From: a virus
DNA length: 64,000 bases
IMG/VR virus record: IMGVR_UViG_3300032236_000656
Coordinates: 1-64,000 of that record
Strand: one strand, 5' to 3'
Under the pieces are notes generated by a model. That model had not been told where the DNA came from, made no database searches, and saw only the letters and a program-made list of their open reading frames with translations. Both the position numbers and the translations under genes were made by a program. Positions 1 to 64,000 of the stretch are shown here, piece after piece; position 1 is the first letter of the stretch, and the number at the start of each line of letters is the position of its first letter.

Positions 1-1
1 A

Positions 2-2197
2 GGAGCAGTTAACGGTCCATTTAATGGAACTATCGGTGTAACTGTTCCAAACTCAATTGTTGCTACATCGTTAATAACAATTAGCGGCGGCAATATCTAT
101 GGTTATCTAAATGGTATTATTGGTGCTAATAGTGCTAATGCTGGAACATTCACAACAATTACTGCAACTGCACTTAATGCAACTTCTGTTAATGCAGGAA
201 CAATTGGCAATACTGGCGCAACATTAATAGGAAATGTCAATGGTGTAGTATGGGGTCCAATAAATGGAACTATAGGTGCTACCATTGCCAACACTGGCAC
301 ATTTACAACATTGACAGCAACTAGCGGGTACCAAGGTGCAGCAAGCGGACCACTTAATGGAACATTAGGTGCAACAACTCCTAATACAGGTGCATTTACA
401 ACAATTACTGCATCGGGACTCACTACGTTAAATGGCGCTAATGCTGCTACCGTATATGCAGGTACTATTGGTAATACAGGTGCAGTGCTTAGTGGTGCAT
501 CAATTAGTGTAACTGGTACTGCAACTTCTGACAAAGTACTTGCTGGAAATGTTTATGTCGGCGACATGGTTATGTGGGGCGGCAATAACGCAATTACAGG
601 TGCTGCAATATCTGCTTCTTCAGCAACTTATATAACTGGCTTAACTGCTGCTAACGTACAAGGCGTAATCGGTTCTGTTTCTTCAGGTAGTTTCCCAACA
701 CTTAACCAAAACACAACTGGTTCTGCATCGGGAGGAGCAAGTGGACCTTTAAGTGGACCATTTAACGGTACTGTAGGTGCAACAACTCCAAATACTGGCA
801 AATTTACTTCTGTAACAACAACTAGTGGTGGGCAAGTAATTGGTTATATATCTGGGCCAATTGGTGCCAATACTGCTAATACAGGCGTGTTTACTACACT
901 AACAGCAACCAGCGGATATCAAGGTACAACTAGTGGAGCACATAATGGTACAGTTGGTGCAACTAATGCTAACACTGGTGTGTTTACTACACTAACAGCA
1001 ACTAGCGGATATCAAGGCGCAGCAAGTGGACCTCTTAATGGAACACTAGGTGCAACAACTCCTAACTCAGTAGTTGCTACTTCAGTAACAACTACAAGCG
1101 GCGGACAACTAATTGGGTATCATACAGGTCCTGTAGGTGCTAATACAGCAAATACTGGTGTATTCACAACTTTGACGGCAACCAGTGGGTATCAGGGTGC
1201 AACAAGTGGCGATCACAATGGTACAGTTGGTGCAACAACTCCTAACACAGGTGCATTTACTACAGTAACAGCATCTACTAGTATTGTAGCAGGTACTATT
1301 GGTATATGGGCAGGCAATGCAACTATTACAGGTGTTACACTATCTGGTGTATCTGCTGGTGCGACAGGACCTTTAACAGGTCCGTTGAACGGAACAGTTG
1401 GAGCAACAACTCCTAACACTGGTGTGTTTACTACGCTAACAGCAACTAGTGGTTATCAAGGCGCAGCAAGTGGGCCAATAAATGGAACAGTTGGAGCAAC
1501 AACTCCTAATACAGGTGCGTTTACTACATTAACTGCAACTAGTGGCTATCAAGGTGCAACTAGTGGAGCACATAATGGTACTGTTGGTGCAACTACTCCT
1601 AACTCAGTAGTTGCTACTTCAGTTATCACTACTAGTGGTGGTCAACTTACTGGATACCATACAGGACCAATTGGTGCTAATACTGCTAATACTGGCGCAT
1701 TTACAACTATATCAGTGAACAGCGCATCTGCTGGAATTACAAATGCAGGTACTAATGGTGTAGGTGATATCGGAGCCAGTGGTGCTACTTTTGGTACAGT
1801 GTGGGCGAAAGCAACCTCTGCACAGTACGCTGACTTAGCAGAATGTTATGCTGCTGATGCTGATTATGAACCAGGTACTGTTGTTGAATTTGGCGGTGTA
1901 TATGAATTAACTGTTGCAGAAGAAAACAGTGCAAGCATTGCAGGCATTGTTTCAACAAATCCTGCTTATCTAATGAACAGTGCAATAGAAGCAGATTTTC
2001 CTGTTGCAGTTGCATTAACAGGTCGTACTCAATGTAAAGTCCACGGACCAGTAAAGAAAGGCCAAATGATGGTAAGTGCAGGTAATGGTTATGCCCGTGC
2101 ATCTGCAAATCCAACAATTGGAACAGTGATTGGCAAATCCTTAGAAAATTTTGATGAGGATATTGGCATTATTGAAGTTGCAGTTGGAAGATTTTAA
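2..2197 (+). CDS. Repeat-rich tail-fibre-like virion protein, 5' end outside window
   Basis: The frame is open from base 2, so the gene starts before the window; about 731 codons are visible. Most of the protein is a degenerate repeat of roughly 30-45 residues with the core GPLNGTLGATTPNTGAFTT, followed by TATSGYQGA, as expected for an elongated trimeric fibre shaft. The last 135 residues or so are non-repetitive, with ADLAECY, TNPAYLMNS and GPVKKGQMM; similar C-terminal domains cap many phage fibre proteins (family knowledge). The DNA repeat is also high-identity and could recombine. It is followed after 35 bases by another virion gene behind an AATAAATA late motif. Fibre assignment is inference from composition and neighbours. 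Confidence 0.75.
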   Translation, partial: GAVNGPFNGTIGVTVPNSIVATSLITISGGNIYGYLNGIIGANSANAGTFTTITATALNATSVNAGTIGNTGATLIGNVNGVVWGPINGTIGATIANTGTFTTLTATSGYQGAASGPLNGTLGATTPNTGAFTTITASGLTTLNGANAATVYAGTIGNTGAVLSGASISVTGTATSDKVLAGNVYVGDMVMWGGNNAITGAAISASSATYITGLTAANVQGVIGSVSSGSFPTLNQNTTGSASGGASGPLSGPFNGTVGATTPNTGKFTSVTTTSGGQVIGYISGPIGANTANTGVFTTLTATSGYQGTTSGAHNGTVGATNANTGVFTTLTATSGYQGAASGPLNGTLGATTPNSVVATSVTTTSGGQLIGYHTGPVGANTANTGVFTTLTATSGYQGATSGDHNGTVGATTPNTGAFTTVTASTSIVAGTIGIWAGNATITGVTLSGVSAGATGPLTGPLNGTVGATTPNTGVFTTLTATSGYQGAASGPINGTVGATTPNTGAFTTLTATSGYQGATSGAHNGTVGATTPNSVVATSVITTSGGQLTGYHTGPIGANTANTGAFTTISVNSASAGITNAGTNGVGDIGASGATFGTVWAKATSAQYADLAECYAADADYEPGTVVEFGGVYELTVAEENSASIAGIVSTNPAYLMNSAIEADFPVAVALTGRTQCKVHGPVKKGQMMVSAGNGYARASANPTIGTVIGKSLENFDEDIGIIEVAVGRF

Positions 2198-2210
2198 TTC
2201 CTGTTGTGTC

Positions 2211-2218
2211 AATAAATA
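2211..2218 (+). promoter_or_regulatory. Late promoter motif AATAAATA
   Basis: AATAAATA lies 14 bases before the ATG at 2233, with AAGGAG in between. It matches the T4-type late -10 element (TATAAATA) used with a gp55-like sigma, and the same motif recurs before other virion genes in the window. Confidence 0.55.
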
Positions 2219-2232
2219 ATTAAGGAGACACT

Positions 2233-5200
2233 ATGGGAAACCCAATTTGGATTACTGAACAAGGCGATTTTGGTAAAATCGCAGCACAGCAGTATTTTGA
2301 CTTAGGACTAAAAGCAATTGATCCAGATGGCGGAGTTGTAAATTATAAACTTACTGCTGGGCAGTTACCACGCGGTGTACAAATTGATCCAACAGGATAT
2401 GTAAGTGGCAATCCTGAAAGAACATATACTGTTACTGGTGTTCCTTTTAATGTCAATCAGGATATTACAAGTACATTCACTATTAGAGCAACTTCAATTT
2501 ATAATGGTGAAGTGACTGGTATCACTGACAGAACTTTTTATATTACAGTAACAGGTAATTATCCACCTGTCATTACAAGTTTAGAAGAACCACTTGGCAC
2601 ATATGTAGATGGCACTGATATAACACTTCAGTTAAATGCATATGATTTGAACAACGATACACTAACTTGGAAACTAGTAACAGGTAAATTGCCACCCGGA
2701 TTAAGTTTAAGTGAAACGGGACTAATTAGTGGAGTTATCAATCCTATATTCAATGAAGTTTCAAATTTAGTAGGATTCAATGATTCTTTTTGGAACACTG
2801 ATGGGTTTGAAAGAGTTACAGAAAGTAATGTTATTAACTATAATTTTTCTGCGTCAGTAACTGATGGCAAAGCAATAGTTTTTAAAAATTTTAAGATAAC
2901 TGTATATAATTTCTCAGGGTTAACTGCTGACTCGTCGTTTGTTAAAGATGACACATTAAAGTTAACTGCTGATATCAATGCCAATCGTCCACCTATTCTA
3001 CTAACAAGAACATTAGGTACTAGTGCAATAACAAATAGCGGTGGCTATTATGCATTTAAGTTTGATGGCATCGATTACGACAATACTGAAATTTCATATA
3101 TTCTTTCTAGTGGAATAGATACAGGATTTGATCCTCCTACTTCTGGGTTTGACGACACATACTGGGATCAAAGTGGAAATTATGAATTACCACCTGGATT
3201 AACTTTAGACAGCGCAACTGGTTGGCTGACTGGTTATATTCCAACACAGGTCGAAACATCAAAAGTTTATAAGTTTGGTATATCAGTAATAACACCTGAG
3301 AATAACGGTGCAAGTGATATTAAAACTTTCACCATTACAGTATTAGGTAATTTAGATCTTGCAGTTACTTGGGATAGTCCAGAAGATCTTGGATATATTC
3401 GCAATGGAGATATTAGCAGTCTATATGTTAAGGCACAAGCAAAAAGCAACAGAGAACTTTATTATTCATTGAAGATTGGCAGTAGATTGCCACAAGGTAT
3501 TAAGTTGTTGGAAGACGGTACTATTAGTGGTAGAGTAAGTTTTCAAACTATGGGATTTGACAAAGGCAAAACTACCTTTGATAAAGATTTGGCTTCAAAG
3601 TTCGTTTACCTAAGAAACACAAATTTTGATAATGTATATACATTTACTGTAATAGCAAAAGATTATTTTAATCAACTTGAAAGTGAAAAGACATTTAAGT
3701 TAAGTGTATTACAATCTACTTACGAGCCATATGAAGATTTGTTTATCAAATGCTTGCCATCTATTAAACAACGTCAAGAAATTTATAGTATTATACATAA
3801 TACAGATATATTCGATCCAAATGATATTTATAGACCATTAGATCCATATTATGGGCTACAGGAAGATATTAAGTTTATTGTAAGTTATGGAATTAAGGCA
3901 AGTAAATTAAGTAATTACATTGCTGCAATGGGCAATAGACATTTCAATAAGAAATTTTATTTTGGTGACTATAAGTTAGCACAAGGTAAAGATGAAAATG
4001 GTAATCTGTTATATGATGTAATTTATGTTGATCTAATAGAAGATACTAAAGCATATGAAAATAAGAATGGCGTTACAATAACAAAGAGTCCTGCTGCATT
4101 TACATCAATGACAAAAACTAAACCAAATTGGAGAAATCCAAGAGCAGCAGGATCTAAAATTATTGCACCTAATGATTTAACATTAATGCAAAAAGACATA
4201 GCAAATAATTTAGAAAACAGTTATCTAAATAGTTTGCCCGAATGGATGGTCAGTATCCAAAATAATAATCGAGTTTTAGGTTACACAACAGGTGCTGTAT
4301 TGGCATATCTAAAACCAGGCACAGGCGAAAAAGCATTATTCAATATTAAGAAATATGCACCTTACAATATTAAAGATGTTGCCTTTGTTGCTGATAGATA
4401 TATTCTAAATAACAGTTACTCTGCTAACTTTGATTTAGTTAAGAGAAAATTCGTCGATCAAAAATATACGTCATTTGATAAGTCAGCACTTGGAAAAACT
4501 GCTGTTATTACTCCAGTTGCCACTGTTGATTATGCTGTTGATCGCCCATTTGATAGTATTCACGGTAAAACTTTAGAATATATCATTGAATCAGGTGGAC
4601 TTGATGGAACAGGATATAATCTTCAAGGAAAGTATATTATATTTGCAACTCAAGAAAGATTTTCAAGTTGGAATGTTACTGCAAATGATGGCTGGGTGAA
4701 AAGCGAAATTATACCAAATAACTATGGGTTTGACGAGTTTTATGGTTGGGCAGATAATACATGGGATCGAGGCATAGAAACAAATTACGTTAATGTTCCT
4801 GGATACAAAGATCGACTGGCTATTTCTTCTGTTGTAAATCAACAGGGTGGCGTTTGGAAGATTGATGTTGATGGTGAAGAACGAGTAAGTTTAGAATTTG
4901 TTAGATCAATCAGCCCAGGAGAAACACTGACTGTTAGATCCTTTGCTAGAAATAATGATGTTGCAACAATAGAAACAACTACTGTACATAGTTTGAATGT
5001 AGGCGATCCCATTGAAATTTCTATTGGCAGTGGTGAAATTCAATCAGTGACTGTAAAATCTGTTATTAACAGTATTACTTTCACTTATGACAATTACGGA
5101 GAAAATGTAGCCAAGTATATTACATTTGGACAAGTTCTTGTTTCTCCACAATATGTATATGTACAATATGGCGATAAGCATGGTAACAGTTATCAACTGT

Positions 5201-5403
5201 ATGATGTATCAGTTGTTGGTATATCTAATACAGTACCATTATATTCGCAGACAAATACTCAAGTGTTAAAACCAACATTACCAACATTGTTTGACGGAAA
5301 TAGTACACAATTCGTTAACAATATCGATAGTTACACATTGCCTCTAGAAGGCGATAAATATTTGAAGTTCCCAAAGATTGGAGTTTTTTACAATGGCCAG
5401 TAA
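2233..5403 (+). CDS. Large virion protein with Ig-like (He_PIG-type) repeats
   Basis: This is a 1056-residue protein with no signal peptide. The N-terminal 500 residues contain at least four copies of an Ig-like unit with the signature LPPGL or LPRGVQI followed by G.(I/V)SG, for example AGQLPRGVQIDPTGYVSGNP near residue 45 and GKLPPGLSLSETGLISG near 150. This is the pattern of putative Ig (He_PIG) domains. The C-terminal half (from about residue 495) is different and has no motif I recognise. A strong AAGGAG lies upstream of the ATG. It sits between a fibre-like gene and another structural gene, so a tail or baseplate decoration role is likely; the exact role is unknown. Confidence 0.7.
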   Translation: MGNPIWITEQGDFGKIAAQQYFDLGLKAIDPDGGVVNYKLTAGQLPRGVQIDPTGYVSGNPERTYTVTGVPFNVNQDITSTFTIRATSIYNGEVTGITDRTFYITVTGNYPPVITSLEEPLGTYVDGTDITLQLNAYDLNNDTLTWKLVTGKLPPGLSLSETGLISGVINPIFNEVSNLVGFNDSFWNTDGFERVTESNVINYNFSASVTDGKAIVFKNFKITVYNFSGLTADSSFVKDDTLKLTADINANRPPILLTRTLGTSAITNSGGYYAFKFDGIDYDNTEISYILSSGIDTGFDPPTSGFDDTYWDQSGNYELPPGLTLDSATGWLTGYIPTQVETSKVYKFGISVITPENNGASDIKTFTITVLGNLDLAVTWDSPEDLGYIRNGDISSLYVKAQAKSNRELYYSLKIGSRLPQGIKLLEDGTISGRVSFQTMGFDKGKTTFDKDLASKFVYLRNTNFDNVYTFTVIAKDYFNQLESEKTFKLSVLQSTYEPYEDLFIKCLPSIKQRQEIYSIIHNTDIFDPNDIYRPLDPYYGLQEDIKFIVSYGIKASKLSNYIAAMGNRHFNKKFYFGDYKLAQGKDENGNLLYDVIYVDLIEDTKAYENKNGVTITKSPAAFTSMTKTKPNWRNPRAAGSKIIAPNDLTLMQKDIANNLENSYLNSLPEWMVSIQNNNRVLGYTTGAVLAYLKPGTGEKALFNIKKYAPYNIKDVAFVADRYILNNSYSANFDLVKRKFVDQKYTSFDKSALGKTAVITPVATVDYAVDRPFDSIHGKTLEYIIESGGLDGTGYNLQGKYIIFATQERFSSWNVTANDGWVKSEIIPNNYGFDEFYGWADNTWDRGIETNYVNVPGYKDRLAISSVVNQQGGVWKIDVDGEERVSLEFVRSISPGETLTVRSFARNNDVATIETTTVHSLNVGDPIEISIGSGEIQSVTVKSVINSITFTYDNYGENVAKYITFGQVLVSPQYVYVQYGDKHGNSYQLYDVSVVGISNTVPLYSQTNTQVLKPTLPTLFDGNSTQFVNNIDSYTLPLEGDKYLKFPKIGVFYNGQ

Positions 5404-6313
5404 TATTAATAGCCTAAATATAGATCCTACGTTCCCCATCGCTGGCGTTGACAATGATAGCCAAGGGTTTCGTACTAATTTTAAAAATATACAAACTAAC
5501 CTAGCATACGCAAAAACTGAAATTGAAGATTTACAGAACAAGACAATCTTAAAAGGCGCTTTGTCAGGCGGTGGTTCTGTTAACAATGATATGAATGGCA
5601 CCTTAATTAGCGGTGCAGAAATTTATAACTTTAAAGAAACAATTGCAGATCTTGGTAGTACATCAGGTACTGTTGCAATTATTCATACTTCTGCACATTA
5701 TTGGTCAGTTAATACTTCAGGATCAATCGTACTAACATTTTCAGGATTTCCTGTAAGTGGTAAACTAGGTCGTGTTAAACTTAAAGTTATATTGACTAAT
5801 GCAGCACATACTGTAACTTTACCAACACAAGTTTCAATTGGTACAGATTCAATTGAAGGATTTAGTGCAAGCACTCGCGCAATATCATTTTCTGCGGCTG
5901 GTACTTATATCTTTGAATTCTTTACTGATGATCAAGGTGCAAGTATTGCAATTATTGACTTAACTCGTCCACGTCGTCAAACTGCTACTAACTTTGACTG
6001 GAGCAGTTCAGCAAGCACATTCGATCGTTATGAGTATGCACTAGTAACAACAGGATTTGCTAAACAAGTTAATAATAGATTGTTTATTGACAGTGTTACA
6101 ACATTGGCTACAGGAAGCATTTATTTGCCGAATCCAGCATATGATGGACAGACTGCTATTATTAGTTCTAACAATGCAATTACAACATTAAAGATTTCAT
6201 CAAATGCAGGCACGTTGATACTTGGTAATGTGACAACATTAGCTGCTAACAGTACTGTAAAATATCAGTATGTTGGTTCATCATCACCTGCTAAGTGGTT
6301 TAAGACTACTTAA
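5393..6313 (+). CDS. Putative virion structural protein
   Basis: This 306-residue protein starts at the ATG at 5393, preceded by GGAG at nine bases; an in-frame TTG at 5378 is less likely. It overlaps the preceding gene by 11 bases. The N-terminus MASNINSLNIDPTFPIAGVD followed by NDSQGFRTNF and a short coiled segment (YAKTEIEDLQNK) is a pattern I associate with T4-like phage structural proteins of unknown role. The remainder is beta-rich, Thr/Ser-rich and without cysteines, consistent with an exposed fibre or decoration protein. It is the last gene of this structural block, which ends at a strong hairpin. Confidence 0.6.
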   Translation: MASNINSLNIDPTFPIAGVDNDSQGFRTNFKNIQTNLAYAKTEIEDLQNKTILKGALSGGGSVNNDMNGTLISGAEIYNFKETIADLGSTSGTVAIIHTSAHYWSVNTSGSIVLTFSGFPVSGKLGRVKLKVILTNAAHTVTLPTQVSIGTDSIEGFSASTRAISFSAAGTYIFEFFTDDQGASIAIIDLTRPRRQTATNFDWSSSASTFDRYEYALVTTGFAKQVNNRLFIDSVTTLATGSIYLPNPAYDGQTAIISSNNAITTLKISSNAGTLILGNVTTLAANSTVKYQYVGSSSPAKWFKTT

Positions 6314-6321
6314 TAATTTAA

Positions 6322-6350
6322 TTGACTCCTACTATGCATTACGTTACTAT
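6322..6350 (+). promoter_or_regulatory. Sigma70-type promoter for mazG
   Basis: TTGACT (6322-6327), a 17-base spacer and TACTAT (6345-6350). It lies just before the mazG-like gene and overlaps the left arm and loop of the hairpin at 6325-6363. Confidence 0.5.
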
Positions 6351-6363
6351 GCATAGTAGGAGT
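6325..6363 (+). terminator. Perfect 15-bp hairpin, terminator and/or RBS-sequestering element
   Basis: ACTCCTACTATGCAT (6325-6339) is the exact reverse complement of ATGCATAGTAGGAGT (6349-6363), with a nine-base loop. ATTTTT follows at once, giving a rho-independent terminator shape after the structural operon. The right arm contains the AGGAG of the mazG ribosome site, so the stem would also hide that site in read-through transcripts. Confidence 0.65.
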
Positions 6364-6369
6364 ATTTTT

Positions 6370-6816
6370 ATGACTATTGACCTTAATCGTTACACAAAAT
6401 TTGTTGCAGCAGTTACCAGCGAAGAATCAAATGATCTCGTTGCTTTTATGAATAGACTAGATAGATTAGATACAAATTATGAACTTAATGCACCAACTGG
6501 CATTTCTGAATATGGACCTCAGATTAATGTACCGCTGCTCATTACAAGTGGTATTGGACTTAGCAGTGAGTGCGGTGAATACAATGAAATTATCAAGAAA
6601 ATGTTGTTTCAAGGCAAGCCTCTCACTGAAGAGAATGTTTTTCATATGAAGCGTGAACTTGGCGATATTATGTGGTATTGGGCTAATGCTTGTCGTGCAT
6701 TAGATTTAGATCCGAATGATGTAATTGAAGAGAATGTGCGTAAGTTAGAAGCACGTTATCCTGGTGGTAAGTTTGATGCTCATTACAGCGAAAATCGTAA
6801 AGAAGGCGATCTGTAA
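6370..6816 (+). CDS. mazG: MazG-like nucleotide pyrophosphohydrolase
   Basis: This 148-residue protein has the all-alpha NTP-PPase signature: SSECGEYNEIIKKMLFQGK followed by KRELGDIMWYWAN, giving the EExxE...ExxD-type metal-binding pattern (ECGEYNE and ELGD). MazG enzymes hydrolyse (d)NTPs or ppGpp to monophosphates. In T4-like phages they are thought to tune host nucleotide or stringent signalling (family knowledge). The C-terminus KLEARYPGGKFDAHYSENR is typical of the phage branch. The ATG at 6370 is chosen because AGGAG lies eight bases upstream; it has its own host-type promoter. It overlaps the next gene by one base. Confidence 0.85.
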   Translation: MTIDLNRYTKFVAAVTSEESNDLVAFMNRLDRLDTNYELNAPTGISEYGPQINVPLLITSGIGLSSECGEYNEIIKKMLFQGKPLTEENVFHMKRELGDIMWYWANACRALDLDPNDVIEENVRKLEARYPGGKFDAHYSENRKEGDL

Positions 6817-7055
6817 TGTTTCATCCTTTGCTTGGTAGTTTAGCAGAAAAATCACTTGATGAAATTATCAAAGAAAGCACTGATTTAAGTACAAAATTAA
6901 ATCAGGCATATCGTTTTGGAAATGCAAATTTAGCAAAACAAATTAGAATGGTTTTAAACAGTTACCAAGCAGAGTATCAAAAACGAATGAACGAAATAGC
7001 AGAAAAAGCAGCCAATGATAAAATGCTAAAGGATAAGGTGAAAATTAAAAAATGA
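6816..7055 (+). CDS. Small helical conserved phage protein, unknown function
   Basis: This 79-residue, highly charged, Lys-rich protein is predicted to be almost wholly helical. Its pattern (SLDEIIKESTDLSTKLNQAY, then GNANLAKQI and a YQAEYQKRMNEIAEKA coil) resembles small proteins I associate with T4-like cyanophages. Its start overlaps the mazG stop (TAATG), so it is probably translationally coupled. No enzymatic motif is visible. Confidence 0.6.
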   Translation: MFHPLLGSLAEKSLDEIIKESTDLSTKLNQAYRFGNANLAKQIRMVLNSYQAEYQKRMNEIAEKAANDKMLKDKVKIKK

Positions 7056-7690
7056 CCGATTTAAGTTATGATACTAAATGGCCATCAGTAGTAGCACTCG
7101 ATGAATGGTTAGGTCCTAATAATTATGAATGTAAAATTTACTTCGACATAGAAACTGATGATGGCGATCAACAAAATACTGCATTTGAAAGATGTAAAGT
7201 TTTATTGGAAGTAATGTTTGATCACGGTCTTTTTATGAATATCAATAATCCTTTGATGCAGGTACTACAGAAGAAAACAAAGCAGAAAATTATTAGTTTA
7301 CCTACAGAACCTCTTGATATTATACTTGCGGCTGTTATATTCAGTAAATTAAATGCAATTGTTGAAGGAAGATTGGCTGTTAGAAAAGTCAAAATTAAAA
7401 GTTCCCAAGGAGATAACATATGGGTTCATTATGATGAGGACTTTGCAGAAGATTTTGGCAGTTTAGATTGTGAAATGTACAAGACTGTAAATGGCGAAAA
7501 GCCATGGTGGCAAAGATCGGATCCTTCTGTTAGTGATTGGTTTGAAATTGGCAAGAAAGAAATTAAGTTTCATAAACACACTGCAATTTGGGATAAGACA
7601 CTACAGTGGGAAAAGACAGCCAAAGAAAATAAACCCGAACCAAAGTGGAAGCCAAAGATTATAGATGGTGGCAAAGATACTAAACATTGA
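7052..7690 (+). CDS. Conserved hypothetical phage protein
   Basis: A 212-residue soluble protein overlapping the previous gene by four bases (ATGA). It is rich in Trp, acidic at the N-terminus and basic at the C-terminus (EPKWKPKIIDGGKDTKH). The segment ECKIYFDIETDDG looks superficially like an exonuclease DIE motif, but no further exonuclease motifs follow, so I do not assign that activity. The remaining sequence gives no recognised domain. It lies in the run that leads to the clamp loader. Confidence 0.6.
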   Translation: MTDLSYDTKWPSVVALDEWLGPNNYECKIYFDIETDDGDQQNTAFERCKVLLEVMFDHGLFMNINNPLMQVLQKKTKQKIISLPTEPLDIILAAVIFSKLNAIVEGRLAVRKVKIKSSQGDNIWVHYDEDFAEDFGSLDCEMYKTVNGEKPWWQRSDPSVSDWFEIGKKEIKFHKHTAIWDKTLQWEKTAKENKPEPKWKPKIIDGGKDTKH

Positions 7691-8192
7691 TGAATATGGA
7701 CGTACAATAATTACGGAACAAGATATCTGTAATCATTTGTATCAAAATCCAAAGTTTGATTATAGTGCTGCTGAACTAAAATCAGCAGCCAAATATAATC
7801 AAGCAATAGATAGTCTGTATCTAAATTGGTCTCATCTTAAAGAACTTGAGAAAATTACTGTTGATCCAATTGAATGGCATCAAGTAAATCAAAATACTTG
7901 GTTCATGCCTAATGAATATAAAGATCTCGACATTGCAAAGTGGCTCTTGGATCAGTGTAGAAATGAAACTGAACTCCAGCGCACTGGAGCAGAACTGTTA
8001 ATGTATGCAGAACGTGATTTGCTAGACTTATTACGTTATCTCAAATATTTTGTTGACACGCTAAGAGCCAACAATATTGTATGGGGAGTGGGCAGAGGCA
8101 GTAGTGTAGCCAGTTTCGTTCTTTATCTATTAGGAATTCACAAGATCAACAGTATAACCTATAATTTAGATATTGAAGAATTCATACGTTAA
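7665..8192 (+). CDS. DnaE (Pol III alpha) palm-like fragment protein
   Basis: This 175-residue protein ends with VWGVGRGSSVASFVLYLLGI then HKINSITYNLDIEEFIR. This closely follows the bacterial DnaE segment GPGRGSAAGSLVAYxLGIT..DPlxYxLlFERFLN, the nucleotide-binding entrance of the C-family palm. The rest of DnaE (PHP, catalytic aspartates, fingers, beta-binding) is absent, so it cannot polymerise DNA by itself. Such short DnaE-like proteins occur in some T4-like phages with a family B polymerase; their role is unknown. The start at 7665 overlaps the previous gene by 26 bases. Confidence 0.6.
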   Translation: MVAKILNIDEYGRTIITEQDICNHLYQNPKFDYSAAELKSAAKYNQAIDSLYLNWSHLKELEKITVDPIEWHQVNQNTWFMPNEYKDLDIAKWLLDQCRNETELQRTGAELLMYAERDLLDLLRYLKYFVDTLRANNIVWGVGRGSSVASFVLYLLGIHKINSITYNLDIEEFIR

Positions 8193-8214
8193 ATAAAATA
8201 AAAGGAATAAACAA

Positions 8215-8637
8215 ATGGCAGTTTACAAAACAGCACGTGGCAATAACATCGATTTAGAAAAGTTAAAATTATACAACGAAACAGTAATCGCAGTTGGCAA
8301 TACACAGACAAATGTCAGAGGTGATATTGTTCAAGGTGGAAGAATTATTAAGACTAGAGAACAGGTAATGCAAGAACATTATAACCTAAGTGGCAATAAT
8401 ATTCCAAAGCATCCAAAACATGAAGTCGTTCAGCAGATTGAAGAAGACGACATTGCAATGGGTTTTGAACCACCACCAGCAGACCCCATTCCTGTTTCTA
8501 CTGCACCAACACCTGCATCAGTTGAAGTTGAAGATCCAGTGTCCGAAGATGATCGACCACGCGGCGGATTAGCAGATGCAGTTGCACGTAGTCAAGAATT
8601 AAATGAAAAACTTGCCGCATCAAGAAAGAGAATCTAA
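8215..8637 (+). CDS. Conserved phage protein with YKTARG N-terminus
   Basis: The 140-residue product begins MAVYKTARGNNIDLEKLKLY, then VIAVGNTQTNVRGD and IIKTREQVMQEHY. This is a pattern I recall from T4-like cyanophage proteins of unknown role. The second half is Pro- and acid-rich and probably disordered, ending in a short basic helix. AAAGGAA lies eight bases before the ATG. It abuts the GroES-like gene (TAATG). Confidence 0.6.
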   Translation: MAVYKTARGNNIDLEKLKLYNETVIAVGNTQTNVRGDIVQGGRIIKTREQVMQEHYNLSGNNIPKHPKHEVVQQIEEDDIAMGFEPPPADPIPVSTAPTPASVEVEDPVSEDDRPRGGLADAVARSQELNEKLAASRKRI

Positions 8638-9017
8638 TGGCATTTACAGCACGTATTCATATTAAAGCAGATTGGAGGAAGATCACTCCAACACATAGTA
8701 ATATTTTAGTTACTGATATGGAATTTGGCGAACGAGTAACTTCAGGGGGAGTAATTCTTCCTGGAGACGATAAGGAAGAACGTGGCATTCGACCTCGTTG
8801 GTGTCGAGTTTTGGCAGTAGGACATAAAAACAAAGATGTTAATAAGGACGAATGGATCTATGTTGCTCATGGTCGTTGGACTCGCGGAATTGATTTAACT
8901 AACGATGACGGCGAATCAATTACAGTAAGAATGGTTGATCCCAAAGATGTACTACTGGTATCGCAAGATTTACCAGTTGATGATTATGTCGCTCCCATGT
9001 ATCATAAGCGTGATTAA
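8637..9017 (+). CDS. GroES-like co-chaperonin (gp31-type)
   Basis: This 126-residue protein carries the Cpn10 beta-barrel pattern: ILVTDMEFGERVTSGGVILP, then a charged loop, then RWCRVLAVGHKN and a C-terminal VRMVDPKDVLLV. In GroES, the mobile loop (ERTAGGIVL) binds GroEL; here ERVTSGGVILP sits in the same place. T4 gp31 and related proteins replace host GroES so that GroEL can fold the major capsid protein (family knowledge). A similar role is inferred. It is longer than GroES (97 residues) because of an insert before the C-terminal strand. Confidence 0.65.
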   Translation: MAFTARIHIKADWRKITPTHSNILVTDMEFGERVTSGGVILPGDDKEERGIRPRWCRVLAVGHKNKDVNKDEWIYVAHGRWTRGIDLTNDDGESITVRMVDPKDVLLVSQDLPVDDYVAPMYHKRD

Positions 9018-9046
9018 TTGACTTTATTAAAATTTTGTTGTATTCT
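9018..9046 (+). promoter_or_regulatory. Sigma70-type promoter for the clamp loader
   Basis: TTGACT (9018-9023), exactly 17 bases, TATTCT (9041-9046). The predicted start is near 9053, giving a short leader to the ATG at 9064. TTGACT overlaps the end of the preceding gene. Confidence 0.7.
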
Positions 9047-9063
9047 AATGCTAGAGGTTGAAA

Positions 9064-9996
9064 ATGGCAATTGATAAGTTATGGGTTGAAAAGTATAGGC
9101 CCGCAAGCATTAATGATTACGTATGGCGAGATGAGGCACAACGTCTCCAAGTAATGGAATGGATCAAAAATAAGTCCATTCCTCATATCATTTTAAGTGG
9201 AAGTCCAGGAACAGGCAAAACTACGTTGGCTAAGGTACTAGTCAATGAACTAAATGTTGACGATTATGACTTCATGCAGATCAATGCCAGTCGTGATAAT
9301 GGTGTGGATTTTCTTAAAGATAAAATCGAAGGCTTTGTTAGAACAATGCCATTTGGTGATTTCAAAGTAGTTCTACTGGATGAAGCAGATTACTTAACAC
9401 ACAATGCACAAGCAATTATGCGTGGATTGTTAGAAACGTATGCTTCATCTGCTAGATTCATTCTAACTTGTAATTCTCCAAACAAAATTATTGCTGCATT
9501 ACACAGTAGATGCCAAGGATTTCATATTGAAAAACTAGACAGAGTTGAATTTACTGCAAGAGTTGCAACAGTTCTAGTAGAAGAGAATGTTGTCTTTGAT
9601 CTTGATGTATTAGACAATTATGTCAGTGCAACTTATCCAGACTTACGTAAGTGTTTGAATAGCCTACAGATGGCTTGTGTAAATGGTGAACTACAAAATC
9701 CATCCTCAGATAGTAATTCAGTTGACGACTATAGAATCAAAGCAGTTGAATTGTTTAAAACAGGCAAAGTTAGAGATGCAAGAAAATTAATTTGCAGTCA
9801 AATTCGTGCAGATGATGTGGACGAACTATTTCGTTGGATGTATGATAACATTGAACTGTGGGGTAAAACTGAGGAACAACAAGACAAAGCAATTACTATT
9901 ATTCGTAATGGTCTTGTAAATCACAGCATGGTAGCAGATGTTGAGATTAATCTTTCTGCTACATTTATTGAATTATCGGAAATTACAAATGTCTAA
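9064..9996 (+). CDS. Clamp loader large subunit, RFC/gp44-like AAA+ ATPase
   Basis: This protein (310 residues) loads the sliding clamp onto primer-template. It starts IDKLWVEKYRPASINDYVWR, the RFC-box opening of RFC small subunits and T4 gp44. Walker A is GSPGTGKTT near residue 42, Walker B is VVLLDEADYLT near 103, and sensor 1 is FILTCNSPNKI with the downstream SRC arginine-finger motif (ALHSRCQGF). Start chosen at ATG 9064 with AGAGG upstream; TTG 9058 is possible. The next gene overlaps by eight bases. The clamp partner is at 32957. Confidence 0.9.
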   Translation: MAIDKLWVEKYRPASINDYVWRDEAQRLQVMEWIKNKSIPHIILSGSPGTGKTTLAKVLVNELNVDDYDFMQINASRDNGVDFLKDKIEGFVRTMPFGDFKVVLLDEADYLTHNAQAIMRGLLETYASSARFILTCNSPNKIIAALHSRCQGFHIEKLDRVEFTARVATVLVEENVVFDLDVLDNYVSATYPDLRKCLNSLQMACVNGELQNPSSDSNSVDDYRIKAVELFKTGKVRDARKLICSQIRADDVDELFRWMYDNIELWGKTEEQQDKAITIIRNGLVNHSMVADVEINLSATFIELSEITNV

Positions 9997-10267
9997 TAGA
10001 ATGTTTATGGTTGTAAAGCATATTAAGGTCTTGCGTAATTCTAGCAGACCACAAGAAGGATTTATTGATAATGAATCATTCCACATCACTAAGAACATAA
10101 AGAAGAAAGATTTGACTGAAGCAAGTATTATTCTTGATATTCCAAATCAAAAGATTGTTAAGAATAGATTCAGTGAACGTACTTTTGACGATCTTTTCAA
10201 GTATATGTCTGAACATTATAGCGACTACATTAATAAGTGGTTACGTTCTAATACTAATGTCAGTTAA
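9989..10267 (+). CDS. Small hypothetical protein overlapping the clamp loader
   Basis: A 92-residue basic protein (MSNRMFMVVKHIKVLRNSSR). It is coupled to the clamp-loader gene by an eight-base overlap. Its position is where the clamp-loader small subunit (gp62) sits in T4, but it is only half the size of gp62 and I see no supporting motif. Function is unknown. Confidence 0.55.
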   Translation: MSNRMFMVVKHIKVLRNSSRPQEGFIDNESFHITKNIKKKDLTEASIILDIPNQKIVKNRFSERTFDDLFKYMSEHYSDYINKWLRSNTNVS

Positions 10268-10616
10268 AGGTAATCGATTGGCGAGTTTTAGTGAATATTT
10301 TGCAGACAATTTTCCTAAACCTCGCAAGCATAAGTTCACAGATAAACAAAAGAAACTGTTACGTCCAATTGCAGAAGTAATTGCACTTATGGATGGCAAT
10401 GGTTTCTTTGGTATTAGTAGCGATGAGAATGGAGAAGATATTTGGTATGAACAGTATCTTCCCGAAGCATATGTAATCTATAAAGAAAATGGAGGCGACA
10501 AGGGGTGGGCTAGTGCTGTCAGTTGGATACAAGAATCCAAGCATGAAAATGCCTCAGTGCGTGATGCGTATCAGCACTGGCAACTTCTTAAAATATTAGC
10601 AAGAAAAACACTGTAG
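10257..10616 (+). CDS. Hypothetical protein
   Basis: A 119-residue soluble protein that starts within the end of the preceding gene (11-base overlap). It begins MSVKGNRLASFSEYFADNFP and contains a Trp-containing helix pair (GGDKGWASAVSWIQESK). Together with its neighbour it occupies the gp62 position. A split small clamp-loader subunit is conceivable but unsupported. The stop codon lies inside the palindromic terminator. Confidence 0.55.
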   Translation: MSVKGNRLASFSEYFADNFPKPRKHKFTDKQKKLLRPIAEVIALMDGNGFFGISSDENGEDIWYEQYLPEAYVIYKENGGDKGWASAVSWIQESKHENASVRDAYQHWQLLKILARKTL

Positions 10617-10628
10617 GGCGCCCTACAG
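10611..10628. terminator. Bidirectional terminator between convergent genes
   Basis: The perfect palindrome CTGTAGGGCGCCCTACAG separates the plus-strand clamp-loader operon from minus-strand phoH. AATTTTT follows on the plus strand and TGTTTTTC on the minus strand, so it can serve both directions. Confidence 0.7.
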
Positions 10629-10635
10629 TTAATTT

Positions 10636-11361
10636 TTATTCGCCGTAAATGTTTAGAATTTCTTCAACAGCAGGATGACGTTCAATGTCTTTGTTATTAA
10701 ACAAGATTGAACTTACATATTTGCTGTTTTCAAATTCTGCTAACAATTTTCTAAAATCTAATAGACCGTTTTCACCTTCCTTTCTATCAGTTTGACGAAC
10801 ATCGCCTGTTACTAAGATACGACTATTCTCACCTATACGAGTCAGTAGCATCTTCATTTGATTGGGTGTTGCGTTCTGCATTTCATCTGCAATTATGTAG
10901 CAGTTTTTGAATGTACGACCACGCATGAATGCCAATGGGCAAATTTCAATTATGTCATTTTCTAACATAGATTGAGTATCACGCGGTGTGTAATATTCAT
11001 GCAACACATCGAAGAGCGGCTTAGTCCATGGTTCCATCTTTTGTTGAAGAGTACCTGGCAAGAAACCGTGCTTCTCATCTTCTACGCCTACTGCTGGGCG
11101 AGTAAGTATTATTTTTGTTATCTGGCGTTCTTTCAGTGCTTTAATAGCTGCCATCATGGCCAGCAGAGTTTTGCCTGTTCCAGCGGGTCCAGTTGCTATA
11201 ATAATACTTTTCTTAGAGTCTAGTAGTAGGCTTAGATAATGTTCTTGATTTAAGTTTCGAGGAATAATTTCAACTCGATTCTTTTTTTGAGGATTTTGTA
11301 AGTAGGGTTCAATATGTGTGACGTTGCTGATAAACTTTTCCTTGTGTTTACGCTTTTGCAT
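10636..11361 (-). CDS. phoH: PhoH-like P-loop ATPase
   Basis: This 241-residue protein has Walker A IIATGPAGTGKTLLAMMAAI, then TRPAVGVEDEKHGFLPG, the Walker B region IIADEMQNATPNQMKMLLTR and sensor-like ILVTGDVRQTD. These are the diagnostic PhoH/PhoL motifs. PhoH proteins are predicted RNA-related ATPases and are very common in marine and freshwater myophages; their precise phage role is unsettled. It is the only minus-strand gene before 53555. GGGAG precedes the ATG by eleven bases. Confidence 0.92.
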   Translation of the reverse strand: MQKRKHKEKFISNVTHIEPYLQNPQKKNRVEIIPRNLNQEHYLSLLLDSKKSIIIATGPAGTGKTLLAMMAAIKALKERQITKIILTRPAVGVEDEKHGFLPGTLQQKMEPWTKPLFDVLHEYYTPRDTQSMLENDIIEICPLAFMRGRTFKNCYIIADEMQNATPNQMKMLLTRIGENSRILVTGDVRQTDRKEGENGLLDFRKLLAEFENSKYVSSILFNNKDIERHPAVEEILNIYGE

Positions 11362-11500
11362 ATATTTGTGTTCTCCCGGAGCGTTGTTGAATGTTGTTGC
11401 TCAAAATTATTTAAGTACTTGTTCAAAAGAGTTATCAATACACATATCTTTTGACTCGAACGGCATAATTTATATTACTTGATTGTTATCGTGCTACATG

Positions 11501-11508
11501 GATAAATA
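11501..11508 (+). promoter_or_regulatory. Late promoter motif GATAAATA
   Basis: GATAAATA lies seven bases before the ATG at 11516, with no purine-rich ribosome site between. If used as a late -10 element the transcript would start at or beside the start codon. A weaker TTGACT (11451) with TATTAC (16-base spacing) also lies upstream. Confidence 0.5.
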
Positions 11509-11515
11509 TTATACC

Positions 11516-12118
11516 ATGGCAGATATCATTGACAACGTAAAAAATATTAAGAAGATTTATATGAGCGATTCCAGTCTTGGGATGCTTATGGATTTCGAGC
11601 GTGTACTCGATAGCATGGATCTTTATGCTTTTCCAAATTGGATTTATGGAGAATTAGTTGAAGGTCCTACCGTTAACAAATATTGGGTAAAATGCAAATT
11701 TATGTGGCCTGAGAATCTTATGCCCGATCCCAGTGGTGCGAAACGATTATTGCCATATGGCGCAAAGATTACCTATCAGAGAGACACTGTCAGAATTCCC
11801 ATAAAAATTAATAGTCCCAACGATTATCGTGATGGCAGTAAAAAAGGTAAACTTGTAGAAGCCAAAGTTTGGTACGTTGATATTATGATGCCAAAGAATT
11901 TGATGGCTGATATTAAGCAGGGTTCAGTTGAAATTGCAGGTGAAGATATTGATCTAAGTGATCTACAGAGTGCTTACGAAAAAGACCTAGATCAGAAGTC
12001 AATAACTCAACAAGATTCTGAAGCAGCAATTAATTCAGCGACTGCACAGGCAACTCCTGGCGGAGCACAACAGCAAACAGCACCTGCAGGAGGAGCACCC
12101 AATGCGCCAACTTTCTGA
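11516..12118 (+). CDS. Hypothetical protein with Gln/Ala/Pro-rich tail
   Basis: This 200-residue protein has a globular N-terminal part with many Trp/Tyr (FPNWIYGELVEGPTVNKYWV) and a low-complexity tail rich in Gln, Ala, Gly and Pro from about residue 165. The start at 11516 follows the late motif directly; an ATG at 11498 would overlap it. It ends inside the start of the next gene. Late promoter and neighbours suggest a virion or lysis-time role. I do not recognise the family. Confidence 0.6.
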   Translation: MADIIDNVKNIKKIYMSDSSLGMLMDFERVLDSMDLYAFPNWIYGELVEGPTVNKYWVKCKFMWPENLMPDPSGAKRLLPYGAKITYQRDTVRIPIKINSPNDYRDGSKKGKLVEAKVWYVDIMMPKNLMADIKQGSVEIAGEDIDLSDLQSAYEKDLDQKSITQQDSEAAINSATAQATPGGAQQQTAPAGGAPNAPTF

Positions 12119-12620
12119 AGGTCTTAATAAAGAAGATTTAATCTACCTTGTTGGCGATAAAATTCACTTTGATGAATATGAAAGCAAGATGGGTGAGAAT
12201 CAAGATGTTATAACTGCTAGTTTTAAGATTAAGCAGCGTATGCCTGCACAGGATTTAGTCAGTTTCATTGAAAATGGATACGAATGGGTACTTGATGCTG
12301 ATGTTAGCAGTGGTGAAGTTCACGATGGTGAATTTTTAGTGTTTGTTGAAATGCCTCGTCAAGAAGGTATATTTGAAAATATGATGGAGTTGCTGTCTGA
12401 TTTACAACATTTAACTGATATTAAATTAACTGAATGGAAGTTTAAATGGTACAAGCAAAAAGATTATCATCCATTAGATGAAGAAACTATTTCGCAGTTT
12501 GTGCCGACTAGTCCTGAAAAATACAAAGAGTTTACCGAACAGTTTAAGCCTTTTGTTAAAAATCAAGAAGCACTTAGCGATGAATTAGCACAAATTAAAA
12601 AATTAAGTGGAATAGGATAA
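12102..12620 (+). CDS. Hypothetical protein with CTS-like N-terminus
   Basis: A 172-residue acidic protein beginning MRQLSEGLNKEDL. The first seven residues contain LSE followed by G, fitting the (L/I)xE cleavage rule of T4-type prohead proteases and the MR start shared by five other genes here. The body (TASFKIKQRMPAQDLVSFIE and TDIKLTEWKFKWYKQKDYHP) has no recognised domain. It overlaps the preceding gene by 17 bases. Confidence 0.6.
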   Translation: MRQLSEGLNKEDLIYLVGDKIHFDEYESKMGENQDVITASFKIKQRMPAQDLVSFIENGYEWVLDADVSSGEVHDGEFLVFVEMPRQEGIFENMMELLSDLQHLTDIKLTEWKFKWYKQKDYHPLDEETISQFVPTSPEKYKEFTEQFKPFVKNQEALSDELAQIKKLSGIG

Positions 12621-12624
12621 TCAA

Positions 12625-13023
12625 ATGTTTGGAGGCGGTATGTACAAAATTATAGCAATAATACTTGTAGTACTTGCTGCTGTTGGGTATTTTAAATATA
12701 CTCAAGATAAAATAGCAGAACTTAATCAAACAGTAGCCACTAAGGAATTTGCATTGCAAACTGCTACTGCAACTATTGCTCAACAACAAGAAGATTTAAA
12801 ACGCCAAGGCGAAATATTACAAAAAACAAGTAAAGATTTTGAAGATGCTCGTGCTGCCGTTAACGAACTTGAAGATAAGTTTCGCAAGGACGGCAGAGAT
12901 TTAGATAAGTTTGCCACAGCAAAACCTGGAGAAGTTCAAACTAGAGCCAATGCAGCAACTAAAAAAGTATTCCGTTGCATTGAGAACCAAATCAATAAAG
13001 GAAAGCAGGATGAAAGTTGCTAA
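12625..13023 (+). CDS. Putative inner-membrane spanin (Rz-like)
   Basis: This 132-residue protein has one N-terminal transmembrane segment (YKIIAIILVVLAAVGYF, residues 7-23) followed by a long coiled coil (about 28-100) and a Cys-containing tail. This is the type II signal-anchor plus periplasmic coil layout of an i-spanin. It overlaps by 14 bases a lipoprotein gene in another frame, the usual Rz/Rz1 arrangement. Spanin pairs fuse inner and outer membranes at lysis. Two ATGs (12625 and 12640) each have a purine-rich site upstream; 12625 is used here. Assignment rests on architecture and context. Confidence 0.7.
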   Translation: MFGGGMYKIIAIILVVLAAVGYFKYTQDKIAELNQTVATKEFALQTATATIAQQQEDLKRQGEILQKTSKDFEDARAAVNELEDKFRKDGRDLDKFATAKPGEVQTRANAATKKVFRCIENQINKGKQDESC

Positions 13024-13402
13024 ATTATTTGCCAGTTTTATTCTGGTAACAGCATTAGCAGGGTGTGCAGGAACACCCGCTCCAACTACTGCAATCGTAC
13101 AAGTTGATAAGCCTGCTATGATGTTACCTAATGTAGATCAAGTGCGTCTTAAAGATGTAGAATGGCATGTCATAACACGAGATGCAAAACTAGGAACTGA
13201 TGGTCATATCGATAATGTATGGAAAAAAGCAACTAAAGATAGTTTATTTGCTGTTACAAGTACAGGATATGAAAATATGAGTTTGAATATGGCTGAAATG
13301 ACAAGAGTCATTAGGCAAATGCAGGCACAAGTGCAGGCATACAAAGATTACTATCAAAAAGAACCAGCACCTAAGGAAGACCCAAATGGCCAAAAAAAGT
13401 AA
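13010..13402 (+). CDS. Putative outer-membrane spanin lipoprotein (Rz1-like)
   Basis: This 130-residue protein starts MKVAKLFASFILVTALAGCA: a basic n-region, hydrophobic core and lipobox LAGC, so lipidation at Cys19 is expected. The mature part is Pro-containing at first (GTPAPTT) and ends with a helical coil (NMAEMTRVIRQMQAQVQAYK). It overlaps the inner spanin gene and is followed by the holin. It is longer than classical Rz1 (about 60 residues), but the helix-plus-lipoprotein plan fits larger o-spanins of T4-like phages. AAGCAGG precedes the ATG. Confidence 0.75.
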   Translation: MKVAKLFASFILVTALAGCAGTPAPTTAIVQVDKPAMMLPNVDQVRLKDVEWHVITRDAKLGTDGHIDNVWKKATKDSLFAVTSTGYENMSLNMAEMTRVIRQMQAQVQAYKDYYQKEPAPKEDPNGQKK

Positions 13403-13991
13403 TAAAGGTGTAGAGGATATTGATCCAGATCTCGTAGCCCCAAAGATGGCTATGGACGAAGTTGATGCGCTGCATAGCAACGATCCTCTACCACCACCTC
13501 CTCCTCCCCCACCACCAATGCCTGATATGGCTCCACCACCTCCCCCTATGCCAATGATGGCAGCGCCTACTCCTTTACCAGTTGCGCCTCCTCCGCCGCC
13601 CCCGTCATTTGGCAGCACACCATCATTTGGTGCTGCGCCATCTGGACCTGCTCAACCACAAAGCAGTTATCAGCAACAAGTAAATGCAGATATTGATAAA
13701 GCAATTATTACTCAGCAATTAGAAAAAGAAAATGAGCACTGGGCAAAGGCATTTTGGCGTCCTGCAATGGGATGGCTATATATGGTCATTTGTTTCATGG
13801 ACTTTGTTGGATTTCCATTACTAACTATTTTCCTACCTGTAATTTTTAAACCATTTGGATTCACTGTTCCATATCAGACATGGACCAGTTTAACTCTTTC
13901 AAATGGCGGCCTAATACATTTAGCATTTGGTGCTATATTAGGCGTAAGCGCATTTACAAGAGGACAAGAAAAAATGTCAGGGAAAGTATAA
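13386..13991 (+). CDS. Holin-like membrane protein with polyproline N-terminal extension
   Basis: This 201-residue protein has two parts. Residues 1-95 are soluble and extremely proline-rich (runs of nine and five Pro). Residues 117-195 resemble the 3-TM phage holin family: AFWRPAMGWLYMVICFMDFV, a second hydrophobic stretch ending FKPFGF, then TLSNGGLIHLAFGAILGVSA and a basic tail. Holins make the lesion that starts lysis. It directly follows the spanin pair with a 17-base overlap, so the three form a lysis cassette; no endolysin is visible in the window. The polyproline arm is unusual for this family. Confidence 0.75.
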   Translation: MAKKSNKGVEDIDPDLVAPKMAMDEVDALHSNDPLPPPPPPPPPMPDMAPPPPPMPMMAAPTPLPVAPPPPPPSFGSTPSFGAAPSGPAQPQSSYQQQVNADIDKAIITQQLEKENEHWAKAFWRPAMGWLYMVICFMDFVGFPLLTIFLPVIFKPFGFTVPYQTWTSLTLSNGGLIHLAFGAILGVSAFTRGQEKMSGKV

Positions 13992-14006
13992 GTCATAAAT
14001 TAGTGT

Positions 14007-14834
14007 ATGACACATTATGCAACACTGGGAGTAGCAGATTCTGCTACTCCTGAAGAAATCAAATCTGCTTATAGAAAATTAGCAAAACAACATCATCCCG
14101 ATTTAGGAGGAGATGTTACAAAATTTCAACAAATCAGTGAAGCATATGAAACACTGAATGATGCTGATAAACGTGCTCACTATGATCACCAATTAAGAAA
14201 TCCGCAACCTCAGTTTCATCATAATCCTCATGATATATTCAATGATATCAATGACCATTTTAGTCAAATGTTTGGATTTAATTTTCGTCATGCACAACAG
14301 GTTCCACGCAATCGTAATATAAGAATTCAGTTAACTTTAGATTTCTTAGAAACATTAGATGTATGTCAAAAGACTATCGAATTTAATTTAAGTAATGGCA
14401 CGGAAAGAATTACATTAGATTTGCCTGCAGGCATAAGCGATCAAACAGTATTGCAAATGGCTGGTAGAGGCGACAATGCTATTCAATCAGTTCCAAGAGG
14501 TACATTAGAAATAGTAGTTAAGGTAACACCCCATCCTAAGTTTACTAGAATAGAAGATCATATTATTACTGATGTCACAATAGATTGTTTTCAAGCAATT
14601 GTTGGAACTGAAGTTGATATTACAACACCAAGAAATAGAAGAATAAGATTGAATATTCCTACCGGAACTCAAAACGGAACACAATTTGGAATAACTGATG
14701 AAGGTTTTGCTCGGTTCAATAAAACTATGGGAAAACTTATTGTAAAGGTAAGTGTATTGATTCCCACTGCATTAACATCTGATCAAATTAATTTAGTACA
14801 ACAGATTCAGTCGCTGCGGCCGGTAAATACTTGA
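14007..14834 (+). CDS. DnaJ-class (CbpA-like) co-chaperone
   Basis: This 275-residue protein has an N-terminal J domain (ATLGVADSATPEEIKSAYRK, then the diagnostic HPD in KQHHPDLGGD, residues 20-35) and two C-terminal beta domains (TERITLDLPAGISDQTVLQM and RRIRLNIPTGTQNGTQFGI). The Cys-rich zinc finger of DnaJ is absent, as in CbpA-type class B proteins. J proteins stimulate Hsp70 ATP hydrolysis, so host DnaK is the likely partner. It lies directly before the ClpA-like gene. Confidence 0.92.
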   Translation: MTHYATLGVADSATPEEIKSAYRKLAKQHHPDLGGDVTKFQQISEAYETLNDADKRAHYDHQLRNPQPQFHHNPHDIFNDINDHFSQMFGFNFRHAQQVPRNRNIRIQLTLDFLETLDVCQKTIEFNLSNGTERITLDLPAGISDQTVLQMAGRGDNAIQSVPRGTLEIVVKVTPHPKFTRIEDHIITDVTIDCFQAIVGTEVDITTPRNRRIRLNIPTGTQNGTQFGITDEGFARFNKTMGKLIVKVSVLIPTALTSDQINLVQQIQSLRPVNT

Positions 14835-14859
14835 CACAATGCTTATGCATTGCTATATT
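14831..14859 (+). promoter_or_regulatory. Consensus sigma70 promoter for clpA-like gene
   Basis: TTGACA (14831-14836), 17 bases, TATATT (14854-14859). The predicted +1 (about 14866) falls between the GTG at 14865 and the ATG at 14868, so the transcript would have almost no leader. Confidence 0.8.
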
Positions 14860-14867
14860 TGTAAGTG

Positions 14868-17108
14868 ATGAAACAGATTTATAGTTCAAACGGCGATATA
14901 GATAAAATTGTAAAAGCTGCTCGCGAGTATGCTAAAGAATTCAATCATGAATATTTCATGGTTGAGCACCTACTACTCAGTTTAGTACATGAACGTCATT
15001 TTAATAGTTTGTTAGATGAACTGGGTGTACAAACTAGTCTCTTAATTGAAGAAATCGAAGCATATCTATTAACAATTAATGTATATGCTAACGAAGATGT
15101 GCAGGACGATTTAAAGAAAACCGCCAGTTTAGAACGTGTTTTCAATCGTGCTTTTACTCAAGTAATTTTTAGTGGCAGAAAACAAATCAATTTGATTGAT
15201 CTGTATCTAAGTATTACTAACGAAACACACAGCCATGCTGCTCATTTCCTACAGAAATATGGTGTAGAGAAGGAAGAGGTTGTAAAGAGTTGGACTAAGC
15301 AGCGTAAGGGCAAAACTAATAAGAGTTATGCCGAAAAAGTTCTCGAAAATTATTGTACGAATATGATGACTCTTGCTGGTGAAGGACGTATAGATCCTGT
15401 TATCGGCAGAGATATGGAAATTCATGATCTTGTACAGATTCTAGCAAGGAAGAATAAGAGCAATGTTCTATTGGTCGGCGACGCTGGCGTTGGTAAGACT
15501 GCTATCGCAGAGGGCTTAGTATTAAAAATTGTTGATGACGATGTACCAGAATTCTTAAAGGGTTGGAAGGTATACAGTCTTAATATTGGGCAGTTACTTG
15601 CTGGCACAAAGTATCGTGGTGAATTTGAAGAAAGATTACAAGAAATTCTAACTGCTGCTCAAGACATGAAGAATGTTATTCTCTTCATTGATGAAGCACA
15701 TCAGATGCGTGGTGCCGGCGGCGGCAATAATAGTGCTGTTGATTTGGCCAATATGATTAAGCCTGCACTTGCTCGTGGCGAGATCAAAGTAATTGCATCC
15801 ACAACTTGGGAAGAATACACTCAGAATTTCGAAAAAGATCGTGCATTAATGCGTCGATTTAATAGAATTTCAGTTGACGAACCTAGTGCTGCTGTTGCCA
15901 TTCAAATTTTAGAAGGTATTCGTGACAATTACGAAGGCTTTCATAATGTTGAAATTACTGATGCAGCAATTAAAGCCGCAGTTGAATTAAGTATTCGTTT
16001 CCAAAACGACAAGAAGTTGCCAGATAAGGCAATTGACTTAATCGACAGTGCGGCTGCGTTGAAGCGCAGTACTGATGCAGTTGATCGTCTAATCGATGTT
16101 GTACAGATTCAACGTGAGATTAGTCGTATGACAGGTATTCCTGTTAACCAAATGGAAGAACAAAAGAACAGTGTTGATATTTCAACAGTTGAGACTGATA
16201 TTAAGCATCGTGTTTATGGTCAGGATACTGCTGTTGATCAAATATTAGATCGAGTATGGGTCAACCGTGCCGGTCTTAAGAGTAATAATCGCCCAGTTGG
16301 TGCTTTCCTCCTACTTGGTCCAACTGGCACAGGTAAAACAGAACTTGCTAAGACACTAAGCGAAAGACTTAGTATGAAGTTTATTCGCTTTGATATGAGT
16401 GAATACGGCGAGCGACATAGTGTTAGCCGTTTGATTGGTGCACCTCCTGGCTACGTTGGCTATGAGGATGCTAACTTGGCTGGTGGTCTGCTCATAAGTG
16501 AGGTTGCTAAGAATCCTCATGCCGTTATCTTGTTTGATGAGATAGAAAAAGCACATCCGGAAGTGGTCCAGATTCTGCTACAGATTATGGACGAGGGGTT
16601 TGTAACGGGCTCTAACGGCAAGCGAGCAGACTGCCGCCAAGCAATTATTCTATTAACAAGTAATTTAGGTGCTGCTGATAACGAACGTAATCGTATTGGA
16701 TTTAGTTCGCTTGAACGTACAGGAGAAGATGATGCTGCTGTTAAGGAATTCTTCCGTCCTGAATTTAGAAATCGTTTAGATGCAGTTATTAAATTCAATA
16801 AACTTAATAAAGAAACTATTAAGAAAGTTGCAGGCAAATTCATTGCTGAAATGCAAACTCAACTAATTGACAAGGATATGTCAGTTGAGTTAGATGAAAC
16901 TGCTTGGGAGTATCTTATTAAGAATGGCTATGATCCACAAATGGGTGCAAGGCCAATGGCAAGACTGATACATGAGAAAATTAAAGTTCCTCTGGCTAAG
17001 AAAATACTGTTTGACAACTTGTCTAACGGTGTTATAATTAAGGTCAGCGCCGTTGGCGACGAAGTGGAGCTGTCAGTTGGACAAGAATCAATACCTACAG
17101 AAGTTTAA
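14868..17108 (+). CDS. clpA: ClpA-like AAA+ unfoldase
   Basis: This 746-residue Hsp100 protein has an N-domain (EYFMVEHLLLSLV, residues 30-43), a first AAA module with GDAGVGKT near 206 and LFIDEAH near 270, and a second AAA module with GPTGTGKT near 485, the ClpA/B block DMSEYGERHSVSRLIGAPPGYVGY and FDEIEKAH. The ClpB coiled middle domain is missing, so it is ClpA/C type. The loop NRIGFSS near residue 607 matches the IGL/IGF peptide that docks ClpP. No ClpP is encoded in the window, so host ClpP is the likely partner. Role in infection (host protein turnover or virion remodelling) is inference. Confidence 0.92.
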   Translation: MKQIYSSNGDIDKIVKAAREYAKEFNHEYFMVEHLLLSLVHERHFNSLLDELGVQTSLLIEEIEAYLLTINVYANEDVQDDLKKTASLERVFNRAFTQVIFSGRKQINLIDLYLSITNETHSHAAHFLQKYGVEKEEVVKSWTKQRKGKTNKSYAEKVLENYCTNMMTLAGEGRIDPVIGRDMEIHDLVQILARKNKSNVLLVGDAGVGKTAIAEGLVLKIVDDDVPEFLKGWKVYSLNIGQLLAGTKYRGEFEERLQEILTAAQDMKNVILFIDEAHQMRGAGGGNNSAVDLANMIKPALARGEIKVIASTTWEEYTQNFEKDRALMRRFNRISVDEPSAAVAIQILEGIRDNYEGFHNVEITDAAIKAAVELSIRFQNDKKLPDKAIDLIDSAAALKRSTDAVDRLIDVVQIQREISRMTGIPVNQMEEQKNSVDISTVETDIKHRVYGQDTAVDQILDRVWVNRAGLKSNNRPVGAFLLLGPTGTGKTELAKTLSERLSMKFIRFDMSEYGERHSVSRLIGAPPGYVGYEDANLAGGLLISEVAKNPHAVILFDEIEKAHPEVVQILLQIMDEGFVTGSNGKRADCRQAIILLTSNLGAADNERNRIGFSSLERTGEDDAAVKEFFRPEFRNRLDAVIKFNKLNKETIKKVAGKFIAEMQTQLIDKDMSVELDETAWEYLIKNGYDPQMGARPMARLIHEKIKVPLAKKILFDNLSNGVIIKVSAVGDEVELSVGQESIPTEV

Positions 17109-17775
17109 AGACTTAGGTCTCCAAACTTGGCGTATTAGGCAAGTTGATCAAACTTGGTATAAGCAGCGTTTTGAGTGGAAGATTGAGTTTAACTTTTCTA
17201 CCCAAGATAAAAGTTATGGTAGATATATGGTTGATCACCGTTGGGTACAATTGTTGCGTGAATGCGAAGTACTTAATTTTGAATTTCGCAAACGTCGTGA
17301 AGTGTGGACTACTATCTATACAAGCGACAGCAATTTGATCAATCATATTTTGGATAGAGAAGAATATAGAACTGCGATTGTTAGTTTGGAATATACTAAT
17401 GATCTTTATATAAAAGAGCGCGGCAATCAAACTCAATTGGAAGCCGTCACTGATATCAAGTACGTTAAGCATCCAACTGAATTTTGTTATCATGTTTATC
17501 TTGGTAATTTTGAATGGGAAGATAATTCTGTTAAACAACCGTTAACAGAATATCTTGCTGCAAATAGTAATGATTTTTTGTTTAAGGGGTATTACCAAGA
17601 GGTAATAGACCGATGTAAAAAACATGTTGATCTTAGAGACTACTCTGGTAGATATCGTGGGGTATATGATGGTTTTAACTTCTTTGCTAAAAACACAGAT
17701 GATATTCTAATGTTACATATGATCGCCCCCGGCAAGATTCGTAAAATTATTAAACTTATGGAGAAGGTAAATTGA
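17077..17775 (+). CDS. Hypothetical protein, aromatic and basic
   Basis: This 232-residue protein starts at TTG 17077, seven bases after GGAG and inside the end of the clpA-like gene; TTG 17053 is the alternative. It is rich in Trp, Tyr, Arg and Lys (QTWRIRQVDQTWYKQRFEWK) with beta-strand patterning in the first half and a helical C-terminus (GKIRKIIKLMEKV). No known family is evident. It is coupled to the clpA-like gene and to the next gene. Confidence 0.6.
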   Translation: MDKNQYLQKFKDLGLQTWRIRQVDQTWYKQRFEWKIEFNFSTQDKSYGRYMVDHRWVQLLRECEVLNFEFRKRREVWTTIYTSDSNLINHILDREEYRTAIVSLEYTNDLYIKERGNQTQLEAVTDIKYVKHPTEFCYHVYLGNFEWEDNSVKQPLTEYLAANSNDFLFKGYYQEVIDRCKKHVDLRDYSGRYRGVYDGFNFFAKNTDDILMLHMIAPGKIRKIIKLMEKVN

Positions 17776-18110
17776 AAGTAACGCTCGCACAGGCATTAAT
17801 CGAACGTGGTATCCTAGCCAATAATAGCCGTATTTGGGCTACTTGCCCAATCTTAGCAATGGGCAATGCACCAACTGAAGCATATATTCCTTTAACAGTT
17901 GATCGCATTGTACACGAAGATGGCACAATTAAGTTTCAAGCAGTTCATACATCCGGGCGTAAGTATAGTATTCCCTGCGAAGAAGTTGATAAGATTGACG
18001 GGATGGCACCAGAACGACTAGCAGCAGCATATGATATTAAACCAAATGGCAATACTAAGACAGCAGGTAAGAAGCGAGGCCGTAAGCCAAAAGCATTGCT
18101 AGAAGTGTGA
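17772..18110 (+). CDS. Hypothetical protein with AT-hook-like C-terminus
   Basis: This 112-residue protein uses TTG at 17772, overlapping the previous stop by four bases and preceded by GGAGAAGG. The main part is a small beta domain (AYIPLTVDRIVHEDGTIKFQ). The tail GKKRGRKPKALLEV contains RGRKP, close to the AT-hook core RGRP that binds the minor groove of AT-rich DNA. DNA binding is inference. Confidence 0.6.
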   Translation: MKVTLAQALIERGILANNSRIWATCPILAMGNAPTEAYIPLTVDRIVHEDGTIKFQAVHTSGRKYSIPCEEVDKIDGMAPERLAAAYDIKPNGNTKTAGKKRGRKPKALLEV

Positions 18111-18116
18111 TAAATA
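18109..18116 (+). promoter_or_regulatory. Late promoter motif GATAAATA
   Basis: GATAAATA overlaps the stop of the preceding gene and lies 15 bases before the ATG at 18132, with CAGGAG between. Confidence 0.5.
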
Positions 18117-18131
18117 CTTCAGGAGCACAAT

Positions 18132-18296
18132 ATGGCCAAACTTAATTCAGAAACTATAGAAATCAAAATTAGCGAACTGCTGAAGGACAATGCCGAAGCA
18201 GAAATGATGTTAGACAATACTCTAATTGCTCAATTGATTGAGGTTATTGAAACATTGGTTGGTGATAAAAGACTTGTGGAAGTAACACGAAAATGA
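18132..18296 (+). CDS. Small acidic helical protein, 54 residues
   Basis: ATG at 18132 follows AGGAG, and the frame ends at TGA 18294-18296, overlapping the next ATG (ATGA). The product starts MAKLNSETIEIKISELLKDN and is nearly all helix, acidic and without motifs. Late promoter motif, ribosome site and overlap support a real gene. Confidence 0.6.
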   Translation: MAKLNSETIEIKISELLKDNAEAEMMLDNTLIAQLIEVIETLVGDKRLVEVTRK

Positions 18297-18703
18297 GTAT
18301 TGTACCAACAGTGATACTTAATCAAACATCATTTGGAGCAGCAAATGGATCAGGTAGTGGTGGTAATCCTCCTACTATTGGCGGGGGCGGCAGTTATAAT
18401 GGCACGGACTTAGATTGGTATACTACAGGATATCATGCTAACGGCTATTATGGTTATTCAGACGGTCTACAAACAGTAAGTTATAAATTAACAAATTTTG
18501 TTGGAACTATTGGTGTGCAAGCAACACTTGCCACTAATCCTACATCAGACGATTGGTTTGATGTTCCCAACACACAGATTGGAGATGGTGAAACTCCAGT
18601 TACAACTTCAACTTATTCTAACTTCATCGGAAGTTTTGTATGGATTAGAATTGCTGTTACCAATTTCACTGCTGGTACTATTAATAAAGTACTATATAAT
18701 TAA
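18293..18703 (+). CDS. Small Gly/Thr-rich putative virion protein
   Basis: This 136-residue protein has a Gly-rich linker (ANGSGSGGNPPTIGGGGSYN) followed by a beta-rich domain with many Thr and aromatic residues (IGVQATLATNPTSDDWFDVP, FVWIRIAVTNFTAGTINKV). This resembles short fibre-tip or decoration proteins. It is coupled to the 54-residue gene under a late motif. No family recognised. Confidence 0.55.
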   Translation: MSIVPTVILNQTSFGAANGSGSGGNPPTIGGGGSYNGTDLDWYTTGYHANGYYGYSDGLQTVSYKLTNFVGTIGVQATLATNPTSDDWFDVPNTQIGDGETPVTTSTYSNFIGSFVWIRIAVTNFTAGTINKVLYN

Positions 18704-18728
18704 AATCAACTAGAAAGAGTTTCAATCA

Positions 18729-19583
18729 ATGTCAGAAGAAATTATCGAACCAAATACACATGGCTTACCTCCTGAGGTACTAGAATACCTTCGCAACACA
18801 CATATTCATTTTTGTTTACCGATGTATAATGGTGTTTGTAATGAAGCAACTTTTATTAGTATGATTAAGTTCAGTATCATTGCTGCTAAGTTAGGCATTA
18901 ACTACAGTATCGATACAATGGTTAATGAAAGTCTAATTACACGAGGTCGCAACAATCTAGTTGCAAAGTTCTTGTTTAATCAAGCAGCAACACACTTAAT
19001 GTTTATCGACGTCGATCTTGGATTTGATGCAGAGTCAATTCTAAGACTATTGGTTTCCAACAGAGATGTTGTTGGCGGTGTATATCCAATGAAGCGTATT
19101 CCAATTCGGTATGTCATCAATACAGTACCAAACCCTGTTGTAGATGGCGACTTAGTAGAAGTAAGCACATTGGGCACAGGTTTTATGTGCATTAAGCGTC
19201 AAGTAATTGAGCAGATGATTGCTGCACATCCTGAACTAAAGTATCGCGACAACATTGGTATTGGCGCACAGTATGAGCCACTTATGTATGGCCTATTTGA
19301 TACTATGATTGATCCTGACGGAAACTATCTATCAGAAGATTGGACATTCTGTTATCTATGGCGTTTGATGGGTGGTAAGGTATTTGCTGATACTGGCATT
19401 AAGTTAGATCATACTGGATATCACAAGTATGCAGGCGATCTTGAAGAACTTAAGAAAGTTTTAACTAATCAAATTTCTAATGGTGTCGGTGTTGGTGCTG
19501 ATAATAATGTCCCAAAGATTCAACTTAATCTAAATGATACAAGTGAAGTGGAAATTATCAGTAAGGAGAATTCATCCCAATGA
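18729..19583 (+). CDS. Glycosyltransferase-like protein, GT-A fold
   Basis: This 284-residue protein has HFCLPMYNGVCNEATFISMI, a polar helix with LITRGRNNLVAKFL, then LMFIDVDLGFD, whose DVD is a DxD-type nucleotide-sugar/metal motif. Further on GGVYPMKRIPIRYV and the GTGFMCIKRQVI then SEDWTFCYLWRLMGGKVFAD form the usual acceptor-site region of GT2-like enzymes. It could glycosylate a virion protein, surface sugar or modified base; the sequence does not tell which. It overlaps the next gene by four bases. Confidence 0.7.
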   Translation: MSEEIIEPNTHGLPPEVLEYLRNTHIHFCLPMYNGVCNEATFISMIKFSIIAAKLGINYSIDTMVNESLITRGRNNLVAKFLFNQAATHLMFIDVDLGFDAESILRLLVSNRDVVGGVYPMKRIPIRYVINTVPNPVVDGDLVEVSTLGTGFMCIKRQVIEQMIAAHPELKYRDNIGIGAQYEPLMYGLFDTMIDPDGNYLSEDWTFCYLWRLMGGKVFADTGIKLDHTGYHKYAGDLEELKKVLTNQISNGVGVGADNNVPKIQLNLNDTSEVEIISKENSSQ

Positions 19584-20047
19584 GCGACAATGTAGAATTT
19601 GAAATTTCTATGGCAGCACAATGGTGGCGCGATCCTCCAAAGGTTAACATTTACATAGATAATACCTTAGTGGATTTTGAAGTGTTCGTCGATGCATCAA
19701 AGGATAAAGATGAAACTAAAGTATTCAAATTCAACAAAGAATTAGAAGAAGGCGAACATTCTATCGTAGTTGAATATCTTAATAAGACAAATGCAGATAC
19801 TGTAATTGACGAAGAGGGAAACATCCTTAAGGATCAATTACTCTTTATTGAAAATGTAAGTATTGATGATATTGAACTAGGAAATGTAGTACGCAAATGC
19901 TCTGCATTTTATCCAACTGCTGAAAGATTGGCTTCATTAGATTGGTTAAATCCTGAACTTAAAGGTCAGATTGTTTCAGGTCATCCAGGCAAATGGATTT
20001 TGAAATTTTCTACTCCAACATATTTGTGGCTATTAGAGAACCTCTAA
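19580..20047 (+). CDS. Hypothetical beta-sandwich protein, possible carbohydrate-binding fold
   Basis: This 155-residue acidic protein starts with FEISMAAQWWRDPPKVNIYI and contains EEGEHSIVVEYLNKT, a strand pattern seen in small carbohydrate-binding modules. It is coupled to the glycosyltransferase-like gene. The binding role is a guess from pattern and neighbour. Confidence 0.5.
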   Translation: MSDNVEFEISMAAQWWRDPPKVNIYIDNTLVDFEVFVDASKDKDETKVFKFNKELEEGEHSIVVEYLNKTNADTVIDEEGNILKDQLLFIENVSIDDIELGNVVRKCSAFYPTAERLASLDWLNPELKGQIVSGHPGKWILKFSTPTYLWLLENL

Positions 20048-20050
20048 TAG

Positions 20051-20058
20051 CATAAATA
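20051..20058 (+). promoter_or_regulatory. Late promoter motif CATAAATA
   Basis: CATAAATA lies only four bases from the ATG at 20063, with no ribosome site between, again suggesting a very short or absent leader. Confidence 0.5.
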
Positions 20059-20062
20059 TAAA

Positions 20063-21202
20063 ATGCGAGCAACAGAATTTCTTACTGAAGAATATGATCC
20101 AACCAAAGCAAGAGTACCTCACCCTGAAGATGAGGTACTTATTGGTGGTTCAGTAGGTGCTAAATCAGCCATTGCTGCAATTAAGCAGATGGCAACAAAT
20201 CCTGAAACAATTAGTATTAAGCCAGACGGTAAACCTGCTTTAATTTGGGGAAGAGACGAAAAAGGATTTTCTCTTGTTGACAAACATATGTTCAAAGCAG
20301 GAACATTACCACGTAATCCTAATGAACTAGCACAAGTTTATTCTGCTCGTAAAGGTGGCGGCAGAGAAGATTTAATTGCAATGATGACTGCACTTTGGCC
20401 TCAGTTTGAAGCAAGTGTACCAAATAGTTTTCGTGGGTGGCTATTTGGTGACCTACTATACAGTCAAACCCCTCCAATTCAAAACAACAATTTTGTGTTC
20501 AAACCTAATACCGTTGTATATACAGTTGCTACTAATAGCGAATTAGGGCAGCAGATGGCAAAAAGTACATCTGGTATTGTTGTACATACATTCTTTTCAA
20601 AAGCACCAGGAATGGATCCACAAGGTCAATTTGTTGCTCCTCCAGGAAGACATATTAGTAAATTACCCGCAGCCATTAATAATAAAGGTCCATTATTAAT
20701 GATAACTGATCAATTCACAACTCCTCCTAGAGTTAAACTTCCGCCTGATCTAAAGTCTATTGAAAACTTTATTACTTCTAATGGTGCTGTAATGGATAAG
20801 TTCTTAGACGAAGCAACATTGACATCATTGAAGATAAAAGATCTTCCTTCATTGCTACAAGCATACGGCAATTATAGAGTTAAGCAACGTAATTTTGATA
20901 ATTTTGGTAGCGATTTTATTACTGATTTCTTAGCAAGCAAAAAAGTAAGTCCGCAAAAGATGAATAATATTCAAAAATATATCGAAGCAAATAGAGCAGG
21001 ATATAAAGTATTGTGTCAGGCATTTATTGGTATAATGCGTGTTAAGGATCATATTGTTAATAATCTAGACGCACACCCTGCTCAAATGCAAGCACATATT
21101 AATGATGTACCAGGGCAGGAAGGATATCTTGTTCATACTAAAACTGGTCTATTCAAAACAGTTGACCGCGCAAAGTTCAGTGCTGCTAACTTTGAACATT
21201 AA
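20063..21202 (+). CDS. Ligase-fold nucleotidyltransferase-like protein with CTS-like leader
   Basis: This 379-residue protein has ISIKPDGKPALIWGRDEKG at residues 50-68, the KxDG adenylation motif I of ATP-dependent DNA/RNA ligases, with Lys53 the candidate adenylated residue. FRGWLFGDLLYSQ near 123 fits motif III, SGIVVHTFF near 170 fits motif IV, and YLVHTKTGLFKTVDRAKF near the end resembles a motif IV/V pair. Identity with known ligases is low, and similar proteins in T4-like phages are annotated only as unknown-function families. The leader MRATEFLTEEY (LTE followed by E) resembles a capsid-targeting sequence, so it may be packaged and clipped. Confidence 0.55.
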   Translation: MRATEFLTEEYDPTKARVPHPEDEVLIGGSVGAKSAIAAIKQMATNPETISIKPDGKPALIWGRDEKGFSLVDKHMFKAGTLPRNPNELAQVYSARKGGGREDLIAMMTALWPQFEASVPNSFRGWLFGDLLYSQTPPIQNNNFVFKPNTVVYTVATNSELGQQMAKSTSGIVVHTFFSKAPGMDPQGQFVAPPGRHISKLPAAINNKGPLLMITDQFTTPPRVKLPPDLKSIENFITSNGAVMDKFLDEATLTSLKIKDLPSLLQAYGNYRVKQRNFDNFGSDFITDFLASKKVSPQKMNNIQKYIEANRAGYKVLCQAFIGIMRVKDHIVNNLDAHPAQMQAHINDVPGQEGYLVHTKTGLFKTVDRAKFSAANFEH

Positions 21203-21208
21203 TAAATA
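21201..21208 (+). promoter_or_regulatory. Late promoter motif AATAAATA
   Basis: AATAAATA overlaps the stop of the preceding gene and lies 21 bases before the ATG at 21230. Confidence 0.5.
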
Positions 21209-21229
21209 TATCATCAATCGGGCTTAATC

Positions 21230-24013
21230 ATGCGTGTAGAAGAACTTCATGAAGAAAATATTAAGAAAGTAGTTTTTACTTTTGGCCGATTGAACCCTCC
21301 ACATTTTGGACATCATGCATTAATCCAAACATTACAAAAAGAAGCACAGAAGCAAGGTGCCGATTGGTTCTTATTTGTCAGTGCTAAAACTGGCGATGAG
21401 AAGAATCCTCTTACATATGAACAAAAGATTTGGTGGATACAGGCATTATTTCCTGAGACTAAAGGACATATTGTCAATGATGCCAGTATCAAAACTCCAT
21501 TGATTGCTGCTACTTGGTTATACAAGCAAGGTTATCGTGCTGCTACCTTTGTTGCAGGCGAAGACGATATGTCCAGTTATGGAGAGATGATTAAAGGTGG
21601 CAATGCACATGGACAAAATAATCCAGATGCAGTTAAACAAGGTAAAGGATTTATTTTCAATCCATTAGACTTTGCTATTAGTCCACGTTTAGCCAGTGCT
21701 ACTAATGCTCGTAGAAATGTCACAGATGGTGATCCAGAAGCATTTGTTCGCAGTATACTTGGTCCTAAGATTAATCCGCGATTAGAAAAATTAGTGCATG
21801 ATCAATTGTATCCAACATTGCGTAAGGCAATGGGATTAAGTGAAAGCGTTGACGAAAGCGCAGAACTTAATAAGACTACTCCTAGTGTAAGAGATCTTGC
21901 TAAGAAGTATGCAACAGATCCTTCTACCATACATCATCAAGTCAACAGAGGTGTTAAGGTAGAATTTGAACATACAAACGACATCGAAGTTGCTACTGAA
22001 ATAGCAATGGATCATCTTGGTGAAAGATTGGATTACTACGATCTATTAGACAAGTTAGAGAAAACTCCAAAAAAAAAGTTTGGTGAAAACTTTGCTGATG
22101 GTAAAGGTCCGGGTAGACCAGGCGATAGTCAAAGACACAGTATCCCAAAAACAGTAGATGAAGCAATGTGGCCTTTCAAAAAGAAGAAAGCGCCAGAAAT
22201 GTCGGCGCCTAAGCGTTGGCCAGATCGTGATGATGATCTAGAACAATGGATGCGTGATAAGATTACACATTATAAGAGCAAAGGTTGGGATCCTGCTGTA
22301 TTCTTTAGTCCAGCTACTGGTGATTACTTCCCCATCTATTTCGCAACTGGCTTCAGATATAATGATGCTGCTAAACAAGCATACCGTAACATCAAGCGAG
22401 AGTTCCCAGATCTGGTCAAACGTGCTAGGGAAGAGATCAGCACTCCAATGGCAATGCGTATAAATCAAAGTAGAGTTGGTGATCACGAAGATTGGCCAGA
22501 AAATTCCCCTAGTGTATATGAGAACTTCGCTGATGGTAAAGGACCCGGACATCCTGGGGACAGTCAGCGTCATGGCATCCCAAAGAAAGCAACAATAGCA
22601 CAGTTAGAGAAAGCAAGTCATGCTAAAGGTCGTAAAGGACAATTAGCACGTTGGCAACTGAACATGCGTCGTGGTAAGAAGAAAGCCAATGAAGAAATAA
22701 CTAACGAAGTTGCAGATCAGCCATATCGTTTTATTTCACCAGTAAGTACTTCAACCACACAAAAATCTATATTCCAAACTGATGGCGGCGCAAGAATGCA
22801 GGTCGCCATTATGATACCTCAAAATTCTGATACTGCACATATTGGCTTTTATGATGCCACTGATCAAGATAATCCTACAATAGCAGTAACAGGCAAGGGA
22901 GATGCTTTCCGTGTGTTTGCTACTGTAGGTGCTATCGTAAAGCAGTTTGTTGACAAGCGTAAGCCACCCTACATTAATTTTGCTGGTAAGTCATCTGAAT
23001 CAGGTCGTATTAAATTATATGATATGATTGCCAAGAACATTGGTCGTTATCTACCAGATTATAAGTTGGTTGATACTGGCATGGTCTCAGGCGGTGATAA
23101 AGGATATGTGTTTCAGAGAGTAGCACAAGAAAGTGTAGTTGAAGAAAAGAAACCTAAAAAGCCAAAAACTATTATTGACGGTGCGTTAAAGACATTGATT
23201 GCTAAAGGCCGTAGCGAAGATGAAGCAATTGCTGATCTAAAGAAAGAAATCGACAGCAAGTTTTATGATTTGGATGAATGGTCTCCTATGGAGATAGCAA
23301 TTATGGAAGGTGGTCATCTATTGGATGATTACGATGAGAATTTAGAAGAAACACTTAAAAAAGTTAAAGGCAAGTGGGCTTTGGTCAGTAGACAAAATCC
23401 TAAAAAGGTGTTACAATACTATCATGGTAGTCAACATCCTAGCAAGGAATGGGTGAACAAAGTGGAACGCAGAGTTCATAGTTTTGAAAGTGTAATGGAA
23501 GATGATTCGGTTAAGCCTCGTGTTTACCTAGACATGGATGGCGTGCTTGCTGACTTCTTTGGAGAATGGTCAAGATTAGCAGGAGTTGATCATTATAAAG
23601 ATATTAACAATGCAGAGGAATCATTACAGTTAGTGAGAGATCATCCAACATTTTGGGTTGATCTTCCTATGCTGCCTCATGCAAAAGCATTAGTAAAAAC
23701 AGTTATCGAAAAGTATGGTGAATATAGAATTTGCAGTAAACCACTAGAAGGTGATGATCGCAGTAAACCCGGCAAGATGGCATGGATTAAGAAACACTTA
23801 AGTGACATGCCTCCTGTTGAAGTTGTATTAACTGCGGACAAAGCAAAGTATGCAATGCACGAAGGCGTGCCAAGTATACTTGTTGATGACTTTGGCGTTA
23901 ACATTAACGCTTGGAAGACATCTGGTGGTATTGGCATCAAGTATGATGACTCGGCATTTCCGCAAGTTGAAAAGATACTGGAAAAGATTGCCAAGTCTGG
24001 AGTTCTAAAATGA
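21230..24013 (+). CDS. Modular nucleotidyltransferase-HAD nucleotidase fusion, putative internal virion protein
   Basis: This protein has 927 residues. Residues 1-10 (MRVEELHEEN) form the CTS-like leader. Residues 11-205 are an HxGH-type adenylyl/cytidylyltransferase: FTFGRLNPPHFGHHALIQTL and a C-terminal SATNARRN in place of ISSTxIR; NMNAT-like is the nearest guess. A basic cassette ENFADGKGPG(R/H)PGDSQRH occurs twice (about 287 and 432), the second followed by GRKGQLARWQLNMRRGKKK. Residues 500-640 form a domain I do not identify. Residues 762-927 are a HAD phosphatase of 5'-nucleotidase type (VYLDMDGVLADF). It follows a late motif and is longer than any single-domain relative. Confidence 0.7.
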   Translation: MRVEELHEENIKKVVFTFGRLNPPHFGHHALIQTLQKEAQKQGADWFLFVSAKTGDEKNPLTYEQKIWWIQALFPETKGHIVNDASIKTPLIAATWLYKQGYRAATFVAGEDDMSSYGEMIKGGNAHGQNNPDAVKQGKGFIFNPLDFAISPRLASATNARRNVTDGDPEAFVRSILGPKINPRLEKLVHDQLYPTLRKAMGLSESVDESAELNKTTPSVRDLAKKYATDPSTIHHQVNRGVKVEFEHTNDIEVATEIAMDHLGERLDYYDLLDKLEKTPKKKFGENFADGKGPGRPGDSQRHSIPKTVDEAMWPFKKKKAPEMSAPKRWPDRDDDLEQWMRDKITHYKSKGWDPAVFFSPATGDYFPIYFATGFRYNDAAKQAYRNIKREFPDLVKRAREEISTPMAMRINQSRVGDHEDWPENSPSVYENFADGKGPGHPGDSQRHGIPKKATIAQLEKASHAKGRKGQLARWQLNMRRGKKKANEEITNEVADQPYRFISPVSTSTTQKSIFQTDGGARMQVAIMIPQNSDTAHIGFYDATDQDNPTIAVTGKGDAFRVFATVGAIVKQFVDKRKPPYINFAGKSSESGRIKLYDMIAKNIGRYLPDYKLVDTGMVSGGDKGYVFQRVAQESVVEEKKPKKPKTIIDGALKTLIAKGRSEDEAIADLKKEIDSKFYDLDEWSPMEIAIMEGGHLLDDYDENLEETLKKVKGKWALVSRQNPKKVLQYYHGSQHPSKEWVNKVERRVHSFESVMEDDSVKPRVYLDMDGVLADFFGEWSRLAGVDHYKDINNAEESLQLVRDHPTFWVDLPMLPHAKALVKTVIEKYGEYRICSKPLEGDDRSKPGKMAWIKKHLSDMPPVEVVLTADKAKYAMHEGVPSILVDDFGVNINAWKTSGGIGIKYDDSAFPQVEKILEKIAKSGVLK

Positions 24014-24023
24014 GGAGCGTAAC

Positions 24024-24290
24024 ATGCGTTGCACCAATGATAGAGACTGGGATCAGATCCTTACAATATGGGAGAATTTCTCTCTAATAGAACCTATCAA
24101 TATAAAGACTGTGGAAATAAAACGCCAAGCAGTTGAATACTTGGGCATCGATAATCATCACAAATTAAACAAACACGAATTAAGATCCTTGTTAAGCAAG
24201 GCACATAAAATGAAAAACAGCACGAAAAAAGAAGAACGTGCTAGAGGGAACGAATTAGAAAAACAACTTCTAAGCGTTTTTAACTACTAA
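24024..24290 (+). CDS. Small hypothetical protein
   Basis: An 88-residue, helical, very basic protein (HKMKNSTKKEERARGNELEK) preceded by GAGGAG at seven bases. It starts ten bases after the 927-residue gene and shares its operon. No family recognised. Confidence 0.55.
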   Translation: MRCTNDRDWDQILTIWENFSLIEPINIKTVEIKRQAVEYLGIDNHHKLNKHELRSLLSKAHKMKNSTKKEERARGNELEKQLLSVFNY

Positions 24291-24297
24291 GTAATTG

Positions 24298-24588
24298 ATG
24301 GAATCATTACTAAGAGTTAGAATTAAAGTACCCGAATCATCAACTAAAAATGGTAGATATAGACTTTGGCTTGATAAATTTATGTTGATCGAGCGTATAT
24401 ATCCTATTGAAATTGGCAGTTATCTTCAATTAGAAGAAATTGTTCATGTTAAATTATCCCCTGGCATACACCATATAAAGATTGAAAATTTAGAGTTGGA
24501 AACGCAAGCAATTATAAATGCTGTGGCAATTAATGATACAATATATCTCAATTTATCCACTTTAGTTCAATCTTTCGAATTACGATAA
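24298..24588 (+). CDS. Small beta-rich hypothetical protein
   Basis: A 96-residue protein starting MESLLRVRIKVPESSTKNGR, with alternating strands typical of a small beta-sandwich and no cysteines. ATG 24298 is preferred to the adjacent TTG 24295; the ribosome site is weak. Function unknown. Confidence 0.5.
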   Translation: MESLLRVRIKVPESSTKNGRYRLWLDKFMLIERIYPIEIGSYLQLEEIVHVKLSPGIHHIKIENLELETQAIINAVAINDTIYLNLSTLVQSFELR

Positions 24589-24591
24589 ATA
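24584..24591 (+). promoter_or_regulatory. Late promoter motif GATAAATA
   Basis: GATAAATA overlaps the preceding stop and lies 22 bases before the ATG at 24614. Confidence 0.5.
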
Positions 24592-24613
24592 TTTTCAACA
24601 CAGGATTTTCCAG

Positions 24614-25663
24614 ATGAACGAACGACACGTTAAACTCCTTACCCAGCGTTATGCCGTTGAACAGCGCATTCGTGAATTACAAAATACAACAATATCAGAG
24701 TCAAATAGATCAGCAGCAGATGCATTGCTTGCTAAACTTCATGCTACACTTGCTAGAATTAATGAAAGTTCTGAAGTTGTTGAACTCAGTATTCCTTCAA
24801 GAGATAATAGCAATGATCACGAAATGGGACATCACCATCAAGAACTAGATCATGAAGTAGATATGGCACGTGCAGAATTACATCGTGCTGCACATTCTGC
24901 TATTGCACTTGGAAAAATTCTTGAAAGAATTAGCGAAGAACAAGGGTTAGAAGGTTGGGTCCAGGCTAAGATTACCAAGGCTGCTGATTATCTAGACAGC
25001 GTATATCATTATTTAGAATATGAGATGAATGCCAGTCATGATGTTGATGAAGGTGTTGCAGCATATGGCCCCGGCGAAGATCCAAATGATCCACAGTCTG
25101 CAAAGCCTCAGGCTCCTGGTGCACCACAACAAAATCCAAATGCACAGCAGCCTGGACAACAGAGTACAACTCCTCCTGCAGGTGGCTCAACTCCTGGATC
25201 CACAAGTCCAGGTATGGTAAAGATGGCTAAGTTGGACGCACAAAAGAAACCAATTGGCACACCACTAATGGTCAAGAGTGCAGAAATTGCAGCAAAGCAA
25301 AAGCAAGGTTTCTTCGTTATTGGTGAAAGCAAAGAAGAAAAGAAAGTTGCACACTGTTCACAGTGCGGTAAAGGATTTAGTGCATCGGGTGTAGATGCAA
25401 AGTATAAGACTGGATTTAGTCATTGTAAAGATCATAAGGGTATGAAAGTAATTGCAGAAGATGCAAGTGCTGGTGCGAGTAGTGCAGGTTCAATGGGAGG
25501 AAGTCCGACTGGATTTGCAAGCGGTGGCATTGGGATGCAGAAGCGTAAGAAAAAGAAGATTGGTGAAGAGACTGTAGAAAATGATGAACCAACTTTTACA
25601 GGCTACTGGAAAGGCAAGGACAAAGGTAAGCCTGGCAAGAAGATGGTAGGAAGTAGTACATAA
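24614..25663 (+). CDS. Putative virion-associated protein with zinc-ribbon-like segment
   Basis: This 349-residue protein has a helical N-terminal region (1-150) ending with GLEGWVQAKITKAADYLDSV then YHYLEYEM, a motif I associate with T4-like phage proteins. A Pro/Gln/Ala-rich linker (160-200) follows. Residues 245-275 contain CSQCGKGFS...HCKDH, a Cys/His arrangement that could bind zinc. The tail is basic (QKRKKKKIGEE). Late motif and position among CTS-type genes suggest a capsid-interior or prohead role, which is inference. It abuts the next gene (TAATG). Confidence 0.6.
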   Translation: MNERHVKLLTQRYAVEQRIRELQNTTISESNRSAADALLAKLHATLARINESSEVVELSIPSRDNSNDHEMGHHHQELDHEVDMARAELHRAAHSAIALGKILERISEEQGLEGWVQAKITKAADYLDSVYHYLEYEMNASHDVDEGVAAYGPGEDPNDPQSAKPQAPGAPQQNPNAQQPGQQSTTPPAGGSTPGSTSPGMVKMAKLDAQKKPIGTPLMVKSAEIAAKQKQGFFVIGESKEEKKVAHCSQCGKGFSASGVDAKYKTGFSHCKDHKGMKVIAEDASAGASSAGSMGGSPTGFASGGIGMQKRKKKKIGEETVENDEPTFTGYWKGKDKGKPGKKMVGSST

Positions 25664-26856
25664 TGCGAATTAACGAAGTAGCAACTTATTCATATATTGA
25701 AGAAACAAGCCAACTATTTCAGGCTCTTGCTCTTCGTCATACTATGCTAGTAGAGGGTCAACTAGACGAAGCAGGTGTGTGGGATATTGTTAAAGGAACA
25801 GTTGGCGGCGTAATGAAAGGCATTAAAACTGCCGATGATGCCATTAACAAACTTGGTCGTCTTGTTCAGCAAACTAAACCTGTTGAAGAATTTGATACTA
25901 AAGTTGATGCTGTTGTTGCTGATCTTAAACAAAAATTAGGTGCTAAATCTCCTAAAGCCGTTGCAACTGCTGAGAAGTATGCTGCTTGGGCTAAAGAACA
26001 TCCCATTAAACAAGGTCTTATCATTGGTGCATTAACTGCTATTGCTGCTCTTGCTGTTGGTCCTGGTGCCGCAGCGGCCGCTGGATTTATTCTTCGTGCA
26101 ACAAATGAATATATGAAAGGTGAAAAGGCATCAACTGCGATTGGCAAAGGTGTAAAGTCTGCGGCAGTTGGTGCTGCATTAGGTGCTCTTGCAAATGCTG
26201 CTATTCCTGAAATTGGAGAGATGTTTAAGTTAGCCAAACCTATATTAAAAGATGTACCTGGCTATAATGCATTAACAACATTTAATGCAACATATATATT
26301 TAACGGAAATCCGTTAGTTAACATTTCAAGAATGATGGATGATGATTCTATTAAAAAATATTATGCTCTTACTAAAGAATTAGATGCAGCATTAACTGAA
26401 ATGACTGCTTGGCATCAAGATGGAACTAAAGTTGGTCCTGAAAAAGCTCAACAAGCCTTGGCTAAAATTAAAAATTTCTTGAACAGCAAAGAATTAAACG
26501 AAAAAGTAGCAGACATACTAGCAAACAATGCTTCTGTAGTTGATAAACAGGCAGCGGCTCAAAAAGCTTACAATGCTGCCTTAGCAACTGCCACAACAAC
26601 TAATACTCAAATTGATAATGTAATAAAAATATTAAAACAAGTATCTACTGCTGGCGCTGCTGGTACAGCCGCTAGCGGATTAGCAGGAAAAGCAGCAGGA
26701 GCAGTTAAAGGTGCCGCTGGTGCTGCAAGAGATAAATTTAGAGACTTTGTTCCAAGTAAAACATTTAAAACTGTATCACAGCAAATTAAAGATCTACAGC
26801 CTGCTGACAAGCAGAAGTTAGTATCAATATTAAAGCAAGAACTCGCAACAGCATAA
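25663..26856 (+). CDS. Hydrophobic putative internal/ejection protein with CTS-like leader
   Basis: This 397-residue protein starts MRINEVATYSYIEETS; candidate (L/I)xE sites occur at IEE (residues 12-14) and LDE followed by A near 35. Residues 110-185 are an Ala/Gly-rich hydrophobic region (IGALTAIAALAVGPGAAAAA, then STAIGKGVKSAAVGAALGAL) that could form membrane-inserting helices. The C-terminal third is Ala/Lys-rich helix. A membrane-active ejection or pore protein stored in the capsid would fit; this is inference from composition and leader. Translationally coupled to the preceding gene. Confidence 0.6.
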   Translation: MRINEVATYSYIEETSQLFQALALRHTMLVEGQLDEAGVWDIVKGTVGGVMKGIKTADDAINKLGRLVQQTKPVEEFDTKVDAVVADLKQKLGAKSPKAVATAEKYAAWAKEHPIKQGLIIGALTAIAALAVGPGAAAAAGFILRATNEYMKGEKASTAIGKGVKSAAVGAALGALANAAIPEIGEMFKLAKPILKDVPGYNALTTFNATYIFNGNPLVNISRMMDDDSIKKYYALTKELDAALTEMTAWHQDGTKVGPEKAQQALAKIKNFLNSKELNEKVADILANNASVVDKQAAAQKAYNAALATATTTNTQIDNVIKILKQVSTAGAAGTAASGLAGKAAGAVKGAAGAARDKFRDFVPSKTFKTVSQQIKDLQPADKQKLVSILKQELATA

Positions 26857-26869
26857 GGGAGTATCAATC

Positions 26870-27016
26870 ATGGCAAAGGCAATCAAAGAAGTAAAGTTAG
26901 AAAGAGTTAAGAATAATAAAGGCACAAGCCAAGGTATTGGCAACCTTAAGATGAGTTCAATGAATAAACATACAAAGCGCAGTTTTAAGAAATATAGAGG
27001 CCAGGGTAAACCATGA
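26870..27016 (+). CDS. Small very basic protein, 48 residues
   Basis: ATG at 26870 is preceded by GGGAG, and the stop at 27014-27016 overlaps the next ATG (ATGA). The product starts MAKAIKEVKLERVKNNKGTS and has about 14 Lys/Arg, so nucleic-acid binding is plausible. Overlap and ribosome site support a real gene. Confidence 0.6.
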   Translation: MAKAIKEVKLERVKNNKGTSQGIGNLKMSSMNKHTKRSFKKYRGQGKP

Positions 27017-28188
27017 GAATAAGTGAGATATTAGAAGCAAATTATTGGAAGGCAGACAAAACTTTTAGACAAAAGCGTTTGCCAACATTAGAGCCTGATC
27101 CAGTAGATAATGCTGAAAGATTTGATGCTGCTAAACATGATCAAGCAGATGATCACGGTCCAGAGATCGATGTTAACAATGCTCAAATGAGAGCAGCAAT
27201 AACTCAATTGTTATTGAAGTTACCACCAAGACTCGAACGTATTCTTAGAGAAAGATTCTTCTTAGATAAAACATTAGAAGAAATTGGTGCAAAATATAAT
27301 ATATCTCCAGGTAGAATTAGACAACTGGAAGCAAAGGCATTGAGACTGTTAAAGCATCCTAGTCGTTCTAAACAACTAAAGTCAATGCTACAAACCAGTA
27401 CTCAAGAAGCAGCCAACCCTGCACAACAAGCAGCCATTGCTATCAATATGAAAAAGCATGGTAAGAAGCCTAAAGATGACATGGACGAAGCCAAGCAACG
27501 CCTAGATCCAAAATGCTGGACTGGTTATCATAAAGCCGGTACTAAGATGAAGGGTGGCATCAGAGTTAATAACTGTGTCAAGGATGAAAGCATCAATGAA
27601 TTTGCCCCAGACGAAGGTCCAGAACGTGATGATGGCGGCAAGCCAGAATTCATGTCATGGGAAGACTTTGTTGCCGCAGTTGCTAATCTGACTAAGTCTG
27701 CTTTTGATGTTAAGATTGGTTTCAAAAATAAGAAACTAAACAAGACACAAGCAGCAGCAAAGTTTATTCCACACGATCCATTTGAATTTGGACCTGTATC
27801 CTTGTATGCTTTTAAGGATCGCAGACCTCCTTACCGTGTAGGTGTTAGGGCACATATGCAGATTGGTGCATACAGCAAACACGGAGAACAACTTCTTAGT
27901 CAGTATAAGATCCCGCAGAACAATCTACGCGAAGTCTTGATGACCCCTGCAAATGCAACCAGGATTGCTCATGCTATCATGCAGAATACTAATGGAGCAT
28001 TGAAGGAAAGTGTTGAAGAATCAAGCGGTCACATTCCTAAAAACGAAAAAGAAGCACATGATCCACGTTGGTCCAATGCTTTAACTGTTGATATTGGTCC
28101 TGGTGAAGATAAGAAACAAGCTGCTAAGTTTGGTTTTAAGGTAAGTAATAGTGGTCCACCCAAACTACGAGCAAATGGAAAATTCTAA
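27013..28188 (+). CDS. RpoD region 4-containing protein with CTS-like leader
   Basis: This 391-residue protein begins MRISEILEANYW, with ILE followed by A as a fitting prohead-protease site. Residues 58-126 match sigma70 region 4: LPPRLERILRERFFLDKTLE, EIGAKYNISPGRIRQLEAKA and LRLLKHPSRS, the helix-turn-helix that reads the -35 box. Regions 2 and 3 are absent. Residues 164-188 carry the phage motif LDPKCWTGYHKAG.KMKGG.RVNNC. The C-terminal half is of unknown fold and ends with DPRWSNALTVDIGPGEDKK. A transcription role (host RNAP or -35 recognition) is inferred from the domain; packaging is inferred from the leader. Confidence 0.75.
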   Translation: MRISEILEANYWKADKTFRQKRLPTLEPDPVDNAERFDAAKHDQADDHGPEIDVNNAQMRAAITQLLLKLPPRLERILRERFFLDKTLEEIGAKYNISPGRIRQLEAKALRLLKHPSRSKQLKSMLQTSTQEAANPAQQAAIAINMKKHGKKPKDDMDEAKQRLDPKCWTGYHKAGTKMKGGIRVNNCVKDESINEFAPDEGPERDDGGKPEFMSWEDFVAAVANLTKSAFDVKIGFKNKKLNKTQAAAKFIPHDPFEFGPVSLYAFKDRRPPYRVGVRAHMQIGAYSKHGEQLLSQYKIPQNNLREVLMTPANATRIAHAIMQNTNGALKESVEESSGHIPKNEKEAHDPRWSNALTVDIGPGEDKKQAAKFGFKVSNSGPPKLRANGKF

Positions 28189-28541
28189 TGCGTGTTAAAG
28201 AAATTATGGAAGCAGTGATGTCGGTTGGTGTACAGTCTAAACATCCTATCAGCGCAGGTGCTCGTGGATTAATGGGCGCACGTTTTCGTTATGATCTTGC
28301 AGTTGAAAATAATGCAAACGACAGCGATAAAAATGCAGTTGATCAACTTGAACATAATTTAAAGTATATTCCAAAAACTGACTACGATCACATTGATATG
28401 CTAATGCAGACTATCTGCGAAAAATTTAGAATTGAACCTAAAAAATTGCATGATATGTTTATTCAAAAATTTAATTGCACTCCTGACGCTTATGCTATAA
28501 ACTATAAGAAGTCAAGAGAAGGTCAGCCAAGAAAGATCTAA
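28188..28541 (+). CDS. Small hypothetical protein with CTS-like leader
   Basis: A 117-residue protein starting MRVKEIMEAVMSVGV; IME followed by A is an exact (L/I)xE site. The rest is mixed and basic at the end (YKKSREGQPRKI). It abuts the sigma-domain gene (TAATG), so the two are probably made together. Function unknown. Confidence 0.6.
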   Translation: MRVKEIMEAVMSVGVQSKHPISAGARGLMGARFRYDLAVENNANDSDKNAVDQLEHNLKYIPKTDYDHIDMLMQTICEKFRIEPKKLHDMFIQKFNCTPDAYAINYKKSREGQPRKI

Positions 28542-28559
28542 CCCTTGACATAAAGGGTT
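28540..28559 (+). promoter_or_regulatory. Hairpin covering the ribosome site of the next gene
   Basis: AACCCTT (28540-28546) pairs with AAGGGTT (28553-28559) across six bases. AAGGG is the only ribosome-site candidate for the ATG at 28565, so the stem could limit its translation or act as a weak terminator. Confidence 0.35.
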
Positions 28560-28564
28560 AATAT

Positions 28565-29101
28565 ATGTTTTGGTCTACTAAAAATTCAACAGTTTATAGT
28601 TATCCTAGCCCCAATATAGCATCACCTTCTACTGTTACTGTTACAGGAGGGGGCGGTGGCGGTTCATCCGGAATAGTTGCTATCCCAGCATCCAGTATAG
28701 TCAACACTGCTACTGGCAGTACAGGACTTTCAGGACAATATTTAGGTACAAGTGGATGGACTTCAGTCGTTTCTTCATCATCTAATCTTTCACAAGGCAG
28801 TATTACAATATCAGGTAATATTGTTTTAGATAATGATGTTGCAATAATTAATACCAAAAAGCATAAAATTGACATCGATAAGGTATACGAAAATTTACAG
28901 ATCATAAACGAAATGTTTCATGTCATTGTACCAGATTTCAATAAATTCGAAAAGCATCCTACATTAATGGATGCATTTGTGCAATATGATAGTGCAAAAC
29001 ATATAGAACCACGCTATAATAGCGAAGAATTCAAAGCAGCATATCATCAATTTAAGTTGCTAGAAGCATTACTAACAGAGGAAAAAAATGACAACTCGTA
29101 A
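28565..29101 (+). CDS. Hypothetical protein with Gly-rich N-terminal arm
   Basis: This 178-residue protein has an N-terminal Ser/Gly/Thr-rich region (TVTVTGGGGGGSSGIVAIPA) resembling fibre or decoration proteins. Its C-terminal 80 residues are helical and aromatic (DKVYENLQIINEMFHVIVPD). Function unknown; the plan suggests a short virion protein. It overlaps the next gene by 14 bases. Confidence 0.55.
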   Translation: MFWSTKNSTVYSYPSPNIASPSTVTVTGGGGGGSSGIVAIPASSIVNTATGSTGLSGQYLGTSGWTSVVSSSSNLSQGSITISGNIVLDNDVAIINTKKHKIDIDKVYENLQIINEMFHVIVPDFNKFEKHPTLMDAFVQYDSAKHIEPRYNSEEFKAAYHQFKLLEALLTEEKNDNS

Positions 29102-29360
29102 TTTTAACGCAGAAGAAAAGGCCAAGTTGAAGAATCTCATCAGCGAGAGTTCAACAGTTATGACCGAAGTTGAAACATTAACTGAGGGCCTAAATGATAC
29201 CATTAAGCACATTGCTGAAGAAATGGAAATTAAGCCAAGTTTGCTTAAGCGAGCAATTAAGATGGCACAGAAGCGCGATTATGATCGTGTGCGTGATGAT
29301 CTTGATATGATTGAAAGCATCTTAAACAGCACAGATAATCTACGTCACGAGGACGAATAA
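29088..29360 (+). CDS. Small helical protein, possibly DsbA-like DNA-binding
   Basis: This 90-residue acidic helical protein (NFNAEEKAKLKNLISESSTV ... IKHIAEEMEIKPSLLKRAIK) is similar in length and pattern to the double-stranded-DNA-binding DsbA proteins of T4-like phages, which assist late transcription. The match is weak and by memory only. It is the last gene before the polymerase leader. Confidence 0.5.
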   Translation: MTTRNFNAEEKAKLKNLISESSTVMTEVETLTEGLNDTIKHIAEEMEIKPSLLKRAIKMAQKRDYDRVRDDLDMIESILNSTDNLRHEDE

Positions 29361-29389
29361 GTACACACAGGTCGCCGACCTTATTCGGC
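29354..29389 (+). promoter_or_regulatory. Structured leader upstream of DNA polymerase
   Basis: CGAATAA (29354-29360) can pair with TTATTCG (29381-29387), enclosing a second stem GGTC/GACC (29370-29373/29377-29380). A competing stem GCCGA/TCGGC (29374-29378/29385-29389) excludes both. The T4 polymerase represses its own translation by binding such a hairpin; a similar role here is inference. It could also be a terminator, but no U-run follows. Confidence 0.35.
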
Positions 29390-29430
29390 ATGTAGCGGCA
29401 ATGCTGGCCCTAAGCAGCGAAGGAATGTAA

Positions 29431-32079
29431 ATGTACGTAGATGCTATCATTGATAGAGAGAAAGAGCGTATCCATGTTGTGGAACGTCGAGATGGTAAAA
29501 GAGTTTATCATGATTATCCAGCAAACTATGTGTTCTATTACCCCGACGAGCGCGGCAAGTTCCGCACTCTTTGGGGAGAACCATGCCAGCGAGTAAGCAC
29601 TCGTAGTAGCAAAGAATTCCGTAAGGAAATGTCTGCTTTTAAAGGAAAGCAAATATACGAAAGTGATATTAATCCAATCTTTCGTTGTTTAGCAGACAAT
29701 TATCTTGGACAAGATGCTCCAGAACTAAACACTGCATTTTTCGATATCGAGACGGACTTTGATAAGGTCCGTGGATACAGCAGTCCCGAAGATCCTTTTA
29801 CAAAAGTTACCGCAGTAACAGTATATCTCAATTGGCTAGATCAGTTGATTACACTGTGTATGCGTCCGCCTACACTTTCAATTGAAGAAGCACAAGCAAT
29901 TTGTAACAGTATCCCAAATTGTTTTCTATTTGAAAATGAAGCAGACTTATTGACAACATTTATGGATTTAATTGAAGATGCTGATATACTAAGCGGTTGG
30001 AACAGCGAAGGCTTTGATATTCCTTACATGATCAATCGTACTTCTAGGGTATTAAGCAAAGATGATACACGTCGCTATTGTCTTTGGGGACAGATGCCAA
30101 AAGATAGGACATACGAGAAGTTTGGACTAGAACGTCAAACTTTTGATCTTGTTGGCAGAGTTCACATGGATTATATGAACCTCTATCGCAAATATACCTA
30201 TGAAGAACGTCATAGTTATGCACTGGATGCCATTGGCGAATACGAACTAAATGAACGTAAGATTCCATATGAAGGTTCACTGGATCAGTTATACAACGAT
30301 GACTTTAAAAAGTTTCTCGAATATAACAGACAGGATACTGCACTGTTGGATAAGTTGGATAAGAAGTTAAAGTTTCTTGATCTTGCAAACGAACTTGCTC
30401 ATGCCAATACTGTGTTGCTACAAACAACAATGGGTGCTGTGGCTGTGACTGAGCAAGCAATTATCAATGCTGCTCATGCTCGTGGAATGGTTGTGCCAAC
30501 ACGTAAAGGATATAGCGATGATAATCAAGCAGCAGGCGCTTATGTTGCATATCCTAAGAAAGGTATTCATGAGTGGATCGGTGCAATTGATATTAATTCA
30601 CTTTATCCCTCAGCCATTCGTGCATTGAATATGAGTGTTGAAACTATCATTGGACAGTTACGTCCTGTGATGACTGATCAATATATCAAAGACAAGATGG
30701 CACGTGGTAAGACGTTTGCTGATGCATGGGAAGGTATGTTTGGTACACTTGAATATACCGCAGTTATGAATCAAGAAATTGGTACTGAGATTACAATTGA
30801 TTGGGAGGATGGCGACAGTGAAACGTATAGCGCAGCGCAGATATACAGGATGGTCTTTGATTCGAACCAAACATGGAGTCTTAGCGCCAACGGGACGCTG
30901 TTCACTCTTGACAGACAGGGTGTCGTTCCAGGCCTGCTTGAACAATGGTACAAAGAGCGTCAGGAACTCCAGGCCAAAAAGAAAGAATCCAAAGATGCTA
31001 AAGAAGCAGCCTTTTGGGACAAACGACAGTTAGTCAAGAAGATTAATCTAAATAGTCTATATGGAGCAATTTTGAATCCAGGCTGTAGATTCTTCGATAA
31101 ACGTATTGGACAAAGCACTACACTAAGTGGTCGTGTTATTGCTCGTCATATGGACGCTACTGTTAATGAATGTCTAACAGGTGAATATGATTATATTGGT
31201 AAGGCTGTAATATATGGCGATACTGATTCTGTTTATTTCAGTGCGTGGCCAGTTGTTAAGGATGATGTTGCTGCTGGACTTATGGAATGGAACAGTGATA
31301 TCTGTATTAATCTATATGATCAGATTGCCGAACAAGTTAACATTAGTTTCCCTCCATTCATGGAAAAAGCATTTCATGTACCAACTGAAAATGGTAAGAT
31401 CATTAAAGGTGGCAGAGAACTTGTTGCCAGTAAGAGTTTGTTTATTACTAAGAAGCGTTATGCTGCATTGATTATTGATCTTGAAGGCAAGCGTTTGGAT
31501 CGTGAAGGCAAGACTGGCAAGATCAAAGCAATGGGTCTCGATCTTAAACGCAGTGATACCCCAAAAGTAGTTCAAGACTTCTTAAGCAGTATTTTACAGC
31601 AAGTACTAGAAGGCGGCACAAGAGACGATGTTATTGTTTCAATTAAGAAGTTTAAAGAAGAATTTAAACTACGTCCAGCATGGGAGAAAGGTACTCCAAA
31701 GCGTGTTAATAAACTAACATATTATGGTGATCTTGAAACTAAGAATGGCAAAGCAAATATGCCAGGGCATGTTCGTGCTGCAATTAACTGGAATAATATG
31801 CTTCGTATGCATGGCGATAATCGTAGTATGAAGATCACCGATGGAATGAAAGCAATTGTATGTAAGTTACGTTCAAATCCATTAGGTATGACTAGTATTG
31901 CATATCCAACTGATGAGCAGCGTTTACCACAGTGGTTTAAAGATATGCCATTTGATAACGGATTAATGGAAGAAACTATTATAACGCAAAAAGTAGAAAA
32001 TCTACTGGGAGTGTTAGAATGGGATCTTGCAAGTAATACTAACATTAACAATACTTTTGAATCATTATTCACTTTTTAA
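29431..32079 (+). CDS. Family B replicative DNA polymerase (gp43-like)
   Basis: This 882-residue polymerase has a full 3'-5' exonuclease: TAFFDIETDFD near residue 104 (Exo I), DILSGWNSEGFDIPYM near 187 (Exo II) and EYNRQDTALLDK near 300 (Exo III). The polymerase domain has DINSLYPSAI near 389 (motif A), KKINLNSLYGAI near 535 (motif B) and YGDTDSVYF near 594 (motif C, catalytic DTD). All key residues are present. It is the size of T4 gp43 (898). The C-terminus would be expected to contact the clamp encoded at 32957. AAGGA lies eight bases before the ATG. Confidence 0.97.
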   Translation: MYVDAIIDREKERIHVVERRDGKRVYHDYPANYVFYYPDERGKFRTLWGEPCQRVSTRSSKEFRKEMSAFKGKQIYESDINPIFRCLADNYLGQDAPELNTAFFDIETDFDKVRGYSSPEDPFTKVTAVTVYLNWLDQLITLCMRPPTLSIEEAQAICNSIPNCFLFENEADLLTTFMDLIEDADILSGWNSEGFDIPYMINRTSRVLSKDDTRRYCLWGQMPKDRTYEKFGLERQTFDLVGRVHMDYMNLYRKYTYEERHSYALDAIGEYELNERKIPYEGSLDQLYNDDFKKFLEYNRQDTALLDKLDKKLKFLDLANELAHANTVLLQTTMGAVAVTEQAIINAAHARGMVVPTRKGYSDDNQAAGAYVAYPKKGIHEWIGAIDINSLYPSAIRALNMSVETIIGQLRPVMTDQYIKDKMARGKTFADAWEGMFGTLEYTAVMNQEIGTEITIDWEDGDSETYSAAQIYRMVFDSNQTWSLSANGTLFTLDRQGVVPGLLEQWYKERQELQAKKKESKDAKEAAFWDKRQLVKKINLNSLYGAILNPGCRFFDKRIGQSTTLSGRVIARHMDATVNECLTGEYDYIGKAVIYGDTDSVYFSAWPVVKDDVAAGLMEWNSDICINLYDQIAEQVNISFPPFMEKAFHVPTENGKIIKGGRELVASKSLFITKKRYAALIIDLEGKRLDREGKTGKIKAMGLDLKRSDTPKVVQDFLSSILQQVLEGGTRDDVIVSIKKFKEEFKLRPAWEKGTPKRVNKLTYYGDLETKNGKANMPGHVRAAINWNNMLRMHGDNRSMKITDGMKAIVCKLRSNPLGMTSIAYPTDEQRLPQWFKDMPFDNGLMEETIITQKVENLLGVLEWDLASNTNINNTFESLFTF

Positions 32080-32090
32080 AAGGAACAATT

Positions 32091-32930
32091 ATGGACGTAG
32101 TTGAATTAGCAAAATTAAAGGATTATATAGAAAACTCTATTATCCTAACTAAGGATACAGAGAATAGTAAAATTGCAAATATGCTATTGCCTATATTGTC
32201 TGAAGTTAAAAGTAAAGTACAGGTAAAATTAGATGAAATTAATATTGCTGCTGAAAGTTTAAAACAACGTAGAATTAGATTGCCGGGTCCAAATCGACTA
32301 CAATTCTTTAAGAGTCATGATTACAATCCAGCAGAAGTTGAATTTTTCAATAATATCTTATCTGGATTTTCGGGTTGGAATTATCCTGGATTAGTTTTAT
32401 TTCCTGGTGTTGGGCACGTTCTAAATAGTATGGTAAGTTCCGAACCACTGTACATTGCAGATACTTGTGATGAGGTTTTGCAGCATTGTGCAGGAACATT
32501 CAACGAACATTATAGTACTAAAAGATTGATGCAATATAGAATATCTAAGTATGATTTATCTCCGCTCCCACAAGAAGCATTTGGATTAGTAACCAGTGTC
32601 AATTGGACAGTGTTTGAAAGTTTAGATGGTCTGAGTGAAATTGCCGATAGTGTTTACGAGTTGTTATTGCCAGGAGGCATTTATCTCTTTAACTATAATC
32701 CTTTGGACAAGTATTGGGGAGTGGAACAGAATACAAAACAACTTGGATACGGTGCATTGACTGAAGATTTAATTGAGAATTTAATATCAATTGGATTTGA
32801 AATTGAAAAAGTAAACAAGCAACCTCATAAAATGGCTTATGTTATCTGTAAGAAAGCAGGTACGTTGGATTCACCAAAATTAACAAGCATACTTGCGAAA
32901 ATTATTGCAACCGATGAAGAATTACTATAA
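32091..32930 (+). CDS. SAM-dependent methyltransferase-like protein
   Basis: This 279-residue protein has a helical N-terminal 75 residues and a Rossmann-like domain. YPGLVLFPGVGHVLNSMV (motif I region, GVG), then YIADTCDEVLQHC (acidic end of beta 2), GLVTSVNWTVFESLD (motif IV region) and LLLPGGIYLFNYNP (post-motif LPGG) follow class I methyltransferase order. The glycine loop is degenerate, so activity is uncertain. It lies between polymerase and clamp genes, directly upstream of the DpdA-like gene block, so base or small-molecule methylation is possible. AAAGGA precedes the ATG. Confidence 0.6.
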   Translation: MDVVELAKLKDYIENSIILTKDTENSKIANMLLPILSEVKSKVQVKLDEINIAAESLKQRRIRLPGPNRLQFFKSHDYNPAEVEFFNNILSGFSGWNYPGLVLFPGVGHVLNSMVSSEPLYIADTCDEVLQHCAGTFNEHYSTKRLMQYRISKYDLSPLPQEAFGLVTSVNWTVFESLDGLSEIADSVYELLLPGGIYLFNYNPLDKYWGVEQNTKQLGYGALTEDLIENLISIGFEIEKVNKQPHKMAYVICKKAGTLDSPKLTSILAKIIATDEELL

Positions 32931-32956
32931 AATATAACAATATAAAAGGACAAAAT

Positions 32957-33685
32957 ATGAAAGATTTTCTATTAGACATAGTGTCGCATACATTACCATT
33001 GAATATTTCCCTTGTTAAGATCACAGGAGATGATAATAGCACTGTTGTTGAAGCAGCAGCAGATGATAAGAGTGTTATTCTAAAGGGTACGTTTAAGACT
33101 GCTAATCCTGCGTTCAAGGGAGTTTTTGGTATGCCAAATATTCCAAAGTTGAATACTATTCTAAATATTCCAGAATATAACGAAAATGCACAGATCAAGT
33201 TAGAGACTCAAGATCGTAATGGAGAAATTATTCCTAGCGGACTTGAATTTGAAAATGCTTCTGGAGATTTTAAGAACTATTATCGTTTCATGGGCACTGA
33301 AATGGTAAATGAAAAGTTAAAGAGCATGAAGTTTAAGGGTGTAAATTGGCAGACAGAGTTTGAACCTTCAGTTGCCAGCATACAGCGTTTTAAGTTTCAA
33401 GCAAACGCAAACAACGGCGAAACAGTATTCATTGCAAAGATTGAGAACAATCAACTAAAGTTCTACTTTGGAGATCATAGCACAAACACTGGTAGTTTTG
33501 TCTTTCATTCGAATGTAAGCGGAAATATTACTAAGACATGGTACTGGCCAATTGCACAGTTTCAAAGCATACTAAATCTGTATGGCGATAAGACTGTATA
33601 CTTCAGTGACGAAGGCGCAACTCAAATTACAGTTGATAGCGGTCTTGTTGTATACGAATATATTTTGCCAGCACAGAGCAAGTAA
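32957..33685 (+). CDS. DNA polymerase sliding clamp (gp45-like)
   Basis: This 242-residue protein has the size of T4 gp45 (228) and its acidic, strand-rich composition. The N-terminus LLDIVSHTLPLNISLVKI and the end SGLVVYEYILPAQSK fit the repeated beta-alpha-beta plan of PCNA/gp45 clamps. Its place near the polymerase supports the call. The clamp is the processivity ring and, in T4, also couples replication to late transcription via gp33/gp55. No single diagnostic motif exists for this family, so the call depends on context and fold pattern. Confidence 0.65.
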   Translation: MKDFLLDIVSHTLPLNISLVKITGDDNSTVVEAAADDKSVILKGTFKTANPAFKGVFGMPNIPKLNTILNIPEYNENAQIKLETQDRNGEIIPSGLEFENASGDFKNYYRFMGTEMVNEKLKSMKFKGVNWQTEFEPSVASIQRFKFQANANNGETVFIAKIENNQLKFYFGDHSTNTGSFVFHSNVSGNITKTWYWPIAQFQSILNLYGDKTVYFSDEGATQITVDSGLVVYEYILPAQSK

Positions 33686-33693
33686 GGAAGAAA

Positions 33694-35250
33694 ATGATAC
33701 CTCAGGATAATATGGCATTACGGCAAAAAGATTATGCAGTCTTTTTGCCAGCATTGAGTAGTTTCTATACTTTTCAAATTTGTAAGTATGGGAAGAAGAT
33801 GCAAGCAAGTCGCATACCACAATCAATGCAAAATGGTATTAGGGGATTAGATTTTTTAGATCCTAATATCAGTTATTTCTATTATCCTTGGTGTCTATAT
33901 TCTGCAGGACATGCTATTCTAGATGTGCGGCCAGAAGAAAAAGAAGAAATGGTTCGCAATCGTGATCCAAATAGTTTTGTCTTAGGAGATAGTGGTGGTT
34001 TCCAAATTGGTAAGGGAGTGTGGGAAGGTGATTGGCGTGATCCTAACTGTCCCAAAGCACATGCTAAACGTGATGGTGTTCTTCGTTGGATGGATGCTTA
34101 CATGGATTATGGCATGGTGCTTGATATTCCTGCTTGGGTCGCTCGCAGTCCTGCAGGGGCTAAAGCAACAGGTATTAGCACTTATGCGGAAGCAGTAAAA
34201 GGTACTCGTATTAATAATGAATACTGGATGAAGCATCGCACAGGTCGTTGTAAGTTCCTAAACGTACTACAGGGCGAGAATCATACTGAAGCAGATGATT
34301 GGTACAATCAGATGAAGGACTTTAATGATCCTAAACTGTATCCAGGCACACACTTTAATGGGTGGGCAATGGGTGGGCAGAATATGTGTGATATTCATCT
34401 TGTTCTTCGCCGTATTGTACAGATGATTCGTGATGGCTTACTTGAAAAGGGCACACATGATTGGATGCATTTTCTTGGCACAAGTAAGTTAGAATGGGCT
34501 ACCTTATTAACAGATGTTCAACGTGCTGTTCGTAAATACCATAATGAGAACTTTACTATTAGTTTTGATTGTGCAAGTCCATTCATGGCTAATGCTAAAG
34601 GTCTCGTTTACGATCACTTAAGGATAGAGCATGAGTCAAAATGGACGTATAGCATGGCTGCTGGGATCGACAACAAAAAGTATGCAACAGACACTAGGTT
34701 ATATGGAGATGTGGCTCGCAGTGATGGTATTATCCCTTCCTTTATGGATAGCCATATATCTAAGCATATCACAGTAAACGACGTTTGTTGCTATAAGCCT
34801 GGCGATCTTAATATGATTGGCAAGGAAGGAAAGACATCTTGGGATAGTTTCAGTTATGCTATCCAGATGGCGCATAATGCTTGGATGCATATAAATGCAG
34901 TACTAACAGCCAATGAGCAATATGATTTGGGTGTCGTTCCTGGAATGTTGATCAGCAAGAACACTGGCATTAGATTCCGTGAACTAGTGGATGAGGTCAT
35001 CAAAAATGCTGCCAATCAACGTAGTTTAGACCTCATTGAAGAACATAACAAGTTTTGGCTTGATATTATTGGACAAAGAGGCTATACTGGTAAAAAGACT
35101 ATCAATGCCAGTACAATGCATAAAAAACATTTCGAAGAAATTGAAAATGCAAATAAAGATGCTATACTTTTAAGTAAGCCTGAAAAGAAAGCAGTAGTCA
35201 AAGTTGATGATGAGCATTTTAATGCTTTGTTTGAACCTGGAGATGTTTAG
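33694..35250 (+). CDS. DpdA-like 7-deazaguanine DNA transglycosylase (TGT superfamily)
   Basis: This 518-residue protein has the TGT motif DSGGFQI (Asp near 99, general acid/base in TGT) and FTISFDCASPFMANAKG, where Asp near 292 corresponds to the nucleophile of TGT (IDCVLPTR). The tRNA-type zinc site CxCxxC is not seen; only DVCCYKPGD and a later AHNAWMH are present, as in divergent DpdA proteins. DpdA swaps guanine in DNA for a 7-deazaguanine base. FolE, QueD and QueE in the window supply the precursor. The stop overlaps a TTG start of an oxidoreductase gene. AAGGAAG precedes the ATG. Confidence 0.75.
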   Translation: MIPQDNMALRQKDYAVFLPALSSFYTFQICKYGKKMQASRIPQSMQNGIRGLDFLDPNISYFYYPWCLYSAGHAILDVRPEEKEEMVRNRDPNSFVLGDSGGFQIGKGVWEGDWRDPNCPKAHAKRDGVLRWMDAYMDYGMVLDIPAWVARSPAGAKATGISTYAEAVKGTRINNEYWMKHRTGRCKFLNVLQGENHTEADDWYNQMKDFNDPKLYPGTHFNGWAMGGQNMCDIHLVLRRIVQMIRDGLLEKGTHDWMHFLGTSKLEWATLLTDVQRAVRKYHNENFTISFDCASPFMANAKGLVYDHLRIEHESKWTYSMAAGIDNKKYATDTRLYGDVARSDGIIPSFMDSHISKHITVNDVCCYKPGDLNMIGKEGKTSWDSFSYAIQMAHNAWMHINAVLTANEQYDLGVVPGMLISKNTGIRFRELVDEVIKNAANQRSLDLIEEHNKFWLDIIGQRGYTGKKTINASTMHKKHFEEIENANKDAILLSKPEKKAVVKVDDEHFNALFEPGDV

Positions 35251-36138
35251 TTGAAAAGTTTAATTATTGGTATGGGAATTGGAGAACTTTATAAAGAAGT
35301 TCTCACAGATTTGAAGCATGAAGTTGTTACAGTAGATACTTTTCGTCCTGCTGATTTTAAAAGTGTTGGTTTAGCATTAGACATTCATCCTCGTTTCGAT
35401 GCTGCATTTATCTGCACTCCAAATCATACACATGAACAAATGGCCTACTTTGTTGCAGAACATAGTAAAATTGTCTTTGTTGAAAAGCCAGGTGTTAAGA
35501 CAGCACACGATTGGCAGATCATGGTTGATTCCTGTCCTGAAACAAAGTTCATTATGGTAAAGAATAATCAATATCGTGAAGAATTACATTTTTTTAAAGA
35601 ATTGAATAAACTTAGTACTAATGTAAAAATTAACTGGATCAATTATAATCGTGTCCCAAATCCAGGCAGTTGGTTTACCAATAGTCATTATAGTTTTGGA
35701 GGTGTCAGTAAAGATTTAATGCCGCACTTGCTCAGTTGGGTAGCAGTATTAAACCCTACAGCATATCAAGACTCTAATGTTCTAAAATTTAATAGAGAAC
35801 GTCGTTGGACTTTAGATGATTTAAAGAATACAACATATGGTACTGTTAATGCAGATGGGCTATATGATGTAGATGATTATGCCAATATTGATTTAAAAGT
35901 TGGTAAGGTACATTATAGTCTGACTGCTAATTGGCGCAGTTTAGAACAAGATGATCAGAGTATTAGTTTTATTGGTGATCGTGAGCGACGATTTGAACTT
36001 GGACTGTGCCCGGTTTCAGCATATAAAAAGATGATTGAAACAGCATTTGAAAATATTGGTAACAGTGAATGGTGGAAGGATCAACTTGAACAGGATCTTT
36101 GGATACACAATATGTTAGGACCATATGATGAGAAGTAG
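35251..36138 (+). CDS. Gfo/Idh/MocA-type NAD(P)-dependent oxidoreductase
   Basis: This 295-residue protein begins KSLIIGMGIGELYKEVL, a Rossmann GxGxG variant, then FDAAFICTPNHTHEQM and IVFVEKPGVKT, the EKP motif with the catalytic Lys of Gfo/Idh/MocA enzymes. GSWFTNSHYSFGGVSKDLMP fits the substrate region with the GG..xDLxxH pattern (here SKDLMPH). Family members oxidise or reduce sugar-like alcohols. The start is TTG directly after the DpdA stop, with GGAGATG upstream, so the two are coupled. It overlaps the next gene by 14 bases. A role in base tailoring or sugar supply is inference. Confidence 0.75.
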   Translation: MKSLIIGMGIGELYKEVLTDLKHEVVTVDTFRPADFKSVGLALDIHPRFDAAFICTPNHTHEQMAYFVAEHSKIVFVEKPGVKTAHDWQIMVDSCPETKFIMVKNNQYREELHFFKELNKLSTNVKINWINYNRVPNPGSWFTNSHYSFGGVSKDLMPHLLSWVAVLNPTAYQDSNVLKFNRERRWTLDDLKNTTYGTVNADGLYDVDDYANIDLKVGKVHYSLTANWRSLEQDDQSISFIGDRERRFELGLCPVSAYKKMIETAFENIGNSEWWKDQLEQDLWIHNMLGPYDEK

Positions 36139-37042
36139 AATCCTATATACAGCAGGCGATGAAAAGTTCATCGAAACCCTATGGGATAAACCCGAGCCTG
36201 ATGAAAATGAGATTGAAGTTAAGGCTGTTATGACAGGCATCTGTCGTAGTGATATTGACATGATGCAGGGTAACTTTGGTCCGCTGCCTATTCATATGCA
36301 AGGGCACGAAGGCTTAGGCATTGTTACTAAGGTTGGCTCAAAAGTTAACCGTCCAGGGTTAGAAAATGTAGCAGTGGGAGACTTTGTAGCAACTCGTGGT
36401 GAGCCAGCATATAGTGATTACTATAATGTTCGTAGATATGAATTTGTAGTTGTGCCAGAACTTGATCCCAAGTGGATTATTGAACCTATTGCTTGTGGAA
36501 TTAATGTTGCCACGGAAGGGTTCCCTACATATAATACAGAGAACAAGCGTCTGTTGATTTTAGGTTCAGGTTTTCTATCTTGGATTGTTTTTCAAACCAT
36601 GCTGATACATTCATATGATGGTGCCATCACTGTAGTTGGCAACAGCAATCGTCATCTTTGGCAAGATCATATTGAATTATCTAAAGAGCCTACAGGACAG
36701 TATGATGTTGTCATTGATCTCAAGCAGGATGATACAGTATTCACAAAAGATGTACTGAAGAATAATGCCACAGTTGTGCTGGCAGCAGAGAAGCATCCTG
36801 CTGTAACTACTTCATTTGCCAATCTACTTTGGAAGAATTGCACAATAATATGCCCAAGTCCTCGTAATGATGAGTTCTATACTTCAATGACTATGGCAGT
36901 ATCTTACATTCAAAATTGCGGATTGAAGGTTGACGGGCTATGGACTAGGGGTTATAATCGTAATACAGAATGGCAACAGGCGTTTGAAGATGGTCGAACA
37001 CGCCCAGCAGGATACAGCAGAGGATATTTGATATGGGATTAG
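36125..37042 (+). CDS. Zn-type alcohol/sugar dehydrogenase-like protein (MDR family)
   Basis: This 305-residue protein has the GroES-like start of medium-chain dehydrogenases: EIEVKAVMTGICRSDIDMMQ (Cys zinc ligand), MQGHEGLGIVTKVGS (the GHE motif) and AVGDFVATRGEP. The coenzyme domain is reduced: LLILGSGFLSWIVFQ stands for GxGxxG. It is about 40 residues shorter than typical MDR enzymes, and the structural Cys4 zinc loop is missing. It overlaps both neighbours, so it is made with the DpdA-like and Gfo/Idh/MocA proteins. Substrate unknown. Confidence 0.75.
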   Translation: MMRSRILYTAGDEKFIETLWDKPEPDENEIEVKAVMTGICRSDIDMMQGNFGPLPIHMQGHEGLGIVTKVGSKVNRPGLENVAVGDFVATRGEPAYSDYYNVRRYEFVVVPELDPKWIIEPIACGINVATEGFPTYNTENKRLLILGSGFLSWIVFQTMLIHSYDGAITVVGNSNRHLWQDHIELSKEPTGQYDVVIDLKQDDTVFTKDVLKNNATVVLAAEKHPAVTTSFANLLWKNCTIICPSPRNDEFYTSMTMAVSYIQNCGLKVDGLWTRGYNRNTEWQQAFEDGRTRPAGYSRGYLIWD

Positions 37043-37554
37043 ACACACTACAACGTCAAAATGTGACGTATTTTACCGGCTATGAAGTAGAGCATACTAT
37101 TTGCTATGGTAAGTTTACACTATTTGTTGTAGGCACTCCTCTTGTTGAAGAGATATTGGCTAAGGCAAAAGAGGCAGGAGTAGATCATATCTATTTTGGC
37201 ACAAGTCAAAGTTTCCCTGACATTGGCGTAAATGATGCTGAGGAATGGAATAAGTGGGAGCGGACTATTAAGGCTTGTTTAGATGAAGATTTTTGGTGTA
37301 CATTGGATCTTGATGTTAAGCAAGCAGAAGGTTTAATTGAATCTGGATTATGCGAGCATGATCGCTTTGTTCCTATGCTCAGTGTCAAGTTGCCATATAT
37401 CAAACAGTTCAACTATAATGCTACGTTGAAGATCGATGATCTAACTTGGGGCAAGACCAATTCAGGTGTTTGGACACATCAACTACATGATCTTATGGCC
37501 AAAGACAATTATACATATTGGGATCAATATACTAAAGATACAGTAATTAAGTAG
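37033..37554 (+). CDS. Hypothetical protein of the DpdA-oxidoreductase operon
   Basis: A 173-residue acidic soluble protein (YFTGYEVEHTICYGKFTLFV, KAKEAGVDHIYFGTSQSFPD, LDLDVKQAEGLIESG). The strand-helix alternation and DHIYFGTSQSF resemble half of a TIM-barrel or Rossmann-like fold, but I do not recognise a family. It overlaps the dehydrogenase gene by ten bases and closes the four-gene operon. It is followed by a 102-base gap with a late motif. Confidence 0.6.
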   Translation: MGLDTLQRQNVTYFTGYEVEHTICYGKFTLFVVGTPLVEEILAKAKEAGVDHIYFGTSQSFPDIGVNDAEEWNKWERTIKACLDEDFWCTLDLDVKQAEGLIESGLCEHDRFVPMLSVKLPYIKQFNYNATLKIDDLTWGKTNSGVWTHQLHDLMAKDNYTYWDQYTKDTVIK

Positions 37555-37585
37555 ATATATTCCCACAAACCGTTATACGCAAAGC

Positions 37586-37593
37586 AATAAATA
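37586..37593 (+). promoter_or_regulatory. Late promoter motif AATAAATA
   Basis: AATAAATA lies 63 bases before the GTG at 37657, in the only sizeable gap of this region. Predicted to drive the outer-membrane protein gene late in infection. Confidence 0.45.
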
Positions 37594-37656
37594 GTAACAG
37601 TAGCGTTTCAATTAATCATAGTATTTCGACGAATTTAATCAATTTGGAGAGATATA

Positions 37657-39582
37657 GTGATTAAAACATTTTTAAAAGCCTGTGCTTTGATCACAGGCTT
37701 AATAATAACACCTGTGACAGCACAACAGTTGCCTGCAGGTTCAGTTGGTGTCGTAACAAATAATGCACCAAATACTTGGCAGACATTTACATATACATTT
37801 AGAGCAACTACTACTGGTGCTAACTTTATCGGATTTGCTTTTAGACAGGATCCAGCATTTTGGACTTTTGATAATGTTAGACTCACTGCTGCTGGATCAA
37901 CTACTAATTTACTAACAAATGGTGGATTTGATAACGGCGGTGCATTTAGTGTAACAACTAATAATGGCCCAAGTCAAATACAAGCCCCAACTAACTGGGG
38001 TGTATGGTATCAAAATGGCACATATCCTGCTGCTGCTGGACAATGGCAGGATGGCGGAGCACCTCACGGTGGTGTTTGGTATGATGGTGCCGTTGGATCT
38101 TTTGATGGTATCTATCAAGGTGTCAATTTAACTGCTGGTACAACATATACTATTGCATTTGAAGTATCAGGTAATCATACATCAGATGGCGGTGCTGTAC
38201 AACTTGGTGCATATAGTGGTGCTTGCGCCAGCGTAAGTGTTGCTCCAAATCAATGTACAATTCCAAGTTCAGTCGGCTTTACTACACTTGCTACACCTGC
38301 TCAAGGTGCTGCTGCTGGCGGACCTGCTGTAACTGTTGTAAGTACTGCTCCCGGGACACCAAGAGTTACTACATCTTCTGCAAATGGCGCATCTAGTGTA
38401 ACAAATACTTCAACACGCGGTTTAACCATTACTGTATCAACAAATACAGCAGGAGTAACTACATATACATCAAGTTATAGAGATGCTGCTGTTAGAAATA
38501 CTAGAGTAATTGAAGTAACAAGAACAACTACTGTAATTGGATCAACTCCAATGACTAGAGTTGATACACTAACAACTCCAATCACAACAGTAACAACTAC
38601 TACTGTTCCAAGAACAACAACTACAACTACTATCCTTGTAACTGTTACAACTTACTCAGATGGTACAACAACTACTAGTGATGGAACACCAGTGGTAACA
38701 ACATCAACAACTAATGTTGTAACTAGCAGTTCATCAACTACAAATGAAGTAATCACACAGACAACTAGAAGTACTAATATTACTTCAAATAGTTCAAACC
38801 AGTCTGCAAGTGCTAGTTCAAATGGGTTTAGTGATGCAGTTGCAGTTCGTAGATTTAATCCATTCCTAGTTGATGCATTAAGTAAAAATGATGGTGCATG
38901 GGTTAGCCCAACTGCAAGTTACTATAAGACTGTAGGCAGCATTTCAACTGGTGGTACAGGTGCTGGTTATCAATGGACTGCTGATAATAACATTTTTGGA
39001 GTTGCTGTTAATTATGGCAGTTCAAAGAGTAATGGTCTTGTTAATAGCAAAGTACAAAGTGAAAACTATGATGCCAATGCTTATGCTTTGATCAAAGACA
39101 AGGATGTTTGGGTTAAAACTGCTGTAGGGTTTGGCTATAGTAAATTTAACGGAACTACTGCTTTGCCAATCTTTGCATTAGCAAACAATACCAAGTTCAA
39201 TCAAAAGTTAATTTATGGTGATCTAACTGTTTATAGTGCAGATACATATTTTGATTTTAGACCATTAGTTGGTGTAACTGTAACTAACAGTTCAATCAAC
39301 GGCATTGTTGAAAATGGCAGTGCGTTACTTTCAACTACTCCTGAATCAAAATCAAGTACCAGTTTCAATCCATATGTTGGTTTGAGATATGACTTTGATA
39401 AGAATTTTGGTGTTGAAGGTCGTGTTACACAGAGTAAAGATTTCAAAACTGTTGGCAGCATCCGTGCTACAGCAAACACTGAAATCGACAAAGGCATATT
39501 CCTAAATGCTTCAGTTGGTGTAGATAAGAGTTCTAACCTAACTGGCATCGCAGGAACTATAGGTCTAAGAATAGATTTTTAA
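37657..39582 (+). CDS. Phage-encoded outer-membrane autotransporter-like protein
   Basis: This 641-residue protein starts at GTG with GGAGAG upstream. Residues 1-22 (MIKTFLKACALITGLIITPV then TAQQ) form a signal peptide with a signal peptidase I site after TA. Residues 25-200 are a beta-sandwich-like passenger (YTFRATTTGANFIGFAFRQD; YQGVNLTAGTTYTIAFEVSG), residues 210-385 a Thr/Ser-rich stalk. The last 260 residues alternate polar and hydrophobic residues with aromatic girdles (NPYVGLRYDFDKNFGVEGRV) and end GLRIDF, the C-terminal Phe beta-signal read by BAM. This is the plan of type V secreted proteins. It has no close analogue among core T4-like genes. Confidence 0.75.
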   Translation: MIKTFLKACALITGLIITPVTAQQLPAGSVGVVTNNAPNTWQTFTYTFRATTTGANFIGFAFRQDPAFWTFDNVRLTAAGSTTNLLTNGGFDNGGAFSVTTNNGPSQIQAPTNWGVWYQNGTYPAAAGQWQDGGAPHGGVWYDGAVGSFDGIYQGVNLTAGTTYTIAFEVSGNHTSDGGAVQLGAYSGACASVSVAPNQCTIPSSVGFTTLATPAQGAAAGGPAVTVVSTAPGTPRVTTSSANGASSVTNTSTRGLTITVSTNTAGVTTYTSSYRDAAVRNTRVIEVTRTTTVIGSTPMTRVDTLTTPITTVTTTTVPRTTTTTTILVTVTTYSDGTTTTSDGTPVVTTSTTNVVTSSSSTTNEVITQTTRSTNITSNSSNQSASASSNGFSDAVAVRRFNPFLVDALSKNDGAWVSPTASYYKTVGSISTGGTGAGYQWTADNNIFGVAVNYGSSKSNGLVNSKVQSENYDANAYALIKDKDVWVKTAVGFGYSKFNGTTALPIFALANNTKFNQKLIYGDLTVYSADTYFDFRPLVGVTVTNSSINGIVENGSALLSTTPESKSSTSFNPYVGLRYDFDKNFGVEGRVTQSKDFKTVGSIRATANTEIDKGIFLNASVGVDKSSNLTGIAGTIGLRIDF

Positions 39583-39611
39583 TTGACAAACCAGTGTGCT
39601 CATAGTAATAT
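39583..39611 (+). promoter_or_regulatory. Sigma70 promoter with predicted leaderless start
   Basis: TTGACA (39583-39588), 17 bases, TAATAT (39606-39611). Six bases separate the -10 box from ATG 39618, so +1 is predicted at the A of the start codon. Confidence 0.75.
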
Positions 39612-39617
39612 AACACT

Positions 39618-39941
39618 ATGAGCACACACAATGACAAGAGCGAAACAATCTACATTGGCTGTCAATGCCATGCCCCAGAGCATCTCATCCGTGTTAGTTA
39701 TTATGAATGGGTAGGAAAGGATGAGCCAGAACTTTACTTCATGCTACAGTCTGATAAAGGTCATCTCAATTTTTGGGAACGTCTAAAGATGGCTGCTAAA
39801 TTCCTTATTGGTCGTGCTGATGTTGAATGGCATGATGTGATCCCCGATCACAATGATATTGTTGAACTCAAACGAGTACTTGACACATATACAGAAGACT
39901 ATAAACTATACGAAGAGACTCAAACAAATGGTCGTAATTAA
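39618..39941 (+). CDS. Hypothetical protein, leaderless early gene
   Basis: A 107-residue acidic protein (SETIYIGCQCHAPEHLIRVS ... WERLKMAAKFLIGRADVEWH). A CxC and nearby His (CQCHAPEH) could bind a metal. It follows a consensus host-type promoter with no ribosome site. The pattern ending in a Phe/Leu-rich helix and DIVELKRVL is one I have seen in small phage proteins without a known role. Confidence 0.6.
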   Translation: MSTHNDKSETIYIGCQCHAPEHLIRVSYYEWVGKDEPELYFMLQSDKGHLNFWERLKMAAKFLIGRADVEWHDVIPDHNDIVELKRVLDTYTEDYKLYEETQTNGRN

Positions 39942-39942
39942 T

Positions 39943-40368
39943 ATGAATCCTTTCAAAAAGAAGAAGATGGTAACTGATCGTCAGCCTGAAACTATGCGTC
40001 GTAGCATGATTTGGGTGAAGTTTGAACGTGAAGGCATCCACAAGTATCCTGCTGCTTTGGATGATCCAAAGTTGGCTACAGGCGATGAGTATGATGTTAG
40101 TTTTCTTGGATATCCTCATCGTCACATTTTCCATTTCCGTGTTTCTATCGAAGTATTCCACGATGATAGGGACATCGAATTCATCCAGTTTAAACGCTGG
40201 TTGACAAGTTTATACAATACTGCTACACTACAACTTGACTACAAGAGTTGCGAAATGATAGCAGAAGACTTGTATAAGGTAATTTCAACTCGATATCCTG
40301 GCAGGGCAGTAGAGATTGAAGTAAGCGAAGATAATGAAAATGGTTGTAACATCAAATGGGAAGTCTAA
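39943..40368 (+). CDS. Conserved hypothetical phage protein
   Basis: A 141-residue protein starting MNPFKKKKMVTDRQPETMRR; an upstream in-frame ATG at 39928 is possible. The core MIWVKFEREGIHKYPAALDD, FLGYPHRHIFHFRVSIEVFH then VEIEVSEDNENGC is a pattern I recall from phage proteins of unknown function, with a His-rich strand. It lies one base after the preceding stop. Confidence 0.6.
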   Translation: MNPFKKKKMVTDRQPETMRRSMIWVKFEREGIHKYPAALDDPKLATGDEYDVSFLGYPHRHIFHFRVSIEVFHDDRDIEFIQFKRWLTSLYNTATLQLDYKSCEMIAEDLYKVISTRYPGRAVEIEVSEDNENGCNIKWEV

Positions 40369-40369
40369 T

Positions 40370-40591
40370 ATGATTAAGAATCGTAATGTTGCTCGTGTGT
40401 TTGACGAACTTGATGCATATCGTGAATTTTGTGTAGAATATGGTTATGTCTTTAACGAGTCTGACCTTTACAAGCGTAACACCGCATACGGACAGTTTGA
40501 ACGTGTCCGTCGTGGGGATCGTGTAATCAATAACTGGGCGGAGGATGCTAACTATGCAACAGTTGCTCCTCGTCGAGTAAGCCGTCACTAA
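40370..40591 (+). CDS. Small conserved hypothetical phage protein
   Basis: A 73-residue protein (NVARVFDELDAYREFCVEYG, FNESDLYKRNTAYGQFERV). A similar small family is frequent near early genes in T4-like phages; role unknown. It starts one base after the previous stop and is followed by a terminator. Confidence 0.6.
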   Translation: MIKNRNVARVFDELDAYREFCVEYGYVFNESDLYKRNTAYGQFERVRRGDRVINNWAEDANYATVAPRRVSRH

Positions 40592-40619
40592 TTCTACATA
40601 CTGCCAGGTGAGAGTTGTG

Positions 40620-40646
40620 GGGCTAGTTGTATGACTAGCCCTTTTT
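40620..40646 (+). terminator. Rho-independent terminator
   Basis: GGGCTAGT (40620-40627) pairs with ACTAGCCC (40634-40641) over a six-base loop, followed by TTTTTATTT. It ends the small-gene operon starting at 39618. Confidence 0.85.
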
Positions 40647-40660
40647 ATTTAGGAGATAAA

Positions 40661-41449
40661 ATGCAAAAGATTTTGATTATGGGACTGCCTGGTGCTGGCA
40701 AGACTACTTTAGCACAGGAATTAAAGAAGCGTATTGAAACTGAATTTCAAACTGTCGATTGGTTTAACGCCGATGCTGTTCGACAGCAGTATAATGATTG
40801 GGATTTTAGTGAAAGCGGACGTATTCGACAGAGTATTCGTATGCGTGAACTAGCAGACAAAAGTACAATGGATTTTGTCATTGCCGACTTTGTTGCTCCA
40901 CTAGTTGAGATGCGTAACAATTTTAAAGCAGATTGGATCATTTGGGTTGATACTATTGATCGCGGACGTTATGAAGATACTAACAAAGCATTCGTAGAAC
41001 CCAATCTATACGATTTTCGTGTACCTGAGCAAAATGCTATTAAGTGGGCTGCTTTTATTTGGGATCACATTAAGGATAAGCGCCGTCGTCCAATATTTGA
41101 TTGGCGGAAAGAAACTGTACAGATGCTAGGTCGTTGGCAACCTTGGCATGAAGGGCATCGTGCATTGTTTAAGCGTCTATTAGAGCGCACCGGGCAAGTT
41201 ATTATACAAGTACGTGATGTACAGGGTTGGCAGGGATCTAATCCATTTGAAATTGAACAAGTAAAGCGTTTTATTCGTAGAGACCTTGACCCACTATATC
41301 AAGGTCAGTATGAGATCCAAGTTGTTCCTAATATTGTGCATATTGGGTGGGGGCGTGGTGTTGGCTATACAAGTGGTGAAGAAACATTTGATGAGTCTGT
41401 GACTACTATCAGTGCTACCAATATCCGTAAAGAAATGGGACTCAAATGA
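40661..41449 (+). CDS. APS kinase-like / HxGH nucleotidyltransferase fusion
   Basis: This 262-residue protein has two domains. Residues 1-150 are adenylylsulfate-kinase-like: Walker A MGLPGAGKTTLAQELKKR, then WFNADAVRQQYNDWDFSESG and IRQSIRMRELA, following the APS kinase order DGDxxR...F...R..NIRR. Residues 155-262 are a nucleotidyltransferase with MLGRWQPWHEGHRALFKRLL (HxGH) and TISATNIRKEMG (ISATxIR). APS kinase makes PAPS, the sulfate donor. The next, overlapping gene looks like a sulfotransferase. The ATG follows AGGAG. Real substrate is not certain. Confidence 0.75.
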   Translation: MQKILIMGLPGAGKTTLAQELKKRIETEFQTVDWFNADAVRQQYNDWDFSESGRIRQSIRMRELADKSTMDFVIADFVAPLVEMRNNFKADWIIWVDTIDRGRYEDTNKAFVEPNLYDFRVPEQNAIKWAAFIWDHIKDKRRRPIFDWRKETVQMLGRWQPWHEGHRALFKRLLERTGQVIIQVRDVQGWQGSNPFEIEQVKRFIRRDLDPLYQGQYEIQVVPNIVHIGWGRGVGYTSGEETFDESVTTISATNIRKEMGLK

Positions 41450-42069
41450 GTTTGGATTTTATCAAAGATATTGATAAATCAGTTGTAATATTGTCAACAC
41501 CAAGAACTGGTTCTACTGCATTATGTAGAGTATTGTCAGATAAATGCAATTTACTTTACTGCAATGAAGTATTTCATCTTGATGTAAATCCTGCACATAT
41601 TAAATCTTTTTGGCATTATTTTAATAATAATGTAAAAACTGCTATTAAGATATTTCCCAATCATCATAGTCAATTTACCGAAGATGAATTTGATAAAATT
41701 ATCAACAATAGTTTTGTTATCTTTTTAGAACGTCTTGATATCGCACAACAGATAACCAGTTATCATATTCTATCTAGAACTAACAAAGCCTCGTATGGAA
41801 AAAATGAAAAAACAAAAGATTATCTGGTAGATGAAGATGAGATATCTGTAAGTGTTTCTAACATTTTAAAACTGAGAGAAGATGCAGAAAAATATCGTAA
41901 ATTAGCAAATATTACATTATGCTATGAAGATATTATAAATGACATAGTAAACGATCATATTAAAGAATACCATAAGCCCGTCAATTACTCAAGTTTAAAA
42001 CTTAAGGTTGATGAAGTTCTTTCAAATTTTTTAAAGTTAAAGCAAAAACATGAACGCAGCACTTGTTGA
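41446..42069 (+). CDS. Sulfotransferase-like protein
   Basis: This 207-residue protein has VVILSTPRTGSTALCRVLSD at residues 12-31, the 5'-phosphosulfate-binding loop (PRTGST) of PAPS-dependent sulfotransferases. NSFVIFLERLDIAQQITSYH fits the 3'-phosphate-binding segment (FLxR.d...qi.S), and ITLCYEDII near residue 165 matches the YEDL strand of the Stf0 group. It overlaps the APS-kinase-like gene (ATGA), so donor synthesis and transfer appear linked. The acceptor is unknown; a surface glycan is possible. Confidence 0.7.
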   Translation: MSLDFIKDIDKSVVILSTPRTGSTALCRVLSDKCNLLYCNEVFHLDVNPAHIKSFWHYFNNNVKTAIKIFPNHHSQFTEDEFDKIINNSFVIFLERLDIAQQITSYHILSRTNKASYGKNEKTKDYLVDEDEISVSVSNILKLREDAEKYRKLANITLCYEDIINDIVNDHIKEYHKPVNYSSLKLKVDEVLSNFLKLKQKHERSTC

Positions 42070-42337
42070 CCCTTGGTTAACTGAAAACTGGGAATCAGTT
42101 GATTTTCCATTGATAGGACATAAAGCGGGAAGTTGGCATAATCGTAATGCTACTTTAACAGGATTGAAAGCATTACTTCAAAGAGAAAATTTGAAGATGT
42201 ACGAAGATTATGTTATTATTATTAATCCTGAATACAAGGATTATCGAACAATAACAGTTAAATTTAAACAAGAAGGTCAAGGGCTTATTTGTTTAATACA
42301 ATGGATGGCTAGTAACTATTATAAGGAACGAACATGA
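42050..42337 (+). CDS. Small hypothetical protein
   Basis: A 95-residue protein (PLIGHKAGSWHNRNATLTGL, YEDYVIIINPEYKDYRTITV) overlapping its neighbours by 20 and 4 bases in the sulfotransferase-glycosyltransferase run. No motif recognised. Confidence 0.55.
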   Translation: MNAALVDPWLTENWESVDFPLIGHKAGSWHNRNATLTGLKALLQRENLKMYEDYVIIINPEYKDYRTITVKFKQEGQGLICLIQWMASNYYKERT

Positions 42338-43416
42338 CAGTTTATCTTGTTGATTTGGAAGCAGTTGAAACACGTTATACAGCACAATGGAAGCAATACC
42401 TACCAGAGCAGATGAAGACTGCTGGAATGGAAGTTGTTGTTATTAGTGGAGGAGAAGTTCCACAAGCAACTACGCCAGGCGCATTTCTAAATTTTGCAGG
42501 AACTAATAGTTATAAGAGTCAGCAACTACTGCAAATTGCTGAATTGTTTGCTTCAGGCACAGTTAAGGAAGGTGATTATTTTCTCTATACCGATGCTTGG
42601 AACCCAACTGTTATTCAAGTAAAGTACATGAGCGAACTACTGGGCATACCTGTTAAATTAGGCGGCATGTGGCATGCAGGATCATATGACCCGCAAGATT
42701 TTCTAGGTCGATTGATTGGCGATACTCCTTGGGTTCGCAATGCTGAATCTAGTATGTTTTACTGTTACGATCACAATTTTTTTGCTACTAAATTTCATCT
42801 TGATATGTTTTGTTTAAACTTGTTTGACGAACCATCTAGCGAATCATTTATGGAATGGCACCCTGACAAGATACACATTGTTGGCTGGCCAATGGAATAC
42901 CTAAATGATATTCTTAAGCCCTATGTTAACACTGCAAAGAAAGATAAGATTATTTTCCCCCATCGTCTTGCTCCTGAAAAGCAGTTAGAGATCTTTCGAG
43001 ATCTTGCTAAGTCTATGCCTGAATATGAATGGTTTATTGCACAAGATCATCAGTTGAGCAAGCACGAATATCATACACATTTAGCAGAAAGTAAAATTGT
43101 GTTTAGTGCTAACTTGCAAGAAACACTAGGTATTAGTGTATACGAAGGTGCTATTGTTGGTACATATCCGCTAGTTCCTAATCGATTAAGTTATGACGAA
43201 ATGTGGGACACATTCTTTAAATATCCTAGTGATTGGACTAGAGATTGGAATCAATATCTACGAAATAAGAACAGATTAATGGAACGAATTCGAAATATTA
43301 TGGGCAGTAACAACGCTGATTTACCAGGAACTGTTAAGAATCTAAATAATGCATCAACAGGAAACTTTTTTAATGGATCAAAATTGTATGAAACAATTAT
43401 TGACTCACAGGCCTAA
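42334..43416 (+). CDS. GT-B glycosyltransferase-like protein
   Basis: This 360-residue protein shows a GT-B layout. The first Rossmann half has DYFLYTDAWNPTVIQVKYMS. The second half has KIIFPHRLAPEKQLEIFRDL (donor-site strand), then LAESKIVFSANLQETLGISV and YEGAIVGTYPLVPNRLSY, the E-x7-E-like donor-binding segment (QETLGISVYEG) of GT4-type enzymes. A sugar could be placed on DNA, a virion protein or a host glycan; nothing in the sequence decides. It lies between the sulfotransferase-like gene and folE. Confidence 0.7.
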   Translation: MTVYLVDLEAVETRYTAQWKQYLPEQMKTAGMEVVVISGGEVPQATTPGAFLNFAGTNSYKSQQLLQIAELFASGTVKEGDYFLYTDAWNPTVIQVKYMSELLGIPVKLGGMWHAGSYDPQDFLGRLIGDTPWVRNAESSMFYCYDHNFFATKFHLDMFCLNLFDEPSSESFMEWHPDKIHIVGWPMEYLNDILKPYVNTAKKDKIIFPHRLAPEKQLEIFRDLAKSMPEYEWFIAQDHQLSKHEYHTHLAESKIVFSANLQETLGISVYEGAIVGTYPLVPNRLSYDEMWDTFFKYPSDWTRDWNQYLRNKNRLMERIRNIMGSNNADLPGTVKNLNNASTGNFFNGSKLYETIIDSQA

Positions 43417-43419
43417 ATA
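43412..43419 (+). promoter_or_regulatory. Late-type motif CCTAAATA
   Basis: CCTAAATA overlaps the stop of the glycosyltransferase gene, 53 bases before folE. It matches TAAATA of the late motif but lacks the first A, so it is a weaker candidate. Confidence 0.3.
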
Positions 43420-43472
43420 ATCTATATTATAACTATATCGCAATACCTACTGCGTTATCATAAGGAAATTAA

Positions 43473-44156
43473 ATGAGCGTTTCAGAAACTATTCGTAATC
43501 GTATTAAGGCTGATGGCGGCCGCTATTGGGCTGGAGATAATATCTCAAAGTATATCTATTTTGATGAATATGACAGACTAATTGAAGAAACAACAAGTGC
43601 ATTTGAACAAGTTTTGGATGCACTTGTAATTGACAGAGAAACTGACCCAAATAGTCAAGGTACTGCTAAACGTCTTGCCAAAATGTATTTCAATGAAGTA
43701 ATGAGTGGCAGATACAATCCAGCACCCGATGCAACAAGTTTCCCAAATGATGGGACTGATGCATACACTGGTATGCTAGTTGTTCGAAGTGAATTAAAGT
43801 CAATGTGTAGTCATCATCACCAGCCAGTAACTGGAGTTGCTTATATTGGTATTATTGCTGCACAAAAGTTGATTGGACTTAGCAAGTATACCCGTATTGC
43901 ACAATGGTGTGCTCGTCGCGGCACATTGCAGGAAGAACTTTGTAACGACATTGCTCGTGAGATTCAAAAGGCTACTGGCAGTGAAAATGTTGCTGTTTAT
44001 ATACAGGCAACGCATGGATGTTGCGAGAATAGGGGCATTATGGCTCATAGTAGTCTAACACAGACTACTGTACTTAAAGGTGCGTTCAATGAAGATGCTG
44101 GCACAAAGAAGGAATTCTTTGATAATATTAAGTTACAGCAAGAGTATGCTCGATGA
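43473..44156 (+). CDS. folE: GTP cyclohydrolase I
   Basis: This 227-residue enzyme converts GTP to dihydroneopterin triphosphate, the first step to 7-deazaguanines. Zinc ligands are visible in MCSHHHQPVTG (Cys112, His115) and HGCCENRG (Cys near 183). LIGLSKYTRIAQWCARRGTL is the catalytic and assembly segment conserved in FolE (GLSKixRiv..fsrR.q.QE). It opens a six-gene run (43473-46604) in which each gene overlaps or abuts the next. AAGGAAA precedes the ATG. Confidence 0.95.
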   Translation: MSVSETIRNRIKADGGRYWAGDNISKYIYFDEYDRLIEETTSAFEQVLDALVIDRETDPNSQGTAKRLAKMYFNEVMSGRYNPAPDATSFPNDGTDAYTGMLVVRSELKSMCSHHHQPVTGVAYIGIIAAQKLIGLSKYTRIAQWCARRGTLQEELCNDIAREIQKATGSENVAVYIQATHGCCENRGIMAHSSLTQTTVLKGAFNEDAGTKKEFFDNIKLQQEYAR

Positions 44157-44359
44157 CAAGGCTTGACCCCCCAATTCCAATAATGACTCCAAAAGGTCGT
44201 GCATTAGCACACTTCATCATTGACTACGGGCCAGAGCATGATCTCATGTGGGTCTGCTTCCAGGATGATACTGGGGAATGTTGGACTTGGGAGAACGCAC
44301 AAATTCGTGCAAGAGTAAATCATACTATGGGAAGAAAGACAATATCGGAGATTGAATAA
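44153..44359 (+). CDS. Small conserved hypothetical protein of the folE-queE operon
   Basis: A 68-residue protein (PPIPIMTPKGRALAHFIIDY, GPEHDLMWVCFQDDTGECWT) overlapping folE by four bases. Related short proteins with the TPKG.AHF.IDYGPEH pattern occur in many tailed phages next to varied genes, so its presence here need not mean a role in the pathway. Confidence 0.65.
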   Translation: MTRLDPPIPIMTPKGRALAHFIIDYGPEHDLMWVCFQDDTGECWTWENAQIRARVNHTMGRKTISEIE

Positions 44360-44673
44360 TGAAGTGGTTTGATAATTGGTTTAGAAAGAAGTGTAAGGAA
44401 GCGTGGGAGACTCGTGATGCTGAGCCAGCAAACCCCAGCACATATACTGTTGGTTTAAAAGCAGTATCAGCAAATCATGGATTAGACAGTCATGGGCTAA
44501 GTCTAACTATCTACGGTGCAGATGGCGGTACTGTAATGGAATTTAGACACTATGATTCCGCAAGAGATAGACACGATCATTCTCTGCATGTCATTAGCCA
44601 ACACGAGAATTTTGAAGAGCGTGTAGCAGGGGCGATTACTATGGAAATGATGCGTAGAGGATTAACAAGATAA
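44359..44673 (+). CDS. Hypothetical protein of the folE-queE operon
   Basis: A 104-residue protein with a basic amphipathic start (MKWFDNWFRKKCKEAWE) and a strand-rich middle (LSLTIYGADGGTVMEFRHYD). It shares one base with each neighbour (TAATG). No family recognised. Confidence 0.55.
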   Translation: MKWFDNWFRKKCKEAWETRDAEPANPSTYTVGLKAVSANHGLDSHGLSLTIYGADGGTVMEFRHYDSARDRHDHSLHVISQHENFEERVAGAITMEMMRRGLTR

Positions 44674-45188
44674 TGGCAAAGTATTATTCGACAAAGACTT
44701 ATGGAACTGATCGTGGATTAAGTTGCTGCTTTAGACAGTGGCGTGCTACTCATAGTCATTGCAGTACACTACATGGATACAGCATTGGTATTAAACTTAC
44801 TTTTGAAAGCGAAACACTAGATGATCGTAACTGGGTTATGGACTTTGGTGGACTAAAGCAGTTTAAAGAATGGGCAGATGCAATGTTCGATCATACACTT
44901 GTAATTGCTGCTGATGATCCGCATCTTGAGTTCTTTCAGAAGATGTCTCTAATTGGTTATGAAGGAATGTCAAGTGGTAAACCACACGAGAGAGGAGCCT
45001 TATGCGATCTTCGTATTGTTCCAGGTGTTGGCTGCGAGTTATTTGCTAAGATGTGTTACGATGCCATGGCAAGACTACTAGATCAGTATAAAGTTGCGGG
45101 CGGACGTTATCCCGTAGGCGAGACTGTTAGACTTAAGAGTGCTGAAGTATTTGAACATGCTGGTAATTCAGCAATCTATGAGGGCTAA
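44673..45188 (+). CDS. queD: QueD-like 6-carboxytetrahydropterin synthase
   Basis: This 171-residue protein belongs to the 6-pyruvoyltetrahydropterin synthase fold: STKTYGTDRGLSCCFRQWRA, then THSHCSTLHGYSIGIKLTFE, NWVMDFGGLKQFKEWADAMF and DHTLVIAADDP. It matches a divergent QueD-like branch in which HGH is replaced by HGY, so one zinc His may be supplied elsewhere. C-terminal SAEVFEHAGNSA keeps the catalytic Glu region. QueD converts the FolE product to carboxytetrahydropterin, the QueE substrate. Confidence 0.85.
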   Translation: MAKYYSTKTYGTDRGLSCCFRQWRATHSHCSTLHGYSIGIKLTFESETLDDRNWVMDFGGLKQFKEWADAMFDHTLVIAADDPHLEFFQKMSLIGYEGMSSGKPHERGALCDLRIVPGVGCELFAKMCYDAMARLLDQYKVAGGRYPVGETVRLKSAEVFEHAGNSAIYEG

Positions 45189-45189
45189 A

Positions 45190-45777
45190 ATGGCTAAGAT
45201 TAAGAGTGCTCGTCCTAAAAATATTATAGGAAGCGTAATTGATCCAATTGGCAACGGTGACGGACGATTTGGTAGAGCAATCCAAGAAGAGTATGATAAA
45301 GCGGGTATTAGAACAAATCGAGGTTCAGGTCCTGATTTACCGCAGTACAATACTGAAATCAAATCAAGGAAGAAGAATACTTGGGCACCTGCTACTATTG
45401 GAACTGCACCAATTAAGCAAATTATTGCTACTAATGGGGAAGTCTTTCTAACTAAATTAGACCAGTGGGACTTACATGTTTTAGATGATGAGCCTCTTGA
45501 ATTAATCGAAACAGTTGTTTGTAAAATAGAAATCTTAGATTGGAAACCAATACATTCTTTTCTGAAGGATGAACTAAAAGATCTTGCTAATCAATTGGCT
45601 AATAATCCGCCGTTAACTAATTGGGTTCTTGCACAAACACAATTTTTTAGAATTGAACGTGTTAAAGAATTTGATGATAAAAGTGGTAAGTTGCGTGTTA
45701 ACGGAAACAAATGGAATAATATTCTAGCAATGCTAAAGTCTGCGCAGCAGTACAATAATCTATTTGAGGAAATTTAA
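45190..45777 (+). CDS. Putative PD-(D/E)XK-type nuclease between queD and queE
   Basis: This 195-residue protein contains GSGPDLPQYNTEIKSRKK at residues 45-62: PD at 48-49 and ExK at 56-58 match the catalytic core of the PD-(D/E)XK nuclease superfamily, and a preceding helix carries acidic residues (AIQEEYDKAG). DLHVLDD and the later LVETVVCKIEILD-type strands fit the conserved beta core. No methyltransferase or known restriction family is visible. It is coupled to queE (TAATG), so it is co-expressed with base-modification genes. Nuclease activity is inference from this motif only. Confidence 0.5.
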   Translation: MAKIKSARPKNIIGSVIDPIGNGDGRFGRAIQEEYDKAGIRTNRGSGPDLPQYNTEIKSRKKNTWAPATIGTAPIKQIIATNGEVFLTKLDQWDLHVLDDEPLELIETVVCKIEILDWKPIHSFLKDELKDLANQLANNPPLTNWVLAQTQFFRIERVKEFDDKSGKLRVNGNKWNNILAMLKSAQQYNNLFEEI

Positions 45778-46604
45778 TGTTTGGTAAAAACGAAATTGTA
45801 GGACAGAAGTATTTCGATGCTGCTGGTGATAAATTGTTTGTCACCAGTATCTTTTATACACTACAGGGGGAAGGACCATATCGTGGAGAGCCCGCAGTAT
45901 TTGTGCGTCTTGCTAAGTGCAATTTGGCTTGTAGTTTTTGTGATACTTATTTCGATGGAGGAGACTGGTTAACTTTCGACGAGATCGATTTTCGTATTGG
46001 CAATGTTCTTCGTGAGTATTTTGATGGTGGTGTTCCGGACTGGGCTGAACAGAAGATTGGTCTAGTAGTAACTGGTGGCGAGCCTATGCTACAGAAGAAT
46101 CTTGGTGCATTCCTTGAACGGATGGAAGGACACTTTGCTTTCGTACAGATTGAAAGTAACGGCACTATTGTACAAAACATTCCAGATTACGTTACATTGG
46201 TTGTCAGTCCAAAATGTCTAGAGAAGAATGGTAAGCCAGTAAAGTATCTAGAACCTAATCGCAATATGCTAGAACGTGCTGATTGTCTAAAATTTGTTAT
46301 GAATGCTGATGAGGATAGTCCATATAGTAGCATCCCCAAGTGGGCAAAAGATTTTAAGCAAGTATTCATTAGTCCTATGAATATCTATAATAGCGAGCCC
46401 CAGAAAAGTAAACAATTGCGTACTACTAAGAATGATATTACTTTAGAAGAGCGCAGTGCTGTCGACGAAGTTATCAGTTTCTGGGAAGAAGGTTTGCTGG
46501 ATATGAAGGCCAACCAAAAGAATCATGAATATGCTGCTAGATATTGTGCTCAAAATGGTTATATTTTGAATCTTCAAATTCATTTATATGCAAGTTTGGC
46601 ATAA
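45777..46604 (+). CDS. queE: 7-carboxy-7-deazaguanine synthase (radical SAM)
   Basis: This 275-residue enzyme has LQGEGPYRGEPAVFVRLAKC, the QueE opening, and CNLACSFCDTYF: the CxxxCxxC cluster motif at Cys48, Cys52 and Cys55. LVVTGGEPMLQKN is the GGEP SAM-binding motif, and VSPKCLEKNG the substrate-site strand. It turns carboxytetrahydropterin into 7-carboxy-7-deazaguanine. It is the last gene of the operon. No queC (conversion to preQ0) is visible in the window. Confidence 0.93.
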   Translation: MFGKNEIVGQKYFDAAGDKLFVTSIFYTLQGEGPYRGEPAVFVRLAKCNLACSFCDTYFDGGDWLTFDEIDFRIGNVLREYFDGGVPDWAEQKIGLVVTGGEPMLQKNLGAFLERMEGHFAFVQIESNGTIVQNIPDYVTLVVSPKCLEKNGKPVKYLEPNRNMLERADCLKFVMNADEDSPYSSIPKWAKDFKQVFISPMNIYNSEPQKSKQLRTTKNDITLEERSAVDEVISFWEEGLLDMKANQKNHEYAARYCAQNGYILNLQIHLYASLA

Positions 46605-46607
46605 CGG

Positions 46608-46635
46608 TTGACAGCGTGGGTAAATACTGTATACT
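46608..46635 (+). promoter_or_regulatory. Sigma70-type promoter
   Basis: TTGACA (46608-46613), 16 bases, TATACT (46630-46635). Unlike the leaderless cases, the downstream gene has a strong AGGAGGG before its ATG. Confidence 0.75.
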
Positions 46636-46658
46636 AAAAATAGTCCAAAAGGAGGGCT

Positions 46659-46964
46659 ATGATGCGTAAGATTGCTATTGCTATGCTTGGAATTGGTGCT
46701 ACTTTACTTTCAGTATTGCCCGCTGAAGCCCAGTATTATCAGCGTCGTATGGAACGAAATCGTCCAGCGCCTAGATATTATGCTCCCCGTCCCCATTATG
46801 CTCCCCAGAGAAATTGGGTTCCATATGCTGTTGGAGCACTGGGTGCAATCGTTGCAGGGTCCTATTTTTATAATCGTTATGGCGAAACTTGCCAGAGAAT
46901 TGTTGTTGGGCATGAGTGGAATGGTTACAATTATGCCCCCGTTACAGAAGTGGTGTGTAATTAA
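46659..46964 (+). CDS. Small exported/envelope protein
   Basis: This 101-residue protein has a signal peptide (MMRKIAIAMLGIGATLLSVL then PAEAQ) with a likely cut after AEA. The mature part begins very Arg/Pro/Tyr-rich (YQRRMERNRPAPRYYAPRPH), has a Gly/Ala hydrophobic segment (VPYAVGALGAIVAGSYFY) that could cross a membrane, and ends with two Cys that could form a disulfide. It is expressed from its own host-type promoter, which suggests early action in the cell envelope, for example against superinfection. That role is a guess. Confidence 0.65.
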   Translation: MMRKIAIAMLGIGATLLSVLPAEAQYYQRRMERNRPAPRYYAPRPHYAPQRNWVPYAVGALGAIVAGSYFYNRYGETCQRIVVGHEWNGYNYAPVTEVVCN

Positions 46965-47365
46965 TGTTTGGTTGGTTTAATAAAAAGAAAGAAGAGACTA
47001 AGGTAGAGGAAACGCCTATTCAGCAGGCAGATCCACAAAAGGTTAAAAAGCCTCGTAAGCCCAAAGCCAAGAAAGAAAAAGCAGTTCCGCCTCCAAAAGC
47101 AGAACCTAAAGTAGATATTCTAAAGTTTGATTTCGATCCATCCAATCCTAAACTTGGATCTATTGAACTTGATTGGAATAGTGAATTCGTTGAATTGCTG
47201 ACTAAGCATGGGTATTTTGGTAATAGTGAAGAAGAAATCGTCGACAAATGGTTAAACGACGTTTGTAGAACTATTATAACAAATCAATATCCAGGTATGC
47301 CCATTAGTCCAGCAGCCATTGTTAATAAGAAAGATATTGGTAAAGGTAAGACTGAAATATCATGA
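46964..47365 (+). CDS. Hypothetical protein with basic linker
   Basis: A 133-residue protein: MFGWFNKKKEETKVEETPIQ, a Lys/Pro-rich linker (KVKKPRKPKAKKEKAVPPPK) and a C-terminal domain (LDWNSEFVELLTKHGYFGNS) of the kind found in small T4-like phage proteins. It abuts the preceding gene (TAATG). Function unknown. Confidence 0.6.
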   Translation: MFGWFNKKKEETKVEETPIQQADPQKVKKPRKPKAKKEKAVPPPKAEPKVDILKFDFDPSNPKLGSIELDWNSEFVELLTKHGYFGNSEEEIVDKWLNDVCRTIITNQYPGMPISPAAIVNKKDIGKGKTEIS

Positions 47366-48024
47366 TATATGTAAACGGGGATGGTTTTGCTGCTGCAAGT
47401 TATAGTGCATCAAATTATAGTTGGGCAAGCCAAGATCCTGCTTACAAAGTAAAAGGGTATAGTTTACATCCTAATAATCATGATGTCAGTTTTGCAAAAC
47501 ATTTAAATCTAATCTTTCATGAAGATTTACGCAATGATGCCAGTGAACAAAATAACTGGCGTAAAATAATAAGAGACACATTAGAAGTAATAGAAACCAA
47601 TGATGTAAATTATCTTGTTATTACATGGCCTAATTTTTTCAAAGGTGAAATTACATTTAACGATAGACTTATTTCATTTAATTTTAAAGAATCTGATAAT
47701 GTTGATTTACCAATTGAATTACGCAATGCCATGCACGAATATTTCAAAACATTTGACTTAAAAAATGAACAAATTGATTTCATTAATGAAGTTAACAAAC
47801 TAACAGATCGCTTAAATGAACGGAAAATAAAACATTCGTTCATTATGGGAAATGTTCTTCTCACCAATCCAAACTTAAAGAAAGATAAATGGATGTTTGA
47901 TCCATATACCCAAAATATCAAAGAGTGGGCCAGAAATAAATTCTTAAATAACTTTGAATACATTACAGCCAATGGCCATGCTGAATTGGCCAAATTAATA
48001 ACTTCACACTTGACAAACCAGTAA
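47362..48024 (+). CDS. SGNH-hydrolase-like protein with altered nucleophile
   Basis: This 220-residue protein starts MIYVNGDGFAAASYSASNYS and ends with FEYITANGHAELAKLITSHL. These resemble the first (GDS) and last (DxxH region) blocks of SGNH/GDSL-like phage proteins. The position of the catalytic Ser holds Gly (GDG), so it may be inactive or use another residue. The middle (NDVNYLVITWPNFFKGEI) fits the third block. It overlaps the previous gene by four bases. Confidence 0.5.
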   Translation: MIYVNGDGFAAASYSASNYSWASQDPAYKVKGYSLHPNNHDVSFAKHLNLIFHEDLRNDASEQNNWRKIIRDTLEVIETNDVNYLVITWPNFFKGEITFNDRLISFNFKESDNVDLPIELRNAMHEYFKTFDLKNEQIDFINEVNKLTDRLNERKIKHSFIMGNVLLTNPNLKKDKWMFDPYTQNIKEWARNKFLNNFEYITANGHAELAKLITSHLTNQ

Positions 48025-48038
48025 TAGTAGCATATATT
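48010..48038 (+). promoter_or_regulatory. Sigma70 promoter with predicted leaderless start
   Basis: TTGACA (48010-48015), 17 bases, TATATT (48033-48038), inside the end of the preceding gene. Six bases separate the -10 box from ATG 48045. Confidence 0.75.
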
Positions 48039-48044
48039 AACAAT

Positions 48045-49040
48045 ATGAAATACTTGCTAGTTGACACATCAAACATGTTCTTTCGTGCCCGTCACGTTGC
48101 TGCTCGCGGAGCAGATTCGTGGAGTAAGGTAGGAATGAGTCTTCACATCACATTCAATGCACTGTTGAAAACATGGCGGCAAGTTAAGCCAGACCATGTT
48201 ATCTTCTGTCTTGAAGCAAGGAGTTGGCGCAAGAGCCATACTGAAACTTATAAGCGTAATAGACAAGATCTTAAAGATGCCATGAGCAAGACTCAAGCAG
48301 AAGAGGATAAACTTTTTTGGGAGACATATGATGAGCTCGTTCGATGGCTTGATAGTAACACTAACTCTAGTGTTATTCGTTGTGACAATGCTGAGGCTGA
48401 TGACCTCATTGCTAGATGGATTAGTCTCCATCCTAACGATGAGCATATTATTTGCAGTACTGATTCGGATTTTTATCAACTTCTAGCACCAAACGTAACT
48501 ATTGAAAATGGTGTAACTAATCAAACTATTAGACTGGATGGCTTTTATGATGATAAGGGCAAGCCAGTAATTGATAAGAAGACTAAGGAACATAAAGTTC
48601 CTGGTGATCCTAAGTGGATCTTGTTTGAAAAGATCATGCGCGGCGACGCAACTGATAACGTATTCAGCGCATATCCAGGCGTGCGCACCAAGGGCACTGC
48701 AAAGAAAGTAGGGCTCTTGGAGGCTTTTGAAGATCGTGATAAGAAGGGCTTTGCTTGGAATAACATGATGCTCCAGCGTTGGACTGACCATGATGGAGTT
48801 GAACATCGTGTGTTAGACAAGTATGAACAGAATAAGACATTGATTGATCTTACTTGCCAGCCTGTAGATATTAAGCAAGCCATTGATGATTATCTTATGA
48901 GCATCACACCAAAGAATGTTAGTATGGTTGGTGCTAAGTTTATCAAGTTCTGCGGCAAGTATGATCTCGAACGTATGAGTCAAAATGCACAGGGCATAGG
49001 TGAAATACTAAGTCAAAAACTTCCTAAGGAGATAGCATGA
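48045..49040 (+). CDS. 5'-3' exonuclease / flap endonuclease (T4 RNase H-like)
   Basis: This 331-residue protein has YLLVDTSNMFFRARH (first metal Asp), HVIFCLEARSWRKSHTETYK (the FD-type strand and arch entry, RxxxxxxYK), VIRCDNAEADDLIARWI (the EADD cluster) and IICSTDSDFYQLL (STDxDF), then KIMRGDATDNV (GDxxDN helix-three-turn region). All are the metal and DNA-binding motifs of the FEN/RNase H group that removes RNA primers. The predicted transcript starts at its ATG. It overlaps the next gene by four bases. Confidence 0.93.
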   Translation: MKYLLVDTSNMFFRARHVAARGADSWSKVGMSLHITFNALLKTWRQVKPDHVIFCLEARSWRKSHTETYKRNRQDLKDAMSKTQAEEDKLFWETYDELVRWLDSNTNSSVIRCDNAEADDLIARWISLHPNDEHIICSTDSDFYQLLAPNVTIENGVTNQTIRLDGFYDDKGKPVIDKKTKEHKVPGDPKWILFEKIMRGDATDNVFSAYPGVRTKGTAKKVGLLEAFEDRDKKGFAWNNMMLQRWTDHDGVEHRVLDKYEQNKTLIDLTCQPVDIKQAIDDYLMSITPKNVSMVGAKFIKFCGKYDLERMSQNAQGIGEILSQKLPKEIA

Positions 49041-49249
49041 ACGATCAACCATATTCGTGGACAGTTGAACTTGTAACGGATCCTGACACAGGAGCACTTA
49101 TGCTTCCATTTCCTCCAGACTTGCTAAGTCAAATGGGGTGGAGTGAAGGCACTGATCTGTCATGGATTGATAATGAGAATGGTTCTTTTACTCTTAAGAA
49201 GAAGGAAGAACTTACTGTAGTAGACACAGATCAGGACGTGGGATGTTGA
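49037..49249 (+). CDS. Small AbrB/SpoVT-like protein
   Basis: A 70-residue acidic protein with LMLPFPPDLLSQMGWSEGTD then LSWIDNENGSFTLKK, the P...L...gw..Gd.l.....g...l swapped-hairpin pattern of AbrB/MazE DNA-binding domains. Basic residues of true DNA binders are few, so DNA binding is uncertain. Confidence 0.6.
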   Translation: MNDQPYSWTVELVTDPDTGALMLPFPPDLLSQMGWSEGTDLSWIDNENGSFTLKKKEELTVVDTDQDVGC

Positions 49250-49250
49250 T

Positions 49251-49718
49251 ATGAAAGCCAAAACAATTGTAGAAAATAAATTTTGGATTCTTGAAGAAGA
49301 AGACGGTAAGAAGATTGGAACTGTAAGTTTTAAAAATAATGCAGTCACTGCAATTATTAATGATAAGCAGCAATCTTTTAAAAATTTAGAAGAACTTACT
49401 GCTAGATATAATATATCCTTTAATAAGAAGACTAAGCAGGCTAAGTCAACTCCTGAGATGGAAGTATACGATTTCCCAACTGCTCATACTCCATACAATG
49501 CATTATGGCATGTTGAACGCAAGTTGCCAATCTATACCAAAACTAACAAAAGCAACAGTTATCATTGTGCTGGATACTATATCATTAAGTTTGAACATGG
49601 GTGGGTTAAGAGTTTTAGTCCAAAGTTGATTACATTGCAGCGATACGAATATCGCGGACCTTACAAGACTAAGTTTGAAATGATGGAACAATTAAGGTTG
49701 CACAATGACACAGTTTAA
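49251..49718 (+). CDS. Conserved hypothetical phage protein
   Basis: A 155-residue protein with LPIYTKTNKSNSYHCAGYYI, then WVKSFSPKLITLQRYEYRGP near the end. This YTKT.KS.SYHCAGYY...F.PKL.T....Y.GP pattern is one I recognise from unannotated T4-like phage genes. The conserved His/Cys could be catalytic or bind metal. Function unknown. Confidence 0.65.
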   Translation: MKAKTIVENKFWILEEEDGKKIGTVSFKNNAVTAIINDKQQSFKNLEELTARYNISFNKKTKQAKSTPEMEVYDFPTAHTPYNALWHVERKLPIYTKTNKSNSYHCAGYYIIKFEHGWVKSFSPKLITLQRYEYRGPYKTKFEMMEQLRLHNDTV

Positions 49719-49923
49719 TGGATTTCATATTAAAAATTTCAATCAACGTGTTAAGTCCTTAATTGGTGACGGAAAAGTTGTTTTTACTCACAAAGAATGT
49801 AGAGATTTACAAGGTGAAATATTAGATTTATTAGTTCATTTACAGTCTCTTGAATCTGAAAATTCAAACTTAAAGTCACAAGCAAGCGAAATTGTAATTG
49901 AATTAGATGGGAAATCGTTTTAG
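49705..49923 (+). CDS. Small coiled-coil protein
   Basis: A 72-residue acidic protein with a probable coiled coil (LQGEILDLLVHLQSLESENS). It overlaps the previous gene by 14 bases. Unknown function. Confidence 0.5.
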   Translation: MTQFNGFHIKNFNQRVKSLIGDGKVVFTHKECRDLQGEILDLLVHLQSLESENSNLKSQASEIVIELDGKSF

Positions 49924-49942
49924 CAAAGCATCATTTTCTTAT

Positions 49943-49950
49943 GATAAATA
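49943..49950 (+). promoter_or_regulatory. Late promoter motif GATAAATA
   Basis: GATAAATA in a 55-base gap, 29 bases before the ATG at 49979. Confidence 0.4.
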
Positions 49951-49978
49951 ACTATAGTAAATCAAAGTAGCCGAGTAA

Positions 49979-50275
49979 ATGTCAAGACCTAAACCCAATG
50001 TTCTTCTGGAACAAGCAAATAAGTTAACTTATAAGTCAGATCAAATACTGGCAAGTGAAGGCATTTGGGCTGTGTACTACGATTCAAAACCTATCAACTT
50101 AAAGACACAAAATCTATTACAGCAATATCCAGGACCTAAGTACAAAAAAGTAAGTTTCAGTAATCCAGGTCATGCTATTAATTTGTGTAAAAAACTTAAT
50201 GCTAAGTTCAAAACAGGTAAGTTTTCTGTAGTCCTATTAAATCAAGGATCTCAGATATTTCCAACGAAACCATAA
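49979..50275 (+). CDS. Small basic hypothetical protein
   Basis: A 98-residue basic protein (KYKKVSFSNPGHAINLCKKL, AKFKTGKFSVVLLNQGSQIF). The strand-helix-strand pattern with Gly-His and many Lys might bind nucleic acid. No family recognised. Confidence 0.55.
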   Translation: MSRPKPNVLLEQANKLTYKSDQILASEGIWAVYYDSKPINLKTQNLLQQYPGPKYKKVSFSNPGHAINLCKKLNAKFKTGKFSVVLLNQGSQIFPTKP

Positions 50276-50295
50276 GAACCAAACTTAGTTGGACT

Positions 50296-50628
50296 ATGGA
50301 ACTGGCGCAGTATGCTAGGGATGTCATCCCTCATCTTAAACAACTAGACCGAGGTTATCCTTTATTTTGGTGTAACCCAGATAAAGTAAATGGTTTTAGA
50401 CTTACACAACGTGGGTTTGATATTATGGTTGAACGTGGTTATAAGCATTATAATTTCCGTGTTGACAGACTTACTTCTCCAGACATCATTCTAATGGATC
50501 AAAAAATTATGCATCCTTGGTTTTTATCTGGAATGGGTTCTCTTAATTTCTTTTATGAACCAATGGCAATTGCAATGGGATTATCAAATAATAATGTTGA
50601 CAGTGCTGTTAATTTAGTGTATTGTTAA
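50296..50628 (+). CDS. Hypothetical protein
   Basis: A 110-residue protein (MELAQYARDVIPHLKQLDRG, FRLTQRGFDIMVERGYKHYN) with a helix-rich first half and a hydrophobic C-terminal part (SGMGSLNFFYEPMAIAMGLS). No family recognised and no clear ribosome site. Confidence 0.5.
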   Translation: MELAQYARDVIPHLKQLDRGYPLFWCNPDKVNGFRLTQRGFDIMVERGYKHYNFRVDRLTSPDIILMDQKIMHPWFLSGMGSLNFFYEPMAIAMGLSNNNVDSAVNLVYC

Positions 50629-50670
50629 ATAGTTAGCGTAAAGAAAATAATGCTTAACGGGGTTGAACGC

Positions 50671-50678
50671 CATAAATA
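50671..50678 (+). promoter_or_regulatory. Late-type motif CATAAATA
   Basis: CATAAATA lies 35 bases before the tRNA gene and could drive it. It is the only promoter-like element seen in this gap. Confidence 0.35.
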
Positions 50679-50713
50679 GTTTCGTGTGCGGTCATGGTTA
50701 ACTGCACAAATAA

Positions 50714-50788
50714 GCGGGTGTAGCTCAGCGGTAGAGCTTCTGCCTTCCAAGCAGAATGTCGAGAGTTCGATCCTCTTCGCCCGCTCCA
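50714..50788 (+). tRNA. tRNA-Gly (anticodon TCC)
   Basis: A complete cloverleaf of 75 bases with an encoded CCA. Acceptor stem GCGGGTG pairs with CGCCCGC (one G-T). The D arm has TAGCTCAGCGGTAGAGC, the anticodon stem TCTGC/GCAGA encloses CTTCCAA (anticodon TCC, reading GGA/GGN), and the T loop is TTCGATC. It may supplement the host pool for GGA, which is used in the Gly-rich fibre genes of this phage. Confidence 0.95.
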
Positions 50789-50819
50789 ATTTATTCGACC
50801 AACATAAGGAACAGTGAAA

Positions 50820-51083
50820 ATGTCAAGCAAAACTACTCCAAATTGGTCGCAACGTCTTGAAGAGCGTCGTCCAACTTCAGTTGTCTATACTAGGAAGAAT
50901 ACTTCATTGGAAGATTGGACACGTATGGTCATTGAAGAACTAGAAAAGCGATCTTTGGTTGATTTCAAACTGAATACACTGTCGACCAAACATGCATGGG
51001 AAGGGGATGCTACACCTTCAAGTTATGCTTACACCCTGTGGCAACGCGAAGTTCGTGCTGAAGACAAGCGCCGTAATCCGTAA
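50820..51083 (+). CDS. Small basic hypothetical protein
   Basis: An 87-residue basic protein (WSQRLEERRPTSVVYTRKNT, SSYAYTLWQREVRAEDKRRN). The ATG at 50820 follows AAGGAACA; GTG 50814 is an alternative. It starts 31 bases after the tRNA. Unknown function. Confidence 0.55.
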   Translation: MSSKTTPNWSQRLEERRPTSVVYTRKNTSLEDWTRMVIEELEKRSLVDFKLNTLSTKHAWEGDATPSSYAYTLWQREVRAEDKRRNP

Positions 51084-51195
51084 CATATATGTAACAATTG
51101 TAATAGTATTTGTTACAGTTGGGCTGCTTTTTTGGGCAAGATTTGGACAAGAAATCTACTGGGATCTGCTAGTTCTTGCTCAAATGTGCTTCTAA
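51053..51195 (+). other. Possible 46-residue single-TM protein ORF
   Basis: From a GTG near 51053 a frame encodes IYVTIVIVFVTVGLLFWARF, a convincing transmembrane helix, and ends at 51195. There is no clear ribosome site and it overlaps the previous gene by about 30 bases, so it is listed only as a candidate. The gap 51084-51258 otherwise holds an imperfect inverted repeat (TGTAACA/TGTTACA) and the promoter at 51225. Confidence 0.25.
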
Positions 51196-51224
51196 TTCAA
51201 TGACTTAGCACAAAATCTTTTTGG

Positions 51225-51252
51225 TTGACGTATCCCCTATTGGTGCTATTAT
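51225..51252 (+). promoter_or_regulatory. Sigma70 promoter with predicted leaderless start
   Basis: TTGACG (51225-51230), 16 bases, TATTAT (51247-51252). Six bases separate the -10 box from ATG 51259, and no ribosome site is present. Confidence 0.75.
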
Positions 51253-51258
51253 AAGTGT

Positions 51259-51585
51259 ATGATACAGAGAAAGAAGCGCACTGACCGTAACCACATTGTG
51301 TACCAAATTACCGTAAAAGGTAAGTTGTACATCGGTGTCACTGCTAAGACTCAAAGCACTGTGGACAAGAGCGTCCGTAGCCGTGTTGCCAAGCACTTCT
51401 ATCGTGCTCAAAAGGAAGGACTCAACTGGCTGCTTTGCAAAGCACTTCGCACCTTAGAGTGCAAAGAAGACATCGAATACGCTGTACTTGCTGTCATCCG
51501 CGGTAAGACGGCAGCACATGACTATGAACGCGAACTCATTCGTAAGATGAAGCCGGCGCTCAATTCTGACAAGCGAGGAGCATAA
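51259..51585 (+). CDS. GIY-YIG nuclease-domain protein
   Basis: This 108-residue basic protein has NHIVYQITVKGKLYIGVTAK, the GIY-YIG core (here VYQ and YIG), followed by RSRVAKHFYRAQ, whose Arg fits the catalytic Arg helix, and ERELIRKMKPALNSDKRG, whose Glu and terminal NxxxxG segment match the metal-binding end of the family. It is a single domain without a DNA-binding appendix, so it could be a free-standing endonuclease or a homing remnant. Predicted to be expressed early from a host-type promoter. Confidence 0.75.
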   Translation: MIQRKKRTDRNHIVYQITVKGKLYIGVTAKTQSTVDKSVRSRVAKHFYRAQKEGLNWLLCKALRTLECKEDIEYAVLAVIRGKTAAHDYERELIRKMKPALNSDKRGA

Positions 51586-51586
51586 T

Positions 51587-52279
51587 ATGGCTAAACGTAA
51601 ACGCATCACTGAAACCGTTGTTAATTACCTCATCGAGGATGTTTTTGCTGCGGCAGTTGCTGCCCAAAGAGCAAACGAATGTTATGTTAGTAATAGCACA
51701 GGTGCTAATACCCCTAATAAAATGCACAATCGTTCTATTATGAACATCATTCTTAATAAGAGCAATCTAGAGGATTTTGATACTTGCGAAGCAGACTATG
51801 TCCGCGCTCGTGAGATTATCGAATATTATAAGAGTAAGACATTGGAAATTATGAGTGGCAAAGCCAATGCTTATACTATGAGTGCTGCTAATGCTGCTTA
51901 TAAAGAATCAGTTGCATCTAATGATCAATTGACCATGGGTCTAATTGCTTCCCTGCCAAATGCGTGGGAGCGTTCTACTGCTTATGATAAGACATGGGAT
52001 CGAGTTGACGAACTTAAGCGTAAGTCAACTCATTTCGATTCGGTTGGAGATAAGTTTGAAGGAACAGTCGAAATTCTTTCTTGTATCTACAGCAAGAATT
52101 GGTTCAAGTACTATACAACAGCATTGACATCTGCAGGAAATGTAGTAAACTTTGCCGGTGATCACGAATTTAAGCAGGGGCAAATAGTTGAAATTACCAC
52201 TGCTAAAATTAAGCAACATGCTGCGGAAAATATCACCCGCTTGCATTATGTGAGAACAAAGGTTGACAAAGAAGCGTAA
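51587..52279 (+). CDS. Conserved hypothetical protein, possible OB-fold C-terminus
   Basis: A 230-residue protein with a helical N-terminal 130 residues (FAAAVAAQRANECYVSNSTG, FDTCEADYVRAREIIEYYKS) and a strand-rich C-terminal 75 residues (GDKFEGTVEILSCIYSKNWF, GDHEFKQGQIVEITTAKIKQ) that looks like a small OB or SH3 barrel. A nucleic-acid role is possible. One base separates it from the GIY-YIG gene. Its end contains the next promoter. Confidence 0.6.
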   Translation: MAKRKRITETVVNYLIEDVFAAAVAAQRANECYVSNSTGANTPNKMHNRSIMNIILNKSNLEDFDTCEADYVRAREIIEYYKSKTLEIMSGKANAYTMSAANAAYKESVASNDQLTMGLIASLPNAWERSTAYDKTWDRVDELKRKSTHFDSVGDKFEGTVEILSCIYSKNWFKYYTTALTSAGNVVNFAGDHEFKQGQIVEITTAKIKQHAAENITRLHYVRTKVDKEA

Positions 52280-52290
52280 GAGTATATAGT
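52263..52290 (+). promoter_or_regulatory. Sigma70-type promoter for the MoxR-like gene
   Basis: TTGACA (52263-52268), 16 bases, TATAGT (52285-52290). The downstream gene has TTGGAGGTG nine bases before its ATG, so this transcript is not leaderless. Confidence 0.7.
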
Positions 52291-52324
52291 AACAATATAG
52301 ACATTAACAACTTGGAGGTGCCAA

Positions 52325-53455
52325 ATGTCGAAGAATAAGATGAGTGATTCCCTTACTGAAACCCGCAGTGTTACACTTGATGCTGCAAAGCGTGAACTTA
52401 AAGTTGCAATGCGTCGTAAGCGTCCTGTGTTCCTTTGGGGACCTCCAGGTATTGGCAAGTCAGAACTAGTTGCTGATATTTGTCAGGAACTGAAAGGCAA
52501 GTTGTATGATCTGCGTCTTGCACTCATGGATCCATCAGATCTTAAGGGTGTGCTGTATTACAACACCGAGCAGCATACTGCTACTTGGAGTGCCCCGCCT
52601 GATCTGCCTACTATGGAGGAAGCCGCTAAGTATCCAGTTGTTGTCTTGTTCCTCGATGAGATGAATAGTGCTCCGCCCGCAACGCAGGCCGCTGCTTATC
52701 AGTTGATTCTCAATCGTCGTGTTGGTACTTATGTACTGCCTGATAATGTTGTAGTAGTTGCTGCTGGTAACCGTGATACTGATCGTGGTGTTACATATCG
52801 TATGCCAGCCCCGCTTGCTAACCGCTTTATCCATCTCACACTTCGTCCAGATTTTGAGACTTGGCAGACTTGGGCTATTGAGCATAAGATCCATCCCGAT
52901 GTTGTTGGTTACATTACTGCCAACAAGGTTGATCTGTTTAACTTCGATGCTAAGATGAGTGGTCAGAGTTTTGCTACTCCGCGTTCGTGGTCGTTTGTTA
53001 GCGAACTGCTTACTGAAGATAGCATCAATGAGATTGAACTTACTGATCTTGTCTCAGGTACTGTTGGTGAGGGTATTGCTCTTAAGTTTAACGCACACCG
53101 TAAGGTCAGTGCTAACATGCCTAACCCTACCCACATTCTTGAGGGCAAGGTTAAGGAACTTAAGAACAAGGACATTGCGGCTTGCTACTCGCTGACAGTT
53201 GCTCTGTGCTACGAACTTAAGGAATGCTGGGACAGGAATCATAATACCGATAAGGGCAATGATTTCTTCCACGCACAGTTTGATAATGTGCTCAGGTTCA
53301 TTATGGATAACCTCGGTGTTGAGTTGCAGGTTATGCTCGTACATGCTGCACTAACTACTTACAAGATGACCTTTAAGGCATCGAAGTTGAAGAACTTCCA
53401 GGAGTTCAATAAGGGTGCGGGCAAGCACGTTGTTGCTGCGGTGCAGGACCGCTAG
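52325..53455 (+). CDS. MoxR-like AAA+ ATPase
   Basis: This 376-residue protein has FLWGPPGIGKSELVADICQE (Walker A), VVLFLDEMNSAPPATQAAAY (Walker B and the MoxR-type N-S-A-P loop), VVVVAAGNRDTDRGVTYRMP (sensor 1) and APLANRFIHL (Arg finger region). MoxR ATPases act as chaperones that assemble or activate partner complexes, often with a VWA-domain protein; no such partner is seen here. GC content is higher than that of neighbours (many GCT, CTG and CGT codons), suggesting strong expression or a separate origin. It ends before a strong terminator. Confidence 0.88.
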   Translation: MSKNKMSDSLTETRSVTLDAAKRELKVAMRRKRPVFLWGPPGIGKSELVADICQELKGKLYDLRLALMDPSDLKGVLYYNTEQHTATWSAPPDLPTMEEAAKYPVVVLFLDEMNSAPPATQAAAYQLILNRRVGTYVLPDNVVVVAAGNRDTDRGVTYRMPAPLANRFIHLTLRPDFETWQTWAIEHKIHPDVVGYITANKVDLFNFDAKMSGQSFATPRSWSFVSELLTEDSINEIELTDLVSGTVGEGIALKFNAHRKVSANMPNPTHILEGKVKELKNKDIAACYSLTVALCYELKECWDRNHNTDKGNDFFHAQFDNVLRFIMDNLGVELQVMLVHAALTTYKMTFKASKLKNFQEFNKGAGKHVVAAVQDR

Positions 53456-53502
53456 TAGAATTTACTGGGGGCGGCACCTCCAGTAACTGCCCTCAGTAAT
53501 GG

Positions 53503-53531
53503 AAAAGCCCTGCATAATAGCAGGGCTTTTT
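53503..53531. terminator. Strong bidirectional terminator
   Basis: AAAAGCCCTGC (53503-53513) pairs with GCAGGGCTTTT (53520-53530) over six bases, with a T run on both strands. It separates the plus-strand MoxR gene from the minus-strand structural block. Confidence 0.9.
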
Positions 53532-53554
53532 TGTCTGTTTAGCAGTGCCTAAAA

Positions 53555-53812
53555 TTACTTAGTATCAATAACTGTAATATCAGCATCAATCACATCTGGA
53601 TTGGGATCTGCTATCTCGGTTAACCAAGGATTATCATTTCCTAAACTATGCTGTACTGCCATTACAATCATACCATTGTATGTGAATACATGGCCTAGAT
53701 CGCCTGTCATTCTAGCACATCTATCCAATGCTTCATTCATAGTTGGTAAGTTTACTTGATAAAAGTGAGTATGAGACGGAAACATATTGTCTAACTCGTC
53801 GAATAGTGCCAT
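53555..53812 (-). CDS. Small hypothetical protein
   Basis: An 85-residue acidic protein starting MALFDELDNMFPSHTHFYQV, with LPTMNEALDRCARMTGDLGH and VIDADITVIDTK. Start chosen for the AGGAG seven bases upstream. An AATAAATA late motif lies just upstream, overlapping the end of the giant adhesin gene, so it is probably a late gene. Unknown function. Confidence 0.55.
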   Translation of the reverse strand: MALFDELDNMFPSHTHFYQVNLPTMNEALDRCARMTGDLGHVFTYNGMIVMAVQHSLGNDNPWLTEIADPNPDVIDADITVIDTK

Positions 53813-53828
53813 TTTAATTCTCCTGTTG

Positions 53829-53836
53829 TATTTATT
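53829..53836 (-). promoter_or_regulatory. Late promoter motif AATAAATA (minus strand)
   Basis: On the minus strand AATAAATA precedes the ATG at 53812 by 16 bases, with AGGAG between, and overlaps the stop of the adhesin gene. Confidence 0.5.
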
Positions 53837-56800
53837 TAATTCCAAAACTGAATTGGTGCAACAGTTTTGGCAGCAACATCAATCACGCCTTTGCCTAATG
53901 CCGCAGTTTGAAATTTAGTTACTATTCCTTGTGTAGCATCAAAGTATAACGGTTCGTTAGTAGACCCTATAAGAGAACTTCCATTTAGTAATGTAGCATA
54001 GTATAAGTTCTCTCTAGTATTAGTTGGCGGCATATTAGTTCTTATCAATGATTGAGGAATTACTTCTGGATCCCAAAGAGTTGCAGTCCAAATATTATTG
54101 ATGTTTAAGTTCGTAAGATAAGTTGAAGCCAGCGATACAATGAAACTGGTTGTAGTAGATACTATAGTTGAATTGATAGGTGCAAGTGCCTGATTGTTTG
54201 TGATACTGTCTGTCAGTAATAGATAATCATTGACCTTTGGCGGTACATTTCCAGCGACACTTGTGCTTGCTGTTGTTGTTACAGTACCAACATTCGTAAT
54301 AATATTATTTGGGGTATTATATGTTGTTGTCACTGAAGTTGTATTAGTAATAGGGAAGGTATTAATACTTTTATCAATGATTGTAGCATCTTGTAATGTT
54401 AATAATGATACATTAGATGCTGATGCGCCTTGGCTGGTTGTTGTTAAAGGACCACTCGGTGTAAAGTTTTGAGTATATAATGCTTGGCCCTTCACAATAC
54501 GGAAGTTTGAAATATAACCTGGAAAATTCCAAACAGGACTTGCAGAATCACCATTTGCACCAATGATAATGTTTTCAGTACTAGCAGGCGGTGTTCCATT
54601 TGCGGCAGGATTACTCTGTTGATAACCATTGATATAAAGATACCAAGTTGAGCCACTTCTGACCCAAGCAACATGGGTCCAAGTATTAAGAGAAGCAGCA
54701 CCAGCATAACTTCCTGATGCTAATATACTGTTACTTACTTGAATATACCCATCTGCCCCAACTGTTATTAACCAAGATCTACCATTAGCTAATCTATATT
54801 GTCCAGTTAATCCAAATGGAGCACCTGTAAAAGATGTTGGATACATCCAAAATTCAAGAGTAAAATCATTAGCATAACCAGCAACACCAGCAGCATTGGG
54901 TGCATAAAGATATTGACTAGAACCATTAAATGAACCGTAATATGTCGGTGATGATGGATTCATATATGTTATTAAATAATAAAAGGCATTATCAATAAAG
55001 GTTGAATTCTGTAAAGTTAGTAGGCTAGTTTCAGAACCAGTTAATGCTAAAACATTAGTTCTAGTATTCTGTGTGATACTTAATGGACCTTGAGGAGTAA
55101 AGTTACCAGTATATGCTGCTACACCTTTAACTATGCGAAGGTTTGAGACGTAACCATTAAGTTGGTAATTCACGTTAGCTGCGGTATCATAACCAATAGC
55201 AAGTGTAACAGCACTAGCAGTTGGTAGTGTAATGGCCGTTGGCCCTCCACTTAGAGTACCGTTAATATATATACTTGCAGTTCCAGCAGTACAAACTACA
55301 GCAACATGGTACCAAATATTTGTTGTAATAGCTGAGGTAGCACTAGTAACACCAGGCGGCGAACCGTTTGGAACATATGCACTAATTGTTCCACCTGGGT
55401 TAAGAGCAACATAAAATGAGTTAGCAGTACCATTAGTGCCAAATAGTAGAATACGACATTGATTTCCTGCTGTAACATTAGTTAAAGTGTAAAACCAAAA
55501 TTCTATAGTCCAAGTACCACTAGAAAGATCAAATGCCAAAGAAGATGGAATAGTTAATCTATTAGCATTAAAAACACCGTAATAAGTAGGACCCAGCGTC
55601 ATATAATTAACATTACTAACGGCATTATTAAATGATAATAAAGTATTGGTTCCGCTTGTAATTTGAGAAACTGGTGTTGGATAAAGTATAGCAGGTTTTG
55701 GACTTGCTTGTCCTACAATAATATCATATACAGTTTTATTAGTATTGTCATACCAATATGTTCCATCAATAATTGAAAGTTTATCAGCAGCAGGAGTATC
55801 AAATGTTTGATTTTTTGTTGCTGGTTCTTTAAATTTAGTAATCGAAGTGACTGCTCTATTATCATTTATAGTTACTGGAGATTCAAATGGAAATCTTCTG
55901 CCATATCTACCTCTTGCTAAAGTAGTATAATATAAATTCTCACGAGCATTTTGTGGACTTAAGTTTGTTAACACATTTGACTGTGCATACAAATCAGGTT
56001 CCCAAATTTGATATGTCCAACTATTCGCAGTATTTAAATTTGAAATATCAGATGATGCTAAGGTGATTGAAATTTGTGTAGAAGTTACTATTGTTTGATC
56101 AGTTGCTAATGTACTTGGGAAACTTCTGCCAGTTCCCCACATAATTCTAACTGCACCAACACCCGCTGTTCCTGGAGATCCAGCGCCGCCTTGGTTATCA
56201 GTTGATCCAGCGCCACCACCGTATGTCCCGCCACTACCGCCGCTGTGTGTTCCATTAGGTACAGTTACCGAAGCCGTGCCACCAGAGCCGCCAACACCGC
56301 CGCCGCCATTAGCTGGATAAGTTGTACCTGTTGCAACTGCACCTCCTGTACCATTTGTGATACTTGCTGGCGCGACTCCAACACCACCACCACCACCACC
56401 ACTGCCGTAAGGAGCAGCGCCTGCGGGATTAGTGCCACCGCCTGCGCCGCCACCGCCACCGCCTCCAGTACTTGCTGCGCCCGCTGTAACAGTACCCGTA
56501 GAGTATGCACCATTGCCGCCGTTGCCGCCTGCGCCATTGTAGCCGCCAGCGCCGCCGCCGCCGCCACTACCAATGCCACCCGATGCAGTACCACCAGTAC
56601 CACCGCTTCCGCCGCCAAATGTTCCATAGGCATTAGAGGCTGTGAACGTTCCTCCTGCCGCAGTACCTGTGTTAAGAATACCGCCACCACCACCACCACC
56701 AAATACAGTAGTATTGTTAATGAAATAACTGTCCCCGCCGGGAGAAGCATTTGCGGCGCCGTTTTGTACAGGTCCTCCACCACCAACAACAACTGTATAA

Positions 56801-59800
56801 GTGTTGCCAGGCACAACAGTAATATTATTAACCCACGCTAAACCACCGCCGCCGCCACCGCCAGTTACACTAGTACCACTACAAGAGCCGCCACCCCCAC
56901 CTACTGCAACAGCACTAACACTTGTAACACCCGCAGGTGCAGTAAAGGTATATGTATATTGATTATTGACTGGTGTTGGTGCTACTATAGATCCAAAAGA
57001 ACCCGATGCACCTGTAGGAGTATATAATTGTTGTCCTGTGGAAATGTAGTTTGTAGAAGTAGTTGATACAATAGATGCCAACGCTTGATTATTAGTTACC
57101 GTATCGGTTACTAGTACATAATCACCAACAATAGGAAATGTGCCCAATGTATTTGTTGTAATCGAACTAGATATTGTAGTATTTCCACTAACAGTTGTTT
57201 TATTAATGACTGAAGAAACACCCGATACTCTTGGACTAGAATTACCAACAGCAATTCTATTTGGATTATTAAAATAAGTCCAAGGTGTACTGATATTAGA
57301 AAGCCTGTAAGTATTAGGAATTTGAACAGGAGTTTTTACAACTTCTATTCTCTTTTGTAAATTGTTTATATCAAATTTATAGTCCTCGCCAGGGATACTT
57401 GTTGGCATTTCAAATGGGAACCTTCTACCATATCTACCTCTTGCTAAAGTAGCATAATATAAATTCTCACGAGCAGTTTTTGGACTTGTATTTGTTATTA
57501 AGTTTGATTGAGGGAGTAAGTCTGCTCCCCATAACTGATATGCCCAAGCGTTGTTAATATTTAAATTTGATACACTTGTTGTTGCAACTGTAATAGTTAT
57601 TAATGGAAAATCTGCAGAATCTGCTAACAAAGTAGAAGGATATGATCTACCTTGACCCCATACAATCCTAACTGCGCCGCCAACACCACTGCCAGTAGAG
57701 CCACCGGCTCCGCCGCCATATGAAGTTCCTGAACCACCCGATCCTGCAACACCAGCAACCCCTTGTGCTCCTCCAGTACCAGTTGTACCGATTCCAAGTA
57801 AGCCAACGCCGCCGCCTGCTCCCCCTTGCACACCGCCACCGCCACCTGCGCCTGAATTAGCATCTCCATTGTTACCACTTAACGCACCCGATGCACCATC
57901 TCCGCCGCCTTGGCCACCGTTTCCTGCATAGCCGCCAGCGCCACCACCGCCTCCAGCGCCATAAGTACCAGCGTAACCACCTCTGCCGCCATTACCGCCG
58001 CCATCACCAACATATGTGCCGCCGGAGTTACCACTATTAAGTGAAGAAGCAGTACCACCACCTCTACCTGCCACAGTAGTTGCATTAATAAAATAACTAG
58101 TTCCGGCACTGGCACTGCCAAATACACCTCCGCCGCCAGTTACTACACTATATGTTTGCCCAGGCACAACTGTAATGTTATTTTTCCAACCAAGGCCGCC
58201 GCCACCGCCAGCAGTACCTGATATACCTGCGCCGCCTGCGCCACCAATAGCAACAGCACTAACACTTGTAACACCTGTTGGTGCAGTCCAAGTAAAGGTA
58301 CCGGTACCAGTGTTTACTATGCTAGATCCAGTTGTTACGTTTGGATAAATTGCTACCGATTGTCCTGCGGGACTAACTGATGCACTTGAAATACTGACTA
58401 TCTGTGCCAATGCTTGATTGTTTGTTACTGTGTCTGTTATTAAAACATAATCATTCACAAAAGGTACAGTACCTAATGCAGCACCACTTAGTGTGGTTGT
58501 TACTGCACCTGTATTGGTTATAGTAAAACCACTTCCGCTATTGGCAGTACTATTATCAATTATAGTAGAATTTTGTAATGTTAATAAAACAGTTTCAGTG
58601 CCACCTAAAGCAGCAACATTTAGTCTAGCAGTCTGTTTAGTGCTCAATGGACCAAGTGGAGTAAAGTTACCTGTATAAACTGCTACGCCTTTAACTACAC
58701 GTAGATTAGAAATATATCCAGTTGTTAAAAAAGTTAACCCATTTATTCCATCAATTTGTAGAGCCTGCGAAGATACAGATATATTTTGTGCCAGTCCGCT
58801 AGAATAAACCTGACTTCCATTAGAATATAATCTTATTGTTCCGTTACTTCTTACAGCAGCAATATGATACCAAGTATTAGTGTTTCCTAACCCACCGTTA
58901 CTTTCAACAAACGTAGTTGTTGATCCATCTGATATGCCAAATCTTAGATTAGTTGCTGCTGTAGCACCTTGGGTAAATACCCATGCGCTAGTTGCTGCTG
59001 TTCCCGTCCATGGTCCAACAAATGCTGCTGATGTTGCGGCTGTTGTTATATAAACCCAACATTCTACAGTAAAATCACCAGTTCCAAATGCAAATCCTAT
59101 ATTAGCAGGAACTGTTAGATATTGACTACTACCATTAAATGTACCATAATAAGTTAGCCCATTTGTAATATAATTTATGTTTGAACTAGGATTAAAGATG
59201 TTTAATACAGTATTGGATCCACTTATTGTTTGATATGTTACTGCGGTATTATTAAAAAGTCTTGGACTATTAGTTCCAACAGCAACCAAATTTGTATTAG
59301 CAGGATATGTCCAATAACTTGAATTAAAATCCGACAGTCGATAATTAACATCGATGTTAACAGGCAACTTAACAATTTCAAATTGCTTCTGTAGATTACT
59401 CGATTTTACTGTTTCAAATATTTGTGTGTTAGTATAAGGAACTTTTAATTTTAGTATGTTATTAACATCTAATACAATATCATCTCTAGGTGTTGGATTT
59501 TTGACGATATGAAGTTGTTTTTGTAAATTGTTTACATCATATAGAATGTTATCTCGTGGAGTTGGGTTTTTAACAACATGAAGTTGTTTCTGTAAATTAG
59601 TTACGTTATATACAACATTATCACGAGGGGTTGGATTAATGCTGATCGTTTTGAATTTAGATGGATATGTTACATCGAATAAAATATTATCATTTGAATT
59701 TGGATTTTTAACAATAACAAGTTGTTTTTGTAAATTGTTTACGTCATATACAGTAGCATCTCTTGGAGTTGGGTTTTTAACAACATGAAGTTGTTTTTGG

Positions 59801-61020
59801 ATATTGCTCAATGAAACTGTGTCAAATACCTGAGTTCGCAATTTTGAAAGTTTGAAGTTAGTTGGATATGTTATTAAATCAAATACACTAGCATCAGCAG
59901 GCGTTGGGTTTTTGACTACTTCAATTTGTTTTTGTAAATTGAATACGTCAAATGTTACAGCATCGTTTCTATTTGGATTCTTAACAACTTCAATACGTTT
60001 TTGTATATTTGAAACAATGCTATTTGCTCTATTAGGTGCAATTGTTAAACCTAACGCAGCAGGAGATATATCAAAGTTTGGCTGATATGAAGTAGCAGTT
60101 GACCCCGATTCTAATTGTGGCGCTGATATTAATGTAGTCCCAAACCCACTTGCAATTGTCCACACAGGATATACCGTCACATTGGCAGTATTTGATGCTG
60201 TAGTAAATGTTCCAGTTATACGTTGCCATCTAAGATCAGCAAATGTAATGCTACCACTTACCGTGCCACTATTATTAGTACTTAACGCTATATTAGCAGT
60301 AGAAGGAGTTACACCAATAACTGTTGTTCCAGTTGTGACACCAGTAGCAGCAGTAACAGTCATGCCAACATAGATGCCGGCAGCATTGCCAACAGTAACA
60401 TAAGGTATACCACTTGTACCTGTTGCTGTAGTAATAACTGCAACATTAATATTCCCATAATAACTTGTTGGCGCAATTAAATTTGAACTATTAGTATTAT
60501 CATATACACCAAATGTAGCAGCAGTAGCAGTTCCAATTTTAGCATAAAAACTAAATGTATATTGTGTACTACGAGATACTGAAATTGATTGACCTAATGC
60601 TTGCGTGGCAGAACTACTAGTAACAGTATTATTACCAAAAGCATTATAGAAATTGTATGTACCAGACCCAGTTGATGTAAAATTTTTACTAACTGTTATA
60701 GTTGTACTATTAATAGCAGTAACATAAGTGCCTGCTGGCAATCCAGTGCCGCTTATAGGTTGATTAATTGCTATACCTGTAGTTGATGTAACAGTAAAGG
60801 TATTTGTTCCTGTTGTGCCGCCTGTTAATAATGATTGCGATGCCACAGGAGTAATAGTAACATTTGTTTTAGACCAAGCAGCGTTACTTAAGTCCTGCGT
60901 GAATGTCAGTAAGTTTTTATATGTAGCACCTTGCACTGCTGCTGAATCAAACCCGGCAAAGTTAGTCAAATACTGTGTACTTGTACTAGAACCTGGTGCG
61001 GGAAAGATAGTGCTTGGCAT
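53836..61020 (-). CDS. Giant fibre/adhesin with LamG and polyglycine domains
   Basis: This protein has 2394 residues. Residues 60-125 share a module (TYVTAINSTTITVS) with the adjacent minus-strand protein. Residues 340-530 are about eight copies of a unit with NLQKQLHVVKNPTPRDN. Three LamG-like lectin domains occur near 623-790, 1810-1980 and 2027-2187 (signature YYGTFNGSSQYL ... WYHIAAVRS ... YISNLRVVKG). Two polyglycine domains near 897-1127 and 1353-1637 end with GAVRIVWG or GAVRIMWG then RS(Y/F)PSTL. Polyglycine and LamG modules are used by phage receptor-binding proteins, so surface binding is likely. It is preceded by a GGTAAATA late motif. Confidence 0.85.
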   Translation of the reverse strand: MPSTIFPAPGSSTSTQYLTNFAGFDSAAVQGATYKNLLTFTQDLSNAAWSKTNVTITPVASQSLLTGGTTGTNTFTVTSTTGIAINQPISGTGLPAGTYVTAINSTTITVSKNFTSTGSGTYNFYNAFGNNTVTSSSATQALGQSISVSRSTQYTFSFYAKIGTATAATFGVYDNTNSSNLIAPTSYYGNINVAVITTATGTSGIPYVTVGNAAGIYVGMTVTAATGVTTGTTVIGVTPSTANIALSTNNSGTVSGSITFADLRWQRITGTFTTASNTANVTVYPVWTIASGFGTTLISAPQLESGSTATSYQPNFDISPAALGLTIAPNRANSIVSNIQKRIEVVKNPNRNDAVTFDVFNLQKQIEVVKNPTPADASVFDLITYPTNFKLSKLRTQVFDTVSLSNIQKQLHVVKNPTPRDATVYDVNNLQKQLVIVKNPNSNDNILFDVTYPSKFKTISINPTPRDNVVYNVTNLQKQLHVVKNPTPRDNILYDVNNLQKQLHIVKNPTPRDDIVLDVNNILKLKVPYTNTQIFETVKSSNLQKQFEIVKLPVNIDVNYRLSDFNSSYWTYPANTNLVAVGTNSPRLFNNTAVTYQTISGSNTVLNIFNPSSNINYITNGLTYYGTFNGSSQYLTVPANIGFAFGTGDFTVECWVYITTAATSAAFVGPWTGTAATSAWVFTQGATAATNLRFGISDGSTTTFVESNGGLGNTNTWYHIAAVRSNGTIRLYSNGSQVYSSGLAQNISVSSQALQIDGINGLTFLTTGYISNLRVVKGVAVYTGNFTPLGPLSTKQTARLNVAALGGTETVLLTLQNSTIIDNSTANSGSGFTITNTGAVTTTLSGAALGTVPFVNDYVLITDTVTNNQALAQIVSISSASVSPAGQSVAIYPNVTTGSSIVNTGTGTFTWTAPTGVTSVSAVAIGGAGGAGISGTAGGGGGLGWKNNITVVPGQTYSVVTGGGGVFGSASAGTSYFINATTVAGRGGGTASSLNSGNSGGTYVGDGGGNGGRGGYAGTYGAGGGGGAGGYAGNGGQGGGDGASGALSGNNGDANSGAGGGGGVQGGAGGGVGLLGIGTTGTGGAQGVAGVAGSGGSGTSYGGGAGGSTGSGVGGAVRIVWGQGRSYPSTLLADSADFPLITITVATTSVSNLNINNAWAYQLWGADLLPQSNLITNTSPKTARENLYYATLARGRYGRRFPFEMPTSIPGEDYKFDINNLQKRIEVVKTPVQIPNTYRLSNISTPWTYFNNPNRIAVGNSSPRVSGVSSVINKTTVSGNTTISSSITTNTLGTFPIVGDYVLVTDTVTNNQALASIVSTTSTNYISTGQQLYTPTGASGSFGSIVAPTPVNNQYTYTFTAPAGVTSVSAVAVGGGGGSCSGTSVTGGGGGGGLAWVNNITVVPGNTYTVVVGGGGPVQNGAANASPGGDSYFINNTTVFGGGGGGGILNTGTAAGGTFTASNAYGTFGGGSGGTGGTASGGIGSGGGGGAGGYNGAGGNGGNGAYSTGTVTAGAASTGGGGGGGAGGGTNPAGAAPYGSGGGGGGVGVAPASITNGTGGAVATGTTYPANGGGGVGGSGGTASVTVPNGTHSGGSGGTYGGGAGSTDNQGGAGSPGTAGVGAVRIMWGTGRSFPSTLATDQTIVTSTQISITLASSDISNLNTANSWTYQIWEPDLYAQSNVLTNLSPQNARENLYYTTLARGRYGRRFPFESPVTINDNRAVTSITKFKEPATKNQTFDTPAADKLSIIDGTYWYDNTNKTVYDIIVGQASPKPAILYPTPVSQITSGTNTLLSFNNAVSNVNYMTLGPTYYGVFNANRLTIPSSLAFDLSSGTWTIEFWFYTLTNVTAGNQCRILLFGTNGTANSFYVALNPGGTISAYVPNGSPPGVTSATSAITTNIWYHVAVVCTAGTASIYINGTLSGGPTAITLPTASAVTLAIGYDTAANVNYQLNGYVSNLRIVKGVAAYTGNFTPQGPLSITQNTRTNVLALTGSETSLLTLQNSTFIDNAFYYLITYMNPSSPTYYGSFNGSSQYLYAPNAAGVAGYANDFTLEFWMYPTSFTGAPFGLTGQYRLANGRSWLITVGADGYIQVSNSILASGSYAGAASLNTWTHVAWVRSGSTWYLYINGYQQSNPAANGTPPASTENIIIGANGDSASPVWNFPGYISNFRIVKGQALYTQNFTPSGPLTTTSQGASASNVSLLTLQDATIIDKSINTFPITNTTSVTTTYNTPNNIITNVGTVTTTASTSVAGNVPPKVNDYLLLTDSITNNQALAPINSTIVSTTTSFIVSLASTYLTNLNINNIWTATLWDPEVIPQSLIRTNMPPTNTRENLYYATLLNGSSLIGSTNEPLYFDATQGIVTKFQTAALGKGVIDVAAKTVAPIQFWN

Positions 61021-61025
61021 ATGAA

Positions 61026-61033
61026 TATTTACC
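61026..61033 (-). promoter_or_regulatory. Late promoter motif GGTAAATA (minus strand)
   Basis: On the minus strand GGTAAATA ends five bases before the ATG at 61020, and no ribosome site is visible between or just before. Confidence 0.45.
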
Positions 61034-61038
61034 TAAAA

Positions 61039-61066
61039 AAATGGCTACTGGTTAAAGTAGCCATTT
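61039..61066 (-). terminator. Rho-independent terminator of the minus-strand virion gene
   Basis: AAATGGCTAC (61039-61048) pairs with GTAGCCATTT (61057-61066); on the minus strand it is followed by seven T. It ends the gene at 61085 and lies right before the adhesin promoter. Confidence 0.85.
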
Positions 61067-61084
61067 CATTAGTTTTCTTTTCAA

Positions 61085-64000
61085 TTAAGCAGGGAACGCA
61101 TAACGGAAGTTGTTAACAAATAGACCGTTGGTGCTAGATGCCTGAATAGTATTATCTTCTAAACTTCTCCAAGACTGAGTAATCTGACCAGTGTTTGTTG
61201 TTAGTGTAAAGCGTGTAGTCTGAACTGGTATCTGACCTGGGTTAGTAGTAGTTAAAGTAATTGCTGGAGGAGTAGTAGTTACCCAGTGATCAGCAGCAGC
61301 AGAAGCTGTGTTATAGAAGAAGTTGCTGTCAACAGTAATTGATACAGTATCCATTAATGTTCCTAAACCACTCGGAAGAACCTTCAATCCAAACAAACGT
61401 CCTCTAACGTCTGGATCGTATGCTGGACCAAGTACTACCACTGGGCTAAACATAAAGCGTTTTGCATTGTAGATGTTAGTGTACACTGGAACAATCTGAC
61501 CCATATGAATTTGAGGAAGGGCATTGATAACAGAAGTAAACAAGTTGGAAGTAGTAGTAATAGAACCACCAACTGATGCGTTGCTGTAAACACCATGTGA
61601 ACCAAATTCAACTACGTGACCCCAACGTCCTGTTGTAATTGTTAATGCTGAGTAAATGTGAGCATTGAAACCTACAAGATCTGAAACTGAGTTACGTACT
61701 CTTGGAACAGAAATAACACAACCATGCACTGGATAGTTAGCAACACCAGCCTGAGGAAGTGTTGGAATCTGTTGAGCACCAGTTGGTAGTCTGTTTCCGT
61801 TAAAATAACCATAACATGGCCAAGGAGCAACACCAGGAGTGCTCTGAATTACGTTCTGACCAAAACCTGGAGTTGAGACTGGTGGGAACGTACCTTGTGA
61901 TAACTGAGAACCACCATAAGTACCACCAAAAGTAATACCTGAAGCTGTACCAGTACCTGTGCCAAGATCTTCTGGCTGCGCACGTTCAAATTCTAAACAA
62001 CCTTGTAATTGTGTCTGAATGTTTGAAGAAGTTCTGCCTTGAATAGCAAGATAACGCTTATTGGCAAAAAGATATAAGAAGCCACCACTTACTTGTGACA
62101 TTGCTGTAATATCACTTACACCATATAGTGAAGCAACATATGGGAAAGGACCAGTAATAGTTGAGGAACCCATAGTATAAGTTGATGCTGCTAAACCAGC
62201 AGTACCTGATGCTAATGCAGTCAGTACGTTAGGATAACCAGTCGATAGACCTTGTATACCCATACCAACTTGTAGTGAACCTGCTACTGGCTGTGTAAGT
62301 GTCATTGTAGTTGTACCGTTACCAGTACCCCAAATCATTGTGCCGCCACTCAAATCTGCTTGGTTGATGCCAACACCATGTGTTTGTGCATAACTTGCTG
62401 ACCAACGCTCATATACTGGAGTAGCATATGCACCAAAAGCAGTACCGATAGTAGCAGTACCAGTTGGAGTTACGTTGGTGCTTTGGAATAGTGGCCAGAA
62501 GCGGAAAGCAACATACTTACGATCATTTGAAGTGTTTAATAATGTAGTTGAACCCTGTTCTGCGCTGTAGTTCGGAGCACTGTAAACATATTCAATGAAG
62601 TCAGCACCAGTTGACGGATAAGCAATCTGTGGAGGATTAGCAGCCTGAACAAACAGGTTGTTCTTAAGTGGAGTTGCTAATGTAATAGTAGTAGTACCTG
62701 CTGTAGTATATGTATAAAGAGGTACACTTCTATAAATTGGACTTGCAACAGAAACAGTGGCAGTCTGCGATACAGTAAGTGAAGTATCTGAAGCAATAGC
62801 AGTAACAGTTAGATACTGTCCTGCTAGAATAATTTCAGCACCGACGTGTAATGATGAAGTAAAGTTAGTACCAACACCAGTAACAGTAGAAGTAGCACAA
62901 GTTGCTTGTCCTGCTAGTACTAATGGAGGACCACCGCCGCCACTAATCTTAACAAACTGATAAGGACCAACAACAGAAGAAGCAGCAGTAACAGTAATTG
63001 AAGTAGTGCCAACTGGATAGTTAGTACCAGTACCACCTGCTAATGTTGTAGCCTGTGACCATTTAAATAGACCAGTAGTAGTTGATGTGCCGCCTTCACG
63101 AGTACCTTCAAGTACGTATCCATGTAACTTTAACTTCTTGTAAAAAACAGATCCATTATAGAAGTTATAAGTGCCGCTTGCCTGAATGATGAAAGCATTA
63201 CTTACAGTGATAGTAGTTGAACTTACTGCGGTAACATATGTTTCTGGACGTAGACCAACACCAGTAATTAACTGACCGACAGAAATATTAGAAGCACTGC
63301 TGACTACGAAAGTAGTAGCACCAGGAGCACCACCGCTTGAGTAAGTTGGACTTGCAGTAGCAGCAGCACCTGAGTTAGCAGCAGTTGTATGTGTAAAGTC
63401 ATAGTTAACTTTAAACTGAGAGTCTGATACAATTTGTGTCACAGTTACTTCAGTACCGTCAATTATTAGATCGTCGCCAATACGTAAATCACTTGTAAAC
63501 GCAGTAACAGCAGTAGAAGTACCTCTGTTCAATGTGCCGTTGATATATGAATCTTCACGTTTAAAGCTTGCCAAATATACTGGTTGACGTAATACACCAA
63601 CCGCAGTACCTAATGTACCAAGAGAGTTAACATAATCAGTTACATAAGCGTTTAATGTATTACCTATACCAGTAATAGTACCACCAAAGCTGTTAAAGTT
63701 AAAAGTTCTAACTTCGTCGTTTACCCATACTTGATCTAACAAACTTGTTTGATACATGTATGGAGTACTTGTTGCTGCGTTAGTATTGTAATAACCTAGA
63801 TCCCAGAAGAAGTTAGTGTTAGTTCCTTGAATACTACCAACAGTTAATGTAGCAGCAGATATTGAAGCAGTAGTGGCCTGGTTAAATGTATAACGACCAG
63901 CAGCGCCTGGAGTAGCAAAGTACACTGTGCCCGACACTGTACCAGTTAAGTTCTGACTTAGTGTAATTGTAAAGTTTGGTGATGTGCCAGTGATACCAAC
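61085..64000 (-). CDS. Large virion structural protein, 5' end outside window
   Basis: The frame stays open to base 64000, so the gene begins beyond the window; about 971 codons are visible. The protein is Thr/Ser/Gly-rich and beta-like, with a module (VVSSASNISVGQLITGVGLR; TYVTAVSSTTITVS) shared with the N-terminus of the neighbouring adhesin. The C-terminal 300 residues are less repetitive (FNGNRLPTGAQQIPTLPQAG, GRWGHVVEFGSHGVYSN, RFMFSPVVVLGPAYDPDVRG). No enzymatic motif seen. Position beside the adhesin and composition suggest a tail or head surface protein. A GTG near 63937 is in frame but has no reason to be the start. Confidence 0.7.
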   Translation of the reverse strand, partial: VGITGTSPNFTITLSQNLTGTVSGTVYFATPGAAGRYTFNQATTASISAATLTVGSIQGTNTNFFWDLGYYNTNAATSTPYMYQTSLLDQVWVNDEVRTFNFNSFGGTITGIGNTLNAYVTDYVNSLGTLGTAVGVLRQPVYLASFKREDSYINGTLNRGTSTAVTAFTSDLRIGDDLIIDGTEVTVTQIVSDSQFKVNYDFTHTTAANSGAAATASPTYSSGGAPGATTFVVSSASNISVGQLITGVGLRPETYVTAVSSTTITVSNAFIIQASGTYNFYNGSVFYKKLKLHGYVLEGTREGGTSTTTGLFKWSQATTLAGGTGTNYPVGTTSITVTAASSVVGPYQFVKISGGGGPPLVLAGQATCATSTVTGVGTNFTSSLHVGAEIILAGQYLTVTAIASDTSLTVSQTATVSVASPIYRSVPLYTYTTAGTTTITLATPLKNNLFVQAANPPQIAYPSTGADFIEYVYSAPNYSAEQGSTTLLNTSNDRKYVAFRFWPLFQSTNVTPTGTATIGTAFGAYATPVYERWSASYAQTHGVGINQADLSGGTMIWGTGNGTTTMTLTQPVAGSLQVGMGIQGLSTGYPNVLTALASGTAGLAASTYTMGSSTITGPFPYVASLYGVSDITAMSQVSGGFLYLFANKRYLAIQGRTSSNIQTQLQGCLEFERAQPEDLGTGTGTASGITFGGTYGGSQLSQGTFPPVSTPGFGQNVIQSTPGVAPWPCYGYFNGNRLPTGAQQIPTLPQAGVANYPVHGCVISVPRVRNSVSDLVGFNAHIYSALTITTGRWGHVVEFGSHGVYSNASVGGSITTTSNLFTSVINALPQIHMGQIVPVYTNIYNAKRFMFSPVVVLGPAYDPDVRGRLFGLKVLPSGLGTLMDTVSITVDSNFFYNTASAAADHWVTTTPPAITLTTTNPGQIPVQTTRFTLTTNTGQITQSWRSLEDNTIQASSTNGLFVNNFRYAFPA

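What the first reader, a model, noticed from the sequence alone, without database searches (positions are those of the whole stretch)
12102..28541. Six proteins share a T4-type capsid-targeting leader
Six otherwise unrelated products start MR followed within a few residues by an (L/I)xE site: MRQLSE|G (12102), MRATEFLTE (20063), MRVEELHE (21230), MRINEV...IEE (25663), MRISEILE|A (27013), MRVKEIME|A (28188). T4 internal proteins carry MKTYQEFIAE-type leaders that direct them into the prohead and are cut after (L/I)xE by gp21. The likeness in length, charge and cleavage rule suggests a cargo set packed in the capsid and injected with the DNA.
Basis: partly seen in the sequence, partly recalled or inferred. 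Interest (0 to 1): 0.8.

Follow-up and report, generated by a model that had tools for sequence, protein, structure and literature searches.

The report
Phage head-packaging leader on cargo proteins
A group of otherwise unrelated proteins in this environmental giant phage begins with a short tag resembling the one phage T4 uses to load helper proteins into its head, and relatives show the tag being attached to and detached from different enzymes, so it probably marks proteins the phage carries and injects with its DNA.

Summary
In detail: all six starts exist, in a 72.7-kb fragment of a T4-type jumbo phage related to RaK2, Atu_ph07 and Phosso. Four starts (20063, 21230, 27013, 28188) fit the pattern mapped genetically in T4's capsid-targeting sequence. 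25663 is a variant whose ortholog has a clean leader. 12102 is a different, shorter, conserved LxE start on a virion protein.

The window alone is weak statistics: 4 matches against 1.5 expected, although they fall in 9 consecutive genes. Relatives carry the argument. The same leader sits on unrelated bodies (DUF6267, GNAT, chitinase, kinase). DUF6267 occurs with and without it. Relatives that carry gp21 have [LI]xE sites in their gp22 and gp23 homologs. Sequence downstream of a leader recurs inside fused proteins directly after an internal LxE in 12 of 22 queries, against 2 of 184 controls. In Atu_ph07, an 11-gene run of such leaders lies in a published virion-proteome cluster.

Best reading: T4-type capsid-targeting leaders cut by a gp21-like protease, with some cargo built as cleavable multidomain proteins. 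Targeting, cleavage and injection are inferred, not shown. New variant of a known kind.

The parts
12102..12119 (+). Short LxE start MRQLSE|GL of a phrog_13138 virion structural protein (12102-12620); conserved LxE but not a T4-length targeting leader
20063..20089 (+). Leader MRATEFLTE|E; full T4-type pattern (A3, F6, L7, E9)
20063..21202 (+). DUF6267 protein, 379 aa; invariant KxDG, GD, EG and KxVxR motifs like covalent nucleotidyltransferases/ligases
21230..21253 (+). Leader MRVEELHE|E, compact form; orthologs MRVEELHE and MRLDELEE
21230..24013 (+). 927-aa multidomain protein: cytidylyltransferase-like, DUF5661, two NFADGKGPG(R/H)PGDS modules, DUF6934, TLKKVKG module, NT5C nucleotidase
23339..23353 (+). 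Internal site NLEE|T before the TLKKVKG module; the same module is a free-standing leader protein MRAHEFITE|TLKKVKG in G002 and G003
25663..25704 (+). Variant leader MRINEVATYSYIEE|T on a 397-aa Ala/Gly-rich protein without family match; further LxE|G and LxE|A sites at residues 31 and 36
27013..27036 (+). Leader MRISEILE|A, compact form
27013..28188 (+). 391-aa protein with sigma-70 region 4 plus an AANPAQQAAIAI module (leader form in G004: MKVKDILE|AANPAQQAAIAI) and a DMDE|AKQRLDPKCW module
28188..28211 (+). Leader MRVKEIME|A; orthologs MRLHEILSE|A (full T4 form), MRIKEIIE|A, MRLKEIKE|A; in G003 the same body follows an internal KVTE|A
28188..28541 (+). 117-aa protein (phrog_10346, unknown function)
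24614..25663 (+). 349-aa neighbour without M[RK] leader but with many IxE sites (ISE|S 29, INE|S 51, IGE|S 238, IAE|D 282); possible multi-cut core or cargo protein

Best explanation
The leaders are T4-type capsid-targeting sequences. While the prohead is built, the N-terminal 8-9 residues (positive residue, then hydrophobics spaced 3-4 apart, then xE) bind the scaffold core and carry the protein into the prohead. A gp21-family protease then cuts after the E, freeing the mature protein inside the head, from which it would be injected with the DNA. Several cargo proteins are fusions whose domain joints carry the same [LIVMF]xE site, so the protease could also separate the domains. Shown by sequence: the leaders, their independence from the bodies, the equivalence of leader and internal site, and gp21/gp22/gp23 with such sites in relatives. 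Inferred: core binding, cutting in vivo, presence in this phage's virion, injection, and the functions (candidates: ligase-like nucleotidyltransferase, nucleotide/NAD metabolism, transcription redirection, host modification).
For: (1) The leader pattern matches residues mapped in T4 IPIII: 4 and 7 for targeting, 8 and 10 for processing (PMC9026906). In T4 the full pattern returns six genes, including ipII, ipIII, gp24 and gp2, a DNA-end protector. (2) Excess over shuffled N-termini: G001 24 vs 7.1, Atu_ph07 42 vs 15.4, C48C1 12 vs 3.5. (3) Same leader on unrelated bodies in G001: DUF6267, DUF6934, chitinase, GNAT, three kinase-like paralogs beside gp23. (4) The leader is a separable add-on: cyanophage DUF6267 starts M(A)KNTHLEHLED, while other phages have MLDFKNFITE|QKNTHMTHIED and similar. 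(5) gp21 is found in G001, RaK2, Atu_ph07, Phosso, T4 and three Kyanoviridae; the gp23 and gp22 homologs of G001, RaK2 and Atu_ph07 carry [LI]xE|[SGAN] sites. (6) Leader/internal-site equivalence: 12 of 22 leader queries vs 2 of 184 controls (Fisher p about 6e-12, about 3e-8 collapsed by hand to families). (7) S-SM2: leader protein MKTLKQFLKE|TPTNSVGNGGYTSS matches gp23 IAE|QPTNAVGNGGYTSS. (8) Atu_ph07 gp53-gp63, eleven consecutive leader genes, lie in CDS 31-76, where 29 of 46 products were detected in virions. (9) AlphaFold gives the leader of 20063 low confidence (mean pLDDT 59 for residues 1-10) in a model of mean pLDDT 93.
Against: No virion proteomics for this phage; the per-protein list for Atu_ph07 was not held, so which of gp53-gp63 were detected is unknown. 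gp21 not found in the fragment (the family rang in no control genome either). RaK2 and Phosso show no excess of the motif (16 vs 10-14, 5 vs 7.9), so the device is not universal in this lineage. Compact leaders are shorter than T4's ten residues. In the 927-aa protein, LxE sites are only mildly concentrated in linkers. The cytidylyltransferase domain shows no exact leader/internal-site match. Atu_ph07 gp53-63 are paralogs, so they count as about one event.
Confidence: 0.77

Rival explanations
1. The leaders are gp21-processed propeptides of head core or structural proteins that help build the head and are not injected effectors.
For: gp22, gp23 and gp67-like proteins of relatives carry the same sites; 12102 is a conserved virion structural protein; the 24614 neighbour is rich in IxE sites like a core protein.
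Against: Leader-bearing bodies are enzymes and regulators (DUF6267, cytidylyltransferase, nucleotidase, sigma-70 region 4, GNAT, kinase-like, chitinase), vary between relatives, and DUF6267 also occurs without a leader, which does not suit an essential core component.
Confidence: 0.15
2. The shared MR..E start is a helix or targeting signal for something else (chaperone, membrane or replication site), and the xE is incidental.
For: Short amphipathic N-termini serve many purposes (general knowledge); no cutting was observed here, and the search for gp21 in this fragment found nothing.
Against: Equivalence between the residue after the leader E and the residue after an internal LxE, and gp23 sharing the downstream sequence after IAE, point to the E as a cut site.
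Confidence: 0.05
3. Chance: many phage proteins start MR/MK and LxE is common.
For: In this contig alone the strict motif gives 4 against 1.5 expected; RaK2 and Phosso show no excess.
Against: Clustering in 9 consecutive genes, orthologs keeping the pattern while other residues change, excess in G001, Atu_ph07 and C48C1.
Confidence: 0.03

Closest known systems
T4 internal proteins IPI-IPIII with the capsid-targeting sequence (Mullaney and Black 1996, as reviewed in PMC9026906 and PMC3012670)
   Same: Short N-terminal leader, hydrophobic spacing, (L/I)xE cut rule, diverse bodies behind a common leader, T4-type gp21/gp22/gp23 in relatives
   Different: Jumbo and environmental phages; larger multidomain cargo including predicted enzymes and a sigma-like protein; leader one or two residues shorter; internal sites at domain joints
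T4 Alt, packaged and cleaved ADP-ribosyltransferase
   Same: Large packaged enzyme with cleaved ends; Atu_ph07 gp53-63 look ADP-ribosyltransferase-like by motif
   Different: No ADP-ribosyltransferase was recognised among the window cargo; the Atu_ph07 similarity is by eye, no Pfam match
Polyvalent proteins of phages and conjugative elements (Iyer et al. 2017, PMC5512222, cited in PMC7824862)
   Same: Multidomain effector-like proteins thought to enter the cell with the DNA
   Different: Here a T4-type leader and LxE joints supply a specific packaging and processing route
phiKZ and SPN3US ejection proteins (PMC5694885, PMC10052503)
   Same: Head proteins cut after Glu by a gp21-like protease; many packaged in giant heads
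   Different: Their propeptides are mostly 100-250 residues, not 8-10; different phage lineage

Membership tests
T4-type CTS internal proteins | N-terminal leader with hydrophobics at the T4 residue 4, 7, 8 positions and E at position 10 | tested here: met
   Four of six match the full form or a compact form shorter by one or two residues; 25663 variant; 12102 does not match
T4-type CTS internal proteins | Common leader on otherwise unrelated bodies | tested here: met
   Window bodies unrelated; G001 leaders on several unrelated families
T4-type CTS internal proteins | gp21-family prohead protease and T4-type core in the same phage | tested here: inconclusive
   Not found in the 72.7-kb fragment; present in G001, RaK2, Atu_ph07, Phosso
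T4-type CTS internal proteins | Cut after (L/I)xE in vivo | not testable with these tools
   Only indirect: and gp23/gp22 sites
T4-type CTS internal proteins | Protein present inside the virion | not testable with these tools
   Nearest published data: Atu_ph07 CDS 31-76 virion cluster (PMC6102473); per-protein table not held
T4-type CTS internal proteins | Injected with the DNA | not testable with these tools
   Inference from the T4 precedent only
Covalent nucleotidyltransferase/ligase superfamily (20063) | Motifs I (KxDG), III, IV (EG), V (KxV) in order | tested here: met
   K53, D55, G56, D130, E353, G354, K365, V367, R369 invariant in 44 sequences, G129 nearly so; also in alignment A1. 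Motif assignment is by eye
Covalent nucleotidyltransferase/ligase superfamily (20063) | Fold match to solved ligases | tested here: inconclusive
   Most of the top hits are DNA/RNA ligases, but E is 0.13 or worse and query-normalised TM-score 0.22 or less

The most novel reading that the evidence does not exclude
Across T4-type phages the leader is a portable cargo tag, and the same protease site is reused at domain joints, so phages can assemble injected effector sets as modular, cleavable multidomain proteins by shuffling modules bounded by LxE sites. A simple N-terminal scan could then list the injected proteome of any T4-type phage, including uncultured ones.
Probability: 0.5. Interest if true: 0.78.

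Novelty: new variant of a known kind. Interest (0 to 1): 0.64.

Why it matters
Proteins that enter the cell with phage DNA act before any phage gene is expressed and are prime candidates for blocking first-line defences (IPI in T4). They are normally found only by proteomics of cultured phages. A readable leader would let them be predicted from sequence in uncultured jumbo phages and cyanophages, and gives testable candidate roles to families of unknown function such as DUF6267, for which no paper was found in the held library. The interchange of leader and internal site suggests how such cargo evolves.

Tried and rejected
Megablast of the region against phages: no match. A first strict regex and a loose one were replaced by the T4-genetics motif. 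Enrichment of LxE sites in linkers of the 927-aa protein: only mild, not used as proof. Fisher test of Atu_ph07 leaders in virion clusters (p=0.0003) discounted because the genes are paralogs and one cluster boundary is approximate. Leader queries DSL_67407 and Phosso_318985 look like chance motif hits, not cargo; DSL_67407 is nevertheless one of the 12 exact cases. The Melnitz query was added by hand after it had been noticed. A search with the G001 kinase-like paralog found only one further contig. PDB fold search for DUF6267 gave only weak ligase hits. The literature search for 'capsid targeting sequence' returned 15 papers, by their titles and the passages read mostly on T4 (others include P1, P22 and SPN3US) and none on cyanophages or RaK2-like phages; subscription papers are not held.

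Full report
What was checked. The six starts are real and at the stated places. The window is part of a 72,693-base IMG/VR virus record. Genes for MazG, a DNA polymerase, a clamp loader, PhoH, two virion structural proteins, DnaJ and Clp come in the order seen in the jumbo phages Atu_ph07 and Phosso, and in part in RaK2 (DnaJ and Clp in the window are read from sequence). Products: 12102 phrog_13138 virion structural protein; 20063 DUF6267; 21230 cytidylyltransferase-like + DUF5661 + DUF6934 + NT5C; 27013 sigma-70 region 4; 28188 phrog_10346; 25663 no family.

Is it more than chance? T4 genetics gives an independent definition of the leader: in IPIII the first ten residues suffice, residues 4 and 7 matter for targeting, 8 and 10 for processing (PMC9026906). 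Written as M-x(1-2)-PHI-x-x-PHI-PHI-x-E, with a form one residue shorter, this finds four window genes against 1.5 expected, all within nine consecutive called genes; the script tested an eight-gene span (probability 0.0016), so the nine-gene value is of the order of 0.002. In T4 the full form returns six genes: ipII, ipIII, gp24, gp2 (a DNA-end protector), gp61.1 and one not looked up (gp24 identified from its sequence and place). Enrichment is strong in G001, a 333-kb relative (24 vs 7.1), Atu_ph07 (42 vs 15.4) and C48C1 (12 vs 3.5), absent in RaK2 and Phosso. S-SM2 and DSL-LC02 show little overall excess but contain near-exact T4 leaders such as MKTYREFVAE.

Leader and body are independent. 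In G001 the leader heads DUF6267 (MKIREIITE|S), a DUF6934 protein (MRANEFITE|S), a chitinase/endolysin-like protein (MRANEFIVE|T), a GNAT protein (MRAKEFLPE|G) and three tandem kinase-like paralogs (MRI(N/T)E(I/L)(I/L)(N/T)E|S) just downstream of gp23. DUF6267 itself occurs without a leader in cyanophages (MAKNTHLEHLED), with one in others (MLDFKNFITE|QKNTHMTHIED, MNFKEHITE|QKNTH, MQDFQDYLTE|DRNTH, MISFKTFIAE|ATSSKNTH), and in some phages fused behind another nucleotidyltransferase-like domain. Orthologs of 28188 show both leader lengths: MRLHEILSE|A and MRIKEIIE|A.

The protease and its rule. The gp21 family (PF03420) is found in G001, RaK2, Atu_ph07 and Phosso, in T4 and in three Kyanoviridae. 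Homologs of its known substrates in G001, RaK2 and Atu_ph07 carry [LI]xE|[SGAN] sites: gp23 MSKQLLE|SRW...LLAE|SSAGTTTAGN in G001...ALFE|SATAGATTAGN in RaK2...PLME|NATAGATSSGN in Atu_ph07, and many sites in gp22. In S-SM2 a leader protein MKTLKQFLKE|TPTNSVGNGGYTSS shares its post-E sequence with gp23 after IAE.

Leader and internal site are interchangeable. I took the 60 residues after each leader E and looked for homologs inside other proteins. Twelve of 22 leader queries had [LIVMF]xE exactly at the aligned position in at least one internal homolog, against 2 of 184 non-leader N-termini; within three residues, 21 of 22 against 31 of 184 (Fisher p about 6e-12, about 3e-8 when collapsed by hand to about nine families). 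One of the twelve, DSL_67407, looks like a chance motif hit, and one, the Melnitz query, was added by hand. Clear cases: MRAHEFITE|TLKKVKG (G002, G003) versus NLEE|TLKKVKG inside window 21230; window MRVKEIME|AVMSVG versus G003 KVTE|AAMSVG; MKVKDILE|AANPAQQAAIAI (G004) versus internal VPE|AANPAQQ in G006; Melnitz MKTFAELQE|GVYDPNIFKAIF versus Atu_ph07 gp53 VTE|GVNDKHIFKAIF; Atu_ph07 gp63 GNAT-SITE|T-domain versus MKWHQLTE leaders.

Published virion data. Atu_ph07 gp53-gp63 are eleven consecutive genes starting M[RK]WxQL[TN]E or similar. They lie in CDS 31-76 (24,083-59,704), a cluster with 29 of 46 products detected in virions, only two of them predicted structural (PMC6102473). The per-protein table was not available, so this is cluster-level support.

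Cargo. DUF6267 shows conserved KxDG, GD, EG and KxVxR motifs. An AlphaFold model is confident (mean pLDDT 93) with the leader at low confidence, and most of the best PDB matches are DNA/RNA ligases, though all weak. A ligase-like nucleotidyltransferase is my inference. By function the set resembles host-takeover or counter-defence proteins; that too is inference.

Conclusion. Capsid-targeting leaders are the best explanation for four of the six, likely for 25663; 12102 is a conserved virion protein with a short LxE start. Targeting, cutting and injection need experiment. The system is a variant of the T4 internal-protein system; I found no description of its extension to multidomain cargo with protease joints in the papers searched.

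Noticed in passing
G001 (L026-L042), e.g. 175328, 82871, 103270; window 20063: In G001, 29 gene starts have TAAATA (T4 late-promoter-like) ending exactly 4 or 5 bases before the ATG, other spacings being rare; this suggests leaderless late mRNAs. Window 20063 shows the same layout..
   Followed up: partly
window 20063-21202 and homologs L114-L192: DUF6267 has ligase-type nucleotidyltransferase motifs; in many phages it is fused behind a pol-beta-like nucleotidyltransferase starting xE|GGNVFKD with variable upstream length.
   Followed up: partly
Atu_ph07 NC_042013 39484-50592 (L240): Tandem family gp53-gp63 with YRG, SFICT and NE(V/I) motifs, ADP-ribosyltransferase-like by eye, some fused to a P-loop kinase or GNAT domain.
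   Followed up: partly
T4 NC_000866 18966-19130 and 76061-76885: T4 gp61.1 (54 aa) starts MKTFKEFIKE, close to the IPIII leader, and gp2 starts MAIFQIINE|S.
   Followed up: no
window 22088-22160 and 22523-22590, inside 21230: Repeated module E|NFADGKGPG(R/H)PGDSQRHxIPK, each copy preceded by an (F/V)xE site.
   Followed up: no
G001 174187-175903 (L034): Three tandem leader-bearing kinase-like paralogs (phrog_15752, T7 gp0.7-type annotation) just downstream of gp23.
   Followed up: partly
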